Assembly (NCBI RefSeq): GCF_000003815.2
Contig: NC_049988.1
Location: 21,186,434-21,250,433 of the forward strand
Direction: 5' to 3'
Length of the DNA: 64,000 nucleotides
Source: Branchiostoma floridae
Lineage: Eukaryota > Chordata > Leptocardii > Amphioxiformes > Branchiostomatidae
A program made the position numbers and the translations under genes. The notes beneath the pieces are model-generated. The model was given only the letters and a program-made list of their open reading frames with translations, searched no databases and was not told the origin of the DNA. Positions 1 through 64,000 of this stretch are shown in pieces. The first letter of the stretch is position 1; each line of letters opens with the position of its first letter.

Positions 1-127
1 CAGAAAGGCGGTGCTTCGGTTGTTGCAGGACTGTCCGCTCAACTCAGAAGTGGACAACACCAACAGTTACATCAGTGTGATACCACTACAGGAACTAACC
101 AATCAGCTGCTGAATGATACAGCACAG
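1..127 (+). CDS. Exon of unrecognised gene, 5' end outside window
   Basis: Reading frame starts at base 2 and is open for 42 codons to CAG|gtttgt at 128. The peptide includes LQDCPLNSEVDNTN and LQELTNQLLNDTAQ. It continues in phase 0 into the exon at 1895. The acceptor lies upstream of the window. Confidence 0.7.
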
Positions 128-3100
128 GTTTGTACTTATCTTACCTATAAACATCAATCAAAAAGACTGTACTATATTTCAAGTAAGCTTTGAAAATCTC
201 AAATCCTCAGAGAATGAAATTATGAAGTTGTTGCTTTTCTCATAGAATAATTAATAATCTGTATCATGAATTTGAAAAAGTCTTAAGCAACCCACACATG
301 TTTCTGTATATCTCTTTTGTACAATGACAGCTTTTGTCAACCATACTGTATCAGTGCCATGCTTGAAGTTAAAGTATGTCCTCAGACTATACAGCACATC
401 CTTCAACAAGCATGCTGTTGTTATGTTATTTTTGCCAAATCTACACATGTATTTAACTCTTGTATCAATCCAGCAAATGATATGTAGATCACAAGAATTG
501 CAGTTGCCTGATGTAACTTGATAAACATTCAGTTGTATGTGTAGTTATTAGATGACATACAGTAGACACACTATACCAGTATTCAGTGACACCGGCACTG
601 TGCCTGGTATATTTAGACTGATAGCCAACAGCTGTGACTAGTACTGAACATGTGGTTAGTATGTAGAGGTTGAGGGAAATATGGGTCTGTGGTAGTCTCA
701 GATTAATGGAGAATGTGTCTGCCCCACTTTTAGCTGGACAGACTAACAGATGATTGTCACGTGCTGGCTGGAAACATTGCCGATGAATGATGATATACGA
801 GGGGCGTGCAATTAGTAATGGTCCTGACCCATTTCCCATAGCAGGAGATTAATGAAACTTGGCACAGTTATTAGTCTTTCTCTTCATAGGAATCACCCAG
901 AGTTATGCATTTCTCCCATCGTTTGATGCAGCTCTGGACACCGATTTTGTAGGACACCCCAGGTTGGTCCTCCAACTGATGCCTCATCAATGGCACAAGA
1001 GGGACGACCAGGTCTGGGAGCTGTTTCCACAGACTTCCAGCCACGTTTGAATTCAGGATGCCAGCGTTTTACAAGGTCATATGATGGGGCATCATCACCA
1101 TAAGTTTTTTTCATTTATTTCATCAAAAGTCTTCTTTGGTGTGCGTCCTTTCAAATACAAAAACCGGATCACTGCGCGACACTCAACTGGTTCCATTTCA
1201 CACCTGGTCCATTTCGCACCTGACTAAGTTCAAACACCAGTAAATCAGAAACCACAATTAGTTCAGAGCTGTCTTTTGCAACATAACCCAATGGCCATAG
1301 AGATATGAATTATTACACATACAAAATTTCATTTAGATCAGACAACTGGAAGTGGGTCAGGACCATTACTTATTGCACGCCCCTCGTATTGATGTGGAGT
1401 TTTTCTAATAGTTGGTCAAAAGTTATTGGCACATTTACAGTTTATTTATATGTTACTAGTATTCTATAATGTCAATGACAATGCATTGAAGAAGTTCACA
1501 CTTCTCACTCACACAATCTGCTAGCATCACGGGGGGATCGCATCATTTCTGCCAACATTCAAATAGACTCTAGCATTACCTAAACTTGAGCTTTGGTGCA
1601 TTCATTTGAAAGTATGGCTAGTGTCGTCAAACATACTAGTACTCAAATGTTGACGGAAATGAAGTATGTCTCATCTGTGAAGCAGTTTTGTGATCTATAG
1701 GAACGTGGACTTGTGCTAGTATGTCAATGATTTCTATAGTGTGCAACTTTTGTGTATTTACCTATCTTTACAATACTTATTATCATCTTAATTGGTCCCT
1801 GTTGTTTTCCCAGCCAGCCATTGTATTTATAACGCACAGGTATACATAAATGACTGCTCCACTCATGCTCCCCTCGCTTTCTTTACCATCACAGGTAGAA
1901 GTGAATGATGACAACAGTTCCCTGAAGTCCCTGAAGAACCTGGTCCAGCTTCAGGCTGACCAAGTGTCCGAGTTTCTCCCGGCGTCTCGCCCTCTGCTTC
2001 TCTCCTNNNNNNNNNNNNNNNNNNNNNNNNNNNNNNNNNNNNNNNNNNNNNNNNNNNNNNNNNNNNNNNNNNNNNNNNNNNNNNNNNNNNNNNNNNNNNN
2101 NNNNNNGCAAATACCTTCGCACACGCACGACACCAAATTTATATGAAGGGATTATCAAGGCACATCTGTGTCAAATTTCAGCTCATTCGGTTGCAATACC
2201 AAGGTACAGGAGCCAAAAGTGTCCTTTTTTGGTCAAAAATTGGTCAAAAAATCGCAAAAATAAGCATTTTGTTGAACTGTACACCAAAAGTGTTATTGAA
2301 TTTATATGGGGGCATTATCAAGGCACATCTCTGTCAAATTTCAGCTCATTTGGTTGTAATACCAGGGTACAGGGGCCAAAAGTGTCCTTTTTTGGTCAAA
2401 AATTGGTCAAAAAATCGCAAAAATAAGCATTTTGTTGTACTGTACACCAAAATTGTTATCGAATTTATATGGGGGCATTACCAAGGCACATCTCTGTCAA
2501 ATTTCAGCTCATTTGGTTGTAATACCAGGGTACAGGGGCCAAAATATACAGTTTTGGTCTAAAATTGACCAAAAAATCTCAATAAAATCATTTTAGAGGC
2601 AGATATGAAAAAACTGAGAAAAAAGCATCAAGGTATTGGCCCATTCTACCCCTGTGCCAAATTTCAGGTCATTCGGTCCAGGAACGGCGGAGATGAATCA
2701 CTTTGAAGATTTGACAGGAGAAAGAAGAAGAAGAAGAAAGAAAGAAAGAAGAAACATTACGAATACAATATATTTCACCATACTATGTATGGCTGAAATA
2801 TAAATATACTATGAACAGATATGTTGTACAATTTACGTTCTACTACAAAATGCTGTCCATCTTCTATTCAATATAGTACTATAAATATGGTGATTATGTT
2901 TCTGTGTGAGAGTCCCACTAGGGCTCATGATCAAAATCACGGCCAAAATTTGCAGGAAAATTTATTGATTTAAAGCTAGATCCATGTAACAAGCTATTGT
3001 TATGCACACATGTATCCTTCCTTACTTCCTGACAACTAATTATAGTGCTATAAAACCCTATCCATCAAACAGGTAGCTTAGACCCTGGAGACTTTCATAT

Positions 3101-6100
3101 CCTGCTTGATATTTGATGTTCAGATGGAGAGTTTAGAGTGGAGCTTCTTGATCCAGACCGGATGGGACTATTCACGGAGGATTCGTGACTTTTCCTATAG
3201 ATCTAGAACCGGTGTTATAAGGCCTGGTGAAGTCAGTGTTATGTTTCAAGTGAGGGTCCAGGGAAAATTTTTATTGTGTTGGTAGATAGGGATTTTCTCT
3301 TTTTTTACTTTTGTTTAGATTTTGGCCAAAGTCATCCAAGAACTGTGTGAACCTGGAGGATTCGTGACTTTCCTGAACATAACTGGTGTGTAAGGCCTGG
3401 GGAAATTACTGTTCTGTTTCTGGTTAGGGTCCAGAAAAAATTAGCCTGGTTAGATCTCGCTTATAGCAGCCCGTCCAACATCCGCTGGCCTCCTAGAGGA
3501 GAAGAAGGGCCAGTTACAGCCCTAGATGGCAGAGTTTGTGTTAAACAGACTATGAAAAAATTAGGTTGGAAGGCAGGGATTCTCTCTATTTTTTTTTTTA
3601 GATTTCAGCCAAAGTCATCCAACAAATACAGTTTAACTTTGTATAAACCTGACATGCACCCTGGTGTTTTCAATATTGTATAGAAGCACATTCAAGTACA
3701 TTGCATTTCAATTCACAGCTAGGATATAAAAACTCTCTTCAATAAGTCTTCTGTGAGAGTCACTGTGGAAAGACACCGGATGGTTGTCTGAAACGTCTGA
3801 CCGTTTCCAAAACCATACCCAGTTGCTTGAGTAACTACTTTTTGGCGTATCTTATTACATGTACCTGGATGTCTAATCTTTATCGACATATATAGTACAT
3901 TGTATATGACTGTTCAAAACCTTGTCTGTGAAATACAGGAAGTCAGTTTTGAATTTCACCACTTAGATGTAAGATGGAAAATTTTATGCCACTTGCCAGC
4001 GGTTGACCGAGAGAAAAAAGGGCTGGGGTTTTCAGGCTTTGTTAGGGTCATCAAACTAATTATTCTACCGTTAAATGTTGCCAGCAACCCAACCCCACCC
4101 CCACCCCCCCACCCCCCCTTGCAGATCCTCAGAAATTTTATGTCCCTTGCTTTGCAGTTGAGCAAGAAAAAGGGTTTTGCTAGGGTGGGTCTGGTAACTG
4201 TAAACCCCACATTTCATTTCCCCGGCCCGAGCCTGGTGATGGTTTGTTTAGTATTCTCCTCAGGCAGGTTTGACGTCAGAGCAGCGCTTGTCGAAGGCGA
4301 GGGTTTAAACCGAGCTCCGGGGATTACACATGATTATTCCTCCTACATCAGCTTGTATTAATAAACCACAAGAGTCAAGCCAACATACTGGAACAGTTGT
4401 CCTCTGCTATCATGGTAACCTGTGCGAGGTTCACACTTGGCGGGTTTGACGTCAGAGCAGCGCTTGTCGATCGCGAGGGTTTAAACCGAGCTGTGGAGAT
4501 TACACATGATTATTCTACCTGCATCAGACTTGCACTAATAAACCACAAGAGTCAACCCAACATACTGGAACAGTTGTCATCTACTATCACGGTAACCCTT
4601 GCAAGGTGCACGCTTGGCAGGTTTGACGTCACCACAGCACAAGCTTTTATACTGAGTAGCTAAGATTACACATGATTATTCTACCTGCATCAGACTTGCA
4701 TTAATAAACCACAAGAGTCAAGCTAACATACTGGAGCAGTTGTCAGTACAGCACTTGTCGAACACAAGCTTTTATACTGAGGAGCTGAGATTTGTCATGA
4801 TTATTCTACCTACATCAGACTTGCATTAGTATTAAACCACAAGAGTTGACCTGACAGACCGTAACTGTTGTCTTCTACTACATGTGTATCATGGTAACCC
4901 TTGCGAGGTGCACACTTGGCAGGACTGACGTTAACGCAGCACTTGTCAGACACAAGGTTTTACCGAGGAGCTGAGATTAGACATGATTATTCTACCCTCA
5001 TTAGACTTGTATTAATTAACCAGAAAACTCAAGTTTTGACGTCACACAGCACTTGTCAGACACAAGCTTTTATACAGAGGAGCTCATAAGTCTTGAGTAT
5101 TCCTCCTACATCAGCTTGTATTAATACATCACTTGAGTCAAGCCAACATACTGGAACAGTTGTCCTCTGCTATCATCGTAACCCGTGCGAGGTTCACACT
5201 TGGCGGGTTTGACGTCATTGCAGCACTTGTCAGACACAAGGTTTTATTCCGAGGAGCTGAGATTAGTCCTGATTATTTCTCCTACATCAGCTTGCATTAA
5301 TAAACCACAAGAGTGCAGCCATCAGCCAGGTTTAGAGAGTAGAATTACTGGAACTGTTGTCATCTCCCATCCCCGTAACCCGTGCGAGGTTCGCACTTGG
5401 CAGATTTGACGTCACACAGCACAAGCTTTTTATACTGAGTAGCTGAGATTGGACATGATTATTCTACCTACATCAGCTCGCATTAATAAACCACAAGAGT
5501 CAAGCCAACATACTGGAACTGTTGTCCTCTACTATCATGGTAACCCGTGCGAGGTTCACACTTGGTAGGTTTGACGTCAGAACAGCACTTGTCAGACACA
5601 AGGTTTTATTCCGAGGAGCTGAGATTAGTCCTGATTATTTCTCCTACATCAGACTTGCATTAATAAACCACTAGAGTGCAGCCATCAGTGATGTTAATAA
5701 GAGAGTACATATACTGTAGCTGTTGTCATCTCCTATCTCGTAACGAAGACAAGTTTGACACTTGTCAGACACAAGGTTTTATACAGAAGAGCCGAGATTA
5801 GTTGTGATTATTCTACCTACATCAGCTTGTATTAATACACTCGAGTCAAGCCAACAGACTGGAACAGTTGTCCTCTACTATCATGGTAACCAGTGAAAGG
5901 TTCACACTTGGCAGGTTTGACGTCACCACAGCACAAGCTTTTTATACTGAGTAGCTGAGATTAGACATGATTGTTCTTCCTACATCAGCTTGCATTAATA
6001 CATCACTTGAGTCAAGCCAACAGATCGTAACTGTTGTCCTCCACTATCCTCTTAACCTGTATACTCGGCAGGAATGATGTCAGTACAGCGCTTGTCGAAG

Positions 6101-7965
6101 GAGAGGGTTTAAACCGAGCTCCAGAGATTACACATGATTATTCTACCTGCATCAGACTTGCATTAATAAACCACATACTGGAACTGTTGTCTTCTACCAT
6201 CCTCGTAACCAGTGAAAGGTTCACACTTCGTAGGTTTGACGTCAGAATAGCACTTGTCAGACATAAGCTTTTATACTGAGTAGCTGAGATTGGACATGAT
6301 TATTCCTTCTACATCAGACTTGAATAAATAAACCACAAGAGTCGACCTGACATACTGTAGCAGTTGTCATCTACTATCATGGTAACCCTTGCGAGGTTCA
6401 CACTTGGTAGGACTGACGTCACACAGCACAAGCTTTTATACTGAGGTGCTGAGATTACACATGATTATTCTACCTTCATCAGACTGGCCTTAATATACCA
6501 CAAGAGTCAAGCCAACATACTGGAACTGTTGTCATCTACAGTCTACTATCATGGTAACCCGTGAGAGGTTTGACGTCAGCACAGCGCTTGTCAGACACAG
6601 GCTTTTATACGGAGATTATTCTACCTACATCAGACTGGCATTAAGAGACCACAAGGGTCAAGCTTACAAGGGTTGACATCTACTCATACAATCCCCGTAA
6701 CCACTGCAAGGCTGGTGCTTGTCAGGTTTGACGTCAGCATGGCACCTGTCGAACACAAGCTTTTATGCTGAGGCGCTGAAATTAGTCATGATTATTCCTT
6801 CTACTTCAGCTCACATTAGTAAACCATAAGTAGAGTGCAGCCAACAGTCAGGTTTAGAGAGTTTGTCCTGTAACACTTGTCATCTCCTATCCGCGTAACC
6901 GGACTGAGGGCAGCTTTGACACTTGGCAGGTTGGCGTCAGCACAGCACTTATGCCACGAAGATGAGATTAGTGGAGACTTTTCCTCCTACAGCAGCTTGC
7001 CTTGATAAACCACTACAGACACACTGCAGTCAAGTCCATTCCCCATAGCCTGTACAAGATTGACGCTTCTGAAACATGAGGTTTTATACTGAGGAGCTGA
7101 GGTTCGTCTTGGGTATTCCTCCAAAATCAGATCACATTTAATAACCACAATAGTGGAGCCATCACACTGGCTTAGAAGTGTGTGCCGTTGTCTCCTGTTA
7201 TTAACGCCTCTCCTATCCCCGTAGACAACACAATTTTGAGACCAGTGAAACACAAGGTTTTATTTGGAGCCCAGGGATTAGATTTAATATATTCCTCCTA
7301 GACCAGGCTTATAGAGGCTGTCATATCATATTCTGTAACAAACCCCAGATGACAAACTCATGATGTGCCGTCAACCCTTTCTCGGAAGCGATTTGATGTA
7401 TCAAATAACAACTGAATTTGATCCAGGGGTTACATCATTCTTATGCAATCATGTTAAAGAACTATCAGGATGTTTGCTTGTTTATTTGTTTTGCACTTGA
7501 AAGAATAAAAAACAGTAAAAAATGACAATGAATTATAAATAACAATTAACATTGCAAGGGAGGCCAAAAGCTTCTGCTTATGAAAAGATCCCCCTTTACT
7601 TACTTATCTTCTTTGGCAGTTCAGTCTTACTTATCACAATGTATATAAATTAAACAAAAGGAATAAGTATATGGATAATAAATAAAGGAACCAATAGAAT
7701 GAAAACACATTGCACTGAAAAATGAACCATAACTTAGGTAATAATGTAATTAATGATATAAGTTTAAATTGTTTATTTTGTTGTTGTTGTGTTTTGCAGA
7801 GTAAACAAGAAGGACCTGAAAGTGACTGTGAGCAACCGTCTGCAGTGTATGCTGGGTAACAAGAACAGGACAGTAACAGTACGAAGCCACGACAAGGGCG
7901 CCGGCGTGACCTTCAGAAAGGACGGGAGTACGAGCCTGGTACTGGTGGGCACAGGCAGCCAATGA
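1..7965 (+). CDS. 3' part of an unrecognised multi-exon gene
   Basis: Three exons are well supported by splice sites, reading frame and codon use: 1-127, 1895 to the first gap, and 7800-7965 with a stop at 7963-7965. A fourth at 3124-3249 is a candidate. The first two join in phase 0 (CAG|gtttgt, then ccatcacag|GTAGAA). They give a leucine-rich, probably helical, hydrophilic stretch containing LQELTNQLLND and LKSLKNLVQLQADQVSEF. The last exon encodes a basic, beta-rich tail (VTVRSHDKGAGVTFRKDG, ending GTGSQ). I recognise no domain and give no function. The gene begins before the window. At least one exon is lost in the gap or not found, because the phases of 3124-3249 and 7800 do not join directly. 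Introns carry a mariner relic, tandem repeats and a 3-kb array. Confidence 0.75.
128..795 (+). other. Intron, no recognisable content
   Basis: AT-rich intron sequence. I see no exon, repeat or RNA gene before the mariner relic that begins at 796. Confidence 0.6.
796..1388 (-). mobile_element. Mariner-family element, internally deleted (593 bp)
   Basis: Terminal inverted repeats of about 34 bp begin CGAGGGGCGTGCAAT and match with one visible mismatch. They are flanked by TA at 796-797 and 1387-1388, the target duplication of Tc1/mariner elements. The element is about half the usual 1.3 kb. Minus-strand sequence 893-1196 encodes the helix-turn-helix start of a mariner transposase (MEPVECRAVIRFLYLKGRTP, then YGDDAPSYDLVKRWH, EFKRG and PRPGRP). 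A frameshift at the A-run near 1113 and loss of the catalytic half make it dead. It sits in an intron of gene 1. Confidence 0.93.
893..1196 (-). pseudogene. Mariner transposase N-terminal fragment, frameshifted
   Basis: Start is ATG at 1196-1194 on the minus strand. The first frame runs to KTFDEIN and then shifts by one base in an A homopolymer near 1113. The second frame continues with the W-x2-EFKRG and PRPGRP segments typical of the mariner DNA-binding domain. The DD34D catalytic core is absent. Confidence 0.85.
1389..1894 (+). other. Intron remainder
   Basis: AT-rich. Ends in a pyrimidine tract and cag at 1892-1894. Nothing else seen. Confidence 0.5.
1895..2006 (+). CDS. Exon of unrecognised gene, cut by assembly gap
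   Basis: Acceptor ctttaccatcacag|GTAGAA. Open in phase 0 for 37 codons (VEVNDDNSSLKSLKNLVQLQ, then ADQVSEFLPASRPLLLS) until the N run at 2007. The donor is not visible. Confidence 0.75.
2007..2106. other. Assembly gap (100 N)
   Basis: Exactly 100 N, which is usually a gap of unknown size. Confidence 0.99.
2136..2750. repeat. 162-bp tandem repeat, about 2.7 copies, with GAA tail
   Basis: Copies begin near 2151, 2313 and 2476 with TTATCAAGGCACATCT. Each carries AAATTTCAGCTCATT and GGTCAAAAATTGGTCAAAAA. A related tail follows at about 2640, ending in an AGAAG/AAAG microsatellite near 2718-2751. The open frame across the copies is a by-product of a period that is close to a multiple of three. 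Confidence 0.85.
3124..3249 (+). CDS. Candidate internal exon of unrecognised gene
   Basis: Acceptor tttgatgttcag|ATGGAG, then 42 open codons to ATGTTTCAA|gtgagg, phase 0 at both ends. The peptide includes SLEWSFLIQTGWDYSRR and GVIRPGEVSVMFQ. Its second half recurs in decayed form at 3356-3430 with frame-breaking changes, which suggests the first copy was the functional exon. The family is not recognised. Confidence 0.45.
3155..3625. repeat. Tandem duplication of exon 3' half plus intron start
   Basis: GGAGGATTCGTGACTTTCC, AAGGCCTGGtGAA and TTAGGGTCCAG-type blocks occur at about 3157-3275 and again at 3356-3440. A TAGATTTTGGCCAAAGTCAT block occurs at 3316 and 3599. The second copy is decayed. 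Confidence 0.75.
3751..3880 (-). mobile_element. Retroelement tail, Penelope-like (copy 1)
   Basis: On the minus strand it reads ATCCAGGTAATAAGATACGC, then GTTACTCAAGCAACTGGG, then GGAAACGGTCAGACGTTTC. The same block is at 32937-33068 (plus) and partly at 20056-20110. Similar CGAAACGTCTGA-type tails follow Penelope-like elements in animals. That assignment is inference from memory. Confidence 0.45.
4080..4125. repeat. C-rich low-complexity tract
   Basis: CCCCACCC-type run inside the intron. Confidence 0.8.
4240..7260. repeat. Satellite-like array, 160-200 bp units with CRE palindromes
   Basis: About 16 diverged units in the same orientation. A consensus order is CACACTTGGCAGG, TTTGACGTCA, CACTTGTCAGACACAAG, TTTTATACTGAGGAGCTGAG, TGATTATTCTACCTACATCA, ATTAATAAACCACAAGAGTC, CATACTGGAACTGTTGTC and TATCATGGTAACCCGTG. 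The exact 8-mer TGACGTCA starts at 4271, 4447, 4624, 5037, 5210, 5407, 5572, 5918, 6237, 6414, 6571 and 6729. The last units (after about 6800) are more decayed. The array lies in the intron before the last exon found for gene 1. Confidence 0.9.
7261..7799 (+). other. AT-rich intron end
   Basis: No repeats or exons recognised. Ends in a T-rich tract with GTTGTTGTTG and gcag at 7796-7799. Confidence 0.5.
7800..7965 (+). CDS. Last coding exon of unrecognised gene
   Basis: Acceptor tgttttgcag|A, then GTA AAC AAG in phase 2. Open to TGA at 7963-7965. The tail is basic and beta-prone (VTVSNRLQCML, VTVRSHDKGAG, STSLVLVG). Coding GC is higher than in the flanks. The alternative frame from the same acceptor stops after 19 codons. 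Confidence 0.75.
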
Positions 7966-8215
7966 GCAGCAGCGTTACAATTGCAAGTTGGAGGAGCAGC
8001 CAATGAGCAGCAGTGTTACATGTGCAAGTGGGAGGAGCAGCCAATGAACAGCAGCATTACATGTACAGGTGTGGATGAGCAGCCAATCAAGTACGGTGTT
8101 ACATTTAGTGGTAGGGATGAGTAGCCAATGAATGGCAGGTGGTTGAGCTGGCAGTAGCCAATGAAAAGCAGTGTTACATGTGCTAAGTGGGGTCAGTAAG
8201 CCAATGAAATGCAGG
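7950..8215. repeat. About 41-bp minisatellite carrying AGCCAATGA, starting in the stop codon
   Basis: About seven diverged units, each with AGCCAATGA or AGCCAATCA followed by AGCAG and GTTACATGTGCAAG. The first unit includes the last codons and TGA stop of gene 1, so the array begins at the coding end and forms the start of its 3' UTR. Confidence 0.85.
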
Positions 8216-9540
8216 ATTATATAAGGCATTCCTACCCACAAACCTTAAATTCATTCCTTGCTATAAATCAAGTTTACAAACAAGCTAAGAAACAAACAAG
8301 TAGATTTCTACGAAGGCATCGAATGATGGAAAATTCGCTAAGATAAGACATTGTGACATATTTGAGTACAGGTGTGTAAGACACTCATCCTATCTTGGTA
8401 TGTCAGCACCTGTTCCTACTAGTGTCTTTGAGAAAGTAGTATCTTGTGCTTATGAAGGAGTCTGGCAAGACATTTGGTGACTTAAGGCCAGGTTTTATTT
8501 TAAAGTTGAGGGTTCTCCAAAATCAAGATGAGCCAGTGATTAGTTTTAGAGTACAGTCAAACCTGTGGACCTTTTGTAGAGATGGTCACTTGCACAGGTT
8601 TGGCTGTATGATTGTGAAAAATGAGGAAAATGCTGCAAAGAGGGAGAACCTTGTGAAATCATGTTAATTAATTGATTAATTGATGGCAGGAGGTAAAAAA
8701 AATGATTTTTAGTGTAACTGTAATGACTATGTACTTATGTGTGGTTTGATGACTACACCACACACTTATGTAATGGACTATCACGTAAAAGTTTCAGATA
8801 GTTAGCTACATATATGCAGGACAAGATATGATGATGATTGGGTCCTGATTATTACTATTATCACAGTTATTATAGAGTCTACAAGATGTGCATTTGTTTG
8901 TGAATGGCTTCCCATAATCATGGTAGCCCCAACCCCATCAGAGTGCACAGTACTAGTTGGAGTTGATGATAATTCTGCTCTTCTAATTCTATAGTCCATC
9001 ACGTAAAAGTCATGATTAGATGCCCGTAATATCTATATGAATCTTAGTATAAGTGATAGGTAGAGCCCCAGAATAGGAAAGGTCCCTAGATTTCTGCCCA
9101 GGAAGTTTATCTGATGTTTATATGAATCTTAGTACAACAGATAGTAGATAGGCCCCTGAAGGGTTGCATGATATAGCCTCTAAGCAGGCCTCTGTTGGAG
9201 GATGCAGATTAAGCTTCTAGGTAAAGCTACTGTGATTATTGCTACTTTCTAAAACCACATTTAGTCTAGGTTTTTCTCAAATCTGTAGGTTTCTGGGACT
9301 TGGATTCTAGTTTTCCTTAGCCTAAATATGGGTTTATCATGTCCTTGTGCTTAAATTTTACCTTCAAATGTTGAAAAACTAGAGAAATTTGGCCTGTAAT
9401 TTTAAAGAATCATACAGTTGCACGGAGGCATTATGGGCATGGATCAAACCACAAATCAAAAGTTTTGAAAATTTGCGTGCTGCAAGTGCCTCTTGCATAG
9501 CTGACATAGTTAGTAAATACTGAAGTGCATTTTACGTAAA
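8216..9540. other. Gene 1 3' UTR or intergenic, no gene
   Basis: AT-rich. Two short echoes occur (TATATGAATCTTAGTA at about 9034 and 9118; ATCACGTAAAAGT at about 8780 and 9000). I cannot place the poly(A) site. Confidence 0.5.
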
Positions 9541-10440
9541 AGTTTGAAGTGTTTATATGTAACAGTCATGAATATGCAATGAATAGCAGAAGTGCCTCTT
9601 AAATTCCCATTGCTGGTTATACAACCTGGTCTCCATTTAGTCAGATTAGGGTGTTTTCCCAGTCACAGTAGAGGGACATCTTTGCTGGATAGTTTTAAAG
9701 AATGCTTGCAGATAGATGTGCAAAAGTTAGGTGTGACGGGTCGTTCAGTGTAATATAACCAGCTGCTGCTGCACCGCGTGCCTGCGAAGCTGGTGTGTTA
9801 CGCCGAAGGGCGGTTATACCGGCTATATAGATACAGATACAGAAGCTGGTGTGTTACACCGAAGGGCGGTTGTACCGGCTATATAGATACAGATTTACCC
9901 GGCCCAGTCTGTTAAGCACTGGCCTGTTTCTGGCAGCCTGGCATTTTAGCTGACCGTTTTGAGCTATCTCCAACATTATAATTGAAAACAACCCTATAAA
10001 ATCTTTCCCAATTTGTCCTAATGTACTGGGCGGGTGGGCATAATGGTAGTACGGTTACATAGCTAGTGGTTATACAAACTGTTGGGTTTCAAGTGTTTAT
10101 GTAACACTAACAGTGATGAATATGCATTGAACATCAGAAGTACTTCTTAAGTTGCAATTGCTAGTTATACAACATCGTGATGTTATCATCTAGTGCATGA
10201 ATTTAACGCTTTTACTTGGATTACGTATTTATGTAAAAGTCATAAGTATGTGTTGAAGGGTACAAGTGCCTCTTAAGTCCCAATTGCTAGTTACACAACA
10301 TTGCGCTGTTAGTGTAATCATCTAAGTGTATTTTATGCTGGTACTTGAGTTACGTGTTTATGTAAAAGCCGTGAGTATGTATTTTATGATACAAGTGCCT
10401 CTGCATGCGAATTGTTGGTTATACGAGACTCTCGGCTTAT
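9530..10440. repeat. Diverged repeat, four copies
   Basis: Copies near 9553, 10098, 10230 and 10358 share TTATGTAA, AGTGCCTCTTAAGT and AATTGCTAGTTATACAAC. The last three are spaced about 130 bp. The first is set apart by the repeat at 9775-9890. Confidence 0.75.
9775..9893. repeat. Direct duplication of a GAAGGGCGGTTATACCGGC block
   Basis: GAAGCTGGTGTGTTACGCC, GAAGGGCGGTTATACCGGC and TATATAGATACAGAT occur twice in tandem (about 9786 and 9842). The block has a potential hairpin. Confidence 0.8.
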
Positions 10441-10516
10441 TATACAAATGGATTTTATGTTCGCTGCAACTATAACTGATGTTTGATCCCCGTTATGAGT
10501 GTGGGATATTAAGTGC

Positions 10517-11075
10517 CTTTTGATCAGCCCACTCCCAGACTGGTAGGAAATGATGGGATTTTATGCGAGAACACGTCTGGATTTACATGGTTTTATAACA
10601 GTCATTGAAATAGAGAGGGCTTTGAGAGTAGGAGGGGAAAAGAATTGAACTGTATGTAAGCCAATATGCTTGTTACTATCAGAGAAAGTTTTAAAATGCT
10701 TAAAGTATATATTATCTATAATATTTGTCATTTTCTTAAATTTTAGCCAATAGAACAAAAGTAAAGAATTTATTTGCTTATTATTGTATTTGATCAGCCC
10801 ACCTCCAGACTGGTAGGAAATGATGGGATTTTATGCGAGAACACGTCTGGATTTACATGGTTTTATATAACTGTCAGCGAGGCTTCAATAGAGAGGGCAC
10901 TAAAAGTCAGCTTTACGTTTTAAATTAAATGTAAGCCAATATCTGTACTACTAGAGAAAGTTTTAAAATGCTTAAAGTATATATTATCTATAACTATAAG
11001 TGTGAGTGAATATTTCTCATTTTGTTTAGTTTTAGCCAATAGAACAAAAGTAAAAGAATTTTTAGCCAATAGAAC
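10517..11075. repeat. About 272-bp tandem duplication
   Basis: TTGATCAGCCCACTCCCAG starts a block at about 10519 that recurs at 10791. Both continue through GAGAACACGTCTGG and TTAGCCAATAGAACAAAAG. The last motif is itself doubled in the second copy (11033 and 11061). Confidence 0.88.
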
Positions 11076-11388
11076 AAAAGTAAAGAATGCTTATTACCTG
11101 AAAACATTTACCATGACATATTTTACATCCAGATTTTAACACCATAAACTATACTGGTATCATTTCCACATGAGAGGTTTCTATGTTTAAGCCATTCCAT
11201 CTTATTATTCTAGTCATTTTGTCTTCCCTAGTTATTTGTATGAACGTCCTTGGTATAAATTAGACACACAGGATTTCTTTATTACAATCAATCATCATGT
11301 ACCTGGCTTGTTATAACCGTGGATAAGTACAGCATAATGGTTGGGGGAACATCAGCATGGGTCCAACCTTTATTACATTCCCCTATAC
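11076..11388. other. No gene or repeat recognised
   Basis: AT-rich intergenic sequence. Confidence 0.5.
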
Positions 11389-11704
11389 CCTGGGCTCGAA
11401 ATACCCCCTGCATACGCAGTTTAGTGCAGGTAAAACTGGAGCTGTGCAGGTATTTCTGATGTCTACCTGCACCTAACCTGTATGTACTGGGTTTTATACA
11501 TAAATGTCATATGATGTAAGTGTATGTGGATTGTTATAAGTTGCATTGACTGTTACCACCTATAAAATAATGATTCCTGAACAATTTCAGTATGATCCAT
11601 ACTTCCTAAATTCAGAGTGGTGCAGGTAAAAGTTGTCTGGTGCAGGTAATTTTCAATGTTACCTGCACCAGTGCAGGTATGCAGAAAAAAAGTAATTCGA
11701 CCTT
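11389..11704. mobile_element. MITE-like element with GCTCGAAATA end and TGCAGGT words
   Basis: Left end CCTGGGCTCGAAATACC, right end AGTAATTCGACC. The interior has repeated and inverted GTGCAGGTA blocks. It belongs with the elements at 41353, 46587 and 58972. Confidence 0.65.
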
Positions 11705-12039
11705 GTGGTAGAGTTACTCATATCCACATGACAGAAGCATCCATCAGCTTCTTACCTTATTAAAACAGCCAGAAAAACACCTGAGCTCAGCGCTGCCGTG
11801 AGCTGCTTAATCTGCTCGCAATTTGTCGAAGTGTTCGTCTCCGTTTCATCATGATCTTAAGACTGATATTCCGGATGTACTTAAGGGAAGTCTTAGATTA
11901 CGTGTACTTAAGATGGCCTAGATATGATGTAAGATGTTTGATTTATGGATTAATAAGTGAAGTATCCTTTAAATGATGCTGTTGTAGCAAACATCCATCA
12001 TGATACTGGGAGCATAATTGTGTACTTCTGAAGTTCTGT

Positions 12040-12325
12040 GCAACAGAGATTGGAGCTTGGCACCTACATTTTGACTTTGGGTGCACCAAACTATTTGTGC
12101 AGCCTGTTATATATAATACTAGTATACAGTATCAAATTATAAAACCTTTGCTGCATTATTTGTTTATAATTTTAAAGTTAGCTAATATAATTTGCAATTA
12201 TGCAAAGCTCAACACTGTAGGTTGATGTTATGCTGTGCACGCAAATTGTTTTCTTTGGAGATAGATTTTAGGTAAGGTACACCAGTGCACCATGTCCCAA
12301 AATGAATTTCAAATCATGTGCTACG
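12040..12325. mobile_element. Decayed copy of the GGGTGCACC element
   Basis: The right side matches the element at 46587-46924 (CACCAGTGCACC, then CCCAAAATGAATTTC) and the left side has GGGTGCACCAAA. Terminal repeats have decayed. Confidence 0.6.
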
Positions 12326-13075
12326 ACTTACAAGTATAATTACTATTGACTGTATATTATGATTATTATGATCACATTGACATGACTTTAGCGTAAGGAA
12401 GATCAGGGTAGTGAAGTAGTGTTAGTGATATTATTGATGCAGTCGATTTTTTGTATATTATTATTTGTTGATTATCATGTGCTGGTACTTACTTAGTGTA
12501 GACATGTAATTATCAAAGGAATGTTGTATCTCTGCAATTTGTTTGCATTTGTTCTGTTGACAAAATGGATGGAGAGGAAATCTTTATTCCAATTTTTGTC
12601 CCTGAACCAAAGATGAAGTAAGCTGCACTTCCAATGTACAAGCTGTAAAATATATCACGATTTTAGCAAAGATATTTAGAAATGTATTGTATGTTTTTAT
12701 GTGAGATGTTGTAATTGTAGTGCTTGTTGAATATGCTGCCATATTTTTATATGCATTCCATAATTTTCTATGTTAGTATTTGTATACAATTTTGCTACAT
12801 GTATTGTTTGTGTAATTTCTAGATAGATTTTTTATAATTGTTTTTCTTAGGGATAGGCAAATGACTAGACTTGGGAATCACCCTGTGTTTTAGCCTCCTT
12901 TGTGGTGCAACCAGCTTTTTTGTGTGCTGTTTTCTAATTTCTTGCGCATACAACAAGGTGCACCGAAGTCTACAAGGGAAGCTAACGTATATAATCTGAA
13001 AGATATGTATTTGAATGTTTTCTGCAAAAAATATGAAGCATCATTTGTCAAACACCTGAAAAATTTCCCTATATA
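12326..13075. other. AT-rich intergenic sequence
   Basis: No gene, RNA or repeat recognised. Confidence 0.5.
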
Positions 13076-13450
13076 GAAGTCTATAAGCACAACCTTTGAT
13101 GCAGTGCTAATCATGCCTTTAATTAAGCTGTACCTCAGTTTCTGAGGAATCAAACTGTGCAGTTATATAACATGCTTTTCTCATTTCTATTTTGCTTTTT
13201 TAAGACATCTAATTCAAGAGTCAAAATCTTCCTTTTGTGACACACTTGTCAGCACAATTGTTAACCTTTGGAGCAGTGCTAATCATTCCTTAATTAGGCT
13301 TTACCACTTTAATTAGGCTTTACCATCTAATTAGGCTTTTCTGATAAATCAAACAGCCCAGTTATATAACATGCTACACACATTTCTATTTTGCTATTTT
13401 AAGAAATCCGATTCAAGAATCCAAACCTTCCCATTGTGACCCAGTTGTCC
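13075..13450. repeat. About 180-bp tandem duplication
   Basis: CAGTGCTAATCATTCCTTAA, CAGTTATATAACATGCT and CATTTCTATTTTGCT recur in order in two copies (about 13098 and 13274). Inside the second copy TTAATTAGGCTTTACCA is itself repeated. Confidence 0.85.
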
Positions 13451-14465
13451 TGTATAAACCCCAGTCCCATTGTCCCGACCGAGGACACGTGAACCAGGTG
13501 ATTATTTCTGCAGGCCGTATTGTACCTGTACTCTACCAGGTGTTAATGTACCACCTGGTACCTTTGTATATTGTATCTACTACAGTAATTTGCAGGTTTT
13601 TTGTCCAATAAATAAAAAAAAACACGCTCGTACCTGAAGGCATATGTATTGTGTGTTGTCATGTTCTTTGTGTGGGTTTGAATAATGGCTGACCTGAGGG
13701 ACGTACCACTTCTGAATCATAGGGGTCGGATTAATTTTTAGTACAGGTTCAAGGTTTTGAGTCAGGCCACCCCCTCCCCAAAAGCTGAAAACAGTGAGAA
13801 AGGTTGTTGAGTTTTAAAATCTGTTTCATCTACTACTAAAAACCATACAAAGTGCTTGCTATAGTGAACACCTTTATAATGTGCCATGTAAGTAACCACT
13901 GGTATTGTGTTCTTCAGCTGCCAGTGGTAACCCTTTCTTATAGCTCTCAGCTTGTAGGGAAGCTATACTATATATAATATAGATATACTATACATATGAT
14001 AAATCAAATTGTTGTTGGATTTGTTCCTAACAGACAGCACACAGACTCTCAAGTGGAAAACCCCTAGGGATATGACTGGCCGATATCCTGCCCACCTTTG
14101 GTGACCTTGATCTTCTGTGACCTTGGTTCCTCAGGGCTTTTCCAAAAATTAAGGGTTGGGGCAGTGTCAAGTTGTTTTTTGAGTTAGATTGTCACAAAAT
14201 CTCCTGAAAAAATAAAATCCAAACAAACAAAATCCCTACAGACTGTGACTGGATGACCTTGAGTACACTCTATTTGACCTTGGCTCCCCAAGCTGGCACA
14301 GGTAATTACAGGTGGACTGAAGGTCATGTTAATCCATTTTCCATGAATTATGGGGTTTGTTTATCGTAAAATGTATGTATTCATGTTGATTGTCATGTTG
14401 ATTCATGTTGATTGAACCTTGGAAGATTAGCCCGTAAGGGCTAAAACTATAAAAAATATAAACAA
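13451..14465. other. Intergenic, no gene recognised
   Basis: Contains AATAAATAAA at about 13608 before an A-run, a possible plus-strand poly(A) signal or retroposon tail. Nothing else is supported. Confidence 0.4.
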
Positions 14466-14471
14466 CAACAA

Positions 14472-14775
14472 AAGGCTTCAAATCGTGGAGCAAAATCCTT
14501 AAAAACATGATGTGGCCAACAAACATTCAAAGAATCAAACTAAACATTTGGGGAGGAAGAAAATGAAAATTTAACACTTCTATAGTAAGAGAAAGTTGAG
14601 ATAAATTTACAGCCACACAAAATCAGTCAAATGCCCCATGTCGTAAAAGGCTTCAAATAGTGGAGCAAAATCCAAGAAAACATGACGTGGACTAAAAACA
14701 TTCGGGGAGGAAGAAAATGAGAATTTAAGACTATTCTATGGTAAGAGAATGTTTAGATAAAAACAGTCAAACACC
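14472..14775. repeat. About 175-bp tandem duplication
   Basis: AAAGGCTTCAAATCGTGGAG, CAAAATCC and GGGGAGGAAGAAAATGA occur at 14472 and again at 14647. Confidence 0.85.
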
Positions 14776-14786
14776 CAAGCTCCACT

Positions 14787-15149
14787 CTAGGCCACACCGA
14801 TTTAATTTCTTGGTTCACGGATTCGCTCGCTCCTATTTTTGGGGAAAAAAAATAAAAATTACCACTCAGCAAATTTTCACCATTAATGAAACCATTCACC
14901 AACTTTCTGGTGTAGCAAATTGGCCTTTATATTATAAGCTCCTTAAAGTGTGGGTACAGGTGCTGTTACTGTACAAAAATAGTGTTTTTGTACTTTTTTC
15001 AAGCTGAAAACTTTTTTTCTTTATGTTTTGGATTAGCCGTTACCTTTACCCCAACCATTTTACAATTTTTATTTTTATTTCGCCCTCTCGCTCCATATTT
15101 TTTATGAAAAAATCCGTGAACCAAGAAATTAAATTGGTGTGGCCTTAGG
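14787..15149. mobile_element. Foldback MITE, about 360 bp
   Basis: TIRs of about 50 bp: CTAGGCCACACCGATTTAAT at the left and, on the other strand, CTAAGGCCACACCAATTTAA at the right. Both continue through TTCTTGGTTCACGGATT. No coding capacity. Confidence 0.88.
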
Positions 15150-17165
15150 AGAAAACAATGAAAGAGACGAACCAACCAGTCATTGTCTTGCAGGTTTATT
15201 ACATCCATAACTTGTTTTGCACTTTTGTACTGAAGAACTGAAGTTCTGCCCAATATCAACATGTCCGTAACATCATCCATTCAACAACACAGCCTAGTTT
15301 TTATGTACAAAAATAATTCAACAGAAGGAATATGCAACAACTTCATATGATTGTCACATCGACACATAAGTTATTATAATAAGTTTTTTTTTCGTTTCAA
15401 TAAATAACATGCAGCACATATTAAACATACACAGGAACATCGATGCAAACAAGTATTTCATAGTGGCTTAAGTTTGTTCATAACACATTGTATCTAACGT
15501 TACTTTGATAACTGTGATGACAAAAACATCAATTTATCAACGGCGTCTGTTTCTATCATATTCTACTGTCCACTACCTGAGAAGACTTGACCATGTTACA
15601 TGAAATATCAATAATAGAACACTAGTCGTTGCACATAGTTTTCACTGGTCATAGTCCCTCATATATGTACATATCATCCCTCAGTCATGACCCCATAGGT
15701 AACACCAGGTCCCCATAGGTCTCAAGTTCAAACCATAAAAAATGACTGCATATCAAATAAAGCTCAGCACCGAGACTGGATGAATAAATAAGAGTTTGCG
15801 TGGTACAAAATGGCTTTTGGAATCTCTATAATAAGTTTTCTCAACTCAAAACGATAGAATATTGCACAGAAACTCGCAACAAAAGTCGTGATGGTACAAA
15901 AAGTGGCCCTGAACAGATGCATATTGCACAAGTCCGAGTCCTGTCATCTACATCTTCCTTATTTGGGCGGCGGCTGCCATTACGCAATGATGAGTTTTAT
16001 GTCACCCAGGGTGCACCATGATTGGAATTCTGCGCAGCGCCCCGCTAGCCGCTTTATCCGATAGCTACCTGCGTGTCCGTCCGATTTACATACGGGAAAT
16101 CTTATCAGCTTATTTCTACCAACGACCTTGCGGTGTATCTTAACGACCTTCATGCATGTACCCAATCTGGATCAGAGGCAGATGGGACACAAAGCCGGGT
16201 GCAGGGCGGCCATTTTTGTTATCCAGAAGGAGACTTATAAATAATTCAAGTCGTGTCGCCCGAATCACCATCACTTTACGCACATCCTTTTAGCCTGATA
16301 GCTTTGAATAACCGGCGGCCCCTGCTTTCCACTTACCCACACCCACACAAAACACGCGATAAAAGCAGTCATGTTTCTTCAACAAGGAATCATGCTTTTG
16401 GTGGAACAAATTTCTCCGGATGGATGGAAAAATTCTGGGCAAGCTGTAAAAATATTGGTGATACAGATGGAAGAATGGATTCATGAATAAATGATGACTG
16501 AATGCGGCGTCACGTGACCCAATAGACTGCACCTGCATTATGTATTGGTATGGCGTGGCTATTAAAATTCCTACCGATTCTGTTTACATATGCCATAATT
16601 TCATATCTGGAAAGATGGAGGGATATCGGTTATATCTAATCTTATTTATACACTGCATTTTTCCATCTCCATCTAATTTCAAGAAGTAATTCTCTACTAA
16701 ACCAGTTTTTTTCTCAGCTCCCCGAACTGAATATTTTATCTAAATACAGCAGAGTGGCCCTCTATGCGTGGCTGTCTCTAAAGGGAAATTTCAGCCCAAG
16801 TTCAGACTATGTACACTTCAAGGGCTGGCATGGGGGTTTTTAGTGATAGGAGACAGATGTTGGAGCGCAGGGGGTCTCATGGGGGGTTCCCAGGAATATC
16901 CGGTCTGAATTTCTTGCCCCTTTAAATCCCCAGCAAACAATGGCGCCTTTGTACATCTGTTCGCTCTGACTGCGGTGTTGTTATTACATCTGCTCTGACG
17001 ACGCACTCTGGAATGATATCAGGAAATTTTTACCCTACGATGTCATATTCACGTCGGCATATATGGCTGGTTCGGACGGACTTAGCTTAGAGAAATTTAC
17101 AATATGGAGTCTTAAGTATGTCCCCTCCTTGCAGACGGACAGGTGCGTGTCTTAAGAAGTCCTAC
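15150..17165 (-). other. Downstream region and possible 3' UTR of CDK5R1
   Basis: No exon seen. A minus-strand AATAAA lies at 15200-15195, but I cannot show it is used. p35 mRNAs in vertebrates have long 3' UTRs, so part of this may be transcribed. Confidence 0.35.
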
Positions 17166-18083
17166 CTACGCGCCTTTAGCGCCCATGGTTTTCAGCTCGC
17201 AGAAGATGTCCGTGAAGTAGTTCGGGTCGGAGTTGATCTTGAGCATCTTGGCCGACATCTCGTTGATAATCTTCAAGCACCGGTCCCAGAATTTGTCCTT
17301 GTTTTCCTCCACTAGGAAGGGTTTAAGCGGGTAGGAGATCTCATTGCCCATGTAAGAATACGACAGATACAGACACGTTAGAACCACGGCCTGCAGTTCG
17401 TGCTCGGTCCCGATGTCTTCTGTGACGAGCTCTCTGCAGAGCAGGTACACAAACACAACGTTAGCGGGCGACACGAAGGCTTGGTCCTGCCAGCCTTGTA
17501 GCAGCAGACTCCGGTCCACCGCCCGCAGCCACATCACCGCATCGCTGGGCTCGAAGTCGCGAAGCTTCGGGCACCGTTTTCTTAAAAACTCGCCCAGACA
17601 CTTGAGCAGCTCCGAAGTGGAGGCCTGCAGAACGATCTTCTTGGGGCTGAGATGGCAGGAGGTGGACTTCTTGATCGTGTTGTTGTTCAGAGCGCGCGCG
17701 GAAGGGTTCTGCTGTAGAGAAGAGTTCAGATTGAAGCAGGAGAAGGATTTCTTGACGGTGGGATCGCGCAGGTTGTGGCTTCCCGGGACGGAAGAGTTGA
17801 TGGTGGACAGGTTGAGTTTTAGCCGAGAGCCGCTGCCGTTTGGAACAGAAGTGCCGACATTGTTGCCGCCTATCCCTACCTTCTTCTTCGTGCTCACCAC
17901 GAATTTCTTCCAGCTGAGCGCCGAGATGAAAATGGGGTGTTTCTTGGAGGATTTGGGCTCCTTTTGCGTACATTTCGCAGAGTTCAGCGCGTTGAAGTGG
18001 GAAACACTGACGGTGCCGTCGTCGTGGATGATACCGCAGTCCCGGCGTGTTCGCTGCGGGGAGAGGGAGAGAACGGTGCCCAT
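17166..18083 (-). CDS. CDK5R1: Cyclin-dependent kinase 5 activator 1 (p35)
   Basis: 305 residues in one exon; human p35 is 307. It binds and activates CDK5 in neurons without cyclin-type phosphorylation. I chose the ATG at 18083 because it gives MGTVLSLSP, the family's conserved start with the Gly2 myristoylation site that holds p35 at membranes. An in-frame ATG at 18164 would add 27 unconserved residues and hide Gly2. Residues 1-110 are variable, with a basic cluster (KK at 59-60, KKK at 66-68). [10 protein letters not shown] near 111-120 matches the vertebrate segment just before the calpain cut that yields p25. Residues 149-300 are the cyclin-box-like activation domain, including [27 protein letters not shown] and [20 protein letters not shown]. 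The vertebrate Thr138-Pro site appears as Ser-Pro at 146-147. CDK5R2 (p39) is less likely given the N-terminus. Confidence 0.96.
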
Positions 18084-18990
18084 GGCGCTACCGGAAGGGT
18101 ACGGTCTGGCAGGCCGGAGTTCGCTCAGACAGCACGGGGGGAGAACTACAGGAAAACTCGGCACCTACCCGCCACTAGCCCCGCTCTGGATACTACAGTC
18201 CGTCCCACGCAGTTAGATCCACACAGTTCCACCATTTCAGCCTCCAATCTGGGCTTGTAAGAAGAAGAAAGGTCCGTTTTTCCACCACCATTGAATGCAC
18301 AGCGATAACCCGGTCGGAATACTGAACACATGCTAATACAGACGGACGAGTCCATACTAACAGGGGGGATGCAAAATTTTGATATTCTGTTTATACCGAA
18401 GTTTTCCAGAATAAACAGACAAATTCTTTAGCTTTTGTATCTAAAACAAAATGTATTATATGTATTCTGTATAGTTCAAACACAATTTCTTTTTTAAAAG
18501 GGTTTTAGAAAAGATTCCACACTCTAGAGTTCCCCATAGTTTTGTGCCATTGCAAGGCCCGTCTCATGTATTTCGAACGAGCCTCCCTTATATGGCAGTG
18601 GCATTACGTCATGGTGAGCCATGATGAAGATATGGCAGAATTCGCGGAATCTGAGATGAGACGTACAGGTGTAGCGCAGACAAAAAACAGACGATTTTTA
18701 CTCCGTTGCCATGGTAATTTCGCACAGAGGAAACATTTTCTCGGCCCACCATATCCGTTTTGTCTTACCACAATGGTGGAATTTTGCGAATTTGTGTAAT
18801 TTTTCCAATGCCGGTGGTCGCCATTTCTAGGTTCGTCATGCATAAAGTCATTCGTTTTTCTTCATGAATTCTGAATAAAACATGTCTGCGTGCTCCTGCT
18901 GCATTCTGGGATGGGGACAGATGCCCCAACGCGTCAGACATATTCTTATTATTCACCCTGCTTGAAAATTAAAATACATATATGGGAGAT
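18084..18990 (-). promoter_or_regulatory. Upstream region of CDK5R1
   Basis: GC- and CpG-rich near the start codon, becoming AT-rich after about 18360. GTTGCCATGGTAAT at about 18705 is close to an RFX X-box. No TATA box or start site can be fixed from sequence. Confidence 0.3.
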
Positions 18991-19330
18991 CTACCCCAAA
19001 TCAGGCTGTCCTAGTCAAATTTACTTAGAATCGGTGCAGTAGTAGGCATTGAGATTTTATATCTGGCTGTTTCGCTATTAAACTCTTCTTCAAATTACAA
19101 GCAATAATCATATTTTGGTGTTCTTATTCGCCCTGTAGGAGAATTAAAATACTTAGTACATATATGGGAAATCTGGTCAAAACCAGGCTGTATTTAGACT
19201 ATTGCATCGGGATTTCATGTCTGGATTGGGCCTCTTCAAACAAGGAGCTTTTTAAGCAGTTGATAGAAATCTCCTTGCTTCAAATTACAAGCATTAATCA
19301 TATTTTGGAGCATCTATCCCATTAATTAAG
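18960..19330. repeat. Tandem repeat flanking the 19.6-kb element
   Basis: GAAAATTAAAATACATATAT, AACTCTTCTTCAAATTACAAG and AATCATATTTTGG recur at 18960-19120 and 19140-19310, and again at 21330-21390. Confidence 0.75.
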
Positions 19331-19645
19331 CCTGAGTGGAGCGCGCCTGATTGTGAAGTGTTTTTCTGTAGCACACGAGAAGGAAACGGGTCCTTATAAA
19401 TGGGACATGAGTGGAAAATGTAAATGACGATGTCGTATGCAGTTTATATGTGGGGATGACAGTGATAGTGTCTCTTGTGAAATCAAAAACGTGTACTCTT
19501 CCGTTTGGTTGAAGGAATGGATTAAACAAGCGGTTAAACATATCAAGGAGGTTAAAATTTGATTTTAATCCCCTTGAACATACCAAGTTCTGCAACAAAA
19601 TCCATCGTTTACATGTCTCTTCACTGTCCTTCTTTGAAAACAAAT
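19331..19645. repeat. Segment duplicated at 21391-21690, interrupted by a transposon
   Basis: GATTGTGAAGTGTTTTTCTG, TAGCACACgaGAAGGAAA and TTGGTTGAAGGAATTGAT-type blocks match 21395-21600. The transposon begins at 19646, right after ACAAAT. Confidence 0.8.
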
Positions 19646-20055
19646 GAGGGCCCCAATGCCCTTTTGCGTAGAGCGTAATCGGCCGTTTTAATTTTACGTA
19701 GAGCGTAGACGGATCACTTAATTCAACGTAGAGCGTAATCGGTGCATTTTGCGTAGAGCGTAATTAACTCTTTTCATTCTACGTAATACGTTGTAGCTCC
19801 CCGGAATTTACCGTAAAACGTAATGGATGAATTGTGCATATAGCGTAATCAAACCTGCCCTAACCATTGCCCTAAGTCCCGTCAAAATGCAGGAAATTGC
19901 GTTTCAGAGGGTCGAGATTTCAAAATTTCCGTGGACCTCCTTTGCGACGCCCCGCACAATCTGCGCTCATGGCGACATGGTTAAAATATGTTGGTGCGTC
20001 GCCCTCAAAATTTTAAACTGTATTTTTAATAGAAATGGCATTAAAGATTCGTCGA

Positions 20056-20110
20056 TGAAGGTTAGACTTCCAGGTAATAAGATACGCCAAAACAGTTGCT
20101 TCAGCAAAAT
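20056..20110 (+). mobile_element. Retroelement tail, Penelope-like (short copy)
   Basis: GGTTAGACTTCCAGGTAATA and AGATACGCCAAAACAGTTGC match the blocks at 3751-3880 and 32937-33068. Confidence 0.4.
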
Positions 20111-20559
20111 CATATCCTTTTTTTGGCGGCATTAAGTATTGCCTAGGAAAATATGTTGGGGGGTGGGGGAGCAAGCTGAAACTTTGTGTATTTTGATGAT
20201 GCAAATTTCATAAAATCGAGCTAGTCTAACGGCAAAATTTACCCGTGAAAATGTGAGAAACGGCGTTTCAGAGAGTCCCGATTTCAAAATTTTGCTAGAC
20301 CTCCCTGCCCCGCGTCTGCGGCACAGAACAATATGTTGAGGGAGCGTCGATCTCAAAAATCTTTTAAACAAATAGAAATTTTCGCTAAAACTATGTGTCT
20401 TTCTAACGGAATTGCCATCAAACTTAGCTTTGTCTGGCAGCAAAATTTGCCTGTCAAAACGCGGGAAAAGTCGTTTTAGAGGGTCAAGATTTCAAATTTT
20501 CCCGGGGTAGCATGCCCCCGGACTGCCCTATAGGATCGCATGCCCCCAAAAATTTGTTG

Positions 20560-20870
20560 AAACGGGTTGCGTCAAAGGTGCTACATCTGCTGCATAATTC
20601 TGTCCGGAAAAGATCGTCCCCCAAAACAATATTTCCTGCCGCCTCTGGAGGAGATGCTTGGTGATAACAAATTCCACTCCGCGATAGTTCTGGAGAAGTA
20701 CGAATTTTTGAACACATCAATTCTAGGTTGGTGACTCTGGTACTTGAAGGCATGACTGTTTCTTGTTCTTTTTTGAGCTGGTATTTGATACTCATCAGTC
20801 GGTACGTCCACCAGTTTATTGGTCATTTTGTACATCATGGAAATCTGAACATTTTCCTTCTGTCTTCAAG
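20560..20870 (-). pseudogene. LINE reverse-transcriptase C-terminal fragment
   Basis: The minus-strand frame (20838 down to 20581) encodes MMYKMTNKLVDVPTDEY, RTRNSHAFKYQ and YFSRTIAEWNLLSPSIS. This is the stretch after the RT domain in Jockey/CR1/RTE-like LINEs (FPRTI-xx-WN-x-LP). Only the tail survives. It lies inside the 19.6-kb DNA transposon. Confidence 0.8.
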
Positions 20871-21304
20871 TGACATCCACTGCAGTTCTGTTTTCATTTC
20901 TAGTCTGCAAGAAAAAGTTGCCCCTCAAATGCAGGAAATAGCGTTTCAGAGGGTCAAGATTTCAAAATTTTCCCGGGGAGCATGCCCCCGGATCCCCCTG
21001 AGATTGTCGTGCCTTCGGCTCTCAAAATGATAAAAATTCGGTCAGCAATAATGCGCCCCGCGTTAGAAATTTGCTGTCGCCCCCTCTGCCGCCGGTTACC
21101 ATGAATACTTTTAACTCAACTTTTGTACCATCTTTGACACAAACGCTCAGTCGCTCGGTGATGAGTTTTGCATAACTTGTGGGGAAGCTTTTGAATTTAG
21201 CGTAGAGCGTAGAGAGGCTTCATGAATTCAGCGTAATACGTAGCCGGCCATCAGAATTTAGCGTAGAGCGTTGTCGGGACCCCCCCATTGGGGCCCTCAC
21301 AAAT

Positions 21305-21770
21305 ATATACGAATTCACCTACTACTTTTTCATATCTGGCTGTTTGGCTATTAAACTCTTCTTCAAATAACAAGCGATGATCATATTTTGAGTGCGGTTG
21401 GTTGTGAAGTGGTTTTCTGTAGCACACAGGAAGGAAAGGTCCTTACGGGATAATATGAGTGGCAAATGACGACATCGTGTGTAGATTGTATATAGTGATG
21501 ATAACGTTAGAGGTAACCTTCTTCATAAACGTAGCACTAGAGTCTCTGGCGAAATTTATAAAAGGTGAACTCTCCCGCTTGGTTGAAGGAATTGATCAAA
21601 CAAAAGGTTCAAACATATCAAGTTCTGCTAACACAAAATCTATCGTCTACATTTCTCTTCCCTATTCTTTAAAAAAAGTATACGAATTCACCGAGTTGCC
21701 AGTGTACCAAATGCTGTCTGTGGATGTCATTTTGTATAATTTGTCTTTATCCTATCTACAATACTGAAAC
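21305..21770. repeat. Duplicate of 19279-19645 with the transposon site empty
   Basis: Starts ATATACGAATTCACC and repeats the 19.1-19.6 kb unit. At its end, TTTAAAAAAAGTATACGAAT stands where the other copy holds the 1.65-kb element. Confidence 0.8.
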
Positions 21771-22140
21771 CACTTAGCAAAACTGCTGCAAGAAAGGACG
21801 ATAACGTTAAAGGCCTTCCTTAAATTTTAAGAAAACGTTTTCACTTGAGGCTGCGACCTCTGACCGACATAAGATTTGACGGCTCGCTTACTTTATTTTT
21901 TTTAACCTCCTTGCTTTAACGAATATCAGAGACTAAATTTTTCAAACATTTAGTGTGTTTTGTTGTCCTTAATTCCATAATTTTAAATCTCGCATCATAT
22001 TCCGACCATGAAAGAAAGCGTCACACACGTAACGTTACAATATTGGTCGCCGTCTGGTACAAAGGGCCCTGAGCCTGAATGAAAGTGTTTTCCGCAGCGC
22101 TCCGGATGTGCGGTTGCCCGGAGGATATGAGAGAGGGAAC
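21771..22140. other. No gene recognised
   Basis: Intergenic sequence before the minisatellite. Confidence 0.45.
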
Positions 22141-23040
22141 CAGGCCCAGGCCTTCCTACGGGGATATTATAGCCTCCACCAGGCCTTCCTACGGGGGCAT
22201 TATAGCCTCCACCAGGCCTTCCTACGGGGGTATTATAGCCTCCACCAGGCCTTCCTACGGGGGTATGTATAGCCTCCACCAGGCCTTCCTACGGGGGTAT
22301 GTATAGCCTCCACCAGGCCTTCCTACGGGGGCATTATAGCCTCCACCAGGCCTTCCTACGGGGGTATTATAGCCTCCACCAGGCCTTCCTACGGGGGTAT
22401 TATAGCCTCCACCAGGCCTTCCTACGGGGGTATGTATAGCCTCCACCAGGCCTTCCTACGGGGGTATGTATAGCCTCCACCAGGCCTTCCTACGGGGGTA
22501 TTATAGCCTCCACCAGGCCTTCCTACGGGGGTATTATAGCCTCCACCAGGCCTTCCTACGGGGGTATTATAGCCTCCACCAGGCCTTCCTACGGGGGTAT
22601 TATAGCCTCCACCAGGCCTTCCTACGGGGGTATTATAGCCTCCGCCAGGCCTTCCTACGGGGGTATTATAGCCTCCACCAGGACTTCCAACGGGGGTATT
22701 ATAGCCTCCACCAGGCCTTCCTACGGGGGTATTATAGCCTCCACCAGGCCTTCCTACGGGGTATTATAGCCTCCACCAGGCCTTCCTACGGGGTATTATA
22801 GCCTCCACCAGGCCTTCCTACGGGGGTATTATAGCCTCCACCAGGCCTTCCTACGGGGATATTATAGCCTCCACCAGGCCTTCCTACGGGGTATTATAGC
22901 CTCCACCAGGCCTTCCTACGGGGGTATGTGCCTCCACCAGGCCTTCCTACGGGGGTATTATAGCCTCCACCAGGCCTTCCTACGGGGGTATGTATAGCCT
23001 CCACCAGGCCTTCCTACGGGGGTATTATAGCCTCCACCAC
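22141..23040. repeat. Minisatellite, about 27 copies of a 33-35 bp unit
   Basis: Unit AGGCCTTCCTACGGGGGTAT followed by TATAGCCTCCACC. Variants differ mainly in GGTATTATAG, GGTATGTATAG or GGCATTATAG and in the number of Gs. Copies are almost identical. One inverted outlier unit is at 24221-24249 inside a MITE. Confidence 0.95.
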
Positions 23041-23061
23041 GCCGATATTAACCCGTCCCGT

Positions 23062-23290
23062 GACAGATGTATGTTTCCTGTGGATACAAGGCTACAGAAC
23101 CTGGTCTCATTCGCATATGTTGCTACATGTTCAATATTGTTTGGCTGGAGCGCTGATTTGCGACTTATAACTCTATGCTCATTTCCCAAAACACAGAATG
23201 ACCCATGTATCAAAATGAATGAGGATCTTTAGTACCCAGATCTGTGTTTCCTGTGGATACAAGGCTACAGAACCTACCTAGTCTCCTTCG
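23062..23290. repeat. Direct duplication with TTTCCTGTGGATACAAGGC
   Basis: ATGTTTCCTGTGGATACAAG, GCTACAGAACCT and TCTCNTTCGCA recur at 23071 and 23246. Confidence 0.8.
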
Positions 23291-23398
23291 CAGAGCTTTG
23301 GAGAAATGGCGTTTATTATGGAGCGCCGAGTCGCGTCCTTCAACGGAGGCTAAGCTTCTCTTCGTGGTGTGGCAAAACTCTCTTTCCTATAGCATACG

Positions 23399-23545
23399 GT
23401 ACTCCAAGCAGAGGTTAATGAGGAAAATCGTGACTTCTTATATGCCTTCTTTTTTTCTGTCAGGTGGGGATAGATAGTACTAAAAAAATGTGGCATATAA
23501 GAAAAAGGTTACGATTTTCCCCCGTCAATCTCTGCTTACAGAGCA
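23399..23545. mobile_element. CTCCAAGCAGA-end MITE (a)
   Basis: Inverted arms: CTCCAAGCAGAGGTTAATGA, AAATCGTGA and CTTATATGCC at the left; GGCATATAAG, TTACGATTTTCC and TCTCTGCTTACAGAG at the right. Confidence 0.8.
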
Positions 23546-24064
23546 ATATACAGAACCTTAGTCCGTGTTAAAAATCGCGAATCAGCACTCCAGCAAAAAC
23601 ACAATGTTGGCATTATTTTACTCCCATTGTAATATTGCTATTTATCTTCGGATCCGTGGTTTATGTTTGTATCTGTTTATGTTTGTTTCAGTTATTGTCT
23701 TCTATCTCTATTTTTATTGATATCTAATCATTTCTGTTTCCATGTATGACTTATTTATGTTTACTTGAAATGCAATAAATATTTTTTGTTAAATACAATG
23801 TTTGCACCACAGTTTGGAGTCTACGAAGGAGGCTACACAGAACGGCTCAATGATTAATTATGTATCACTGGTAACTGATTAATCTCTGAGCCGCTCCGTA
23901 GTTATTAGCTGACGGCCGTTATTGTCATCTAAACCATCCCTGTCCCGGGTGATGGGATGGAGTGATATCAGTGGCTGTCTGACCCAGTTCAGGCCGACGC
24001 AGTCTGGTGGAAACCGGCCAAAAGGGGATAATTGGCCGGAAGGTTACATTTCCATTTGCGCCTA
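23546..24064. other. No gene; small inverted repeat
   Basis: AACGGCTCAATGATTAATTA at 23842 pairs with TGATTAATCTCTGAGCCGCT at about 23887, forming a hairpin around GTATCACTGG. Otherwise nothing recognised. Confidence 0.5.
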
Positions 24065-24341
24065 GTCTCTACCAGACTGACTACGCTGGCTGTTATAGGG
24101 AGAATAATTTGCCAGAGGAGTTTTGCTACCTGAGGTGTTGGCCGGCCGACATTTACCATTTAAGTGTGGACTGACTCCCCTGGCCAATTTCCCTATTTTT
24201 TCCCTAATTCTACGATACCCGTACCCCCATAGGAAGGCATGGTGGAGGCCAGTGGGACTTCGCTTGGAAGGCCAAACTCCCTGGCAAATAAGACTCAAAT
24301 AATTCTCCCTAGTCAGCGTAGTCGGCTGGTCTGGCAGAGAC
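24065..24341. mobile_element. Foldback MITE containing one minisatellite-like unit
   Basis: TIRs begin GTCTCTACCAGAC and, on the other strand, GTCTCTGCCAGAC. Both continue through GACTACGCTG and AGGGAGAAT. At 24221-24249 the inside reads, on the minus strand, GCCTCCACCATGCCTTCCTA and then TGGGGGTA, which is the 22-kb minisatellite unit with two differences. Confidence 0.85.
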
Positions 24342-24706
24342 ATGTGGTGGGTTGGTAGGCTAGCCGGCTATACGGAACGGGCGTTGTGGGGACTGAAACT
24401 GAATGAAGACCTTTCTGCCACACCGGGCTATGTACAGGTCACAACAAGACATGTCGAAGGAATACCCCTTAACAGATGCAAACTACTGTAAAACTATCGT
24501 TAGATAAAATTCAACTTCTCGTTTTTCAGTTATTATGGAGATAAAAGAACAGATAACGGTATGTTTTATGATCTAAGGTTTGTCTAGCTGCATTAAGAAT
24601 ATGAATTATTCTACGGAACTTAAGTGTCTGAGTATGATGCGCTTTTTTGATGGACAGTTGAAGTGTTCATTGTCATCTAAAACAATCGCTGCCCCTGTGT
24701 AGTCTG

Positions 24707-24856
24707 TATTCTCCAAGCAGAGTCGGGGATACAAGTGGTCGGGATTTCATACGGCCCCCTTCCTCCATCTCTGCTACATAACGCGAAGTAAAGGGAAGGA
24801 TTGGTAAGAATTCCCGGCCACTACTGTCCTCTGTCCTAACCTCTGCTTGGAGAATA
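24707..24856. mobile_element. CTCCAAGCAGA-end MITE (b)
   Basis: TATTCTCCAAGCAGAG at the left and CTCTGCTTGGAGAATA at the right are perfect inverted termini. Longer imperfect pairing extends inward. Confidence 0.85.
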
Positions 24857-25678
24857 GGTGGTCTCCAGCTGGCCTCTCTCGGGACTGGGTCATTAAATCA
24901 CAGCAGAAGATGAAGTAGATTGTACTATTATGTTAATGATGGAAATATCATATGCATTTATGTATAGAAAGTACCTTCCCTCAAATCAGTTTCAGTCTAT
25001 TTATTTTACCAGGAATACATCTCAGGTCAGCGTAGACCTGTTTTTCAGGCACTCCTGGGCACATCAACAAATCAACAAATCAGTAGCACTGAAAAGGTAT
25101 ATTCTTCATGCGTTTTGACAAACCGACTGTTGTTAAACACATACAGTCCTATATTTTCAGTTCACCATTACCAAGAATCGAGATGAAGCGGAACTTATAG
25201 TATGCTAGACTTGATTTATGTTGTATTCTTTGTCTTTGTTGTGACCTGTACAGCCTGTACTTAGCTCGGCTGAGCAGAAATGTATAATAAAGGTCTTCAG
25301 TCACTCATCATATATCTCCAAGCAGATGTAATAGACTTGGCACGTCCGCGATGTTTCTGCGGTGGTGTTTTTTTTTATTTTTTATTTTTACTTTCGCCCT
25401 CATTCCACTATAGGACACCGGAAATATGCGCTACTACAGAAATATTACAAAAATACCTCCCAAACCAGCCAACCCCTTACATCTGCTTTGAGCCTATGAA
25501 TGAATGAGTCATGAATGAATGGCTGGCTGACAAAACATTGGCAAACTGCCAAAAATGGCAGAGCAGTTCTACTGGGGATTTTGGGGGCACGGAAAAGCCT
25601 GGTTCGTTCATTCTCAGCAATGTTTTCTCTTATTTGGGCCGATATGTCCAATAACGTTATATCATCCCCGAGAAACCT
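24857..25678. other. No gene; lone MITE end
   Basis: ATCTCCAAGCAGATGTAATA at 25315 is a single end of the CTCCAAGCAGA family, next to a T-rich tract. No coding region supported. Confidence 0.45.
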
Positions 25679-25871
25679 ACTCTCCAAGCAGAGGTTCGGC
25701 TCCGACTGTTGTTGTTTTTACGTGTTTTAGGCGTTTTTATCTATCGGTCTCTCTATTTTGTGCTATTGTCTTCCCGAAAATTTCACAAAATAGAAAGCCC
25801 TATAAAAACGGGATAAAAACGCCCAAAATACGTCAAAAACAGCCGAAGCCGACAGTCTGCTTGAAGAGTAA
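25679..25871. mobile_element. CTCCAAGCAGA-end MITE (c)
   Basis: ACTCTCCAAGCAGAGGTTCG, GCTCCGACTGTTG and CGTTTTTATC at the left pair with AAAAACG, AACAGCCGAAGCCGACAG and CTGCTTGAAGAGT at the right. Same family as 30775-30959. Confidence 0.85.
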
Positions 25872-25944
25872 TTAAACAGACGAGTCCCCGGTGCCTAGCC
25901 GGCTTGATGATTTTTGGTGCCGAATCCTGACTGTGTCTACTACC

Positions 25945-26111
25945 CGATGATAAGTTTGCGGGGATTAATTTCGCGGTAGTGGGAAAAAGACTGTTCGCTG
26001 TGGTTTTAATAAGTTCGCGGTAGCACCATTCATTTACTGCCATGGAAAAATGGTTTTAAGTTCACGGCAAATTTGCAACTCGAAAAACGCGAAGATTTCT
26101 GCATTTTACAG
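25945..26111 (-). mobile_element. CTGTAAATGCA-end MITE (copy 6, reversed)
   Basis: Carries TTCGCGGTAGCACCATTC, TTACTGCCATGG and ends GCATTTTACAGTA. It matches the reverse of the 43342-43559 element. The left end is decayed. Confidence 0.8.
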
Positions 26112-26279
26112 TATCCAGCCGTATTATTATAGCTCCTGAGACTCTTATATCCTTCTATTAGCTGAGAGGACAGAAGAAACTCGAGGGCTATATGAAAACA
26201 CGGTTGGATACCAGGCTAACCAAATGAGACACGTGCCCAGCTGATTCAAATGATGTTTACATGTCGCTGGTCACGGTTG

Positions 26280-26620
26280 GGTCAGGGTGCGCCGAGTGTT
26301 TGCTGTGCCGTCATCTGACGCAACTGTGACGCTCAATGACGGGTAAATGTCATGCCCGTCCTGTTGTTTCTACAGGAGTGTTTGCTGGACCGTCATCTGA
26401 CGCAACTGTGACGCTCAATGACGGGTAAATATCATGCCCGTCCTGTTGTTTCTACAGGAGTGTTTGCTGGACCGTCATCTGACGCAACTGTGACGCTCAA
26501 TGACGGGTAAATATCATGCCCATCCTGTTATTTCTACAGGAGTGTTTGCTGGACCGTCATCTGACGCAACTGTGACGCTCAATGACGGGTAAATATCATG
26601 CCCATCCTGTTATTTCTACA
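26280..26620. repeat. About 82-bp minisatellite, four copies
   Basis: Units start at about 26296, 26378, 26460 and 26541 with GTGTTTGCTGGACCGTCAT. Each ends CTGTTGTTTCTACAGG or similar. A single fifth unit is at 27058-27138 in the downstream duplicate. Confidence 0.93.
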
Positions 26621-27421
26621 GACGCGTCCTGGTGTAGCAATTCACTGTGTTCTGCTACACTGTGGCGTCTCGGTTTACTGTGAAGCTCGTTTATTAAACA
26701 TCTATCAAATAATACTTCCGTGATCATACTAATCCATGAATTCATCAAGTACATGTAGTTGGAAAATCCTTGAAGAACTTGTATCGAATTTGTACCGTAT
26801 GACATGCTCGTAATTTGTGCACGATTTGGGACACAGATTCCGGCTTATATAGAAGAAGAACTTTATTGCGCAACGATCCTACACGGTACAATGTATGGCA
26901 AAAAAAGAGGAAGAAACAAACTTATCATCCTAATTACGAAAACAAGTATCAAACTTAGTACATATGCAGATATATATCATCACAACGATGGCACCGAGTA
27001 AACTGTCCTAGCTGCCCGATCCCGGCTGGCCCCCAGGGTAGGCCAGGGTGTGCCGAGTGTTTGCTGGACCGTCATCTGACGCAACTGTGACGCTCAATGA
27101 CGGGTAAATATCATGCCCGTCCTGTTGTTTCTACAGGCGTGCCTGGTCTAGCAGCCCACTGTTTTCTACTGCTGCAGTGGTGTCTCGGCTTACTGCGAGA
27201 AAAAACATGACAAGCAAATAGAAAATGTTTACCTTCACGTGGTCAAGCCTAAAAAAATACTGCTCAGTTTATTCTCAATGAAACACATGAACCCGTGATC
27301 ATAATAATCCATGAATTCATCAAGTAACGTTACATGTAGTTGGAAAAATCCTTGAAGAACTTGTAAAGGTTCTAATTTCAAAAAGACACTGAAGCGAGGC
27401 GGAATTTGTACCGTATGATAT

Positions 27422-27513
27422 CCACTAGCCTGGTTACCAAACCCCAGCCCGATCTCAAGTATCTATCGTGCAGGAAAGATATATCTTGAGGTTGGGGTAT
27501 GGAATCCAGGCTA
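27422..27513. mobile_element. 92-bp palindromic insert with GATAT target duplication
   Basis: Arms are CTAGCCTGGTTACCAAACCC, then CAAGTATCT, against AGATATATCTTGAG, GGTATGGAATCCAGGCTA. GATAT is on both sides (27417-27421, 27514-27518). The paralogous copy at about 26795-26805 lacks the insert. Confidence 0.88.
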
Positions 27514-27692
27514 GATATGCACGTAATTTGTAATTTGCACGATTTGGGACACAGATTCCTTATACTATTATATCATCACAACGACGGTATGCTAAACCAA
27601 AGCGCGTTTTCTTGACAAAGCCTACTTGGTATAATGGAACCTTCTTGCTGTTCCAACCTAATTACAACTCTCTTTCGCTCCAGAAATTATAG

Positions 27693-27865
27693 AATGATAA
27701 TAGCCTTTATTGCACATTCATGCCCTATCGGGCTAAATGCAGGCGTATAACGTTAGATACAAAAGGTAGTAATCCAGTACACATGGTTTCTAAGACTATT
27801 TCTAAAACACGGACTCTAAAACTAGTCTAGTACATTTGTTCGGCTTCTTCTCGTTTCTTAGTGAT
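27693..27865 (-). mobile_element. Retroposon 3' end, CR1/SINE-like (copy 1)
   Basis: AATGATAATAGCCTTTATTG, then GCCCTATCGGGCTAAATGCA and TTCGGCTTCTTCTCGTTTCT. It matches 29768-29950 over its length. A short target-like repeat flanks the left end, which on the minus strand is the 3' end. Family inferred. Confidence 0.55.
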
Positions 27866-28359
27866 GTTAGATATATCCCTGCTTTCTTTACATTCTGCCT
27901 ATTGCCCATGGCATAGCTTCTACTGTCGAGAATTGACGAGACGGACCAGACTAACAGACAAACTTGTTTTAGGTCTGCCACACTTCACACGCAAACCGCA
28001 GCACTCTGATGGCAATGGTGTTTGTTGTTCTAAGGAGTCGCGTAATCCACGCTATTCAGAGAAATATACTAACATACATAGAGTACTTTTACTTAAGACG
28101 TTTAAAGGAACGTGGGTGTTTGCGGAGACATAAAAGCGCTATTTTACTTTGAGGTTAATGAAATAATGTTGCGCTGCCGTAAGCTAGATTTCGCATGAAT
28201 ATAACATGAGGTCCCGTTCATGGGGCACTGTTAACAGTTTATGGGAAAATGTAGATTGACGATGTGACGACCATGTTTGAAAAGCTACAATGTCATTCCC
28301 TCTTTGGCAATTCTGAAATCATATTTTTCAGAAATATAAACCAGAAGCCGCTTATGATT

Positions 28360-28775
28360 CAGGAGTTATGTAAATGTTGTTATTTCTGGAGTAAAATGTT
28401 GTTAATTAAGGATTTATGTAAAATGTTGTTAATTTATGAGTTATGTAAAATGTTGTTAATTAAAGAGTTATGTAAAATGTTTTTAATTAAAGAGTTATGT
28501 AAATGTTGCTAATTAAGGAGTTATGTAAAATGTTGTTAATTCAGGAGTTATGTAAAATGTTGTTAATTCAAGAGTTATGTAAAATGTTGCTAATTAATGA
28601 GTTATGTAAAATGTTGCTAATTAAGGAGTTATGTAAAATGTTGTTAATTAAAGAGTTATGTAAAATGTTGTTAATTCAGGAGTTATGTAAAATGTTGTTA
28701 ATTTATGAGTTATGTAAATGTTGTTAATTCAGGAATTATGTTAAATGTTGTTAATTCAGGAATTATGTAAAATGT
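28360..28775. repeat. About 27-bp AT-rich minisatellite, about 15 copies
   Basis: Unit AGTTATGTAAAATGTTGTTA followed by ATTAAGG. The period is mostly 27, so a nine-residue repeated frame appears by chance. Composition and lack of context argue against coding. Confidence 0.93.
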
Positions 28776-29049
28776 TGTGCTATGCCGAAGGGCCATTTTT
28801 GCCTGTTGGCCGGTTTGTATCATGAATACATGTGTTATATAAGTCACGCTCTAAGTATAGTGAACCCTCCTATTACTTTCATGTTCTCGGGAGATATGAA
28901 AGACAACAAAAGACACCAAACTAACCGAAAAGTATTCAGGAGCAAACCTTGTGCTTATTTAGTGATAAACACTTTAATTTTTCGTTTCCTTAAACAGCCC
29001 GGCCGGATCCCGGATTGGAAATGTTGTACTAGCATACACGTTAAGACTG

Positions 29050-29232
29050 CTGTAAATGCAGAAACTTTCGCGTTGGTTTAATGTTCGCGGTTTTCGAGGT
29101 GGCCGCTTCACCGCGAACTTAAAACCACCACGAACATTTTTCTATGGCAGTAAAAGACTACAGAGCATGGTGCTACCGCGAACTTAAAACCACCGCGACA
29201 AGTCGCTACCGCGAACTCAAATGCATTTGCAG
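29050..29232 (+). mobile_element. CTGTAAATGCA-end MITE (copy 1)
   Basis: Begins CTGTAAATGCAGAAACTTTC and ends AAATGCATTTGCAG before TA. The interior has repeated ACCGCGAAC and TTAAAACCACC blocks and the centre CAGTAAAAGACTACAGAGC. Confidence 0.85.
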
Positions 29233-29767
29233 TATATATGCCATACATCAAAGAATGTTTATACCGTAGAACCAATAGTGATAATGACACCCTAGACTCA
29301 ATATGTTGACTTGTTCATATCTTTAGATACTCATATATGTCTGTTTAGTTGTACTGTGAGTAGTTTATAGACCTTACGAGAGTCGAGGTACGTTTGTTGT
29401 GTCAATAAAGATTTCTTCTGTAAATCAAACTTCCCACAGCCCGTCCGCTGCCCTTAGAAAACGTGGGAGGAGAGGAGGCCTAATCATCCCCTAACAGTCA
29501 GAAACTGTGAAACACGGGCTCCGCTATAAGCGTGATTTAATCAGGCCATCATCTCAGCGGCCTACAGTTTAATCTCGGTCTGCTGTGGTGTCGGAAATTA
29601 CAACCCTTGTTCCGGCCCGTCATGACGTCATCACGACGTTTGTTTCATCACACGGAGGAAAACTCGTTACCGGAGCGCTTCCGTTACCATGGTTACCGGA
29701 GCTCTGCCTTCATGCTAATGGTGTCATATTTCACTGTCGGGAGGTTTTACATTACCCGCTTTATTGG
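29233..29767. other. No gene recognised
   Basis: Contains a palindromic CGTTACCATGGTTACCGG at about 29683 that resembles an RFX X-box. No exon supported. Confidence 0.4.
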
Positions 29768-29950
29768 ATGAATGAATGATAGCTTTTATTGCCATTCCTA
29801 CAATGCTCTATAGGGCTGAGTACAGGAAGACAGATACAAAATTCGCAGTAAAGTACACATTGTGACATTGAGAGGACATCTAGATCTACTGTTTAAAAAG
29901 TGCACTCATTTGTTCGCCTTCTTCTCGTCTCTTAGTGACCTTGAACATGT
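29768..29950 (-). mobile_element. Retroposon 3' end, CR1/SINE-like (copy 2)
   Basis: GAATGAATGATAGCTTTTAT, then GCTCTATAGGGCTGAGTACA and TTTGTTCGCCTTCTTCTCGT. The GAATGAATG end resembles the ATTC-type tails of CR1-like elements. Matches 27693-27865. Confidence 0.6.
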
Positions 29951-30021
29951 AGTATGAGATGTGTTTGTATGTTATAGTATGATCAAAATGCATAAGAAAT
30001 ATGAGGTTTTTTTTACACGGC

Positions 30022-30118
30022 CAATGCACACTCCTAGGCCGGCTACGCCTTTCCCAGCTTTTGATACTACTTGGAGATTATTTATAAATAGGATCTGCTT
30101 GGAGATTATTCATAAATA
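30022..30118. mobile_element. Truncated CTCCAAGCAGA-end MITE (g)
   Basis: Matches the right half of the 32203 and 37327 elements (CACTCCTAGGCCGGCT, CAGCTTTTGATACTA, GGATCTGCTTGGAGATTA). The left half is absent. Confidence 0.7.
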
Positions 30119-30268
30119 GCGGACTGGCGACGCGTCAACGTTCATCAATTCCAGATTGTGAGGGCTTTGACTTGATAATGACGTCACAAGTTCAATGTTG
30201 TAACATCTTCCACAAGCAAGGACCAGCTTCTACATAATGTCCCTGTCATAATCAATGCTATCAGTATA

Positions 30269-30476
30269 CTGTAAATGCATAAATGTTCGCGGTGGATTAA
30301 TGTTTGCGGTTTTCGCGGCGGCCGCTTCACCGCGAATTTAAAACCACCGCGAACATTTTCCCATAACAGTAAGAGACTACAGTGCATGGCGCTACCGCGA
30401 AATTAAAACCACCGCGAAGAGTCCATTTTCCCGCTATCGCGAAATTAAATCCCCGCGAACTTAAATACATGTACAG
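30269..30476 (+). mobile_element. CTGTAAATGCA-end MITE (copy 2)
   Basis: TA on both sides (30267-30268, 30477-30478). Ends CTGTAAATGCATAAATGTTC and TTAAATACATGTACAG. About 90 percent like the copy at 43342. Confidence 0.9.
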
Positions 30477-30774
30477 TAATCTACCGTATCTAGAAGTAAG
30501 ATGCCTTATATGGCACTGTTTGATGACGACACATCCTGTTTGGAGGCTTGTAAGCGCATTTCCTGTGGATTATGAAATCATATTTCCACAGAAACCGCTT
30601 TGGGAGAACGATAGCCTATGATGTGGATATCTGGCTAGATTTGGAAGGGAAACTAGCTGATTACTTATACGGTGTCGTTTTTATGACGTCAGTATGATGG
30701 CGTCGGTAATAGGTGTAGGCGCTCACCCGTGTCTAGAAAGATCAATTTCCCTGTTTTGAAATTTGTGATTACCG

Positions 30775-30959
30775 TACTCGCCAAGCAGAGGTTAGGCTCC
30801 GGCTGTTTTTTTAACGTTTTTTAGTCGTTTTTATCGGGCTTTCTATTTCGTCATTTTTCTTGAAGTACGCCAGCCAAACTGGTTAGGTTTTGACACAGCA
30901 AGATGAATTTAAAAGACGTTAAAAAAACAGCCGGAGCCTAACCTCTGCTTGGAGAGTAG
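30775..30959. mobile_element. CTCCAAGCAGA-end MITE (d)
   Basis: Nearly perfect TIRs of about 40 bp: TACTCGCCAAGCAGAGGTTA, GGCTCCGGCTGTTTTTTTAA and the matching right arm ending GGAGAGTA. It directly abuts the element at 30961. Confidence 0.92.
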
Positions 30960-30960
30960 A

Positions 30961-31917
30961 TTGCCGGACATGCTGGCGACAAGAGGAAAGAACACAAATG
31001 TTACTGCCCAAATATGGATGATGATTACAATACATACGATTTTTACACAATTGTGTGGCCGATTTTCAATGACAAATCAGGCAAATGTTACGTAAAATTA
31101 CATATTCCCTATATACTGATTAACATATCATAATTTCACCAGGTGCCATTATACCGCCACCTCAACAAAACGTCAGTATAGAGGTATTCCCAAGATTGTC
31201 TTGAACACTGAATGTCAAATACAATTCAGATATTACGTTTTGAAGACAATCTTGAGAAGGCCTCTATAACAAGGTCTTTTTGAGGTGGCGGTCTAATGGC
31301 ACCTGGTGGAATTATGCGAATGTATGTAACATCGAGTCCTAATAAATCTATCAACATATATCATTACAGACTACATCATACTTCTAGATCTCCTTCTGTT
31401 GTAATCCTGCTTTTGCAACATCAAATTTATCAGAAACATTTCCAAACTTCGCTGTTTATGGAAACGAAATATAGATTCTGAAGTGTACGCGTAGAAATAC
31501 TAGACTCCGTTGCAGTCTTCGAAAAGGGCTGATTTTTATTGGGGGGGGGGGGGCGTTGGTTCGCGATTTTCAACATTGGCTGGGTTCTCTTGTGCCGGGA
31601 AAGGGACTTTGCTGTGAAAGGGACTTTGCCGTGATAGCGATTTTGGCCCGTCCCGAATTGTATACACAAACAATGCCCTAATGACTATTGTCTTCACGTC
31701 TTGTGTAGTTCTGTGTTTTTTTCGGTTTGGAAACTGATTTTCAAGCAAATACTGCTTTGTAAATAGCCGAATGTGTAATTTTACGCAAGATCTACGGGTT
31801 CTATCATTGAAAATTGGTCACACAGTTGTGTAAAATCACCTATACTCCGATTATCATCCATATTTGGGCAGTAATATCTTGTGTGTGCTTTGCTCTCGTC
31901 CCCAGGATGTCCGGTAA
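30961..31917. mobile_element. 957-bp DNA transposon with about 110-bp TIRs, nested MITE inside
   Basis: Termini TTGCCGGACATGCTGG and, reversed, TTACCGGACATCCTGG. Both continue through ACTGCCCAAATATGGATGAT and TTTACACAA-TGTGTG to TTTTCAATGA. A second inverted-repeat element sits inside at 31129-31316. The interior also has a G-run (about 31541-31553). No transposase frame. Confidence 0.88.
31129..31316. mobile_element. Nested MITE, CACCAGGTGCCATTA ends
   Basis: Arms CATAATTTCACCAGGTGCCA, TTATACCGCCACCTCAA and AGATTGTCTT pair with AAGACAATCTTGAG, TTGAGGTGGCGG and TGGCACCTGGTGGAATTATG. Confidence 0.9.
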
Positions 31918-32202
31918 ACCTCGGTCAGTGACCAAACCAAATACGCCATCTAAACAGAGGTAGACCGGATGTTGGACTTATCAGAAAATGAACAGACTTG
32001 ATCAGACATTCATACGTTTTGGCGCTTGCAGGTCGACGAAAATAACAAGAGCGGTCAGTGACCCCTCCAACCACGCTATCTCGTCAGCGAAGCGTTTTGC
32101 CGTCAGACCCGGGTTGATTGGGTGATGGTGTCCTGATTTTCCTGCCGGCTATAGCGGTGATGAGGTACTATATAACCCGCCCACACAGCGCTCGCACCTT
32201 AC

Positions 32203-32381
32203 TAATCTCCAAGCAGATCCTACAAAAGCATAAGACACATGTAGTACCAAACTAGCCAAGGAGTGTAGTCAGCCAAAATGTGCCCATTTGCCCGATAGCC
32301 AAACACACTCCTAAGCCAGCTTCACTCCTCTGCCAGCTTTTGATACTATCTTATGCTACCGTAGGATCTGCTTGCAGATTA
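32203..32381. mobile_element. CTCCAAGCAGA-end MITE (e)
   Basis: TAATCTCCAAGCAGATCCTA at the left, TAGGATCTGCTTGCAGATTA at the right. The interior CATAAGAC..AGTACCAAACTAGCC pairs with AGCTTTTGATACTATCTTATG. Confidence 0.9.
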
Positions 32382-32427
32382 CACCTTACAGTGCGCCTGC
32401 TTTTGTAAACATTTGTGACGCCGCCCT

Positions 32428-32597
32428 AGGATGAGGTCACATTTCCAAACCGGGGGCCGGCCGGGCAGCGTTCTGGAACAAAAGTATGGTATAAAATACA
32501 CCCCCCCAAAAACTACACAAGACATAAAGAGAATGCATAAACAGATATTTTTACGTGTGCATTTCTATTTTTCGTTTCCACAAGCAGCCCGAATCAC
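32428..32597. mobile_element. Diverged copy of the 37054 MITE
   Basis: TAGGATGAGGTCACATTTCC, AAACCGGGGGCCGGCCGGGC, later ATTTTTCGTTTCCACAAGCA. A third trace is at 28975-29015. The right terminus is not clear. Confidence 0.55.
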
Positions 32598-32936
32598 ATG
32601 TACTGTCTTGCTCGCAAATTGCGACGTGTTTTATTATGATTTGAGAGGTAAAAAAAAGGGTTTTGATCATCATTGATTTTGGTATTGATCACTTCATCTA
32701 GTGCTATTGTAATTCACTGCAGACCGTGGAACAATTTAACCTTAATGCCTGCCATTGTGTGGTCAACTTTAATGATGTCGTCAACGAACCATTCACTCAT
32801 TCATTCATTTCTCTACTATACAAGAAACTCAGGAATCACAATCACAATCACAGTCCGCATAAAAAGACTGGCAGTAATTCATTAGTTCACCAGGCCATTC
32901 GTCTATCTATGATAAGACAACAAGTTTATACGTCGA

Positions 32937-33068
32937 TGTAGGTTAGACATCCAGGTAATAAGATACGCCAAAAAGTACTACTGTAGTTACTCAAGCAACT
33001 GGATATGGTTTTGGAAACGGTCAGACGTTTCGGATAGAATCCACTATCCTTCGTCAGACACTGGTAAC
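32937..33068 (+). mobile_element. Retroelement tail, Penelope-like (copy 2)
   Basis: GTAGGTTAGACATCCAGGTA, AAGATACGCCAAAAAGTA, AGTTACTCAAGCAACTGG, GAAACGGTCAGACGTTTCGG. Inverse of 3751-3880. Confidence 0.45.
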
Positions 33069-33069
33069 C

Positions 33070-33895
33070 ATGGTAACGTTACGCACGAACTTGCCGCTAT
33101 GTGAAAGCGCGGGAAATGGTTTTGAAATAGAAACCTTCAGACATTCTGTCTCACAGAAGTGCACACTGACACGCACAGTGGTGGGTTTGACGTATAAACA
33201 TATCAACATGCTTTCTTCTTACTACTTCAAGGCGGCGGTTCATGAAAGGGCAGGAACGGTACAGAGATGGAACCATTTAAACATCCTCGCACATGTACAC
33301 CGTGAGGCGTACACACGAACTTGCGGCAGTGACAAAAGGCGGGACTGAACGCTACAGAAAAAGAAACCTTCAGACATTCTGTCACACACAGGCGTACTCA
33401 CAGCGATGAAATGGTGAGAAACGGTATTGAAATGGAACCTTCAGACATTCTGGCATGAAGAGGTACACACGAACACACACAGCCGTGAAACGGCGGGAAA
33501 CGGCATTGAAATAGAACCATTCAGAAATTCTCTCACAGACGTAACGTTACACACGAACTTGCGGCGGTGAGAAAGGGCGTGAAACGGTACTGAAATAGAA
33601 CCATTTAGACATTCTGGCTCGCAGGTACGCACAGCGTTCGGTTTGACGTATAAACATGTTCCTTTTCTTTTGACTAGCGGTGAAAAGGGCGGGAAACGGT
33701 AAAATAGAAACCTTCAGACATTCTGTCTCACAGAAGCTTAAGTACGCACGGAACACGCACGGTGGTGGGTTTGACGTATAACATAATTTCTTTTGACTAG
33801 CGGTGAAAAGGGTGGGAAACGGTAAAATACAAACATTCAGACATTCTGTCTCACAGAAGTACGCACGCACACGCAGAGTTGGCGGTTTGACGTCG
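33070..33895. repeat. About 85-100 bp tandem repeat, about nine copies
   Basis: Units share GGGCGGGAAACGGT, TGAAATAGAACCTTCAGACA, TTCTGTCTCACAGAAG, TACGCACGAACACGCAC and GTGGGTTTGACGTATAAACA. Length varies by small deletions. Confidence 0.9.
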
Positions 33896-34117
33896 GTCCT
33901 ATATTCAGGGGATATCCTGATAATTGTACCGCCTACAGTTGTGTTCCATGGAGCACGTAGTCAGTCACAAGGCCTGGCTACTGTGTCAGATCGCTGCACA
34001 CGTTTGTAATTATAGAGGCGTGGCTCCTGTATTCTCCAAGCAGAGGTTAGGGTTGTGCGGGTAGTAGTAGCGCGATTACTTACACACACAGATAGACACG
34101 CATAGAAACTCAAATAA

Positions 34118-34155
<38 letters not shown>

Positions 34156-34165
34156 ACGCACGCAC

Positions 34166-34200
<35 letters not shown>

Positions 34201-34302
34201 AACACACACGCACGCACACACACACACACATACACACACACAACCACACACACATACACACATACACACACAAGCAAACACACACACACACACACACACA
34301 CT
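34118..34302. repeat. CA/TG microsatellite
   Basis: Imperfect ACACAC run with occasional AAAC and GCAC interruptions. Long cysteine-valine frames on the minus strand are artefacts of it. Confidence 0.98.
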
Positions 34303-34448
34303 TTATACTCACTCACTCCACACATTCTCCATATACCCAGCGTAGTAAGTTTGGCAGAGACAAGTCGGTTTTCACGTCTGTCCCATTCCAGAGATGTTTG
34401 GATCATTACACCGTCTACTGCTTGCGTACTTTATAACCCTCCTGTCGG

Positions 34449-34570
34449 GAATATCAGAGCTCTGACCACCACACTCTGTACGTGTTCCCGTAGGTAATAT
34501 CAGAGCTCTGACCACCACACTCTGTACGTGTTCCCGCCGGTAATATCAGAGCTCTGACCATCACACCCGG
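34449..34570. repeat. 46-bp tandem repeat, 2.6 copies
   Basis: AATATCAGAGCTCTGACCAC starts at 34450, 34496 and 34542. Confidence 0.93.
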
Positions 34571-35050
34571 GAGTTGGAGGTAATGAGATGTGTTCCCGCC
34601 GAGAGCCGGCTAGGAATAATGATTGCGTTCGCCCCTCTGTAATTAGGAGGGTGCTCAGTCAATGGGTCGATAATAATGGTGCATAACTTGGGAGCAGGTT
34701 TGCGGGTTTGGCTCGTTTTTATTCTGCGTCGTATCAAATGACGATTTTCCAGTCAGAAGTTTTGGTTGGGGAATAGTAGTAGTGACCGTGGGTTCCATTG
34801 AGAGACAATGGTAAGAAATTCCGGCCGGAACCTCTACCTTGGGAGAATATCAATTGATGTATAATTATATTAAACATCCCCAGAGCCAACACCTCTCGTT
34901 TAAGGAAAAGCCCGATTTACTATATGGTCTCACTGACATGATGACATCGTATAAACGATTTGTTCCTACCTTCTCAATTTGTAAATAAGTCTGCGTAATT
35001 ATGAGATTATATATGTACATATGCATATAGTTTGAACAGTTTTTAAGCCA
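34571..35050. other. No gene recognised
   Basis: Intergenic sequence between a tandem repeat and a retroposon tail. Confidence 0.45.
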
Positions 35051-35057
35051 TTTGTTA

Positions 35058-35155
35058 CTGTTAATAAGCCGACCAATTCAGCCCTTGGGCTGCCATCAGA
35101 AGCTTGTATTTTTATTGTTTTGAACGAATAAACCTGTCATCATCATCATCACATG
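35058..35155 (+). mobile_element. Retroposon 3' tail ending in ATC repeats
   Basis: CAGCCCTTGGGCTGCCATC, ATTTTTATTGTTTTGAACGA, ATAAACCTGTCATCATCATC. The pattern is like LINE or SINE 3' ends with a short microsatellite tail. Confidence 0.5.
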
Positions 35156-35459
35156 TTTTAGTTTTAGCATAGCTTTATGTGTTTAACTGTTATGTAGATG
35201 ATAGAGTCAGCTGGAGACGAATCTTTGATTGGAGAGTATTCTAACCTGAGTAGTTACTTGGTGAAGAGCTAATGATTTTCCAGAAGGTGGTTGATCAGAC
35301 GTCCGTGGGCGGAAAATGTTGCAAAGGCACCGCTTAAAAAGCTGTTAAAAATCAACGCAGTTCAGTAACTTCAGATTACGGTGAGAAAGGCTCATTAAAT
35401 GTTACAATGAGGTTGTTTTGGAGTAGGGGTTTGATTAGACATCTCTTGTGGGTCTTAAG

Positions 35460-35618
35460 TAGCCTCTACCAGGCTTCGTGGATCGGTGGTCTAATTGTAG
35501 AAATTGGGCAAATAGAATCTATAGTACGCTAGGGGAGTTAGCTGGCCAGAAGAGTACGTTTCCTCACCACGTGGTGAGGATAATGATTCTATCGATCCAC
35601 GGAGCCTGGTAGCGGCTA
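35460..35618. mobile_element. Foldback MITE, TAGCC-CTACCAGGC ends
   Basis: TAGCCTCTACCAGGCTTCGT then GGATCG, inverted at the right as CGATCCACGGAGCCTGGTAG then CGGCTA. The centre holds CCTCACCACGTGGTGAGG, an 18-bp perfect palindrome with a CACGTG core. Confidence 0.88.
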
Positions 35619-35909
35619 GGTCTCAAGACATCTCGGGGGTGTCTGTAAACGCACACCTCAAAAGCCACTCACTTCAAACGAGCTGAAAGAACTATACATC
35701 AGCTTAGTTTCTTCAGAAGTCGTATTACGCATTATGATTCTGCTTGTTTCTCTGTAAGTTGGAATGAGCTCAAATGATCAAACAAACCTACCAACGCTTG
35801 GTAGTCCTTGAGCACGGAGCGGTTTCCGGCCCGCCTATTGGATAGTTTTTCTTCTAAGTGTTTTAAGTGTTGGCATGAAAGACACGTAGCTACGTACCTG
35901 TGGGAAATG

Positions 35910-37019
35910 CACTGGCGGATCCAGAAATTTGTCAAGGGGGGGGCGCGCACCATGACGCGGCCGAAGGCCGCGGCCGCGCAGCGCAAGCTGCGCGGGGGGA
36001 GAGCACGAGAGGGGGGTTCCCCCCTCTCGTTGGGGGGGTATGGGGGGCCTCCCCCAGAAAATTTATAAGAAATAGAGGCTCTCTGGTGCATTTTAGAGCC
36101 ATATCTGAGCAAATTTGAGAAGCAAAGTTTGAAACTAACACTAACTTTTTGTCATGTCTGTGGCTGTCTAGTTCACTTCAGGGACATCGTTTACTATTTT
36201 TAGCAACTACCACTGAGGACAAACCTAACGAAGGCTAGTTCCTCCTTCTTAATATTCATAAATGACGCCACGCTACACAAACAATATCGCAAAATTATTT
36301 GTACCTGACTGCCGATTTGCCTTTCTCCGCGAAGCGGCTCGCGCTCCTATAAAATCGCATAGAAATCTCCTGGGATCTGAGTGGCTTGCCGGAGACGATT
36401 TTGAAAGTGTCTTACGCATTTGAAAATGCATATATTTCGGACTCTTTTTGCTTCTGCGGTGGCAATTGATGACGATTATTATATAAATCGGGGGGAAATG
36501 ACAACAAAAACGTCAGCACGGTCACCGCGGCGACTGATCAGAACTGGAGTGGGGAGGGGGGTGTCGGCGCACGACGCCGATTTTCCCAAGGCGGGTTGCG
36601 TCTCTCTAAGCCGATGACGGACGATAGAAATCATCAGTTCATCAAAAATAACTAACTTCCGCTGATTTTCTGGAGATCTTACAAAATTTCCACGCTCTTT
36701 CTATATTTTTGAGCACCGATTTTGGCTTACAGCTACCCACCAGTTTCTTAGGGAGAAATTGATGCGGCCGCGCCCCGGACCTTACCGTAAGTTTACGTGA
36801 CTCGAAAGACCCACTAGTAATTGCAAGCTGCAAGTTTATCTAAATAATTACCAGAAAACCTCCTTTCAAATAAGCGAATTAGTTTTATAACGTTGTCAAT
36901 ATTCTTGGCGTAACTTCCGAAGACCTCTAGTAGCCTTGGTTTATCTTGCCATTTTTTTTTTTTTTGCCAGCTGAAGGGGGAGGCGCGCGCCCGGCGCGCC
37001 TCCCCCTGGATCCGCGCAT
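35910..37019. mobile_element. 1.1-kb DNA element with GCGGATCCAG ends and GAAATG target duplication
   Basis: Left end CACTGGCGGATCCAG, right end CTGGATCCGCGCAT. GAAATG flanks it at 35904-35909 and 37020-37025. Sub-terminal G-rich left (35935-36055, with GGCGCGC and GCGGCCGC) faces C-rich right (GGCGCGCCTCCCCCTGGATC). Internal frames do not resemble a transposase I know. GGCGGATCCAGGGGG-type ends occur widely in marine animal genomes (from memory). Confidence 0.85.
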
Positions 37020-37053
37020 GAAATGGATCATAAGTATTAACGTTACCTGTCAG

Positions 37054-37250
37054 GCTTAGGTCACATTTTCAAAGCGGGGCCCGGTTGGGATGTTTAAAGA
37101 AACGATAAAATAAAATGTATACCTAGAAATGCACAAATTATGCCCATGAATCTTATGTTGTCATTTTGAGTATGTTTATGTCTTTTATATCATTCTTTTC
37201 CCTTCCGAAAGCTGCACGGCCGGGCCCAGGTTTGGAAATGTGACCTAAGC
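37054..37250. mobile_element. MITE, GCTTAGGTCACATTT ends
   Basis: GCTTAGGTCACATTTTCAAA then GCGGGGCCCGG, inverted at the right as CGGGCCCAGGTTTGGAAATG then TGACCTAAGC. Confidence 0.9.
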
Positions 37251-37326
37251 ATTACACCTGTAACGTCTGGGTAAAACGTGTGACTTAAAAAAAGACGGCG
37301 AAAAACCTTCAGTTACGGCGGGAATC

Positions 37327-37502
37327 GTAATCTCCAAGCAGATCCAACGGTAGCATAAGATAGCATCAAAAGCTGGCAGAGGAGTGAAGCCGGCTTAGGA
37401 GTCTGTTTCGCTACATCGGCAAATGGACACCTCTTGACTGACTGCACTCCTTTGCCAGTTTGGTTCTATCTTATGCCATTGTAGGATCTGCTTGGAGATT
37501 AC
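37327..37502. mobile_element. CTCCAAGCAGA-end MITE (f)
   Basis: GTAATCTCCAAGCAGATCC and GGATCTGCTTGGAGATTAC are perfect 19-bp TIRs. Inner arms GGTAGCATAAGATAGCATCA versus TGGTTCTATCTTATGCCATT. Confidence 0.95.
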
Positions 37503-37987
37503 GGGAATCGGTCTGATGAACGCACCGCTCTCACATCAACATCTACTTTTAAATTGGAGAGCGCTCAGATCAAGAAGGTTGAAAAAGAATTCAACCTCTT
37601 TGCTCAGATAACATCACTCACATAGCCGTATGGCCCCCAGGACACCGGGATTTTTCGGCTCGCTTTTCTAGGCATGGCTTAGTTCTGTATGTGCGTCTTT
37701 CCACCTTTTAAACTCGCCTACTTGAAAAGCGGTTATTCATATTACCTGTTAGAAGTCCTGTTACGGTTAATTAGCAAGGGAAACGCGCTGAATGCGTGGG
37801 GAAAAAAAGGGCTGACTTCACATGTTTCGACTTCGGTTTTCGTGGTCTGCTCATTTTTTGATCGTGACACTTCAAGGTGTCTAATAGTTTTGATTCTCCG
37901 CTACAGACGTCGTGCCATCCACCTACTCGAGAAGTATCAAATTACGTCTTGACGCTGTTTTTAAAAACAACTTCAAGACGTAATGTT

Positions 37988-38012
37988 ATACAGTAGAAGC
38001 CGCTTAATTGCA
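37988..38012. mobile_element. Lone end of the CAGTAGAAGCC MITE
   Basis: TACAGTAGAAGCCGCTTAAT then TGCACGG matches the left end of 49721-49898. The rest is replaced by a LINE fragment. Confidence 0.7.
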
Positions 38013-38135
38013 CGGCCTAAGCGAGAGACCTTCAGAACATCAATAGCCTACCGTGGACCCAATGTCTGGAACAACCTACCGCCACACACACGTACGGCTC
38101 CAAATCTGACCTGCTTTAAGAGACTCTTGAAGTAA
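38013..38135 (+). pseudogene. LINE reverse-transcriptase C-terminal fragment
   Basis: Open frame ending at TAA 38133-38135. It reads RETFRTSIAYRGPNVWNNLP and then HTRTAPNLTCFKRLLK. The AYRGP-x-WN-x-LP-x-F-K-x-LLK pattern is the usual end of CR1/Jockey-type LINE ORF2. No upstream RT domain. Confidence 0.8.
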
Positions 38136-38640
38136 AAGTTATTGACCAAAACGAACGGACACGGACTATGAACACTGAGCCATCTGCACCATTATATGTT
38201 TTGTACCATGTAATAGATAGATCATGGGAGTGGCCTGACTATGTGGATTTGGTACTGCTCCGCCCACCCGAGGAGTTTGTTGGGGTCCCCGAGGGATCTA
38301 TCTGACTTAGAACATGGCCATCTTTCCGAAGCAAAATACACTTATTTAGTCATTAGAAACATGCAGTTTGTTTTCCTAGCAAGCGAACAGACAGGCTATA
38401 CTAGTATTCTTCTCGTTCTGACGAGCTGTCCTGTTCCCAGTTTGACCCGTTCCTGGTAGACCACATCATGCATTATCTTCCTGCATTTTTAGCTTGTTTC
38501 TCGTTTATGGAAGTATTGATCGTTTTGATCAAGGAGCTTTTACTCGCATGTTTTTATGTAGCTTAGAACATGGCCATCTTTCCTCAGCCAATCAGGAGCG
38601 AGTATTTCTTGTGACTATATCCACATAGTATGGTGTCCCT
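38136..38640. other. No gene; partial inverted repeat
   Basis: CTTAGAACATGGCCATCTTT occurs twice in direct orientation (about 38306 and 38562). GACTATGTGGAT at 38236 faces ATCCACATAGT at 38619, so this may be a decayed element. Confidence 0.45.
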
Positions 38641-38775
38641 AGGGGTAGGGGTGTACTAAGTAACGAATAAATTGACTAAGTTGGAGACGCCCACCATTCA
38701 ACTGAATGGTCTCCCTTGGGGTAGGGGTGTACCAACCAACGAATAAATTGACTAAGTTGGAGACGCCCACCTTTC
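38636..38775. repeat. Direct duplication, about 75 bp
   Basis: GGGGTAGGGGTGTACTAA, CGAATAAATTGACTAAGTTG and GAGACGCCCACC occur at 38642 and 38717. Confidence 0.85.
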
Positions 38776-39900
38776 TCATGCAAATAGAAGCAATTAAAGA
38801 ATTAACAAAAAGGGAAACAGCAAATCAACCTATGTTACTGAACATCTTTATTCATAACATAAACAAAGGAAATTCTTACGATCATGAAAGAAAGTCAGAA
38901 AACGAACAAGACAATAATAAAGAGTTTCTTGTAACAAGAAAATGTACAAACAGCGTTACATCAAACTTTCAAAGACATGAAAAATATAACCAAAGTGCAC
39001 GGCATGGCGTCGATGTAAACAATCATCCACCGTGTTATCTCAGTGAACTACTTGGGGAACTTTTTATGGGAAATGATCAATTACATGACCTTTAGAAAAA
39101 TAACCACAGGGAGAAACACCCAACTGACCGTAAATTGGTCACCCTGAAAGAATTTTTGGCTGCAGGCTTGTTTATTGAAGCAGCTCGCACGGCGATAAAT
39201 CCAACTCAGAAGAAATATTATACCACACAGAAGTTGAGGCAGACCGACTAAGATATCTTCCAAAATGAGAGTTTTTCATTTCTGCCTGCGCGATTTCCGT
39301 AAAACTGCGTTGTTAACAAATCGACCGTAAACTGGTAACCTTACGTTAGTAGTAACCAATCACTTTGAAGTTTCTGATCGATGGTTTGATTGCCCTTAAT
39401 CTCAAAGCAGATGTTGGGGGGACTTGGGAGACCAAATCCGTTTTTCTAGCTGCCCGTTTCTGCCTGTGACCTTGGTGTGACCTTCTTCTCACGTTTAACT
39501 TGAACTTGTCCCAGGTTTGCAGTGTCAGGGATTCTGCGGTAGAATATTTAGAGATAGTATCAAAAACTGGCAAAGGAGTGTAGCCGACCTAGGGGTGTGC
39601 ATTGGCTAACGGGACCGCCACTCCTATGCTACCTTAGTATCTGCTAACGTTATGTGTCCCAAGCACACTTTTCCCGCCACTCACATCCGGGAGTTTTCAA
39701 CAGACCGTCAAAAGCGAGGGTCTTCAGCAGGTTGATCTGACAGCTACCGCAACAAAGTGTCATATATGTTGACATAGCATGAAAGTTATTAAAAAACATA
39801 ATAAGACAGACTAAGGAATAGAAAAAATTCTTTTTTGAATATTTTATTGTTTAAAATCTTTGATAATCTCCATAAAAGGGTGAATCTGCATCCAGGTGTC
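38776..39900. other. No gene recognised; CAAGCAGA-type element remnants
   Basis: AATCTCAAAGCAGATGTTGG at about 39399 and AGTATCAAAAACTGGCAAAG, GTGTAGCC, TATGCTACC..TATCTGC at 39555-39645 are pieces of the 37327-type MITE. A 129-codon open stretch at 38706-39095 is AT-rich and has no recognisable domain. Confidence 0.45.
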
Positions 39901-39929
39901 TGCTTTTCGTTCTGATGCCGTCACTCATT

Positions 39930-40004
39930 CATCGATCTTGTCAAGCCAAGATGGCGTCGTTTGGTTTTTGAGAAGAAAGAAGAATGCAGATTTAGCTCAT
40001 TTAG
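39930..40004 (+). promoter_or_regulatory. Candidate TRRAP promoter and non-coding first exon
   Basis: CCAAGATGGCGTCGTTT at 39945-39961 fits the YY1-type motif found just downstream of start sites in housekeeping genes. A strong donor TTTAG|gtgagt follows at 40005. The ATG in the motif opens only a six-codon frame (MASFGF). TRRAP's coding exon 1 at 42763 has an acceptor just upstream (42721-42726 or 42732), so a 5' non-coding exon must exist. Linking the two is inference. Confidence 0.4.
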
Positions 40005-40868
40005 GTGAGTTTTACGCCAACAATATTCTTAAAAGAGTACTAAATTACCCACACGATAAAATAAGGATATATGTAGGTGAACTTTTGACCTAAACTTAGC
40101 CGTTTTGACCAGAGAGTTTTGCGAAACTTGTCGAAATTTCCAGAGGTACCATGCCTTTGTGTCGTCTGCGTCCTCTGGGAGCCTATGCTCCGCGTGGGTA
40201 AATATACTTCAGGTAACGCTGAATTTTGGATGCTAGGAAGCCAATGGAAACGATTAGAAAAAAGCAACAGGAAGAAAAACTTGTGTATGATGTTTGTGAT
40301 GGAGTTTTTGTGTGTAATGTTGCCATGTTTCCCTCCAATTTAGCCAAAATCTGACAACGCCACGCGTGATGATGTGTTAGATTTGTACCTGATGTATGTT
40401 TCCCGCCATGCTTATACCTGTGAAACTGGTGTGATTTGTGCGATGTGCATGTATTAAACGCTTTGTTGTTTAGCCAGTGTACATGGACATGATCTATAGT
40501 TCTGTTAAAGAATAATATAACACCGTTGCTGACTTGACTAACAATTTTTTAGTGTTTTCTTTACATATTTGTGCCCCCCCCACTTAATCCTAGCAAACGT
40601 GACACAACTTGTTCTAAGCCTTTATGATGATAGATTCTGGTTTCTTATTCTAATGATGTAATGTAAAAGGTGTTAACACACTGCATAACTAATGTTATAT
40701 GTGTATTATATAGATGTATTATATAGATGTGTATTCTGAAACCATCCCATCATGTTCAATTATAAAGCTTTGGACAAACCACACAAACCAACTATGACTG
40801 TACGCTGACCGAAGAGAAAGAGGACAGGTTTAAACTGTAGCGAGACTCCTATCTATCCAAAGAACTCT
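40005..40868 (+). other. Probable TRRAP 5' intron, first part
   Basis: AT-rich, no repeats recognised before the GGGCAAGT element. Confidence 0.4.
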
Positions 40869-41192
40869 CAGGGATAAACAAGTCCACTAGCCCTATTGTC
40901 CAGGGCAAGTGAAAGTGCTGTTCGGGCAAGTGCATGTCCTACCCCACTTGTCCGATCGGGCAAGTAAGATTTTTCCATTGATTTTAGTGCAATTTTGATA
41001 TACTTGTTACTTTTTACAGTCATGACATCAAGCAACTGTCTACAGAGAATTCCATTGCTGGAAGTGAAAATGCATATACTAGTAACAGTGATATTTGAAT
41101 TTTGGGCAAGTGAAAAATTGGTTCGGGCAAGTACATTTTTTATGTGCTTGCCCGATAGGACAAGTGGATTTTAGAAAACTTGTTCAACCCTG
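40869..41192. mobile_element. MITE with CAGGGATAAACAAGT ends and ACTCT target duplication
   Basis: CAGGGATAAACAAGTCCACT at the left, AACTTGTTCAACCCTG at the right. ACTCT is on both sides (40864-40868, 41193-41197). The interior repeats GGGCAAGT and its complement, giving a long foldback. Confidence 0.82.
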
Positions 41193-41352
41193 ACTCTACT
41201 CAACTCTAACATTGAATTGCCTTCAGAAAGTCATCTGAAACAGTATAAAGTAGCAAAATCCAGTATCTGCAACCCCTAAACTTGATTGAAATTCACAAAA
41301 GTTCGCGTAGTGTTAAACCAGACTTTGCACTTCTTGGAAACAGATTATATCA

Positions 41353-41732
41353 CAGGGCTCGGAATTCATTTTTTGGATTAGGTCATTTAGGTGCACTGGT
41401 GCACCCAGCTTAAAAAATTGGGTGCACCAAAAAATGTTTGGGTGCACCACTTAAATTTAAGTAGAATGTAAAAAAAAACCTAATAACAAAACTTATAATT
41501 AGTTATAATAAGCTATCAAATTCTTAAACAAGTAACATGACAGACTTTTTTATTATCTTTCTAAAACTTAGATGTCGAGAATATGATGTATACTAGTATA
41601 TTCGATATCTTTCCATACATAAACCTAAGAGAATATTTGGGTGCACCCTGTGCACCCACTGAAAAAAATTGGGTGCACAGTTACAATTTTGGGTGCACCT
41701 GGGTGCACATGCACCCAGTATTTCGTGCCCTG
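41353..41732 (-). mobile_element. GGGTGCACC MITE with CAGGGCTCG ends (reversed copy)
   Basis: Left CAGGGCTCGGAATTCATTTT, right CACCCAGTATTTCGTGCCCTG. The interior has about nine TGGGTGCAC words in both orientations. It is the mirror of 46587-46924. Confidence 0.85.
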
Positions 41733-41799
41733 GATCATCATCATCATCATCTTTGCTGCATATTATCATTGTTACCCCACTTTAGAAATAAACGAACAC

Positions 41800-42030
41800 G
41801 ATGAATAAGTTTATTTATTTTATTTATTTATTTCTTCCTCAAACGTACATAGGCAGGGAAATACACACATGATATACCCTGAATTACGTAGGTTTGTTAC
41901 AAAAAAACTTATACGTGCAGAATGTCAACAAACAGAAATACATAATATATTAACAAACACTAAGCATAGGTCCGAACTCACAGGCTGATGGTAATGCTAG
42001 GAAATAGAGTCAGTATAAAGTCTGACTGCA
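41800..42030 (-). mobile_element. Retroposon 3' end with TTTA microsatellite
   Basis: GTTTATTTATTTTATTTATT, then TCTTCCTCAAACGTACATAG, GCAGGGAAATACACA. On the minus strand this is a LINE/SINE-like 3' end with an AAAT tail. Extent uncertain. Confidence 0.5.
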
Positions 42031-42762
42031 GTGTGGAGGAACGACTGTTTCAGTCTGTCAGTTCTTGCCTTGGTAATTGTTTAAAAGACAGCAATCTTCA
42101 TGAACACTACAACAAATCATATCTGTTTTTATGAATTAAAAACTATTATTATGTTTTGTGAATGTTTGTAACCAAAAGTTTACAATAACAAAACAAGTCA
42201 ACAGATAAAGTAGTGCATCGCAATACTTGACAAGGCCAAAGACATTCTTCCGTTCACGTCAGAGAGTTAGAAACTGTGCACAGGTGGTGGTTGAGGATTA
42301 CCTGAGTTGGGTTGATATGATGTTTGTTTGGTCAGCTTAAAATTCGTCGTATCCAAAATTGTGCCAGGATATTTGTTACCACCAACTGTTGTGTGAAGAC
42401 CTCTGCTGGATGTCTTTTTGATGTAAGTTGTAACCTAAAAAATTACATGTAGTCAAAAAGAATTTAATACCCTCATAGGTACCCTCAGAATGCCTACGTT
42501 GTACTGTGCATCAAGTTACATTTTTAAAACTCCCTCGCAGTGAAAGGCCAGTATCACACGCCTTTCCCCGCAGATTTTGCCACCTCAACATTACCAGTAT
42601 GCTTAAATGAATTCCTGGTTGGAATCTTACATCGTCCTGATAACAACAGAACAACAGCAAGAAAATCATGGTTTTGATGACTAAACAACGACAAGAATTT
42701 GAAGTTTCTGATGATTTGTGTTTCAGTTTCCAGTTGAGCATCAGACGTGATTGGTCCTCACC

Positions 42763-42868
42763 ATGGCGACACCCACGCCCCACGCGACGGTGATCAGTCC
42801 ACAGGACCTGCTCGCACAGATGAACAAGTACCGGAGTTACGCCGCCATTCTCGCCGACACCAACCAGC
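42763..42868 (+). CDS. TRRAP: TRRAP coding exon 1
   Basis: Start ATG in CTCACCATGGCG. The peptide starts MATPTPHATVISPQDLLAQM and ends LADTNQ. Donor CAGC|gtgagt, phase 1. The N-terminus is poorly conserved, but the length and the LADTNQ end fit the vertebrate exon. Confidence 0.9.
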
Positions 42869-45800
42869 GTGAGTTGCTGTTTTCGTCATCAACATCATCT
42901 TCTGTTTCTAGAAGACTGTATTGGGTAGCGTACTTGTATTTGTGACATATTGCTCGTGGTCAATTGATCAGCATTGGCTCTATAGTGGCCACTTTTCTCC
43001 AGTCCCTTGAGTGGCCCTTATAGGCATTTTTGACTGTGTATAGGCTATAGGGTAGCATACTTGTAATGACAATGTTTATTAGATCATTTAGAATATGGGG
43101 ATACATCCAAAAAGTTTTGGGGTGAACGATGAAGTTATGCTCTTAATTTGCACTGACACCAACCAATGTGAGTACAGATTGAAGGAGTGAATGAATGAAA
43201 GGGTGCATGAGTTATGCTGCATAGTATCAAAAGATCCAAGAGGTTCCCAGACCAAAAGTTATGAGACTTACTTTTCATCCAATGTAACTATGTATGTGTA
43301 CTTAAGTTTCCAAGGAGGTTAAAGTCAGCCTCTTGAAGTTACTGTAAATGCAGAAATGTTCGCGGTCGATTAATGTTCGCGGTTTTCGCGGTGACCACTT
43401 CACCGCGAATTTAAAACCACCGCGAACATTTTTCCATAACAGTAAGAGACTGCAGTGCATGGTGCTGCCGCGAAATTAAAACCACTGCGAAAAGTCCATC
43501 TTCCCGCTACCGCGAAATTAAATCCCCGCGAACTTAAATGCATTTACAGTACTAAGTACTTGAATGCCATACAATTTACTAATGCTGTCATGGTTCAAAC
43601 ACACTTCAGTATTCAGAAAACAGACATTTTTTTTGTAAAGAAAGTTTCACATTTGCACCTCTATTGCCTGTCCTGTGGAATGATGAACAGAAAACCTCAT
43701 CAGAAAACCCGTTGCCATAGCAACATTGGGTTTGGTGCTTATAGCTTCATTCTGACCACAGCGCCAGGGATCAGCTCGGAACTTCAATCTCCCTTCAAAC
43801 AAGACATGTTTGAAAAATACTCAATTCTAAGTTCTAGTTCGTAAAATATCAAAGTCTATATAGTGAGGTAGTGTTTTATTTAAGTTAGTATGACTGGTGT
43901 AACTATAAAAGTTTGTTTTCTTGATTGGATGTGTGCTTGAACTTCTGAGACGCTCCCCTCGTCAGTACAGAGTGATGTAATCTGAAGATACACCAGAGTT
44001 CCTCCTACACAAGGAACGGTGATATACTGACTGATAAGAGCTGACTGTACTGATGTAATTAATACCTTATCGTGTTGTAATTACAAAAATATCAGAAACA
44101 ATTGTAATTACAATTTAGAGCCTGGTCACATTCGTTATATGCAAGGTGTTTCAACCAGGGTAGGGGCTTTTCTGTAACAAAGGCAAACTACATCAAATTG
44201 TTGTTCTGAGAGTCATAAATTGAAAAAAAAAATTCTGGGGAAGGATGCCCCTCTTATGTAAGTTATGATGGTTGAACTGCTGTGCTGCTTGCCATATGGC
44301 TTAGCTGCACTTAAATGCCCCCAACACTGTGAAAACGTCCTGGTGAGAACTTGAACAAGCTGTTACTATTGTTAGGGATATGGTATGTTTCCTGAAACAA
44401 CTTAAGACCAAACGTTCCATATACCGCAACTGACCGCAAGTAAAGACGAAGTTTTGTTGTTGTTTTCCTTCCCCAGAGGATGAACACAGGCTGAAGGTTG
44501 CGCAGGAGATCAGTGAGAATTTTGAGGTAAAGCTTCATGCATTTTTATTGCCTTTGTCTGGAAGGTTATGTTTTTGGTACTGCCTTAGACAGCATAACTT
44601 CAAACTGTAGACTCAGTTATGTACAAATCTTAGATACAGGCACAGGTACAGGTACTGTAGTTAAGGTCCCTGTACCTATAGCCCATTATCTGTAAGTTAT
44701 ATATGTATAGCCAACTGTCTTTTTAGTCTGTGGTAACTTGTCATTTTTGTATGAGAACACATTTGAGTCTCAAACAAGGCTATCTCAACTTTCAACTGGC
44801 AGGTTATAAAAGATGTCATCTCAAGTCAATTTGAATTTAATGGCATGAGTCTGACTGAAGTTTTACCCCCCCCCCTCTCACCAGTCCATCGTGACGTCTG
44901 GCCAGTACCAGTCGTTCCTGGAACATGCCATCCCACGCTTCCTCAAGGTTCTACAGGAAGGTAAGACTGTCTTAGAAAGTGAAAGTTCTTACATGCATTC
45001 TTGAGAAATTACTGTATGAAATAAAGGCGTCTCAGTCAATTTTGAATAGCAAAAATAGCTTTGCCAGGTATTGTTTTGAGCTTCATGAACTTCTTAGATT
45101 TTTTAAAGGTGTATCATAAGTACTGCAAGTATATCCCTTCACCACTGTCCTTAAATGTGTTTTCCAGGAGACACCATTTTTGTGCAAGAAAATCCCATCC
45201 AGGTAAGGCCATCTCTTGAAAATGACTGTTTTGAAAATGACTGTTTTGTAGATTTGTACCTATGCAACATTAGGATTTTTGTAGTCATTTTTTAGCAATG
45301 CTATTGTACCTGTTGCAATTGTTGTGCAATAACATTTGCTTCTTACCTCAAGTTAAGAAAGGTGCTGAAATTGTGCCATTTTGTTATTTTTCAGCAACTA
45401 CGGAAACTGCTGTTGGAGATCATCCACCGCATCCCGACCAACGATCACTTCCGCATCTACGTCAGCAAAGTGCTGTCCCTCATGTTCCAGCTTATAGAGG
45501 TTAGAGGTTATGGGGTTAGAGTTCAGGGGTCACAGGTTAGGGTTAGAGGTTAGGGTTCACACTTCCACATCTATGTCAGCAAAGTGCTGTTCCTCATGTT
45601 CCAGCTTATAGAGGTTAGAGGTTATGGGGACAGGGGTCACAGGTTAGGGTTAGAGGTTAGGGTTCACACTTCCACATCTATGTCAGCAAAGTGCTGTCCC
45701 TCATGTTCCAGCTAATAGAGGTCAGAGGTTATGGGGTTAGAGGTTTAGGGGTCCCAGGGTTAGGGTTAGAGGTCAGGGTTCACACTTCCAAAATTCATAG

Positions 45801-48800
45801 AATCTCTCAATAGCGACTATCAATAGAGAAATTGCAGAGTTTTATTTTTCCTGCATCTTTGTGTCTCTAGATTTTTGTGGAAAGTAGGATTGTGGGAATA
45901 AACCTGCTAACCTCATAAAAATCAAGAGACCCACTAGGAACATGTTGATTTTGGTCAGTAGATCATCAGTAAGTTTCTGAATGTGAGTTTCTGTGTTTCT
46001 GTGCCTGGTACAGAGAGAGAATGAGGAGAATGTTCTGGTCTGCCTGAGAATCATCATCGAGCTGCACAAACAGTTCAGGCCACAGATCCAGCCGGAGGTG
46101 GGTATCACACCGGGGTTTCTGCAAGGGCATCACACTGGGGTTTCATCCAAGGTTAGGGCATGTGGTATCACACTGGGGTTTGATATAGGGTGTGGCAGAA
46201 GTGGCTGTCAAAGTGTGGGATCTCTAAAAATCATTAGTATGAGCGTCTTTACTCAAACTGGCTCTCAAGAAAATTTTTTTTTTTACTTAATGGTCACCAC
46301 GTAACAAGACCTGTAAACTCAACTGACACAAGACCTGTTTTACTGCAAGTTTCTGTATGTACATTATGAAATTTACACTAAATGTAAAAATGTCCTATTT
46401 CAGATCCAGCATTTTCTCCACATGGTGAAACAGATCTACAAGGACCTGCCTGCAAACATGGTGAGAACTTCAGCCTCCCTTTACAGCTCAATTTGTTGCT
46501 GATTTCAGTTTTAAGTCTAAGTGCAACTTGAGTTGATTGTTGGGCAATCTATGTCAGTTACTTGTGTGCAGAATTTGTTTTAAGTGCAGGGCTCGAAATA
46601 CTGGGTGCATGTGCACCCAGGTGCACCAAAAATTGGAGCTGTGCACCCAATTATTTTCTCTGGGTGCACCCTGTGAAATATTTTCTTAGGTTTATGTATG
46701 TAAATATATCAAAGTATACTTAGTATACATGTACATCATATTCTTGACATTTAAGTGTTAGAAAGATAATAAAAATGTCTGTTGTTTAAGAATGCTTGTA
46801 ACTAAATTTTATGATTAGGTTATTACTTAAATTCAATTGGTGCACCCAAAGTTTTTTTGGTACACCCATTTTTTAAGCTGGGTGCACCAGTGCACCTTAT
46901 CCCAAAAATGAATTTCGAGCCCTGAAGTGACAAATGAAAGACATGACTGTTCCCCCCCCCCCCCAGAACGCGATGTTTGAGAAGCCGATTAACGTGACTC
47001 TGGACGCGGCGACCGGCCAGCCCGTGGTGCTTCCGCTGTCCGGAACCGTCACCGTGCAGACGGAGAAGGCAGACGGCAGCAAGGAAACTGTGAGTCATCT
47101 CATGTTCCAGCTTATAGAGGTCAGGGTTAGGGGTCATAGGGTTAGGGTTAGAGGTTAGAGACCGGCCAGCCCGTGGTGCTCCCGCTGTCTGGAACCGTCA
47201 CTGTGCAGACGGAGAAGGCAGACGGCAGCAAGGAAACCGTGAGTCAAGTCTTAAGTTGATTTGTCCTTCTGGGACTTATTAGCCCTAATTGGACGCATCT
47301 TCCTCATACTTTGAATGCAGAAATGTTTGCGGTTTTTGCGGCGACCACTTTACCGCGAACTTAAAACGACTGCGAACATTTTTCTATCATGGTCTTAGAC
47401 TGCAGTCTATATTGTTACCAAAAAATTAAAACCTTTGTGAAAAGTCATTTCCCCCTACCTCGAAATTAAATCCCTGCGAACTTAAATGTATTTACAGTAT
47501 TCAGTTTCCATCTCCACATGGTTAAAACGAATCGTTGTAAGTTTTGTCAATAGGTCAAAATTTTTCTGTTCATAGAACTGAAGGATGCAGTAGCTTATGT
47601 TTTGACTTTGTGGTATCAAGCAGCTGTTCATCCATAATGGGCATTTGTATCACACCAAGGTTTCATTTTGGATGGGCATTTGGTATCACACCAAGGTTTC
47701 ATCTTAGAAGGGCATTTGGTGTCACACCAAGGTTTTATTATTTAAGCATCATGGTATTTGGTATCACACCAAGGTTTTGTCCAGTGTGAGTGTTTGCTAT
47801 CACACCAATGTTCCATCCAGCATGGGCATTTATAGGTATCATACAAGGGTTCATCCAACCAAATAACTGATGTACCACCAAAAGTTTGCCTGTTCTGTGT
47901 GATTTTCCCTGTGTCTGACCCACGTGTCTCTCCCCCGCAGCTGACAGTCCTGTCGAAGGGGATCAACTCGCTGAAGGTTCTGGCAGAGTTGCCCATCATC
48001 GTGGTCCTCATGTACCAGGTAAGGTCTGCTTCTTACACTCTTTTGTCAAGGAACTATAGTGGTGACGAACTCTTCACCAAGTAAGATTTGGTAAAAGTGA
48101 CTACAAAAGGGCTGTCTCCAGCTTTAAATTATTTTCCATCCCACTGATGGTTTTGGAGCTAATGTTGTCCATTTTCGTTGTTAAATCTGTTATTCTAACC
48201 TCAGGATACAGTATCAACAATTTCATGTCATGAAGTTCGGATCTCAGTGCGGATAGAGTGAATTCTATTTCCGTCCCAACAAGCAAATTTCCGTCCCAGG
48301 ACGCAAGAACAGGTCCTGGAGACAAACTCTTCAAGAAGGATTTGACAAAAGTGACTTTTAAAAACAACAGTTAGCCTTGAACAACAGAATTCGAAATGTA
48401 ACCATTGGAAGCTGTTGGCTCCATGTAAATGTTGCTCAAAATTCTGGTCTAAACACCTTTTCATTGCTCTGAACAGCTGTACAAGCAGAACGTCCACAGT
48501 GCGGTGTCCGTTTATTTCTCTCATTATGTCTCTTTCCTTCCTTCCCTCCTTCACAGCTTTACAAGCAGAACGTCCACAGTGCCGTGTCAGAGTTCATCCC
48601 TCTCATCATGAACACCATCGTGCTCACTCCTTCAGCACAGGCCAGGTAAACAGGATGTTTGTTTGTTTGTTTGTTTATTTTCTGTTGTCTCCCACACTGA
48701 CAAGAGATTCTCAGTCTACTTTTGTCAAGTCCGATTTCAATTCGCGAAGGGGATTTGTATTATTTCACTCGCAAACATTTGATGTAACAATATTTCCTGT

Positions 48801-51800
48801 TTATCATACTTTTTATGTGACATGAAGTTTCTTTTCAATGTGTGTGGTGGACTCTTTAACGTGCTTGAGGTTTGGCTCTCCTCAAACACAGGTCCTCTGG
48901 GTTCCCAACTGTAAAGTAATGAATATAACACCTGGTGTGCCATGCTTTTTCCTCAGAGCGTCTCCCCAGTTTAACCGTGAGCTATACGTGGATTTCGTTG
49001 CGGCTCAGATCAAGACACTCTCCTTCCTGGCTTACATCATCCGTATCTACCAGGTGAGACGTCTTATCAAACTTCTTAATCCATAAGACATAGTTTGTGT
49101 GTCCGACACTTCCTCAAGACAAGTATAAGATATGTCAGTTTTCTCGCTAGGATTTTTCCAAAGCGTAGGGGCATCTTAGCATGGTGCAGTTCTCATTTCC
49201 TTACAATGTTGAAAAAGTTGGAATATATTTTACTTTAAACTTTCTGTGGCTGTTTTTGCAATGATTTCTCCGCTGCAAACCCCAGACACTGTGAACATGT
49301 ATTTATCGTGTGACCTCTCTTCTATAGAATTGCAAATAGCAAATTCAAAACACAAACCCCTCCCTTTCCCCCCTGCTTGTTACAGATGTTTGTTAGTGGA
49401 TGAACTTCCCTCCCCCAAAGTTGTTCTTGCTGACCTCCTCCCCCTGGAGTTTGTTTACACATGTGTTTTTGTTTGTTTGTTAGGACTCTGTGACAACCTT
49501 AGCTTGATTGTTTATTTCTTTGTCAGGACTCTGTGACGACCTACGCTAACCAGATGGTGAAGGGCATGCTGTCCTTGCTGACCAACTGTCCGCAGGAGGT
49601 CACTCACCTGCGCAAGGAGCTGCTCATCGCAGCACGGCACATCCTGGCAACCGACCTCAGGAACAGTAAGTTCTAGCTCCAAGTTGTTACCTGGGAAAAT
49701 TGGAGGTGCTGCATTTGGTGTACAGTAGAAGCCGCTTAATTGCACGGTCTGTTTGGCAGTGAATTTCGTGCAGTTATCTGGCTGGTACAAAAATGCGAAG
49801 TTATCTAGCTGGACCGCACCTGTTTGGTATTTTGAGGTTCTGTGCAGTTAACAGAAGTGTGCGTTAATCCGTTGTGCAATTAACTGGCTTCTACTGTATT
49901 TGTCTGTTTGTAATTCTTGTGTTTCTGGATATTTGTGGTCAGCATAACTTCAGAGTTTTTTATTTTTTGTTTTCTAGGATTTGTCCCCCACATAGACCGG
50001 CTGTTTGATGAGAAGGTTCTGATAGGAACGGGCTGGACGACACGGGAGACTCTCCGGTAGGTTTCATGTTACAGTCCTTGGCTTTCACTGTCCACTTCTT
50101 TTTGTTTTACTGACAAAAGCATTGCTACTGTACGCTCATTATTTTGTATGTATATGTATAATTATGTGTTTCTGTTGTGTTTTTCAGCCCGTTAGCCTAC
50201 AGTACCCTAGCAGACCTGGTGCACCATGTGAGACAGCTGTCAGACCTGGCACTAGCTGTCCATCTCTTCTCTAAAAACTTGTGTTTTTGTGTGTTTTCAG
50301 CCTAAAAGCTTGTGTTTTTGTGTGTTTTCAGCCCGTTAGCCTACAGTACCCTAGCAGACCTGGTGCACCATGTGAGACAGCACCTACAGCTGTCAGACCT
50401 GGCGCTAGCTGTCCATCTCTTCTCTAAAAACTTGTGTTTTTGTGTGTTTTCAGCCTACAAACTTGTGTTTTTGTTGTGTTTTCAGCCTAAAAACGTGTGT
50501 TTTTGTGTGTTTTCAGCCTAAAAACGTGTGTTTTTGTGTGTTTTCAGCCTGAAAACTTGTGTTTTTGTGTGTTTTCAGCCTAAAAGCTTGTGTTTTTGTT
50601 GTGTTTTCAGCCCGTTAGCCTACAGTACCCTAGCAGACCTGGTGCACCATGTGAGACAGCACCTACAACTCTCCGACCTTGCACTAGCTGTCCATCTCTT
50701 CTCTAAAAACTTGTGTTTTTGTGTGTTTTCAGCCTAAAAACTTGTGTTTTTGTTGTGTTTTCAGCCTAAAAACGTGTGTTTTTGTGTGTTTTCAGCCTAA
50801 AAACGTGTGTTTTTGTGTGTTTTCAGCCTGAAAACTTGTGTTTTTGTGTGTTTTCAGCCTAAAAGCTTGTGTTTTTGTGTGTTTTCAGCCTAAAAACGTG
50901 TGTTTTTGTGTGTTTTCAGCCTAAAAACGTGTGTTTTTGTGTGTTTTCAGCCTGAAAACTTGTGTTTTTGTGTGTTTTCAGCCTAAAAGCTTGTGTTTTT
51001 GTTGTGTTTTTCAGCCCGTTAGCCTACAGTACCCTAGCAGACCTGGTGCACCATGTGAGACAGCACCTTCAGCTGTCAGACCTGGTGCTAGCTGTCCATC
51101 TCTTCTCTAAAAACTTGTAATTTTGTCATGTTTTTCAGCCTAAAAACTTGTGTTTTTGTTGTGTTTTCAGCCTAAAAACTTGTGTTTTTGTGTGTTTTTC
51201 AGCCCGTTAGCCTACAGTACCCTAGCAGACCTGGTGCACCATGTGAGACAGCACCTACAGCTGTCAGACCTGGCGCTAGCTGTCCATCTCTTCTCTAAGA
51301 ATGTGCACGATGACTTACTGCCCAGCAGTATCCAGACCATGTCCTGCAAGGTAAGGAGAATCACTAGCAAAAATGTTGTCAATAGTGGAAACATAACTAT
51401 TGTGAGGGGGTCCGGGTGCATAACCTTCCATGGTGCAGAGTTTTTGAGAATTTCAAGTTAAAATTTTGCACTTTAATGTATCCCGAGGGGCAAAATTACT
51501 GTTAGGGAGGTCACAGTAGAAGACTGTGACCACAGATGACCTGGTGGCATCCCTGGTCAATCAGAATTTCATTCTTGTCAGAGGATCTGCTCTCCAGTGT
51601 AAGGGCCTCTAGTGCGTCCAATTTCTTGTTATTTTAAGAAAAGCGCGTCCAAATGACACCATGACGCATGCCTGGATAAAAGCCTGATTCCCTTTTACTT
51701 CCAGTTGCTGCTGAACCTTGTGGAGTGCATCAAGAGTGACCAGGACGGAGGAAATGTAAGTTCCAAACTCTTAAATTTAAACTTCATCTTTTACTGTTTC

Positions 51801-54800
51801 ATCAAACTTGCAGTCCGTATTGGGACTAAGTTTTAAGACACTGTAATTATGGAGGTTATGTTGGGAGTTTCAAACTTTTCATCTTTTTTATTTTGCTTAT
51901 TTGAGAACCTTAAGACGTGTGTTAAGAAGTTGTACCGTTCCTTACAGGTCCGTGAGATCCACATGAGAATGCTGAAAGTGTTTGTAAAGTTTAAGACATG
52001 TGTTATTAAATCTTAAGACGTGTTATAAGAACACTTAAGACATGTTATAAGATGTTGTTTTGTTCCTTACAGGGCCGTGAGATCCTGATGAGAATGTTGG
52101 AAGTGTTCGTTAAGTTTAAGACGTGTGTTAAGACGTTGTACTGTTCCTTTCAGGGCCGTGAGATCCTGATGAGAATGTTGGAAGTGTTTGTGCTGAAGTT
52201 TCACACCATCGCCAAGTTTCAGCTGCCCGGCATCTTCGCTAAATGGTAAACTTGCAAAATTAATGACAATTGTTGACAAACATTAGACTGTCTACCCAAC
52301 AACATGGTCGCGCCATCAGCATTCTTTACCTCCATGAAAAATGCACTATATCTTCAAAACCTCTGGGTGGATTGTGATAATATTTGGTAGGTGTTGTGAA
52401 CCCGATAGTCAAGTTTGAGTTTGGGCCTCCTGGTGGCTGACCTTGGCACTGCAGCAGAACATCTTTTCGTTATCTTCTTTTGCTGGACATGTTGTGGTCT
52501 TGCTCGATTCATGAAAAGTTAAGTGAAAAAATTGAGACTTTAACATATATAAAATATCCTGGATACTATTTACACATAGTTTTANNNNNNNNNNNNNNNN
52601 NNNNNNNNNNNNNNNNNNNNNNNNNNNNNNNNNNNNNNNNNNNNNNNNNNNNNNNNNNNNNNNNNNNNNNNNNNNNNNNNNNNNGCACTTTCTCTCCCCT
52701 GTCCAGTAAAAACAAACATGAACTTGACCTGAAAGCTGTCTGCACTTTCTCTCCCCTGTCCAGTAAAAACGAGCGTGAACTTGACCTGAAAGCTATCTGC
52801 ACTTTCTCTCCCCTGTCCAGTAAAAACGAGCGTGAACTTGACCTGAAAGCGGCGGCCATCCCTCCCCCGCCCTCGCTGGCTAAGAGTGACAAGGAGAAGG
52901 AGGAAGAAAAGACGAAGCCGGCCGGCGGAAGTTTCAACAACTTCTCCGTCTCGGACTGTCGCAGTTTGGTGAAGACGCTGGTGTGTGGGGTCAAGACGAT
53001 CACCTGGGGAGCACAGTCTTGTAAGACTCCTGGAGGTGAGTCACAGCTGCCTTATTTTAGATTGTTAAGGTTCATTAAGTTTACCTTTGCTCCGTTTCTT
53101 CTTCTTCAAACAAATGAAGTCTGGAACTGCAGGGGCATTATCTTTGCTCAGTTTCTTCTTCCTCTTCTTCTCCAAACAAGTAAGGTCAATGACCTGGGCC
53201 AGACTGCTATCACCATGGTTACTGGTAAAGCTGCAGACACCCTGTGGTGTTAGATTACATGATGTAGCAAGTGGCAGGACGGAGATGGAGGGGCTGGTCA
53301 CCATTTATATGAATGTGTTTGATTAAGAATAAGCAAAGCAGTAGTTTGTTAGGCTATGCCATTCGAAGGTAAACATCATGTATTTGCTTGCAAATGTTAC
53401 CTTTCTAGTTGTGTATTGTAAGTTTGTCATACAACAAATACAGTCTTTCATCTCTGGGAACGTTCTTTGGTCCCATTCAGCAGAAATATCAATAACAACT
53501 GTTTCTATGGCATATATTCACCATGGCAACTGTTTCCTTAGAAACATCCTTCGGGCCCAGTAAGCAGTTCCAGCCGAAGGAGACCGCGATCTTCTCGGCG
53601 CTGGTTCGACACGCGTTGTGTGCGCTGGACATCTACCAGATCAACGTCACGCCATCGGGACAGCCCTACATCCGTGCGCAGAAGTAAGGGAACGTTTGTT
53701 TGTTTGAACCTTTGTTTACTGTAAATGCATTTAAGTTCTCAGGGATTTTTCACGGTGGTTTTAAGTTCACGGTAGCACTATGCACTGTAGTCTCTTACTG
53801 CCATAGAAAATGTTCGCGGCGGTTTTGAGTTCACGGTGAAGGGGCCATCGCAATAACTGTGAACATTAAACCACCACGTTACAGCATTCATAAAAGCTCA
53901 AATCAGCCTGCAGGTCACTTTTCATTGAGGTCATGAGGGAAGAGGCAACGGTCAGACTTTGTCTCTGCTATATAATGAGTGCAGTTATGCGCAGAAGTAA
54001 GCACTTTGCTCTGAACGTAGAATAGAGCTGTTGTACTTGTGCATGTTCTGTGGCTACATTTTTATATTGGTCCTTTGTGGCTAGATGCTAGATATACATG
54101 TAAGTGCTCATCAGGAAGTCCTTGGCTTTTCCTGTTGAATGGAGAATCATTATGCTTCAAATTTGTATTGTCCACATTTTCAACTGGACTGATTTGGCCC
54201 AGATTGAACTATTTCTGTGAGATGTAATTTCTCCCCGTTCCCTGCAGCTCCCAGACTGTGCGAATGAAGGAAGAAAAGGATGTACTGGAACATTTTGCAG
54301 GAGTGGTACGTGTGGACCTTCTCTGGTGAAACACACCAGACTGAGCTTCTTTATCTGTATCCGTATAGCCAGTATAAAAGCTCTTCAGCATAACACAACA
54401 GTTTTTCATTTTCTATGTTAACAATGGCTGTACAAAGTACATTTGATGGTTGGATGTTAGAAGTTGAAAATATCTCGTATTAACAACACACTTTTACTCC
54501 CCCCACAGTTCACCATGATGAACCTGCTCACATTCAAAGAAATCTTCTCCACAACCATCGAGGTGAGTTTCAGACTTTCATCACCGGAAAGGAAATAGTC
54601 TTCGTTATATATCCCAAGATGAAACAAATTGTGATACCCTGAAAACGGATTGACAGATGTGAAAATAGCATTATTGAGAAGAATACCAGCAGGAAGATTT
54701 GGCAAACCAGCTGTAGATCTCAGTGTCCTAAACAAGCAAACAAACAAACAAACAAAAAAAGAAATGTTTACCTTGCAGTTCATGGTGGAGCGTATCTACC

Positions 54801-57800
54801 ACAACTACGCTCTGCAGATCTTTGTGTCATAGATAAACAAACAAATAAACAAACAAACAAATGTTTACATTGCAGTTCATGGTGGAGCGTATCTACCACA
54901 ACTACGCTCTGCAGATCTTTGTGTCATAGATAAACAAACAAATAAACAAACAAACAAATGTTTACCTTGCAGTTCATGGTGGAGCGTATCTACCACAACT
55001 ACGCTCTGCAGATCTTTGTGTCATAGATAAACAAACAAATAAACAAACAAACAAATGTTTACATTGCAGTTCATGGTGGAGCGTATCTACCACAACTACG
55101 CGCTGCAGATCTTTGTTTTCTATTCAAACAAACAAACAAACAAACAATCAAATGTTTACATTGCAGTTCATGGTGGAGCGTATCTACCACAACTACGCAC
55201 TGCAGATCTTTGTTTTCTATTCAAACAAACAAACAAACAAACAATCAAATGTTTACATTGCAGTTCATGGTGGAGCGTATCTACCACAACTACGCACTGC
55301 AGATCTTTGTCTCATAGATAAACAAACAAACAAACAAACAAACAAACAAATGTTTACCTTGCAGTTCATGGTGGAGCGTATCTACCACAACTACGCGCTG
55401 CAGATCGTGGCTAACACGTTCCTGGCGAACCCCTCGACCTCCGCGACCTTTGCCACCATCCTGGTGGACTATCTACTGGACAGACTGGAGGAGATCGGAT
55501 GTGAGTTTTCAAAATTATGAAATGAAATTAAGATACTGAGAAAATTAGAAATGCAATATTTATGAGAAAACGCAGGAAATTTCCTTCCAAGTAATTCGCT
55601 TTGCATTGTAAACCTGTAATTACCGTACAGATTTTGTTCGTAATTGCTAGAACAGCAGATATTCTGATGTCACCGGCACTGGTGGCACTTCTTAAAACTC
55701 TGATTGGTTCATGGCAGAACAAGAAAGAAGAAGAAGAACACACCAGCAGAACAACACGTTTCCCTCCAGGAAACATAATGACTGAATTAACATTGCTTCT
55801 CATGTATGTTTACTGAAGATGTGTTTTTCTCTCCCAGCTGCCAACATCGAGAGGTCCAACCTGTACCTGAAACTGTTTAAGCTGGTGTTCGGCTCCGTCT
55901 CCCTGTTCGCAGCTGAGAATGAGCAGATGCTGAAGGTATGTGGGATCCACAAATTCCCGTCACCTCAGATTTGTGTGCAATCCTGTTGTGGTTTTTGCCC
56001 CCATTTTTCGTTTGTCATGAGTGCTGTTAGAGGTCTTAAAACCCTAGATTAAAGCTGTTCTGTTTTGTTGAATACTCCTTGTCTGAAGATCTTCTGAAGG
56101 CTGTTACAACTCTTAAGTTCAGTGGATATTGTCTTGATGAGTTATCTTTATTTGCTTTTTGTCTACTCTGTAAAAACACAACACAATTCAGTGCTGTCTA
56201 CCAGGGTTGTAGCCAGCCAGAAATCATTTTCAGTCCCCTCCATTTTGGAATGGCAGCATTCCTAGGGGGTCTGGGGGCATGTGCCCAAGGAAAATTTTGA
56301 AATTTAGACCCTCTGAAATGCTATTTCCTGCATTTTGAGGGTTAAATTTTGCTCACAGAGGACGGAATGGGGAAAAAAATTTTCCGTCCCCAGCTTCAAT
56401 AATTCCTTCAAAGGACGGAAGGACGGGTGCTGGCTACAACCCTGCTGTCTACATTGAGTAACATGTGCTGCTACATGTATGTTACTAAAGGTCCCCCCCA
56501 CTCACCCCCTCCCGTCCTCCCCAGCCCCGCGTGTCCCTCGTGGTTACCGGCTGCATGAAGCTCGCGGAGACGGCCCCCGAGCCGGAGCGATACTTCCGCC
56601 TGATGCTCGCTCTGTTCAGCGCGGTCGGCGCTAACTTCCTATTCCTGGAGCGGGAGTGCCGATCCCTCCTCTTTACCTACTACACCAACAATGTACTGTC
56701 CCCAGCCTTCTGTTACCCCTGTTACACCAACAATGTACTGTCCCCAGCCTTCTGTTACCCCTGTTACACCAACAATGTACTGTCCCCAGCCTTCTGTTAC
56801 CCCTGTTACACCAACAATGTACTGTCCCCTGCCCTCTGTTACCCCTGTTACACCAACATTGTACCTTCCCTTTGTTATCCCTGTTTTACAATGTACTTTC
56901 CCCAGCCTTCTGTTAACCCTGTTACACCAACAATGTACCTTCCCCACCCTATGTTACCCCATCCTGGTACTAACCATGTACCTTCCCTTCCCTGTATAAC
57001 CCTGCTCCAACACCTAAACTGTACCATCCCTTCATTTCTGTGGCTCCTGACAAAACAATGATGTACTAACCCTTTAGTTGGCTTTCTTTCCCTTTCTCTG
57101 TAACTTCATCTGTTGTTCACAGCTTCTTCCCATTATCTTTCCATCCCTCCAATCAATCAATCAATCAATCAACCAATCATTCTGTTTCCTCCAATCAGCT
57201 TCTTTACGATCCTTTCATTGATTCACCTTTGCAGGAGAGCCTGTTTGTCTTTTTCACAGTTGCAGTAGCTGTAGGTTTACCAGTTTTTTACTCCCAGAAG
57301 TCTGGAGCTGTTCACAGTTCGCAATGCTACAGTTTCTTGGGCCATAGCAAATAGATTTTATGGATGACATCCTCTGCAGACTATGAGGGGAACAAAATTT
57401 CTTTCTTGTTGTGAAAGTCATTTTTCAGTTTATAGTTTGTAAGTCAATGCGAGCAGGGATGCCATCCATACAATTTACTTCCTGAGGCCTTAAAGTCTGT
57501 CCCTTGAAGTTTGGAGGACTTAAGATCCATCTCAGAATGATGTCTTTCTTGGTCTTACCTGAACTTTTCCTGGCTATGTTCCCCCCAGCCCCATCTGCAC
57601 AAGATCGTGAACAGCTCGATGGAGCTCGCCCAAACAGCAAAGGAGCCGTACAACTACTTCCTGCTGATGCGGGCGCTGTTCCGCTCGATCGGGGGCGGCA
57701 GCCATGATCTTCTGTACCAGGAATTCTTACCTCTCCTGCCCCATCTGCTGCAGGGTAAGTTTGTTTGTTTGTTTGTTTGTTTGTTTGTTTCGCTCGATCG

Positions 57801-59888
57801 GGGGCGGCAGCCATGATCTTCTGTACCAGGAGTTCTTACCTCTACTGCCCCATCTACTGCAGGGTAAGTTTGTTTGTTTGTTTGTTTGTTTGTTTTGCTC
57901 CATCGGGGGAGGCAGCCACGATCTTCTGTACCAGGAGTTCTTACCTCTACTACCACATCTACTGCAGGGTAAGTTTGTTTGTTTGTTTGTTTGTTTGTTT
58001 TGCTCCATCGGGGGCGGCAGCCACGATCTTCTGTACCAGGAGTTCTTACCTCTACTGCCCCATCTACTGCAGGGTAAGATTGTTTGTTTGTTTGTGCCTT
58101 TATTTAAACTCGATTGTCAAGTTTCCCATCAGGATTTGTTTATAGAATGGGGGGCACATGAGTGCAGCGAAGCCACATGGCAAGCAATGCTGGCGAAAGC
58201 ATTGTAGGTGGTCTGGAGGCATCATCCCATTAAAACTTTTGATTTGTGACCCTCAGAATTCAATGCACAGACAAACACATACACTTACCCTGTTACAGGA
58301 CTGAATAACCTGCAGAGCGGTCTCCATAAGCAGCACATGAAGGACTTGTTTGTCGAGCTGTGCCTGACCGTTCCCGTACGCCTTTCTTCGCTCCTGCCGT
58401 ACCTGCCGATGCTCATGGACCCGCTTGTCTCGGCGCTGAACGGATCGCAAACCTTGGTGAGCCAGGTAGGGTGCCGCCCGCGCGTGCTCCAGGCTCGGAA
58501 GGCTGTTTCCATGCCGACCGGACACTCCCCTCAGATCCCCTGTAACCACACGTTTCCGTTCATAATCATCATTTTCTAAATTCTTAAATCACCTTTTTTC
58601 TAAATACTTCAACCACCTGTTTGGATAAAATCATGTCCCGACGAGAATAACAGTGTAAAATTATCGTTTTCTTATTTTTAATCTTTTTCTGGTTTTTATT
58701 TTCCTAATTATTTCTTCCTTAGTGTCCAATGTCTGAATCAATTTTATTTTCACAGTGAGCAATTCTTACTCTTAACATTTTAAAAACTTGTCTGTTTCAA
58801 TGAGCTGTTTGGATTTTTCAGTTGTTTTGAGAATCGCCGTTCCCTTGTGTCAAGGTTTTATGAGTCACACATTTTTGCACTAATTTTGTAAAATCACAAA
58901 TTGTCTGAATATTCCTGGTTCCCACTTTGTGCTGTTCTGTTGAGAATTACAAGTCAAGAAATGATTAATATCAGTGCTCGAAATACCCACCTGCACACTT
59001 GCAAACGCAACCACATTTAGTTTGGCGCAATTTAATTTTAAACCCAGCTAGCACAGTGCATAACCTGAACTTTTGCAGTTGGAACACTGCTTTTCCCCCA
59101 CCTACGTTTAGAAGCTTTTGTATTTATTTCTTGATAAGATAAAGCATAAGTAGTTACATGTAACTGGAAAAAAAGATGATGGATAAGTAGCTGATTGGAA
59201 GACAGTAATAACTTGGAAGTGGGGCAACCTGAAATGTTGGTGACTTTACCTGGCATTTGACTTGAGTTGCTGCCTGGGCAACCTGGCTGAAAGAAGTATT
59301 TCGAGCACTGAACATGTTGTTCTGATTTGCGTTCCCAGTTCCATATGATCATGATTGTGCTCACAGTGATGTTATGTTGCAGGTTTCCACTGTCGCCCTG
59401 CATCTGGCTGTTTCCTCTGAAGTTTCTTTACCTTTATTACCTGTTTTCCTTTATATTGTGTGTGTGTACATCTGTGTATTTCGTATGTGTGCATGATTGG
59501 TTGGTTCTGTGTGCTTTGGTGAGCTCAACCCAAGAAGCTATATGGGTAGATTGTTATGATATTTGGTATGTGGGTACGTTTTGGAGGCCAATGATGATTT
59601 TTTGCCTCCTAGCAGATTCCGTTGGTTTTTTTTTGTAACCATCTTTTGGACATTGAGTGGTCTTCATGATTTTTTTTGTGACAGATAGTTTTTGACGTCA
59701 AGATGGAGTTGTGTAACAAAGTATATCAAAGTATATAAAAATATGAAATATTTTGGATGCAGTTTTAATCTAATCTGTGATTTGGGAGTCATTACATGAT
59801 TGACTAAAGATAGTGTTCTGTAGAAATGTCTAACATTAAGTTAATGAGGTTAAAGTCAATGTGCATCTTTACTCGGAAGGAGGTACAG

Positions 59889-59983
<95 letters not shown>

Positions 59984-62900
59984 TCTGTCTGTCTGTCTGT
60001 CTGTATGATGGTCAAGGACGATTTGGGGCCTGCTAACAGCTTTCTTGGTACTGCGGCTGAACTTCTGGTATTTATATACTCTGTTCTATACATGGTCATG
60101 ATATTTGGACGGTAGACGCTGTTTGACGTTTGGGCCCACAAGCAACTTACTTTGGTACTCAGGGGCATTTTTGTTGAAGGAAACTTAGTGGTAAATGGTA
60201 GGAACTTCATACATGTGACATAGCCAATATGTACAATGTAAGTTCATTCAAGGTGGCCATTTGATATGTTTAGACTACACATCATGTATAACTGTGGACA
60301 TTGTTTGCATAATCAATGATTAAATGCTAAGATAGCATTCTGCCAAAAGATGGGACTTACCTGCTTACTGTATATGTAATTTAGGCAAAAGACCACCAGT
60401 AATGCTAATTAGAATGTATTTGCATAATTTGTGAGATGCAATAAAGAAAGAAATTTACAGATTTTATAAATTTTTCCCTTTTCCCCTACCCAGGGCCTGC
60501 GCACCCTGGAGCTGTGTGTGGACAACCTGCAGCCGGAGTTCCTGTGGGACCACATCCAGCCGGTCAGGGCCGAGCTCATGCAGGTAAACACACAAACAAA
60601 CAAACAAACATTCAATTGGTCAGGGCCCAGCTCATGCAGGTAAACACACAAACAAACAAACAAACATTCAATTGGTCAGGGCCCAGCTCATGCAGGTAAA
60701 CACACAAACAAACAAACAAACAAACATTCAATTGGTCAGGGCCAAGCTCATGCAGGTAAACACACAAACAAACAAACAAACAAACATCCAGCCGGTCAGG
60801 GCCGAGCTCATGCAGGTAAACACACAAACACACAAACAAACAAACAAACAAAGATCCATCCTGTCAAGGCCGAGCTCATGCAGGTAAACAAACACACAAA
60901 CAAACAAACAAACATCCAGGCTTCAGGGCCGAGCTCATGCAGGTAAACAAACAAACAAACAAACAAACAAACATCCAGGCTTCAGGGCTGAGCTCATGCA
61001 GGTAAACAAACAAACAAACAATCAAACATCCAACCTGTACGGGCCGAACTCATGCAGGTAAACACACTAACAAACAAACAAACAAACATTCAGGCTTCAG
61101 GGCCGAGCTCATGCAGGTAAACAAACAAACAAACAAACAAAGCATATCTGGCCAGTCAAGGCTGAGCTCATGGTTCATCCAGTTTTGCAGAGTGAAGACC
61201 TTCTTGTTTGGACCAGCCACCCCCAGTCCTCAACCATTTTTCTTTTAGCTTCGGTCCCTTGAGTAGTTGTTGACCAAGCTTGTAAGAATCTTCACCTTTT
61301 CCCCCATCCTGCCCTGTATTCCACAGGCCCTGTGGCGAACCCTCCGGAATCCCGCAGAGAACATCGCTCAGGTGGCGTTCCGAGTCCTCGGGAAGTTTGG
61401 GGGAAACAATAGGAAGATGCTGATGGACCCGCAGAAGGTGGGAAGATGTTTGGTACATTGTACTGTACAGAGCTGTATTATGTGTCTACCCGGATGTGCA
61501 ACCTTCCTCTAGGTAAAGATGCAGTTGTGCATGAAGAAATGCTTTACCAAAAACCTTTTATTATTGATCATGAGCTAGCACCACACCTAGCTACACACCT
61601 TTGAAACTTTGTCTCTCTGAGGCTTTGCAGTCAAAGCTATGCCTGCACCACTGAAACTGTCTGAACATTACGATATACACAGTGTAAATGAAGCAACAGA
61701 TAGTGTACAAATATATAAATTTTCTGAAGGATGCTACCTGTTACCTCTGACTTTTAGATAGACTTTAGCCAGTTGCCTGATTTGTTAGGTACCACGTTAC
61801 CACATCAAGGCAAGTAGAGTTGTTAAGAGCCCCNNNNNNNNNNNNNNNNNNNNNNNNNNNNNNNNNNNNNNNNNNNNNNNNNNNNNNNNNNNNNNNNNNN
61901 NNNNNNNNNNNNNNNNNNNNNNNNNNNNNNNNNGGTCAGCTTTTATTTTTATGTTACAATTTTAAGACCTTTTATCTGTGCACAAAATAAAGCGCTTACC
62001 AAGAAGCTTTCGATCAGTCTTTTGATCCTTCTCAAGTTGAAATGACCCAAAGCCTAAGTCACACATCCGGACCGGAAGTGTGATGTCAGCAAAGGGTCAA
62101 AGGTGCTTGGCTGTCGGTATCGGCCCCCATCTCGGTTGAGGGAAAGTTGTATTGTGTTGTGGCAATCTCAATGCAATGTGTAAGTTGAGGAAACACTGCC
62201 ATTTACAAAACAAAACAAAACAAAACAACAAGAAGCAAGTTTTGTTCCGTTGCCAGGTGATTGACACGGCCGTGAGCATCCTGAAGACCCCAAATGTGGA
62301 CATGTACTACCGACGGCAGGCGCTGGAGGTCATCAAGGGCTTCCTGGTGGGCATGATGAGTCTGGAGGACAACAAACTGTCTCTGCACCAGCTTCTGGCA
62401 CACCAGAGGTGAGAGGGCATCGGTCACTGAGGGTGGGAGGTCTAGGGTAAGGGGTGAGAGGTCATCAAGGGGTTCCTGGTGGGCATGATGAGTCTGGAGG
62501 ACAACAAACTGTCTCTGCACCAGCTGTTGGCACACCAGAGGTGAGAGGGCATGGGTCACTGGGGTTGCAGGTCATGGGTCACCAGAGGTGAGAGGTCATG
62601 GGTTGCCGGGCTGGGAGGTCAAATGTCACCTGGGTTGGGAGGTCATCAAGGGCTTCCTGGTGGGCATGATGAGTCTGGAGGACAACAAACTGTCTCTGCA
62701 CCAGCTGTTGGCACACCAGAGGTGAGAGGGCATGGGTCACTGGGGTGGGAGGTCATGGGTCACCAGGGGTGGGAGGTAAGTGGTGGAAGGTCATTCAGGG
62801 CTTCCTGATCGGCAAGATGAGCTGCTGGCACACCAGAGGTCATGGGTCATTAGGGTGAGAGGTCAAGAAGGGCTTCTTGGTGGTTGGAAGGCTAGGAAGT

Positions 62901-64000
62901 ATGAGAGAGAGATTTGCTGACCTCTTTTCTGTCCCTGCAGTTTTGCGGAGCGGGAGATCCCGCCGCCCCCCTCCCCCCTGTACAAGTGCCCAGACTCCAT
63001 GGCTAGGAAGGCGTTCGAGCAGGCGCTGGCAGGAGCCATGAGTGAGTAACTTTCATAACTCTGGATCTTATACATCTACACTATCATCTACACTCTTCTC
63101 ATTACAACTCTCATTACAAACTTTTCAAGTCAAAGGTGAACAACCGTCTGTCACAGGGCTGTCTCCAACTTTTAATTCATTTCCGTCTCTCATTGTTTGG
63201 AGCCCATGTTGTTGATTTTCCTGGTTAGATATGTCATTTTAAGCTTTTTCAACAGTTTCGTGCTATTTTGGGGCACGGATGGGGTAAATTTTTTTTCCGT
63301 CTGAACAACTAAATTTTTTGGTACAGAGGTAGAGTGGCTTATAGTATACTACCGGATGCACAAGTAAAAGTGATTTCCTAGCCTCTACAATGTCATGTAT
63401 ATTGCTGAGCATGCCCCGCCCCCCTGTCCCCAGTGTACAGTGATTTCCTAGCTTGTTCATGTACATGTATATTGCTAACCATGCTGCTTATCTCCCCCAG
63501 TGTACAGTGATTTCCTAGCCTGTACATGTACATGTATATTGCTAACCATGCCGCCCCTGTCCCCAGTGTGTGCAGTAATAAAGGACCTGAGGGCCAGCTC
63601 TCTGCCATTTGTAGCCAACATCATCAGGCACTACACCATGGTGGCCTTGGTGCAACAGTGTGGTGAGTACTGACTACCTAGGGGGTCTTGGACAAGAGGA
63701 TTCTATTCTGCAGTATTAGCAGTGACTAGACATTACCGCAGACGCCTTTGCAATAATACTCAATAGCAGTATAATAAGTACTCACACATGTAGTTAAGGT
63801 TGACACCCTCAACCCCAGGAGTTGAAAGCTGACGACACGCTCTTTTGTGGCTTGCCTCCTGGCATCTTGGAACGGCATCATCCGACTTTAAATACCAATA
63901 GGAAGTCTTGGAACAGTGTTGTTTCGCTAGGCCTATTCCCCCTATCAGGAGGTGCATGTACAATGTATGGGCTACTGGGTCTGAAGCAAATTTAGTTAAT
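42763..64000 (+). CDS. TRRAP: TRRAP, N-terminal quarter (gene continues past the window)
   Basis: TRRAP is a roughly 3,850-residue PIKK-family pseudokinase. It is the activator-binding scaffold of the SAGA and TIP60/NuA4 histone acetyltransferase complexes in the nucleus. 28 coding exons are found (42763-63662), all with GT-AG borders and compatible phases except across the third gap. They give about 998 codons of the N-terminal HEAT-repeat region. FAT and kinase-like domains lie beyond the window. Highly conserved stretches include ENFE, LEIIHRIPTND, ENEENVLVCLRIIIELHKQF, LKVLAELPIIVVLMYQ, TMSCKLLLNLV, LMRMLEVFVLKFHTIA, VKTLVCGVKTITWG, YLKLFKLVFGSVSLFAAENE and LVSALNGSQTLVSQ. Exon 8 (NVTLDAATGQPVV region) is the most diverged. 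One exon of about 30 codons expected between 61437 and 62257 is missing. Many splice borders are embedded in tandem copies of themselves. Confidence 0.97.
43342..43559 (+). mobile_element. CTGTAAATGCA-end MITE (copy 3, best preserved)
   Basis: TA at 43340-43341 and 43560-43561. Ends CTGTAAATGCAGAAATG and AAATGCATTTACAG. The interior alternates CCGCGAA and TTCGCGG blocks. Lies in TRRAP intron 1. Confidence 0.93.
44477..44526 (+). CDS. TRRAP: TRRAP exon 2
   Basis: ccttccccag|AGGATG to TTTGAG|gtaaag. Encodes DEHRLKVAQEISENFE. Phase 1 in, 0 out. Confidence 0.93.
44885..44960 (+). CDS. TRRAP: TRRAP exon 3
   Basis: ctctcaccag|TCCATC to CAGGAAG|gtaaga. Encodes SIVTSGQYQSFLEHAIPRF and onward. Phase 0 in, 1 out. 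Confidence 0.95.
45168..45202 (+). CDS. TRRAP: TRRAP exon 4 (35 nt)
   Basis: tgttttccag|GAGACA to ATCCAG|gtaagg. Encodes GDTIFVQENPIQ with the preceding G. A short exon, as in vertebrates. Confidence 0.92.
45395..45499 (+). CDS. TRRAP: TRRAP exon 5
   Basis: gttatttttcag|CAACTA to ATAGAG|gttaga. Encodes QLRKLLLEIIHRIPTND and onward to FQLIE. The donor is weak (gttaga), and the exon end with this donor is copied downstream. Confidence 0.93.
45500..45790 (+). repeat. Array of exon 5 3' ends with TTAGGG-like intron
   Basis: Two further copies of CACATCTATGTCAGCAAAGT, GCTGT, CCTCATGTTCCAGCTTATAGAG and gttagaggttatgggg lie at 45568-45660 and 45671-45780. Period about 110 bp. GTTAGGGTTAG strings resemble telomere repeats. 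Confidence 0.9.
46014..46097 (+). CDS. TRRAP: TRRAP exon 6
   Basis: tggtacag|AGAGAG to CCGGAG|gtgggt. Encodes RENEENVLVCLRIIIELHKQ then FRPQIQPE. Phase 0 to 0. Confidence 0.96.
46098..46190 (+). repeat. Minisatellite of GGTATCACAC-GGGGTTTC beside donor 6
   Basis: Three short units of ATCACACTGGGGTTT type immediately after the exon 6 donor. The same unit is expanded in intron 8 at 47640-47850. Confidence 0.75.
46404..46460 (+). CDS. TRRAP: TRRAP exon 7
   Basis: cctatttcag|ATCCAG to AACATG|gtgaga. Encodes IQHFLHMVKQIYKDLPANM. Phase 0 to 0. Confidence 0.95.
46587..46924 (+). mobile_element. GGGTGCACC MITE with CAGGGCTCGAAATA ends and AAGTG target duplication
   Basis: CAGGGCTCGAAATA at the left and AATTTCGAGCCCTG at the right. 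AAGTG flanks it (46582-46586, 46925-46929). GGGTGCACC words occur in both orientations. Lies in TRRAP intron 7, ending about 40 bp before exon 8. Confidence 0.92.
46967..47089 (+). CDS. TRRAP: TRRAP exon 8 (lineage-divergent segment)
   Basis: C-run then cag|AACGCG to GAAACT|gtgagt. Encodes NAMFEKPINVTLDAATGQPV and onward to TEKADGSKET. This linker is also variable in other animals. A partial second copy with donor follows at 47161-47239. Confidence 0.9.
47090..47245 (+). repeat. Chimeric array: exon 5 end fragment plus second exon 8 end
   Basis: After the exon 8 donor comes CTCATGTTCCAGCTTATAGA, then ggtcagggttagg and gttagggttagaggttagag. This is the exon 5 array sequence from 45483-45560. 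It is followed by a second copy of ACCGGCCAGCCCGTGGTGCT to GGCAGCAAGGAAAC and its donor gtgagtc. Confidence 0.92.
47309..47497 (+). mobile_element. CTGTAAATGCA-end MITE (copy 4, decayed left end)
   Basis: Left TACTTTGAATGCAGAAATG, right AACTTAAATGTATTTACAG then TA. Interior matches copy 3. Confidence 0.85.
47640..47860 (+). repeat. Minisatellite GGTATCACACCAAGGTTTC, about six units
   Basis: Units of 30-50 bp with GGGCATTTGGTATCACACCA and AGGTTTCATCTT or variants. Intron 8. Confidence 0.85.
47941..48018 (+). CDS. TRRAP: TRRAP exon 9
   Basis: ctcccccgcag|CTGACA to TACCAG|gtaagg. Encodes LTVLSKGINS then LKVLAELPIIVVLMYQ. Phase 0 to 0. Confidence 0.97.
48460..48515 (+). repeat. Decoy copy of exon 10 acceptor and start
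   Basis: CTCTGAACAGCTGTACAAGC then AGAACGTCCACAGTGCGGTG repeats the first 35 nt of exon 10 about 84 bp upstream, including the cag. Confidence 0.88.
48557..48645 (+). CDS. TRRAP: TRRAP exon 10
   Basis: tccttcacag|CTTTAC to GCCAG|gtaaac. Encodes LYKQNVHSAVSEFIPLIMNT and onward. Phase 0 in, 2 out. It is the full copy; the upstream copy stops after 35 nt. Confidence 0.96.
48957..49053 (+). CDS. TRRAP: TRRAP exon 11
   Basis: ttttcctcag|AGCGTC to TACCAG|gtgaga. Encodes FNRELYVDFVAAQIKTLSFL then AYIIRIYQ. Confidence 0.97.
49480..49510 (+). repeat. Decoy copy of exon 12 acceptor
   Basis: GTTTGTTAGGACTCTGTGAC then AACCTTAG lies 43 bp before the true TTTGTCAG|GACTCTGTGACG. Confidence 0.8.
49527..49665 (+). 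CDS. TRRAP: TRRAP exon 12
   Basis: tctttgtcag|GACTCT to GGAACA|gtaagt. Encodes DSVTTYANQMVKGMLSLL then LRKELLIAARHILATDLRN. Phase 0 in, 1 out. Confidence 0.97.
49721..49898. mobile_element. Pogo/Tigger-like MITE, CAGTAGAAGCC ends
   Basis: TA at 49721-49722 and 49897-49898. Termini CAGTAGAAGCCGCTTAATTG and CAATTAACTGGCTTCTACTG. Inner arms TGCACGG and GTGCAGTTA. TA target and CAGT termini fit pogo-type elements. Confidence 0.88.
49978..50056 (+). CDS. TRRAP: TRRAP exon 13
   Basis: tgttttctag|GATTTG to CTCCG|gtaggt. Encodes FVPHIDRLFDEKVLIGTGW then TTRETL. Phase 1 in, 2 out. Confidence 0.96.
50165..51202 (+). repeat. Array of four truncated exon 14 copies and about 20 decoy 3' splice sites
   Basis: Copies of the first about 93-105 nt of exon 14 (CCCGTTAGCCTACAGTACCC and on to CTGTCCATCTCTTCTCTAA) start at about 50189, 50331, 50612 and 51016. 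Between them runs a 31-32 bp minisatellite, CCTAAAAACTTGTGTTTTTG then TGTGTTTTCAG. Each unit of it is a T-rich tract plus CAG. The copy at 50189 lacks nine nt (in frame). All four read into a stop after the copied segment. Confidence 0.95.
51203..51350 (+). CDS. TRRAP: TRRAP exon 14 (only full copy)
   Basis: tgtttttcag|CCCGTT to TGCAAG|gtaagg. Encodes PLAYSTLADLVHHVRQHLQ then SSIQTMSCK. Phase 2 in, 0 out. It is the fifth copy in the array and the only one with the downstream half and a donor. Confidence 0.97.
51705..51755 (+). CDS. TRRAP: TRRAP exon 15
   Basis: ttacttccag|TTGCTG to GGAAAT|gtaagt. Encodes LLLNLVECIKSDQDGGN. Confidence 0.96.
51940..52153 (+). repeat. Two truncated upstream copies of exon 16 acceptor and start
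   Basis: GTTCCTTACAGGTCCGTGAG (51939-51958) and GTTCCTTACAGGGCCGTGAG (52061-52080) each carry ATGAGAATG-tGGAAGTGTT and then turn into GTTAAGTTTAAGACGTGT. The true acceptor is ttcctttcag at 52153. Decoy copies have no conserved continuation. Confidence 0.92.
52154..52245 (+). CDS. TRRAP: TRRAP exon 16 (full copy)
   Basis: tcctttcag|GGCCGT to AAATG|gtaaac. Encodes GREILMRMLEVFVLKFHTIA then KFQLPGIFAK. Phase 0 in, 2 out. Confidence 0.96.
52585..52684. other. Assembly gap (100 N) in intron 16
   Basis: It abuts the tandem copies of the exon 17 acceptor, so further copies may be missing. Confidence 0.99.
52685..52820 (+). repeat. 57-bp tandem copies of exon 17 acceptor and start
   Basis: GCACTTTCTCTCCCCTGTCC then AG|TAAAAACGAGCGTGAACTTG occurs three times. 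Exon starts would be 52707, 52764 and 52821. The period of 57 (19 codons) keeps the frame and no stop intervenes, so any of the three acceptors would give an in-frame protein. Confidence 0.95.
52821..53035 (+). CDS. TRRAP: TRRAP exon 17
   Basis: cctgtccag|TAAAAA to CTGGAG|gtgagt. Begins KNERELDLKAAAIPPPPSL, a charged and proline-rich linker. It is followed by the conserved VSDCRSLVKTLVCGVKTITW. Phase 2 in, 1 out. The shortest of three possible starts is given. Confidence 0.95.
53542..53683 (+). CDS. TRRAP: TRRAP exon 18
   Basis: tttccttag|AAACAT to GCAGAA|gtaagg. Encodes FGPSKQFQPKETAIFSALV then LDIYQINVTPSGQPYIRAQ. Phase 1 in, 2 out. Confidence 0.95.
53719..53884 (-). mobile_element. CTGTAAATGCA-end MITE (copy 5, reversed)
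   Basis: Starts TACTGTAAATGCATTTAAG. The interior AGCACTATGCACTGTAGTCT then TACTGCCATAGAAAATGTTC is the reverse of copy 3. The right end is decayed. Confidence 0.85.
54248..54305 (+). CDS. TRRAP: TRRAP exon 19
   Basis: ttccctgcag|CTCCCA to GGAGTG|gtacgt. Encodes SQTVRMKEEKDVLEHFAGV. Confidence 0.97.
54509..54562 (+). CDS. TRRAP: TRRAP exon 20
   Basis: cccccacag|TTCACC to ATCGAG|gtgagt. Encodes FTMMNLLTFKEIFSTTIE. Phase 0 to 0. Confidence 0.97.
54760..55364 (+). repeat. 97-bp array: six truncated copies of exon 21 acceptor and start
   Basis: Decoy exon starts at 54779, 54876, 54973, 55070, 55167 and 55264 (exact 97-bp spacing), then the true one at 55365. Each copy has AAATGTTTACCTTGCAG or TTACATTGCAG, 42 nt of exon ending CTGCAGATC, and then TTTGTGTCATAG or TTTGTTTTCTAT with an AAAC microsatellite. 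Only the last continues into conserved sequence. Confidence 0.97.
55365..55500 (+). CDS. TRRAP: TRRAP exon 21 (full copy)
   Basis: taccttgcag|TTCATG to ATCGGAT|gtgagt. Encodes FMVERIYHNYALQIVANTFL and onward to LLDRLEEIG. Phase 0 in, 1 out. Confidence 0.97.
55838..55935 (+). CDS. TRRAP: TRRAP exon 22
   Basis: tctctcccag|CTGCCA to CTGAAG|gtatgt. Encodes NIERSNLYLKLFKLVFGSVS then LFAAENEQMLK. Phase 1 in, 0 out. Confidence 0.97.
56202..56444. mobile_element. hAT-like MITE with CTGTCTAC 8-bp target duplication
   Basis: Ends CAGGGTTGTAGCCAGC and GCTGGCTACAACCCTG. The perfect 8-bp repeat CTGTCTAC is on both sides (56194-56201, 56445-56452). CAGGG termini with an 8-bp duplication are hAT hallmarks. 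The interior has the TTGAAATTTAGACCCTCTGA block that also recurs (reversed) in the 19.6-kb element. Confidence 0.95.
56525..56692 (+). CDS. Diverged extra copy of TRRAP exon 23 (candidate alternative exon)
   Basis: Strong acceptor (C-rich tract, cctccccag|CCCCGC), then 56 open codons. It aligns with exon 23 at 57589 at P1, V7, M11, LA13-14, TA16-17, EP19-20, YF23-24, L26 and ALF29-31 (MKLAETAPEPERYF here, MELAQTAKEPYNYF there). Roughly a third of residues match. The only near donor is AAT|gtactg (56693, phase 0), which would allow inclusion as a 56-codon cassette before exon 23. Swapping with exon 23 would need a phase-1 donor, and only weak gttac sites offer one. Vertebrate TRRAP lacks this segment. 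Confidence 0.55.
56670..56990 (+). repeat. 42-bp minisatellite at the end of the extra exon
   Basis: Unit ACACCAACAATGTACTGTCC then CCAGCCTTCTGTTACCCCTGTT. About four good and three decayed copies. It starts in the last codons of the extra exon and repeats its possible donor AAT|gtactg. Confidence 0.93.
57145..57180. repeat. AATC microsatellite
   Basis: About eight AATC units. Confidence 0.95.
57589..57754 (+). CDS. TRRAP: TRRAP exon 23
   Basis: ttccccccag|CCCCAT to CTGCAGG|gtaagt. Encodes PHLHKIVNSSMELAQTAKEP and onward to SIGGGSHDLLYQEFLPLLP. Phase 0 in, 1 out. Nearly identical to vertebrates, unlike the upstream extra copy. Confidence 0.97.
57755..58095 (+). repeat. Three extra copies of exon 23 3' end and donor
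   Basis: CGCTCGATCGGGGGCGGCAG on to CTACTGCAGG|gtaagt recurs with TTTG microsatellites between. Donors are at 57755, 57864, 57969 and 58074 (spacing 109, 105, 105). The copies keep most coding sense (GGGSHDLLYQEFLPLLPHLL). Confidence 0.96.
58299..58465 (+). CDS. TRRAP: TRRAP exon 24
   Basis: ccctgttacag|GACTGA to GCCAG|gtaggg. Encodes LNNLQSGLHKQHMKDLFVEL and onward to MDPLVSALNGSQTLVSQ. Phase 1 in, 0 out. Confidence 0.97.
58972..59310. mobile_element. CAGTGCTCGAAATA MITE in intron 24
   Basis: CAGTGCTCGAAATAC and GTATTTCGAGCACTG are perfect 15-bp TIRs. The interior has CCCACCTGCAC near the left and GCCTGGGCAACCTGG at the right. AATAT and AACAT flank it. Confidence 0.9.
59893..60004. repeat. 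GT microsatellite with TGTC tail
   Basis: About 48 GT dinucleotides then about five TGTC units. Confidence 0.98.
60494..60583 (+). CDS. TRRAP: TRRAP exon 25
   Basis: cccctacccag|GGCCTG to ATGCAG|gtaaac. Encodes GLRTLELCVDNLQPEFLWD then HIQPVRAELMQ. Phase 0 to 0. Confidence 0.97.
60584..61175 (+). repeat. Array of nine extra exon 25 3' ends with donors, about 57-bp period
   Basis: CCGGTCAGGGCCGAGCTCAT then GCAG|gtaaacacacaaac recurs nine times with AAAC microsatellite spacers. A tenth, at 61150-61172, has lost the donor (CTCATGGTTC). The first follower copies share ATTCAATTGGTCAGGGCCCA and later ones CATCCAGGCTTCAGGGC, so the array has at least two sub-families. Confidence 0.96.
61327..61437 (+). 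CDS. TRRAP: TRRAP exon 26
   Basis: tattccacag|GCCCTG to CAGAAG|gtggga. Encodes ALWRTLRNPAENIAQVAFR then VLGKFGGNNRKMLMDPQK. Confidence 0.97.
61834..61933. other. Assembly gap (100 N), probably hides TRRAP exon 27
   Basis: About 30 residues present in vertebrate TRRAP between the NRKML and YYRRQA segments have no counterpart in 61438-62256 outside the gap. Confidence 0.85.
62257..62408 (+). CDS. TRRAP: TRRAP exon 28
   Basis: ttccgttgccag|GTGATT to CCAGAG|gtgaga. Encodes VIDTAVSILKTPNVDMYYRR then MMSLEDNKLSLHQLLAHQ. Phase 0 in, 2 out. Confidence 0.96.
62409..62860 (+). repeat. Extra copies of exon 28 3' end with donor
   Basis: GGTCATCAAGGGCTTCCTGG on to GGCACACCAGAG|gtgaga recurs at 62459-62541 and 62640-62722. 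A decayed piece is at 62788-62840 (GGGCTTCCTGATCGGCAAGA then CTGGCACACCAGAGGTCATG). The intron parts are GGTCATGGGTCAC words. Confidence 0.95.
62941..63041 (+). CDS. TRRAP: TRRAP exon 29
   Basis: tgtccctgcag|TTTTGC to GCCATGA|gtgagt. Encodes FAEREIPPPPSPLYKCPDS then ARKAFEQALAGAM. Phase 2 in, 1 out. Confidence 0.95.
63365..63566 (+). repeat. 66-bp tandem copies of the exon 30 acceptor region
   Basis: GTGATTTCCTAGCCTGTACA then TGTACATGTATATTGCTAAC, CATGC and a C-rich tract with cccCAG|TGT recurs. Acceptor-like sites end at 63433, 63500 and 63566. The last is the one joined to conserved codons. Confidence 0.93.
63567..63662 (+). CDS. TRRAP: TRRAP exon 30 (last in window)
   Basis: ctgtccccag|TGTGTG to CAGTGTG|gtgagt. 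Encodes CAVIKDLRASSLPFVANIIR then HYTMVALVQQCG. Phase 1 in, 1 out. The gene continues beyond 64000. Confidence 0.96.
63663..64000 (+). other. TRRAP intron 30, start
   Basis: No exon or repeat recognised. Confidence 0.6.

Follow-up and report, generated by a model that had tools for sequence, protein, structure and literature searches.

Tandem arrays that copy an exon boundary have been described previously in amphioxus under the name of mirage minisatellites. They are known from Adh3 (Canestro et al. 2002), from the globin genes BflGb6 and BflGb9 (PMC3087553), and from PGBD5 (PMC3902484), and TnC, retinol dehydrogenase, and presenilin are added by citation. The Adh3 and globin mirages are described as copies of exon boundaries that carry internal splice signals and differ in length between haplotypes, and a model of intron gain is given for them (PMC3087553). 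The copies of the globin mirages undergo concerted evolution inside clusters, with the exception of the cluster edges (PMC3087553), and somatic instability has been reported for the Adh3 mirage. Outside amphioxus, a duplication across an intron-exon border of the potato RdRp gene is described as having created a new intron (PMC4974935).

The arrays considered here are located in the 5′ part of TRRAP, an essential gene, of Branchiostoma floridae. They resemble mirages in that each tandem unit contains one exon-intron border, either a donor or an acceptor, and one exon is left intact; the splice signals are present in many copies, the units range from tens of bp to about 160 bp, and copy number appears to vary. 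The TRRAP arrays are a new and dense case of the already described mirages, and copy turnover as such is not new.

The TRRAP Locus and Related Public Records

The window, which is the whole stretch of DNA that was analyzed, is 64,000 nucleotides in length, and the 5′ part of TRRAP occupies positions 42763–63662 of its plus strand. A hand-built model of this region has 29 coding exons (E1–E26 and E28–E30) and encodes 998 amino acids in a single open frame with no stops and with every junction in frame. A comparison of the last 920 of the 998 residues with the PDB leads to human TRRAP chains, the best being 9caf_D (1404 bits); the open 29-exon model and this match bear out the assignment of the gene as TRRAP in a preliminary description of the locus. 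An exon between E26 and E28 was not seen in the window and an N gap (61834–61933) is located there; the exon numbers are those of the preliminary description, provided that the unseen exon is counted as 27. A further N gap, at 52585–52684, directly precedes the E17 array. A protein database search gave two records: P0014, under the name of B. floridae, and P0077, assigned to a hybrid of B. floridae with a second parent species that we take to be B. japonicum. Of the 527 residues of P0014, 518 can be derived without change from the window, which is accordingly almost certainly of B. floridae; the host of the arrays is a cephalochordate.

Other features are present in the remainder of the window. 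An open frame for a CDK5 activator is found on the minus strand at 17169–18164 (Pfam PF03261, E 7.5e-101), and an array of 27 copies of a 33-bp unit, with 96% matches and open in several frames, is found at 22146–23043. At 26294–26621 there is an 82-bp tandem array of 4 copies with 97% matches; its unit, which includes GGGTAAAT and TTTCTACAG, possibly holds a whole small exon with its splice sites.

Anatomy of the Border Arrays

Each modeled exon with 20-bp flanks was compared with the whole window, and matches of at least 22 bp with at least 80% identity and E values up to 0.01 were considered. Extra copies were found by this search for 11 of the 29 modeled exons, on the donor side of E5, E8, E23, E25, and E28 and on the acceptor side of E10, E12, E14, E16, E17, and E21. 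Each match covers a single splice site together with a portion of a single exon; none holds a full exon or is purely internal to an exon, and all adjoin their own exon except for a 23-base E5 match at 47099, which is inside the E8 array. The copies with a splice site, including the real one, number 2 for E8, E10, and E12, 3 for E5, E16, and E28, 4 for E23, 5 for E14, 7 for E21, and 10 for E25, with degenerate remnants additionally present in the E25 and E28 arrays; the 3 copies of E17 are a minimum because that array begins at the N gap. The individual arrays are as follows.

45446–45790, plus strand: E5 donor array of 3 copies with a unit of about 107 bp; the real exon ends at 45499 and the decoys at 45613 and 45720
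47011–47246, plus strand: E8 donor array of 2 copies; the real exon ends at 47089 and the decoy at 47238
47099–47158, plus strand: fragment of the E5 array with a decoy E5 donor, between the two E8 copies and 1.5 kb from the E5 array
48473–48610, plus strand: E10 acceptor array, 2 copies, spacing 80 bp
49476–49542, plus strand: E12 acceptor array, 2 short copies, spacing 43 bp
50165–51301, plus strand: E14 acceptor array, the real copy (51203) and 4 decoy copies, with nested 31-bp acceptor repeats
51904–52191, plus strand: E16 acceptor array, 3 copies
52685–52850, plus strand: E17 acceptor array, 57-bp unit, present in no fewer than 3 copies
54711–55406, plus strand: E21 acceptor array of 7 copies with a 97-bp unit; the real exon starts at 55365
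57677–58095, plus strand: E23 donor array, unit of about 105 bp, 4 copies; real exon end 57754
60552–61172, plus strand: E25 donor array, unit of about 59 bp, 10 good copies and 1 degenerate; real exon end 60583
62325–62883, plus strand: E28 donor array; the real exon ends at 62408, and besides 3 good copies there are degenerate remnants
63369–63569, plus strand: marginal E30 acceptor array; the acceptor is present 3 times, with 3 bp of exon

GT or AG is kept at all 35 decoy splice sites examined, a set in which neither the nested 31-bp repeats of the E14 array nor the degenerate copies in the E25 and E28 arrays are included; one of the 35 reads cccag/TGTACAG, the slash marking the border. The preliminary description had proposed that 13 borders are tandemly repeated 2–10 times, seven of them with decoy acceptors and six with decoy donors, that a single full exon is left in each case, and that the copies keep the splice motif. 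The copy numbers, the single full exon, and the retained motif hold as stated: the 11 confirmed borders have from 2 to 10 copies, no match in the exon-against-window search contains a whole exon, and the motif is retained throughout the sites examined. The count of 13 is reduced to 11. The acceptor arrays of E10, E12, E14, E16, E17, and E21 stand and that of E30 is marginal, as it ends 3 bp into the exon, while the donor arrays of E5, E8, E23, E25, and E28 stand and that of a proposed extra exon 23 is not demonstrated, as this piece is without a convincing donor.

The Exon-23-like Piece

The piece in question (56514–56692, with exon sequence from 56525) lies upstream of the real E23, shares its acceptor phase, and is 66% identical to it in DNA sequence over 115 bp including the acceptor. 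Comparison of its translation with the E23 protein gives a BLOSUM score of 86, relative to a maximum of 38 in 1000 shuffles, its third positions are GC-rich, and it corresponds to approximately the same positions of the Tra1_central Pfam profile as E23, below the curated cut-off. The 28 GTs in 56641–57000 agree with CAG/GTAAGT at no more than 6 of its 9 positions. A repeated AAT/gtactg is in the wrong phase for E24. A further array lies downstream of the piece.

56681–57067, plus strand: array of 42-bp units that follows the exon-23-like piece and cannot be counted as a border array

The exon-23-like piece is absent from the public model P0014, and a search for it in other animals gave no match at E values up to 10 among 43 candidates (proteins of a length like that of the query). 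The similarity in sequence and phase indicates that the piece is real, being apparently a diverged copy of E23, and it may be a duplicate exon in decay or else an alternative exon of an unusual kind.

Synonymous Bias among Decoy Exon Pieces

The exon pieces in 33 decoys of 11 arrays differ from the real exon pieces by 37 synonymous (S) and 14 non-synonymous (N) distinct variants, as compared with an expectation of 26% S under unconstrained mutation (P 6e-12; P 3e-6 for a null of 40% S), in a count for which the exon cores were trimmed by eye at the unit ends, columns containing gaps were passed over, and E30 and the degenerate copies of E25 and E28 were excluded. Recounts with the ends set by BLAST gave S:N values of 35:12 (33 matches), 38:17 (35 matches), 61:56 (39 matches), and 64:65 (44 matches), all of which exceed the 26% expectation with P about 1e-8 or lower; it should be noted that the two lax runs take in the exon-23-like piece (66% identity, 56514–56628) and more E28 remnants, and that the laxest (64:65) also includes weak matches to E1 and E13.

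Differences per site over all copies are 0.187 at four-fold sites, 0.148 in intron, and 0.018 at zero-fold sites, and the corresponding values for decoys compared with decoys are 0.144, 0.147, and 0.030, respectively. The zero-fold:four-fold ratio is about 0.10 over all pairs and 0.21 between decoys. Ten of the 11 arrays have larger four-fold than zero-fold differences (sign test 0.006); in E17 the order is reversed. In the trimmed-core count, no non-synonymous change is found in E8, E12, E21, E23, or E28, and the S:N values are near neutral in E5 (2:2), E16 (3:3), E17 (1:2), and E25 (4:4); the degenerate, decayed copies of E28 contribute non-synonymous changes, giving 6:5 instead of 3:0. The unused exon pieces look as though they are still under protein-coding selection.

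For alleles of expressed genes in Branchiostoma belcheri, dN/dS values of 0.067–0.089 and an allelic synonymous divergence of 0.070–0.075 are given (PMC4284660). The zero-fold:four-fold ratio of the TRRAP copies is of the order of this allelic dN/dS. The copies are older than typical allele pairs, because their four-fold divergence (0.19) is 2–3 times the allelic synonymous value in B. belcheri.

Excess of Arrays at Exon Borders

Arrays were detected blind to the exons and their units were placed at random in the gene, a unit being taken to span a border if 5 bp or more of it lie on either side. In the TRRAP span, self-BLAST (at least 25 bp, score 40, some complexity required) gives 13 arrays when the merged E5/E8 cluster is taken as two, the E12 array, at 24 bp, hence being outside the set; 10 of the 13 span a border relative to an expectation of 2.57 (P 8e-6), and 11 of the 13 do so when E30 is counted (P 5e-7), where the P values treat arrays as independent and are uncorrected for the choice of the gene, which was picked for its richness in arrays. 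The arrays found by TRF (period at least 20) include 8 of 13 that span a border, as compared with 1.98 expected (P 9e-5, to be read in the same way), and with E12 and a small intronic array at 46100 added, 12 of 15 span a border; the unit lengths in these counts were chosen by the analyst from the TRF and BLAST output and were slightly different between runs. The 13 arrays of the 20.9-kb gene compare with 23 in the remaining 42.8 kb of the window, so that densities are about equal. The unusual feature is the position of the arrays and not their number, and within this gene the results support the earlier suggestion of a copying process biased to borders.

A border excess among visible arrays would also be produced by survivorship or detection, if duplications arise at random and those that bear exon sequence stay recognizable for longer while intron-only ones decay, with no exchange and no mutational bias to borders; the intron parts of the present arrays do diverge about as fast as four-fold sites. 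However, this account leaves decoys unconstrained, yet four-fold differences between decoys are about 5 times the zero-fold differences, and the similar density of repeats outside TRRAP means that arrays are detectable in stretches that have no modeled exons. It is considered unlikely.

The other possibility raised in the preliminary description, that duplications are neutral and random and are filtered solely by the tolerance of splicing and coding for those that spare an exon, is disfavored and improbable. As it predicts, none of the 13 array units contains two borders and none is wholly exonic, but only 0.25 and 0.55 such units, respectively, were expected in any case. When wholly exonic and multi-border units are barred as not tolerated, the expectation changes little, to 2.54 of 13, so that about 2.5 of 13 arrays should span a border given tolerated placement, whereas 11 do so including E30 (P 5e-7). 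Tolerance alone is insufficient to explain the scarcity of intron-only arrays because these should be tolerated as well.

Decoy Use in Splicing

The use of a decoy as the exon end would lead to a frameshift or stop in 30 of 35 cases and would keep the frame open in 5, and for this reason the decoys would be expected to be neutral. No open decoy is found in E8, E12, E14, E23, or E28, each of which has at most one non-synonymous change, and in E21 one of six is open. One part of an array is nevertheless spliced into a public model.

57912–58073, plus strand: array-derived predicted exon of P0014, 162 nt, a 54-residue in-frame insertion consisting of two decoys of the E23 array

The acceptor AG of this predicted exon exists through a synonymous change of GGC to GGA in one decoy. 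In the E23 array, the one array for which insertion as an exon was examined, 16 AG-to-GT pairs would keep an open frame if spliced between E23 and E24, 57912–58073 among them. The predicted exon would be either a mistake of gene prediction to which the array gave rise or a mirage in the process of becoming an exon. A critique of lancelet gene content ascribes many protein novelties to prediction errors and does not mention such repeats in the portion consulted (PMC4967905).

The preliminary description had also suggested that the arrays could feed alternative splicing. On one such reading, they regulate splicing or serve as alternative ends of exons, and selection for alternative proteins maintains them. 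The coding-like constraint in the decoys, the in-frame 54-residue exon of P0014, the 16 frame-keeping AG-to-GT pairs of the E23 array, and the 5 of 35 decoys that leave the frame open as exon ends are in accord with such a role. Against it, most decoys would produce a frameshift or stop, and arrays with no more than one non-synonymous change have no open decoy at all (E8, E12, E14, E23, and E28) or, for E21, one in six; the authors of the mirage studies conclude that regular splicing is undisturbed (PMC3087553, PMC3902484). The suggestion thus finds little support, the counterpoint being the inclusion of part of the E23 array in P0014; regulated alternative splicing through the arrays is unlikely, and selection for alternative proteins has very little to recommend it as what maintains the arrays.

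Possible Array Instability and Proposed Exchange

P0077 is identical to the TRRAP model over its first 406 residues and contains 13 E14 starts, the first of which is within the identical stretch, as compared with 5 in the window; it should be recognized that this is a protein record and that the parent species of its haplotype is unstated. These counts may point to an unstable array and to an inflated gene model in P0077. That the repeat copies were instead produced by mis-joining of haplotypes in assembly is the least credible account, although the array length is unlike that in P0077, N gaps are found directly beside the E17 array and where the missing exon should lie, one globin mirage was aberrantly assembled in a genome draft (PMC3087553), and the agreement of P0014 with the window may reflect derivation from the same assembly, since the copies differ from each other in patterned ways and the same structure is present at other loci, at one of which, PGBD5, re-sequencing agreed with the original sequence (PMC3902484).

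We consider it probable, with considerable room for doubt, that the arrays are amphioxus mirages whose units arose by slippage or template switching and whose decoys are exchanged with the functional exon end; such continual exchange is the likeliest cause of the synonymous signature. Units would originate by local slippage or by template switching, the latter being suggested by the presence in the E8 array of a piece of the E5 array from 1.5 kb away. A unit with one border may be harmless, as neither a decoy donor nor a decoy acceptor would bring with it the opposite site with which to pair; because each decoy is half of an exon with no partner site, splicing would be expected from exon definition to ignore it and to select the copy that is fused to the remainder of the exon. 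The arrays would then expand and contract, with functional and decoy copies being traded between diverged haplotypes through gene conversion or unequal crossing-over, and the decoy exon pieces could act as an allele pool of the functional exon. A decoy would be either a recent working exon end or subject to purging because it is able to corrupt one, and exchange with the functional exon would for this reason leave mostly synonymous differences in decoys. The conserved exon piece may also hold units similar enough to recombine, which would account for the rarity of intron-only arrays.

Direct traces of recombination within the window are weak. In a four-gamete test on few informative columns, the number of incompatible pairs was 1 for E21 (with one site in an AAAC run), 2 for E25, and 4 for E23, which are read as misaligned tails, and zero in E5, E14, E16, and E28. 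These weak traces are counted against exchange, together with the age of the copies, the near-neutral S:N values of E5, E16, E17, and E25, and the decayed remnants of E28.

A more far-reaching version of exchange, that amphioxus exon ends are shared, is entertained tentatively as possible, at somewhat less than an even chance. Frequent exchange would expose decoys to purifying selection indirectly, as conversion would carry the harmful ones into the working exon, and the extreme allelic divergence would confine surviving arrays to borders, because only conserved sequence there could anchor recombination.

If exchange at borders is general, it would explain an oddity of lancelets that has been known since 2002, would provide a natural system for splicing that disregards near-perfect duplicate sites, and would be a route for the supply of new exons and introns. 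The arrays would also account for part of the erroneous gene models of lancelets; two public TRRAP proteins, P0014 and P0077, carry array copies as protein. The synonymous signature renders exchange between copies directly testable.

Comparison with Known Systems

TRRAP differs from the mirages described in the literature consulted in having at least 11 arrays among 29 modeled exons of one conserved gene, in the synonymous bias of the differences among its decoys, and in one array that carries a piece of another. Statistics on borders and a coding signature in decoys were not found in the portions of the mirage literature searched. In comparison with the potato RdRp gene, TRRAP has 2–10 copies rather than one duplication and its new exon is only a gene prediction, but in both cases a duplication that crosses a border supplies splice signals from which a new intron or exon could be made, the predicted exon at 57912–58073 in P0014 being a case on paper.

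Arrays of pseudogenes can be kept coding-like by gene conversion, as in the avian immunoglobulin V pseudogenes. The TRRAP decoys are unlike these in being partial exon ends within one intron and in having no demonstrated role in diversification, but the exchange proposed here would be similar in principle, in that copies that are not expressed stay constrained through exchange with a functional copy.
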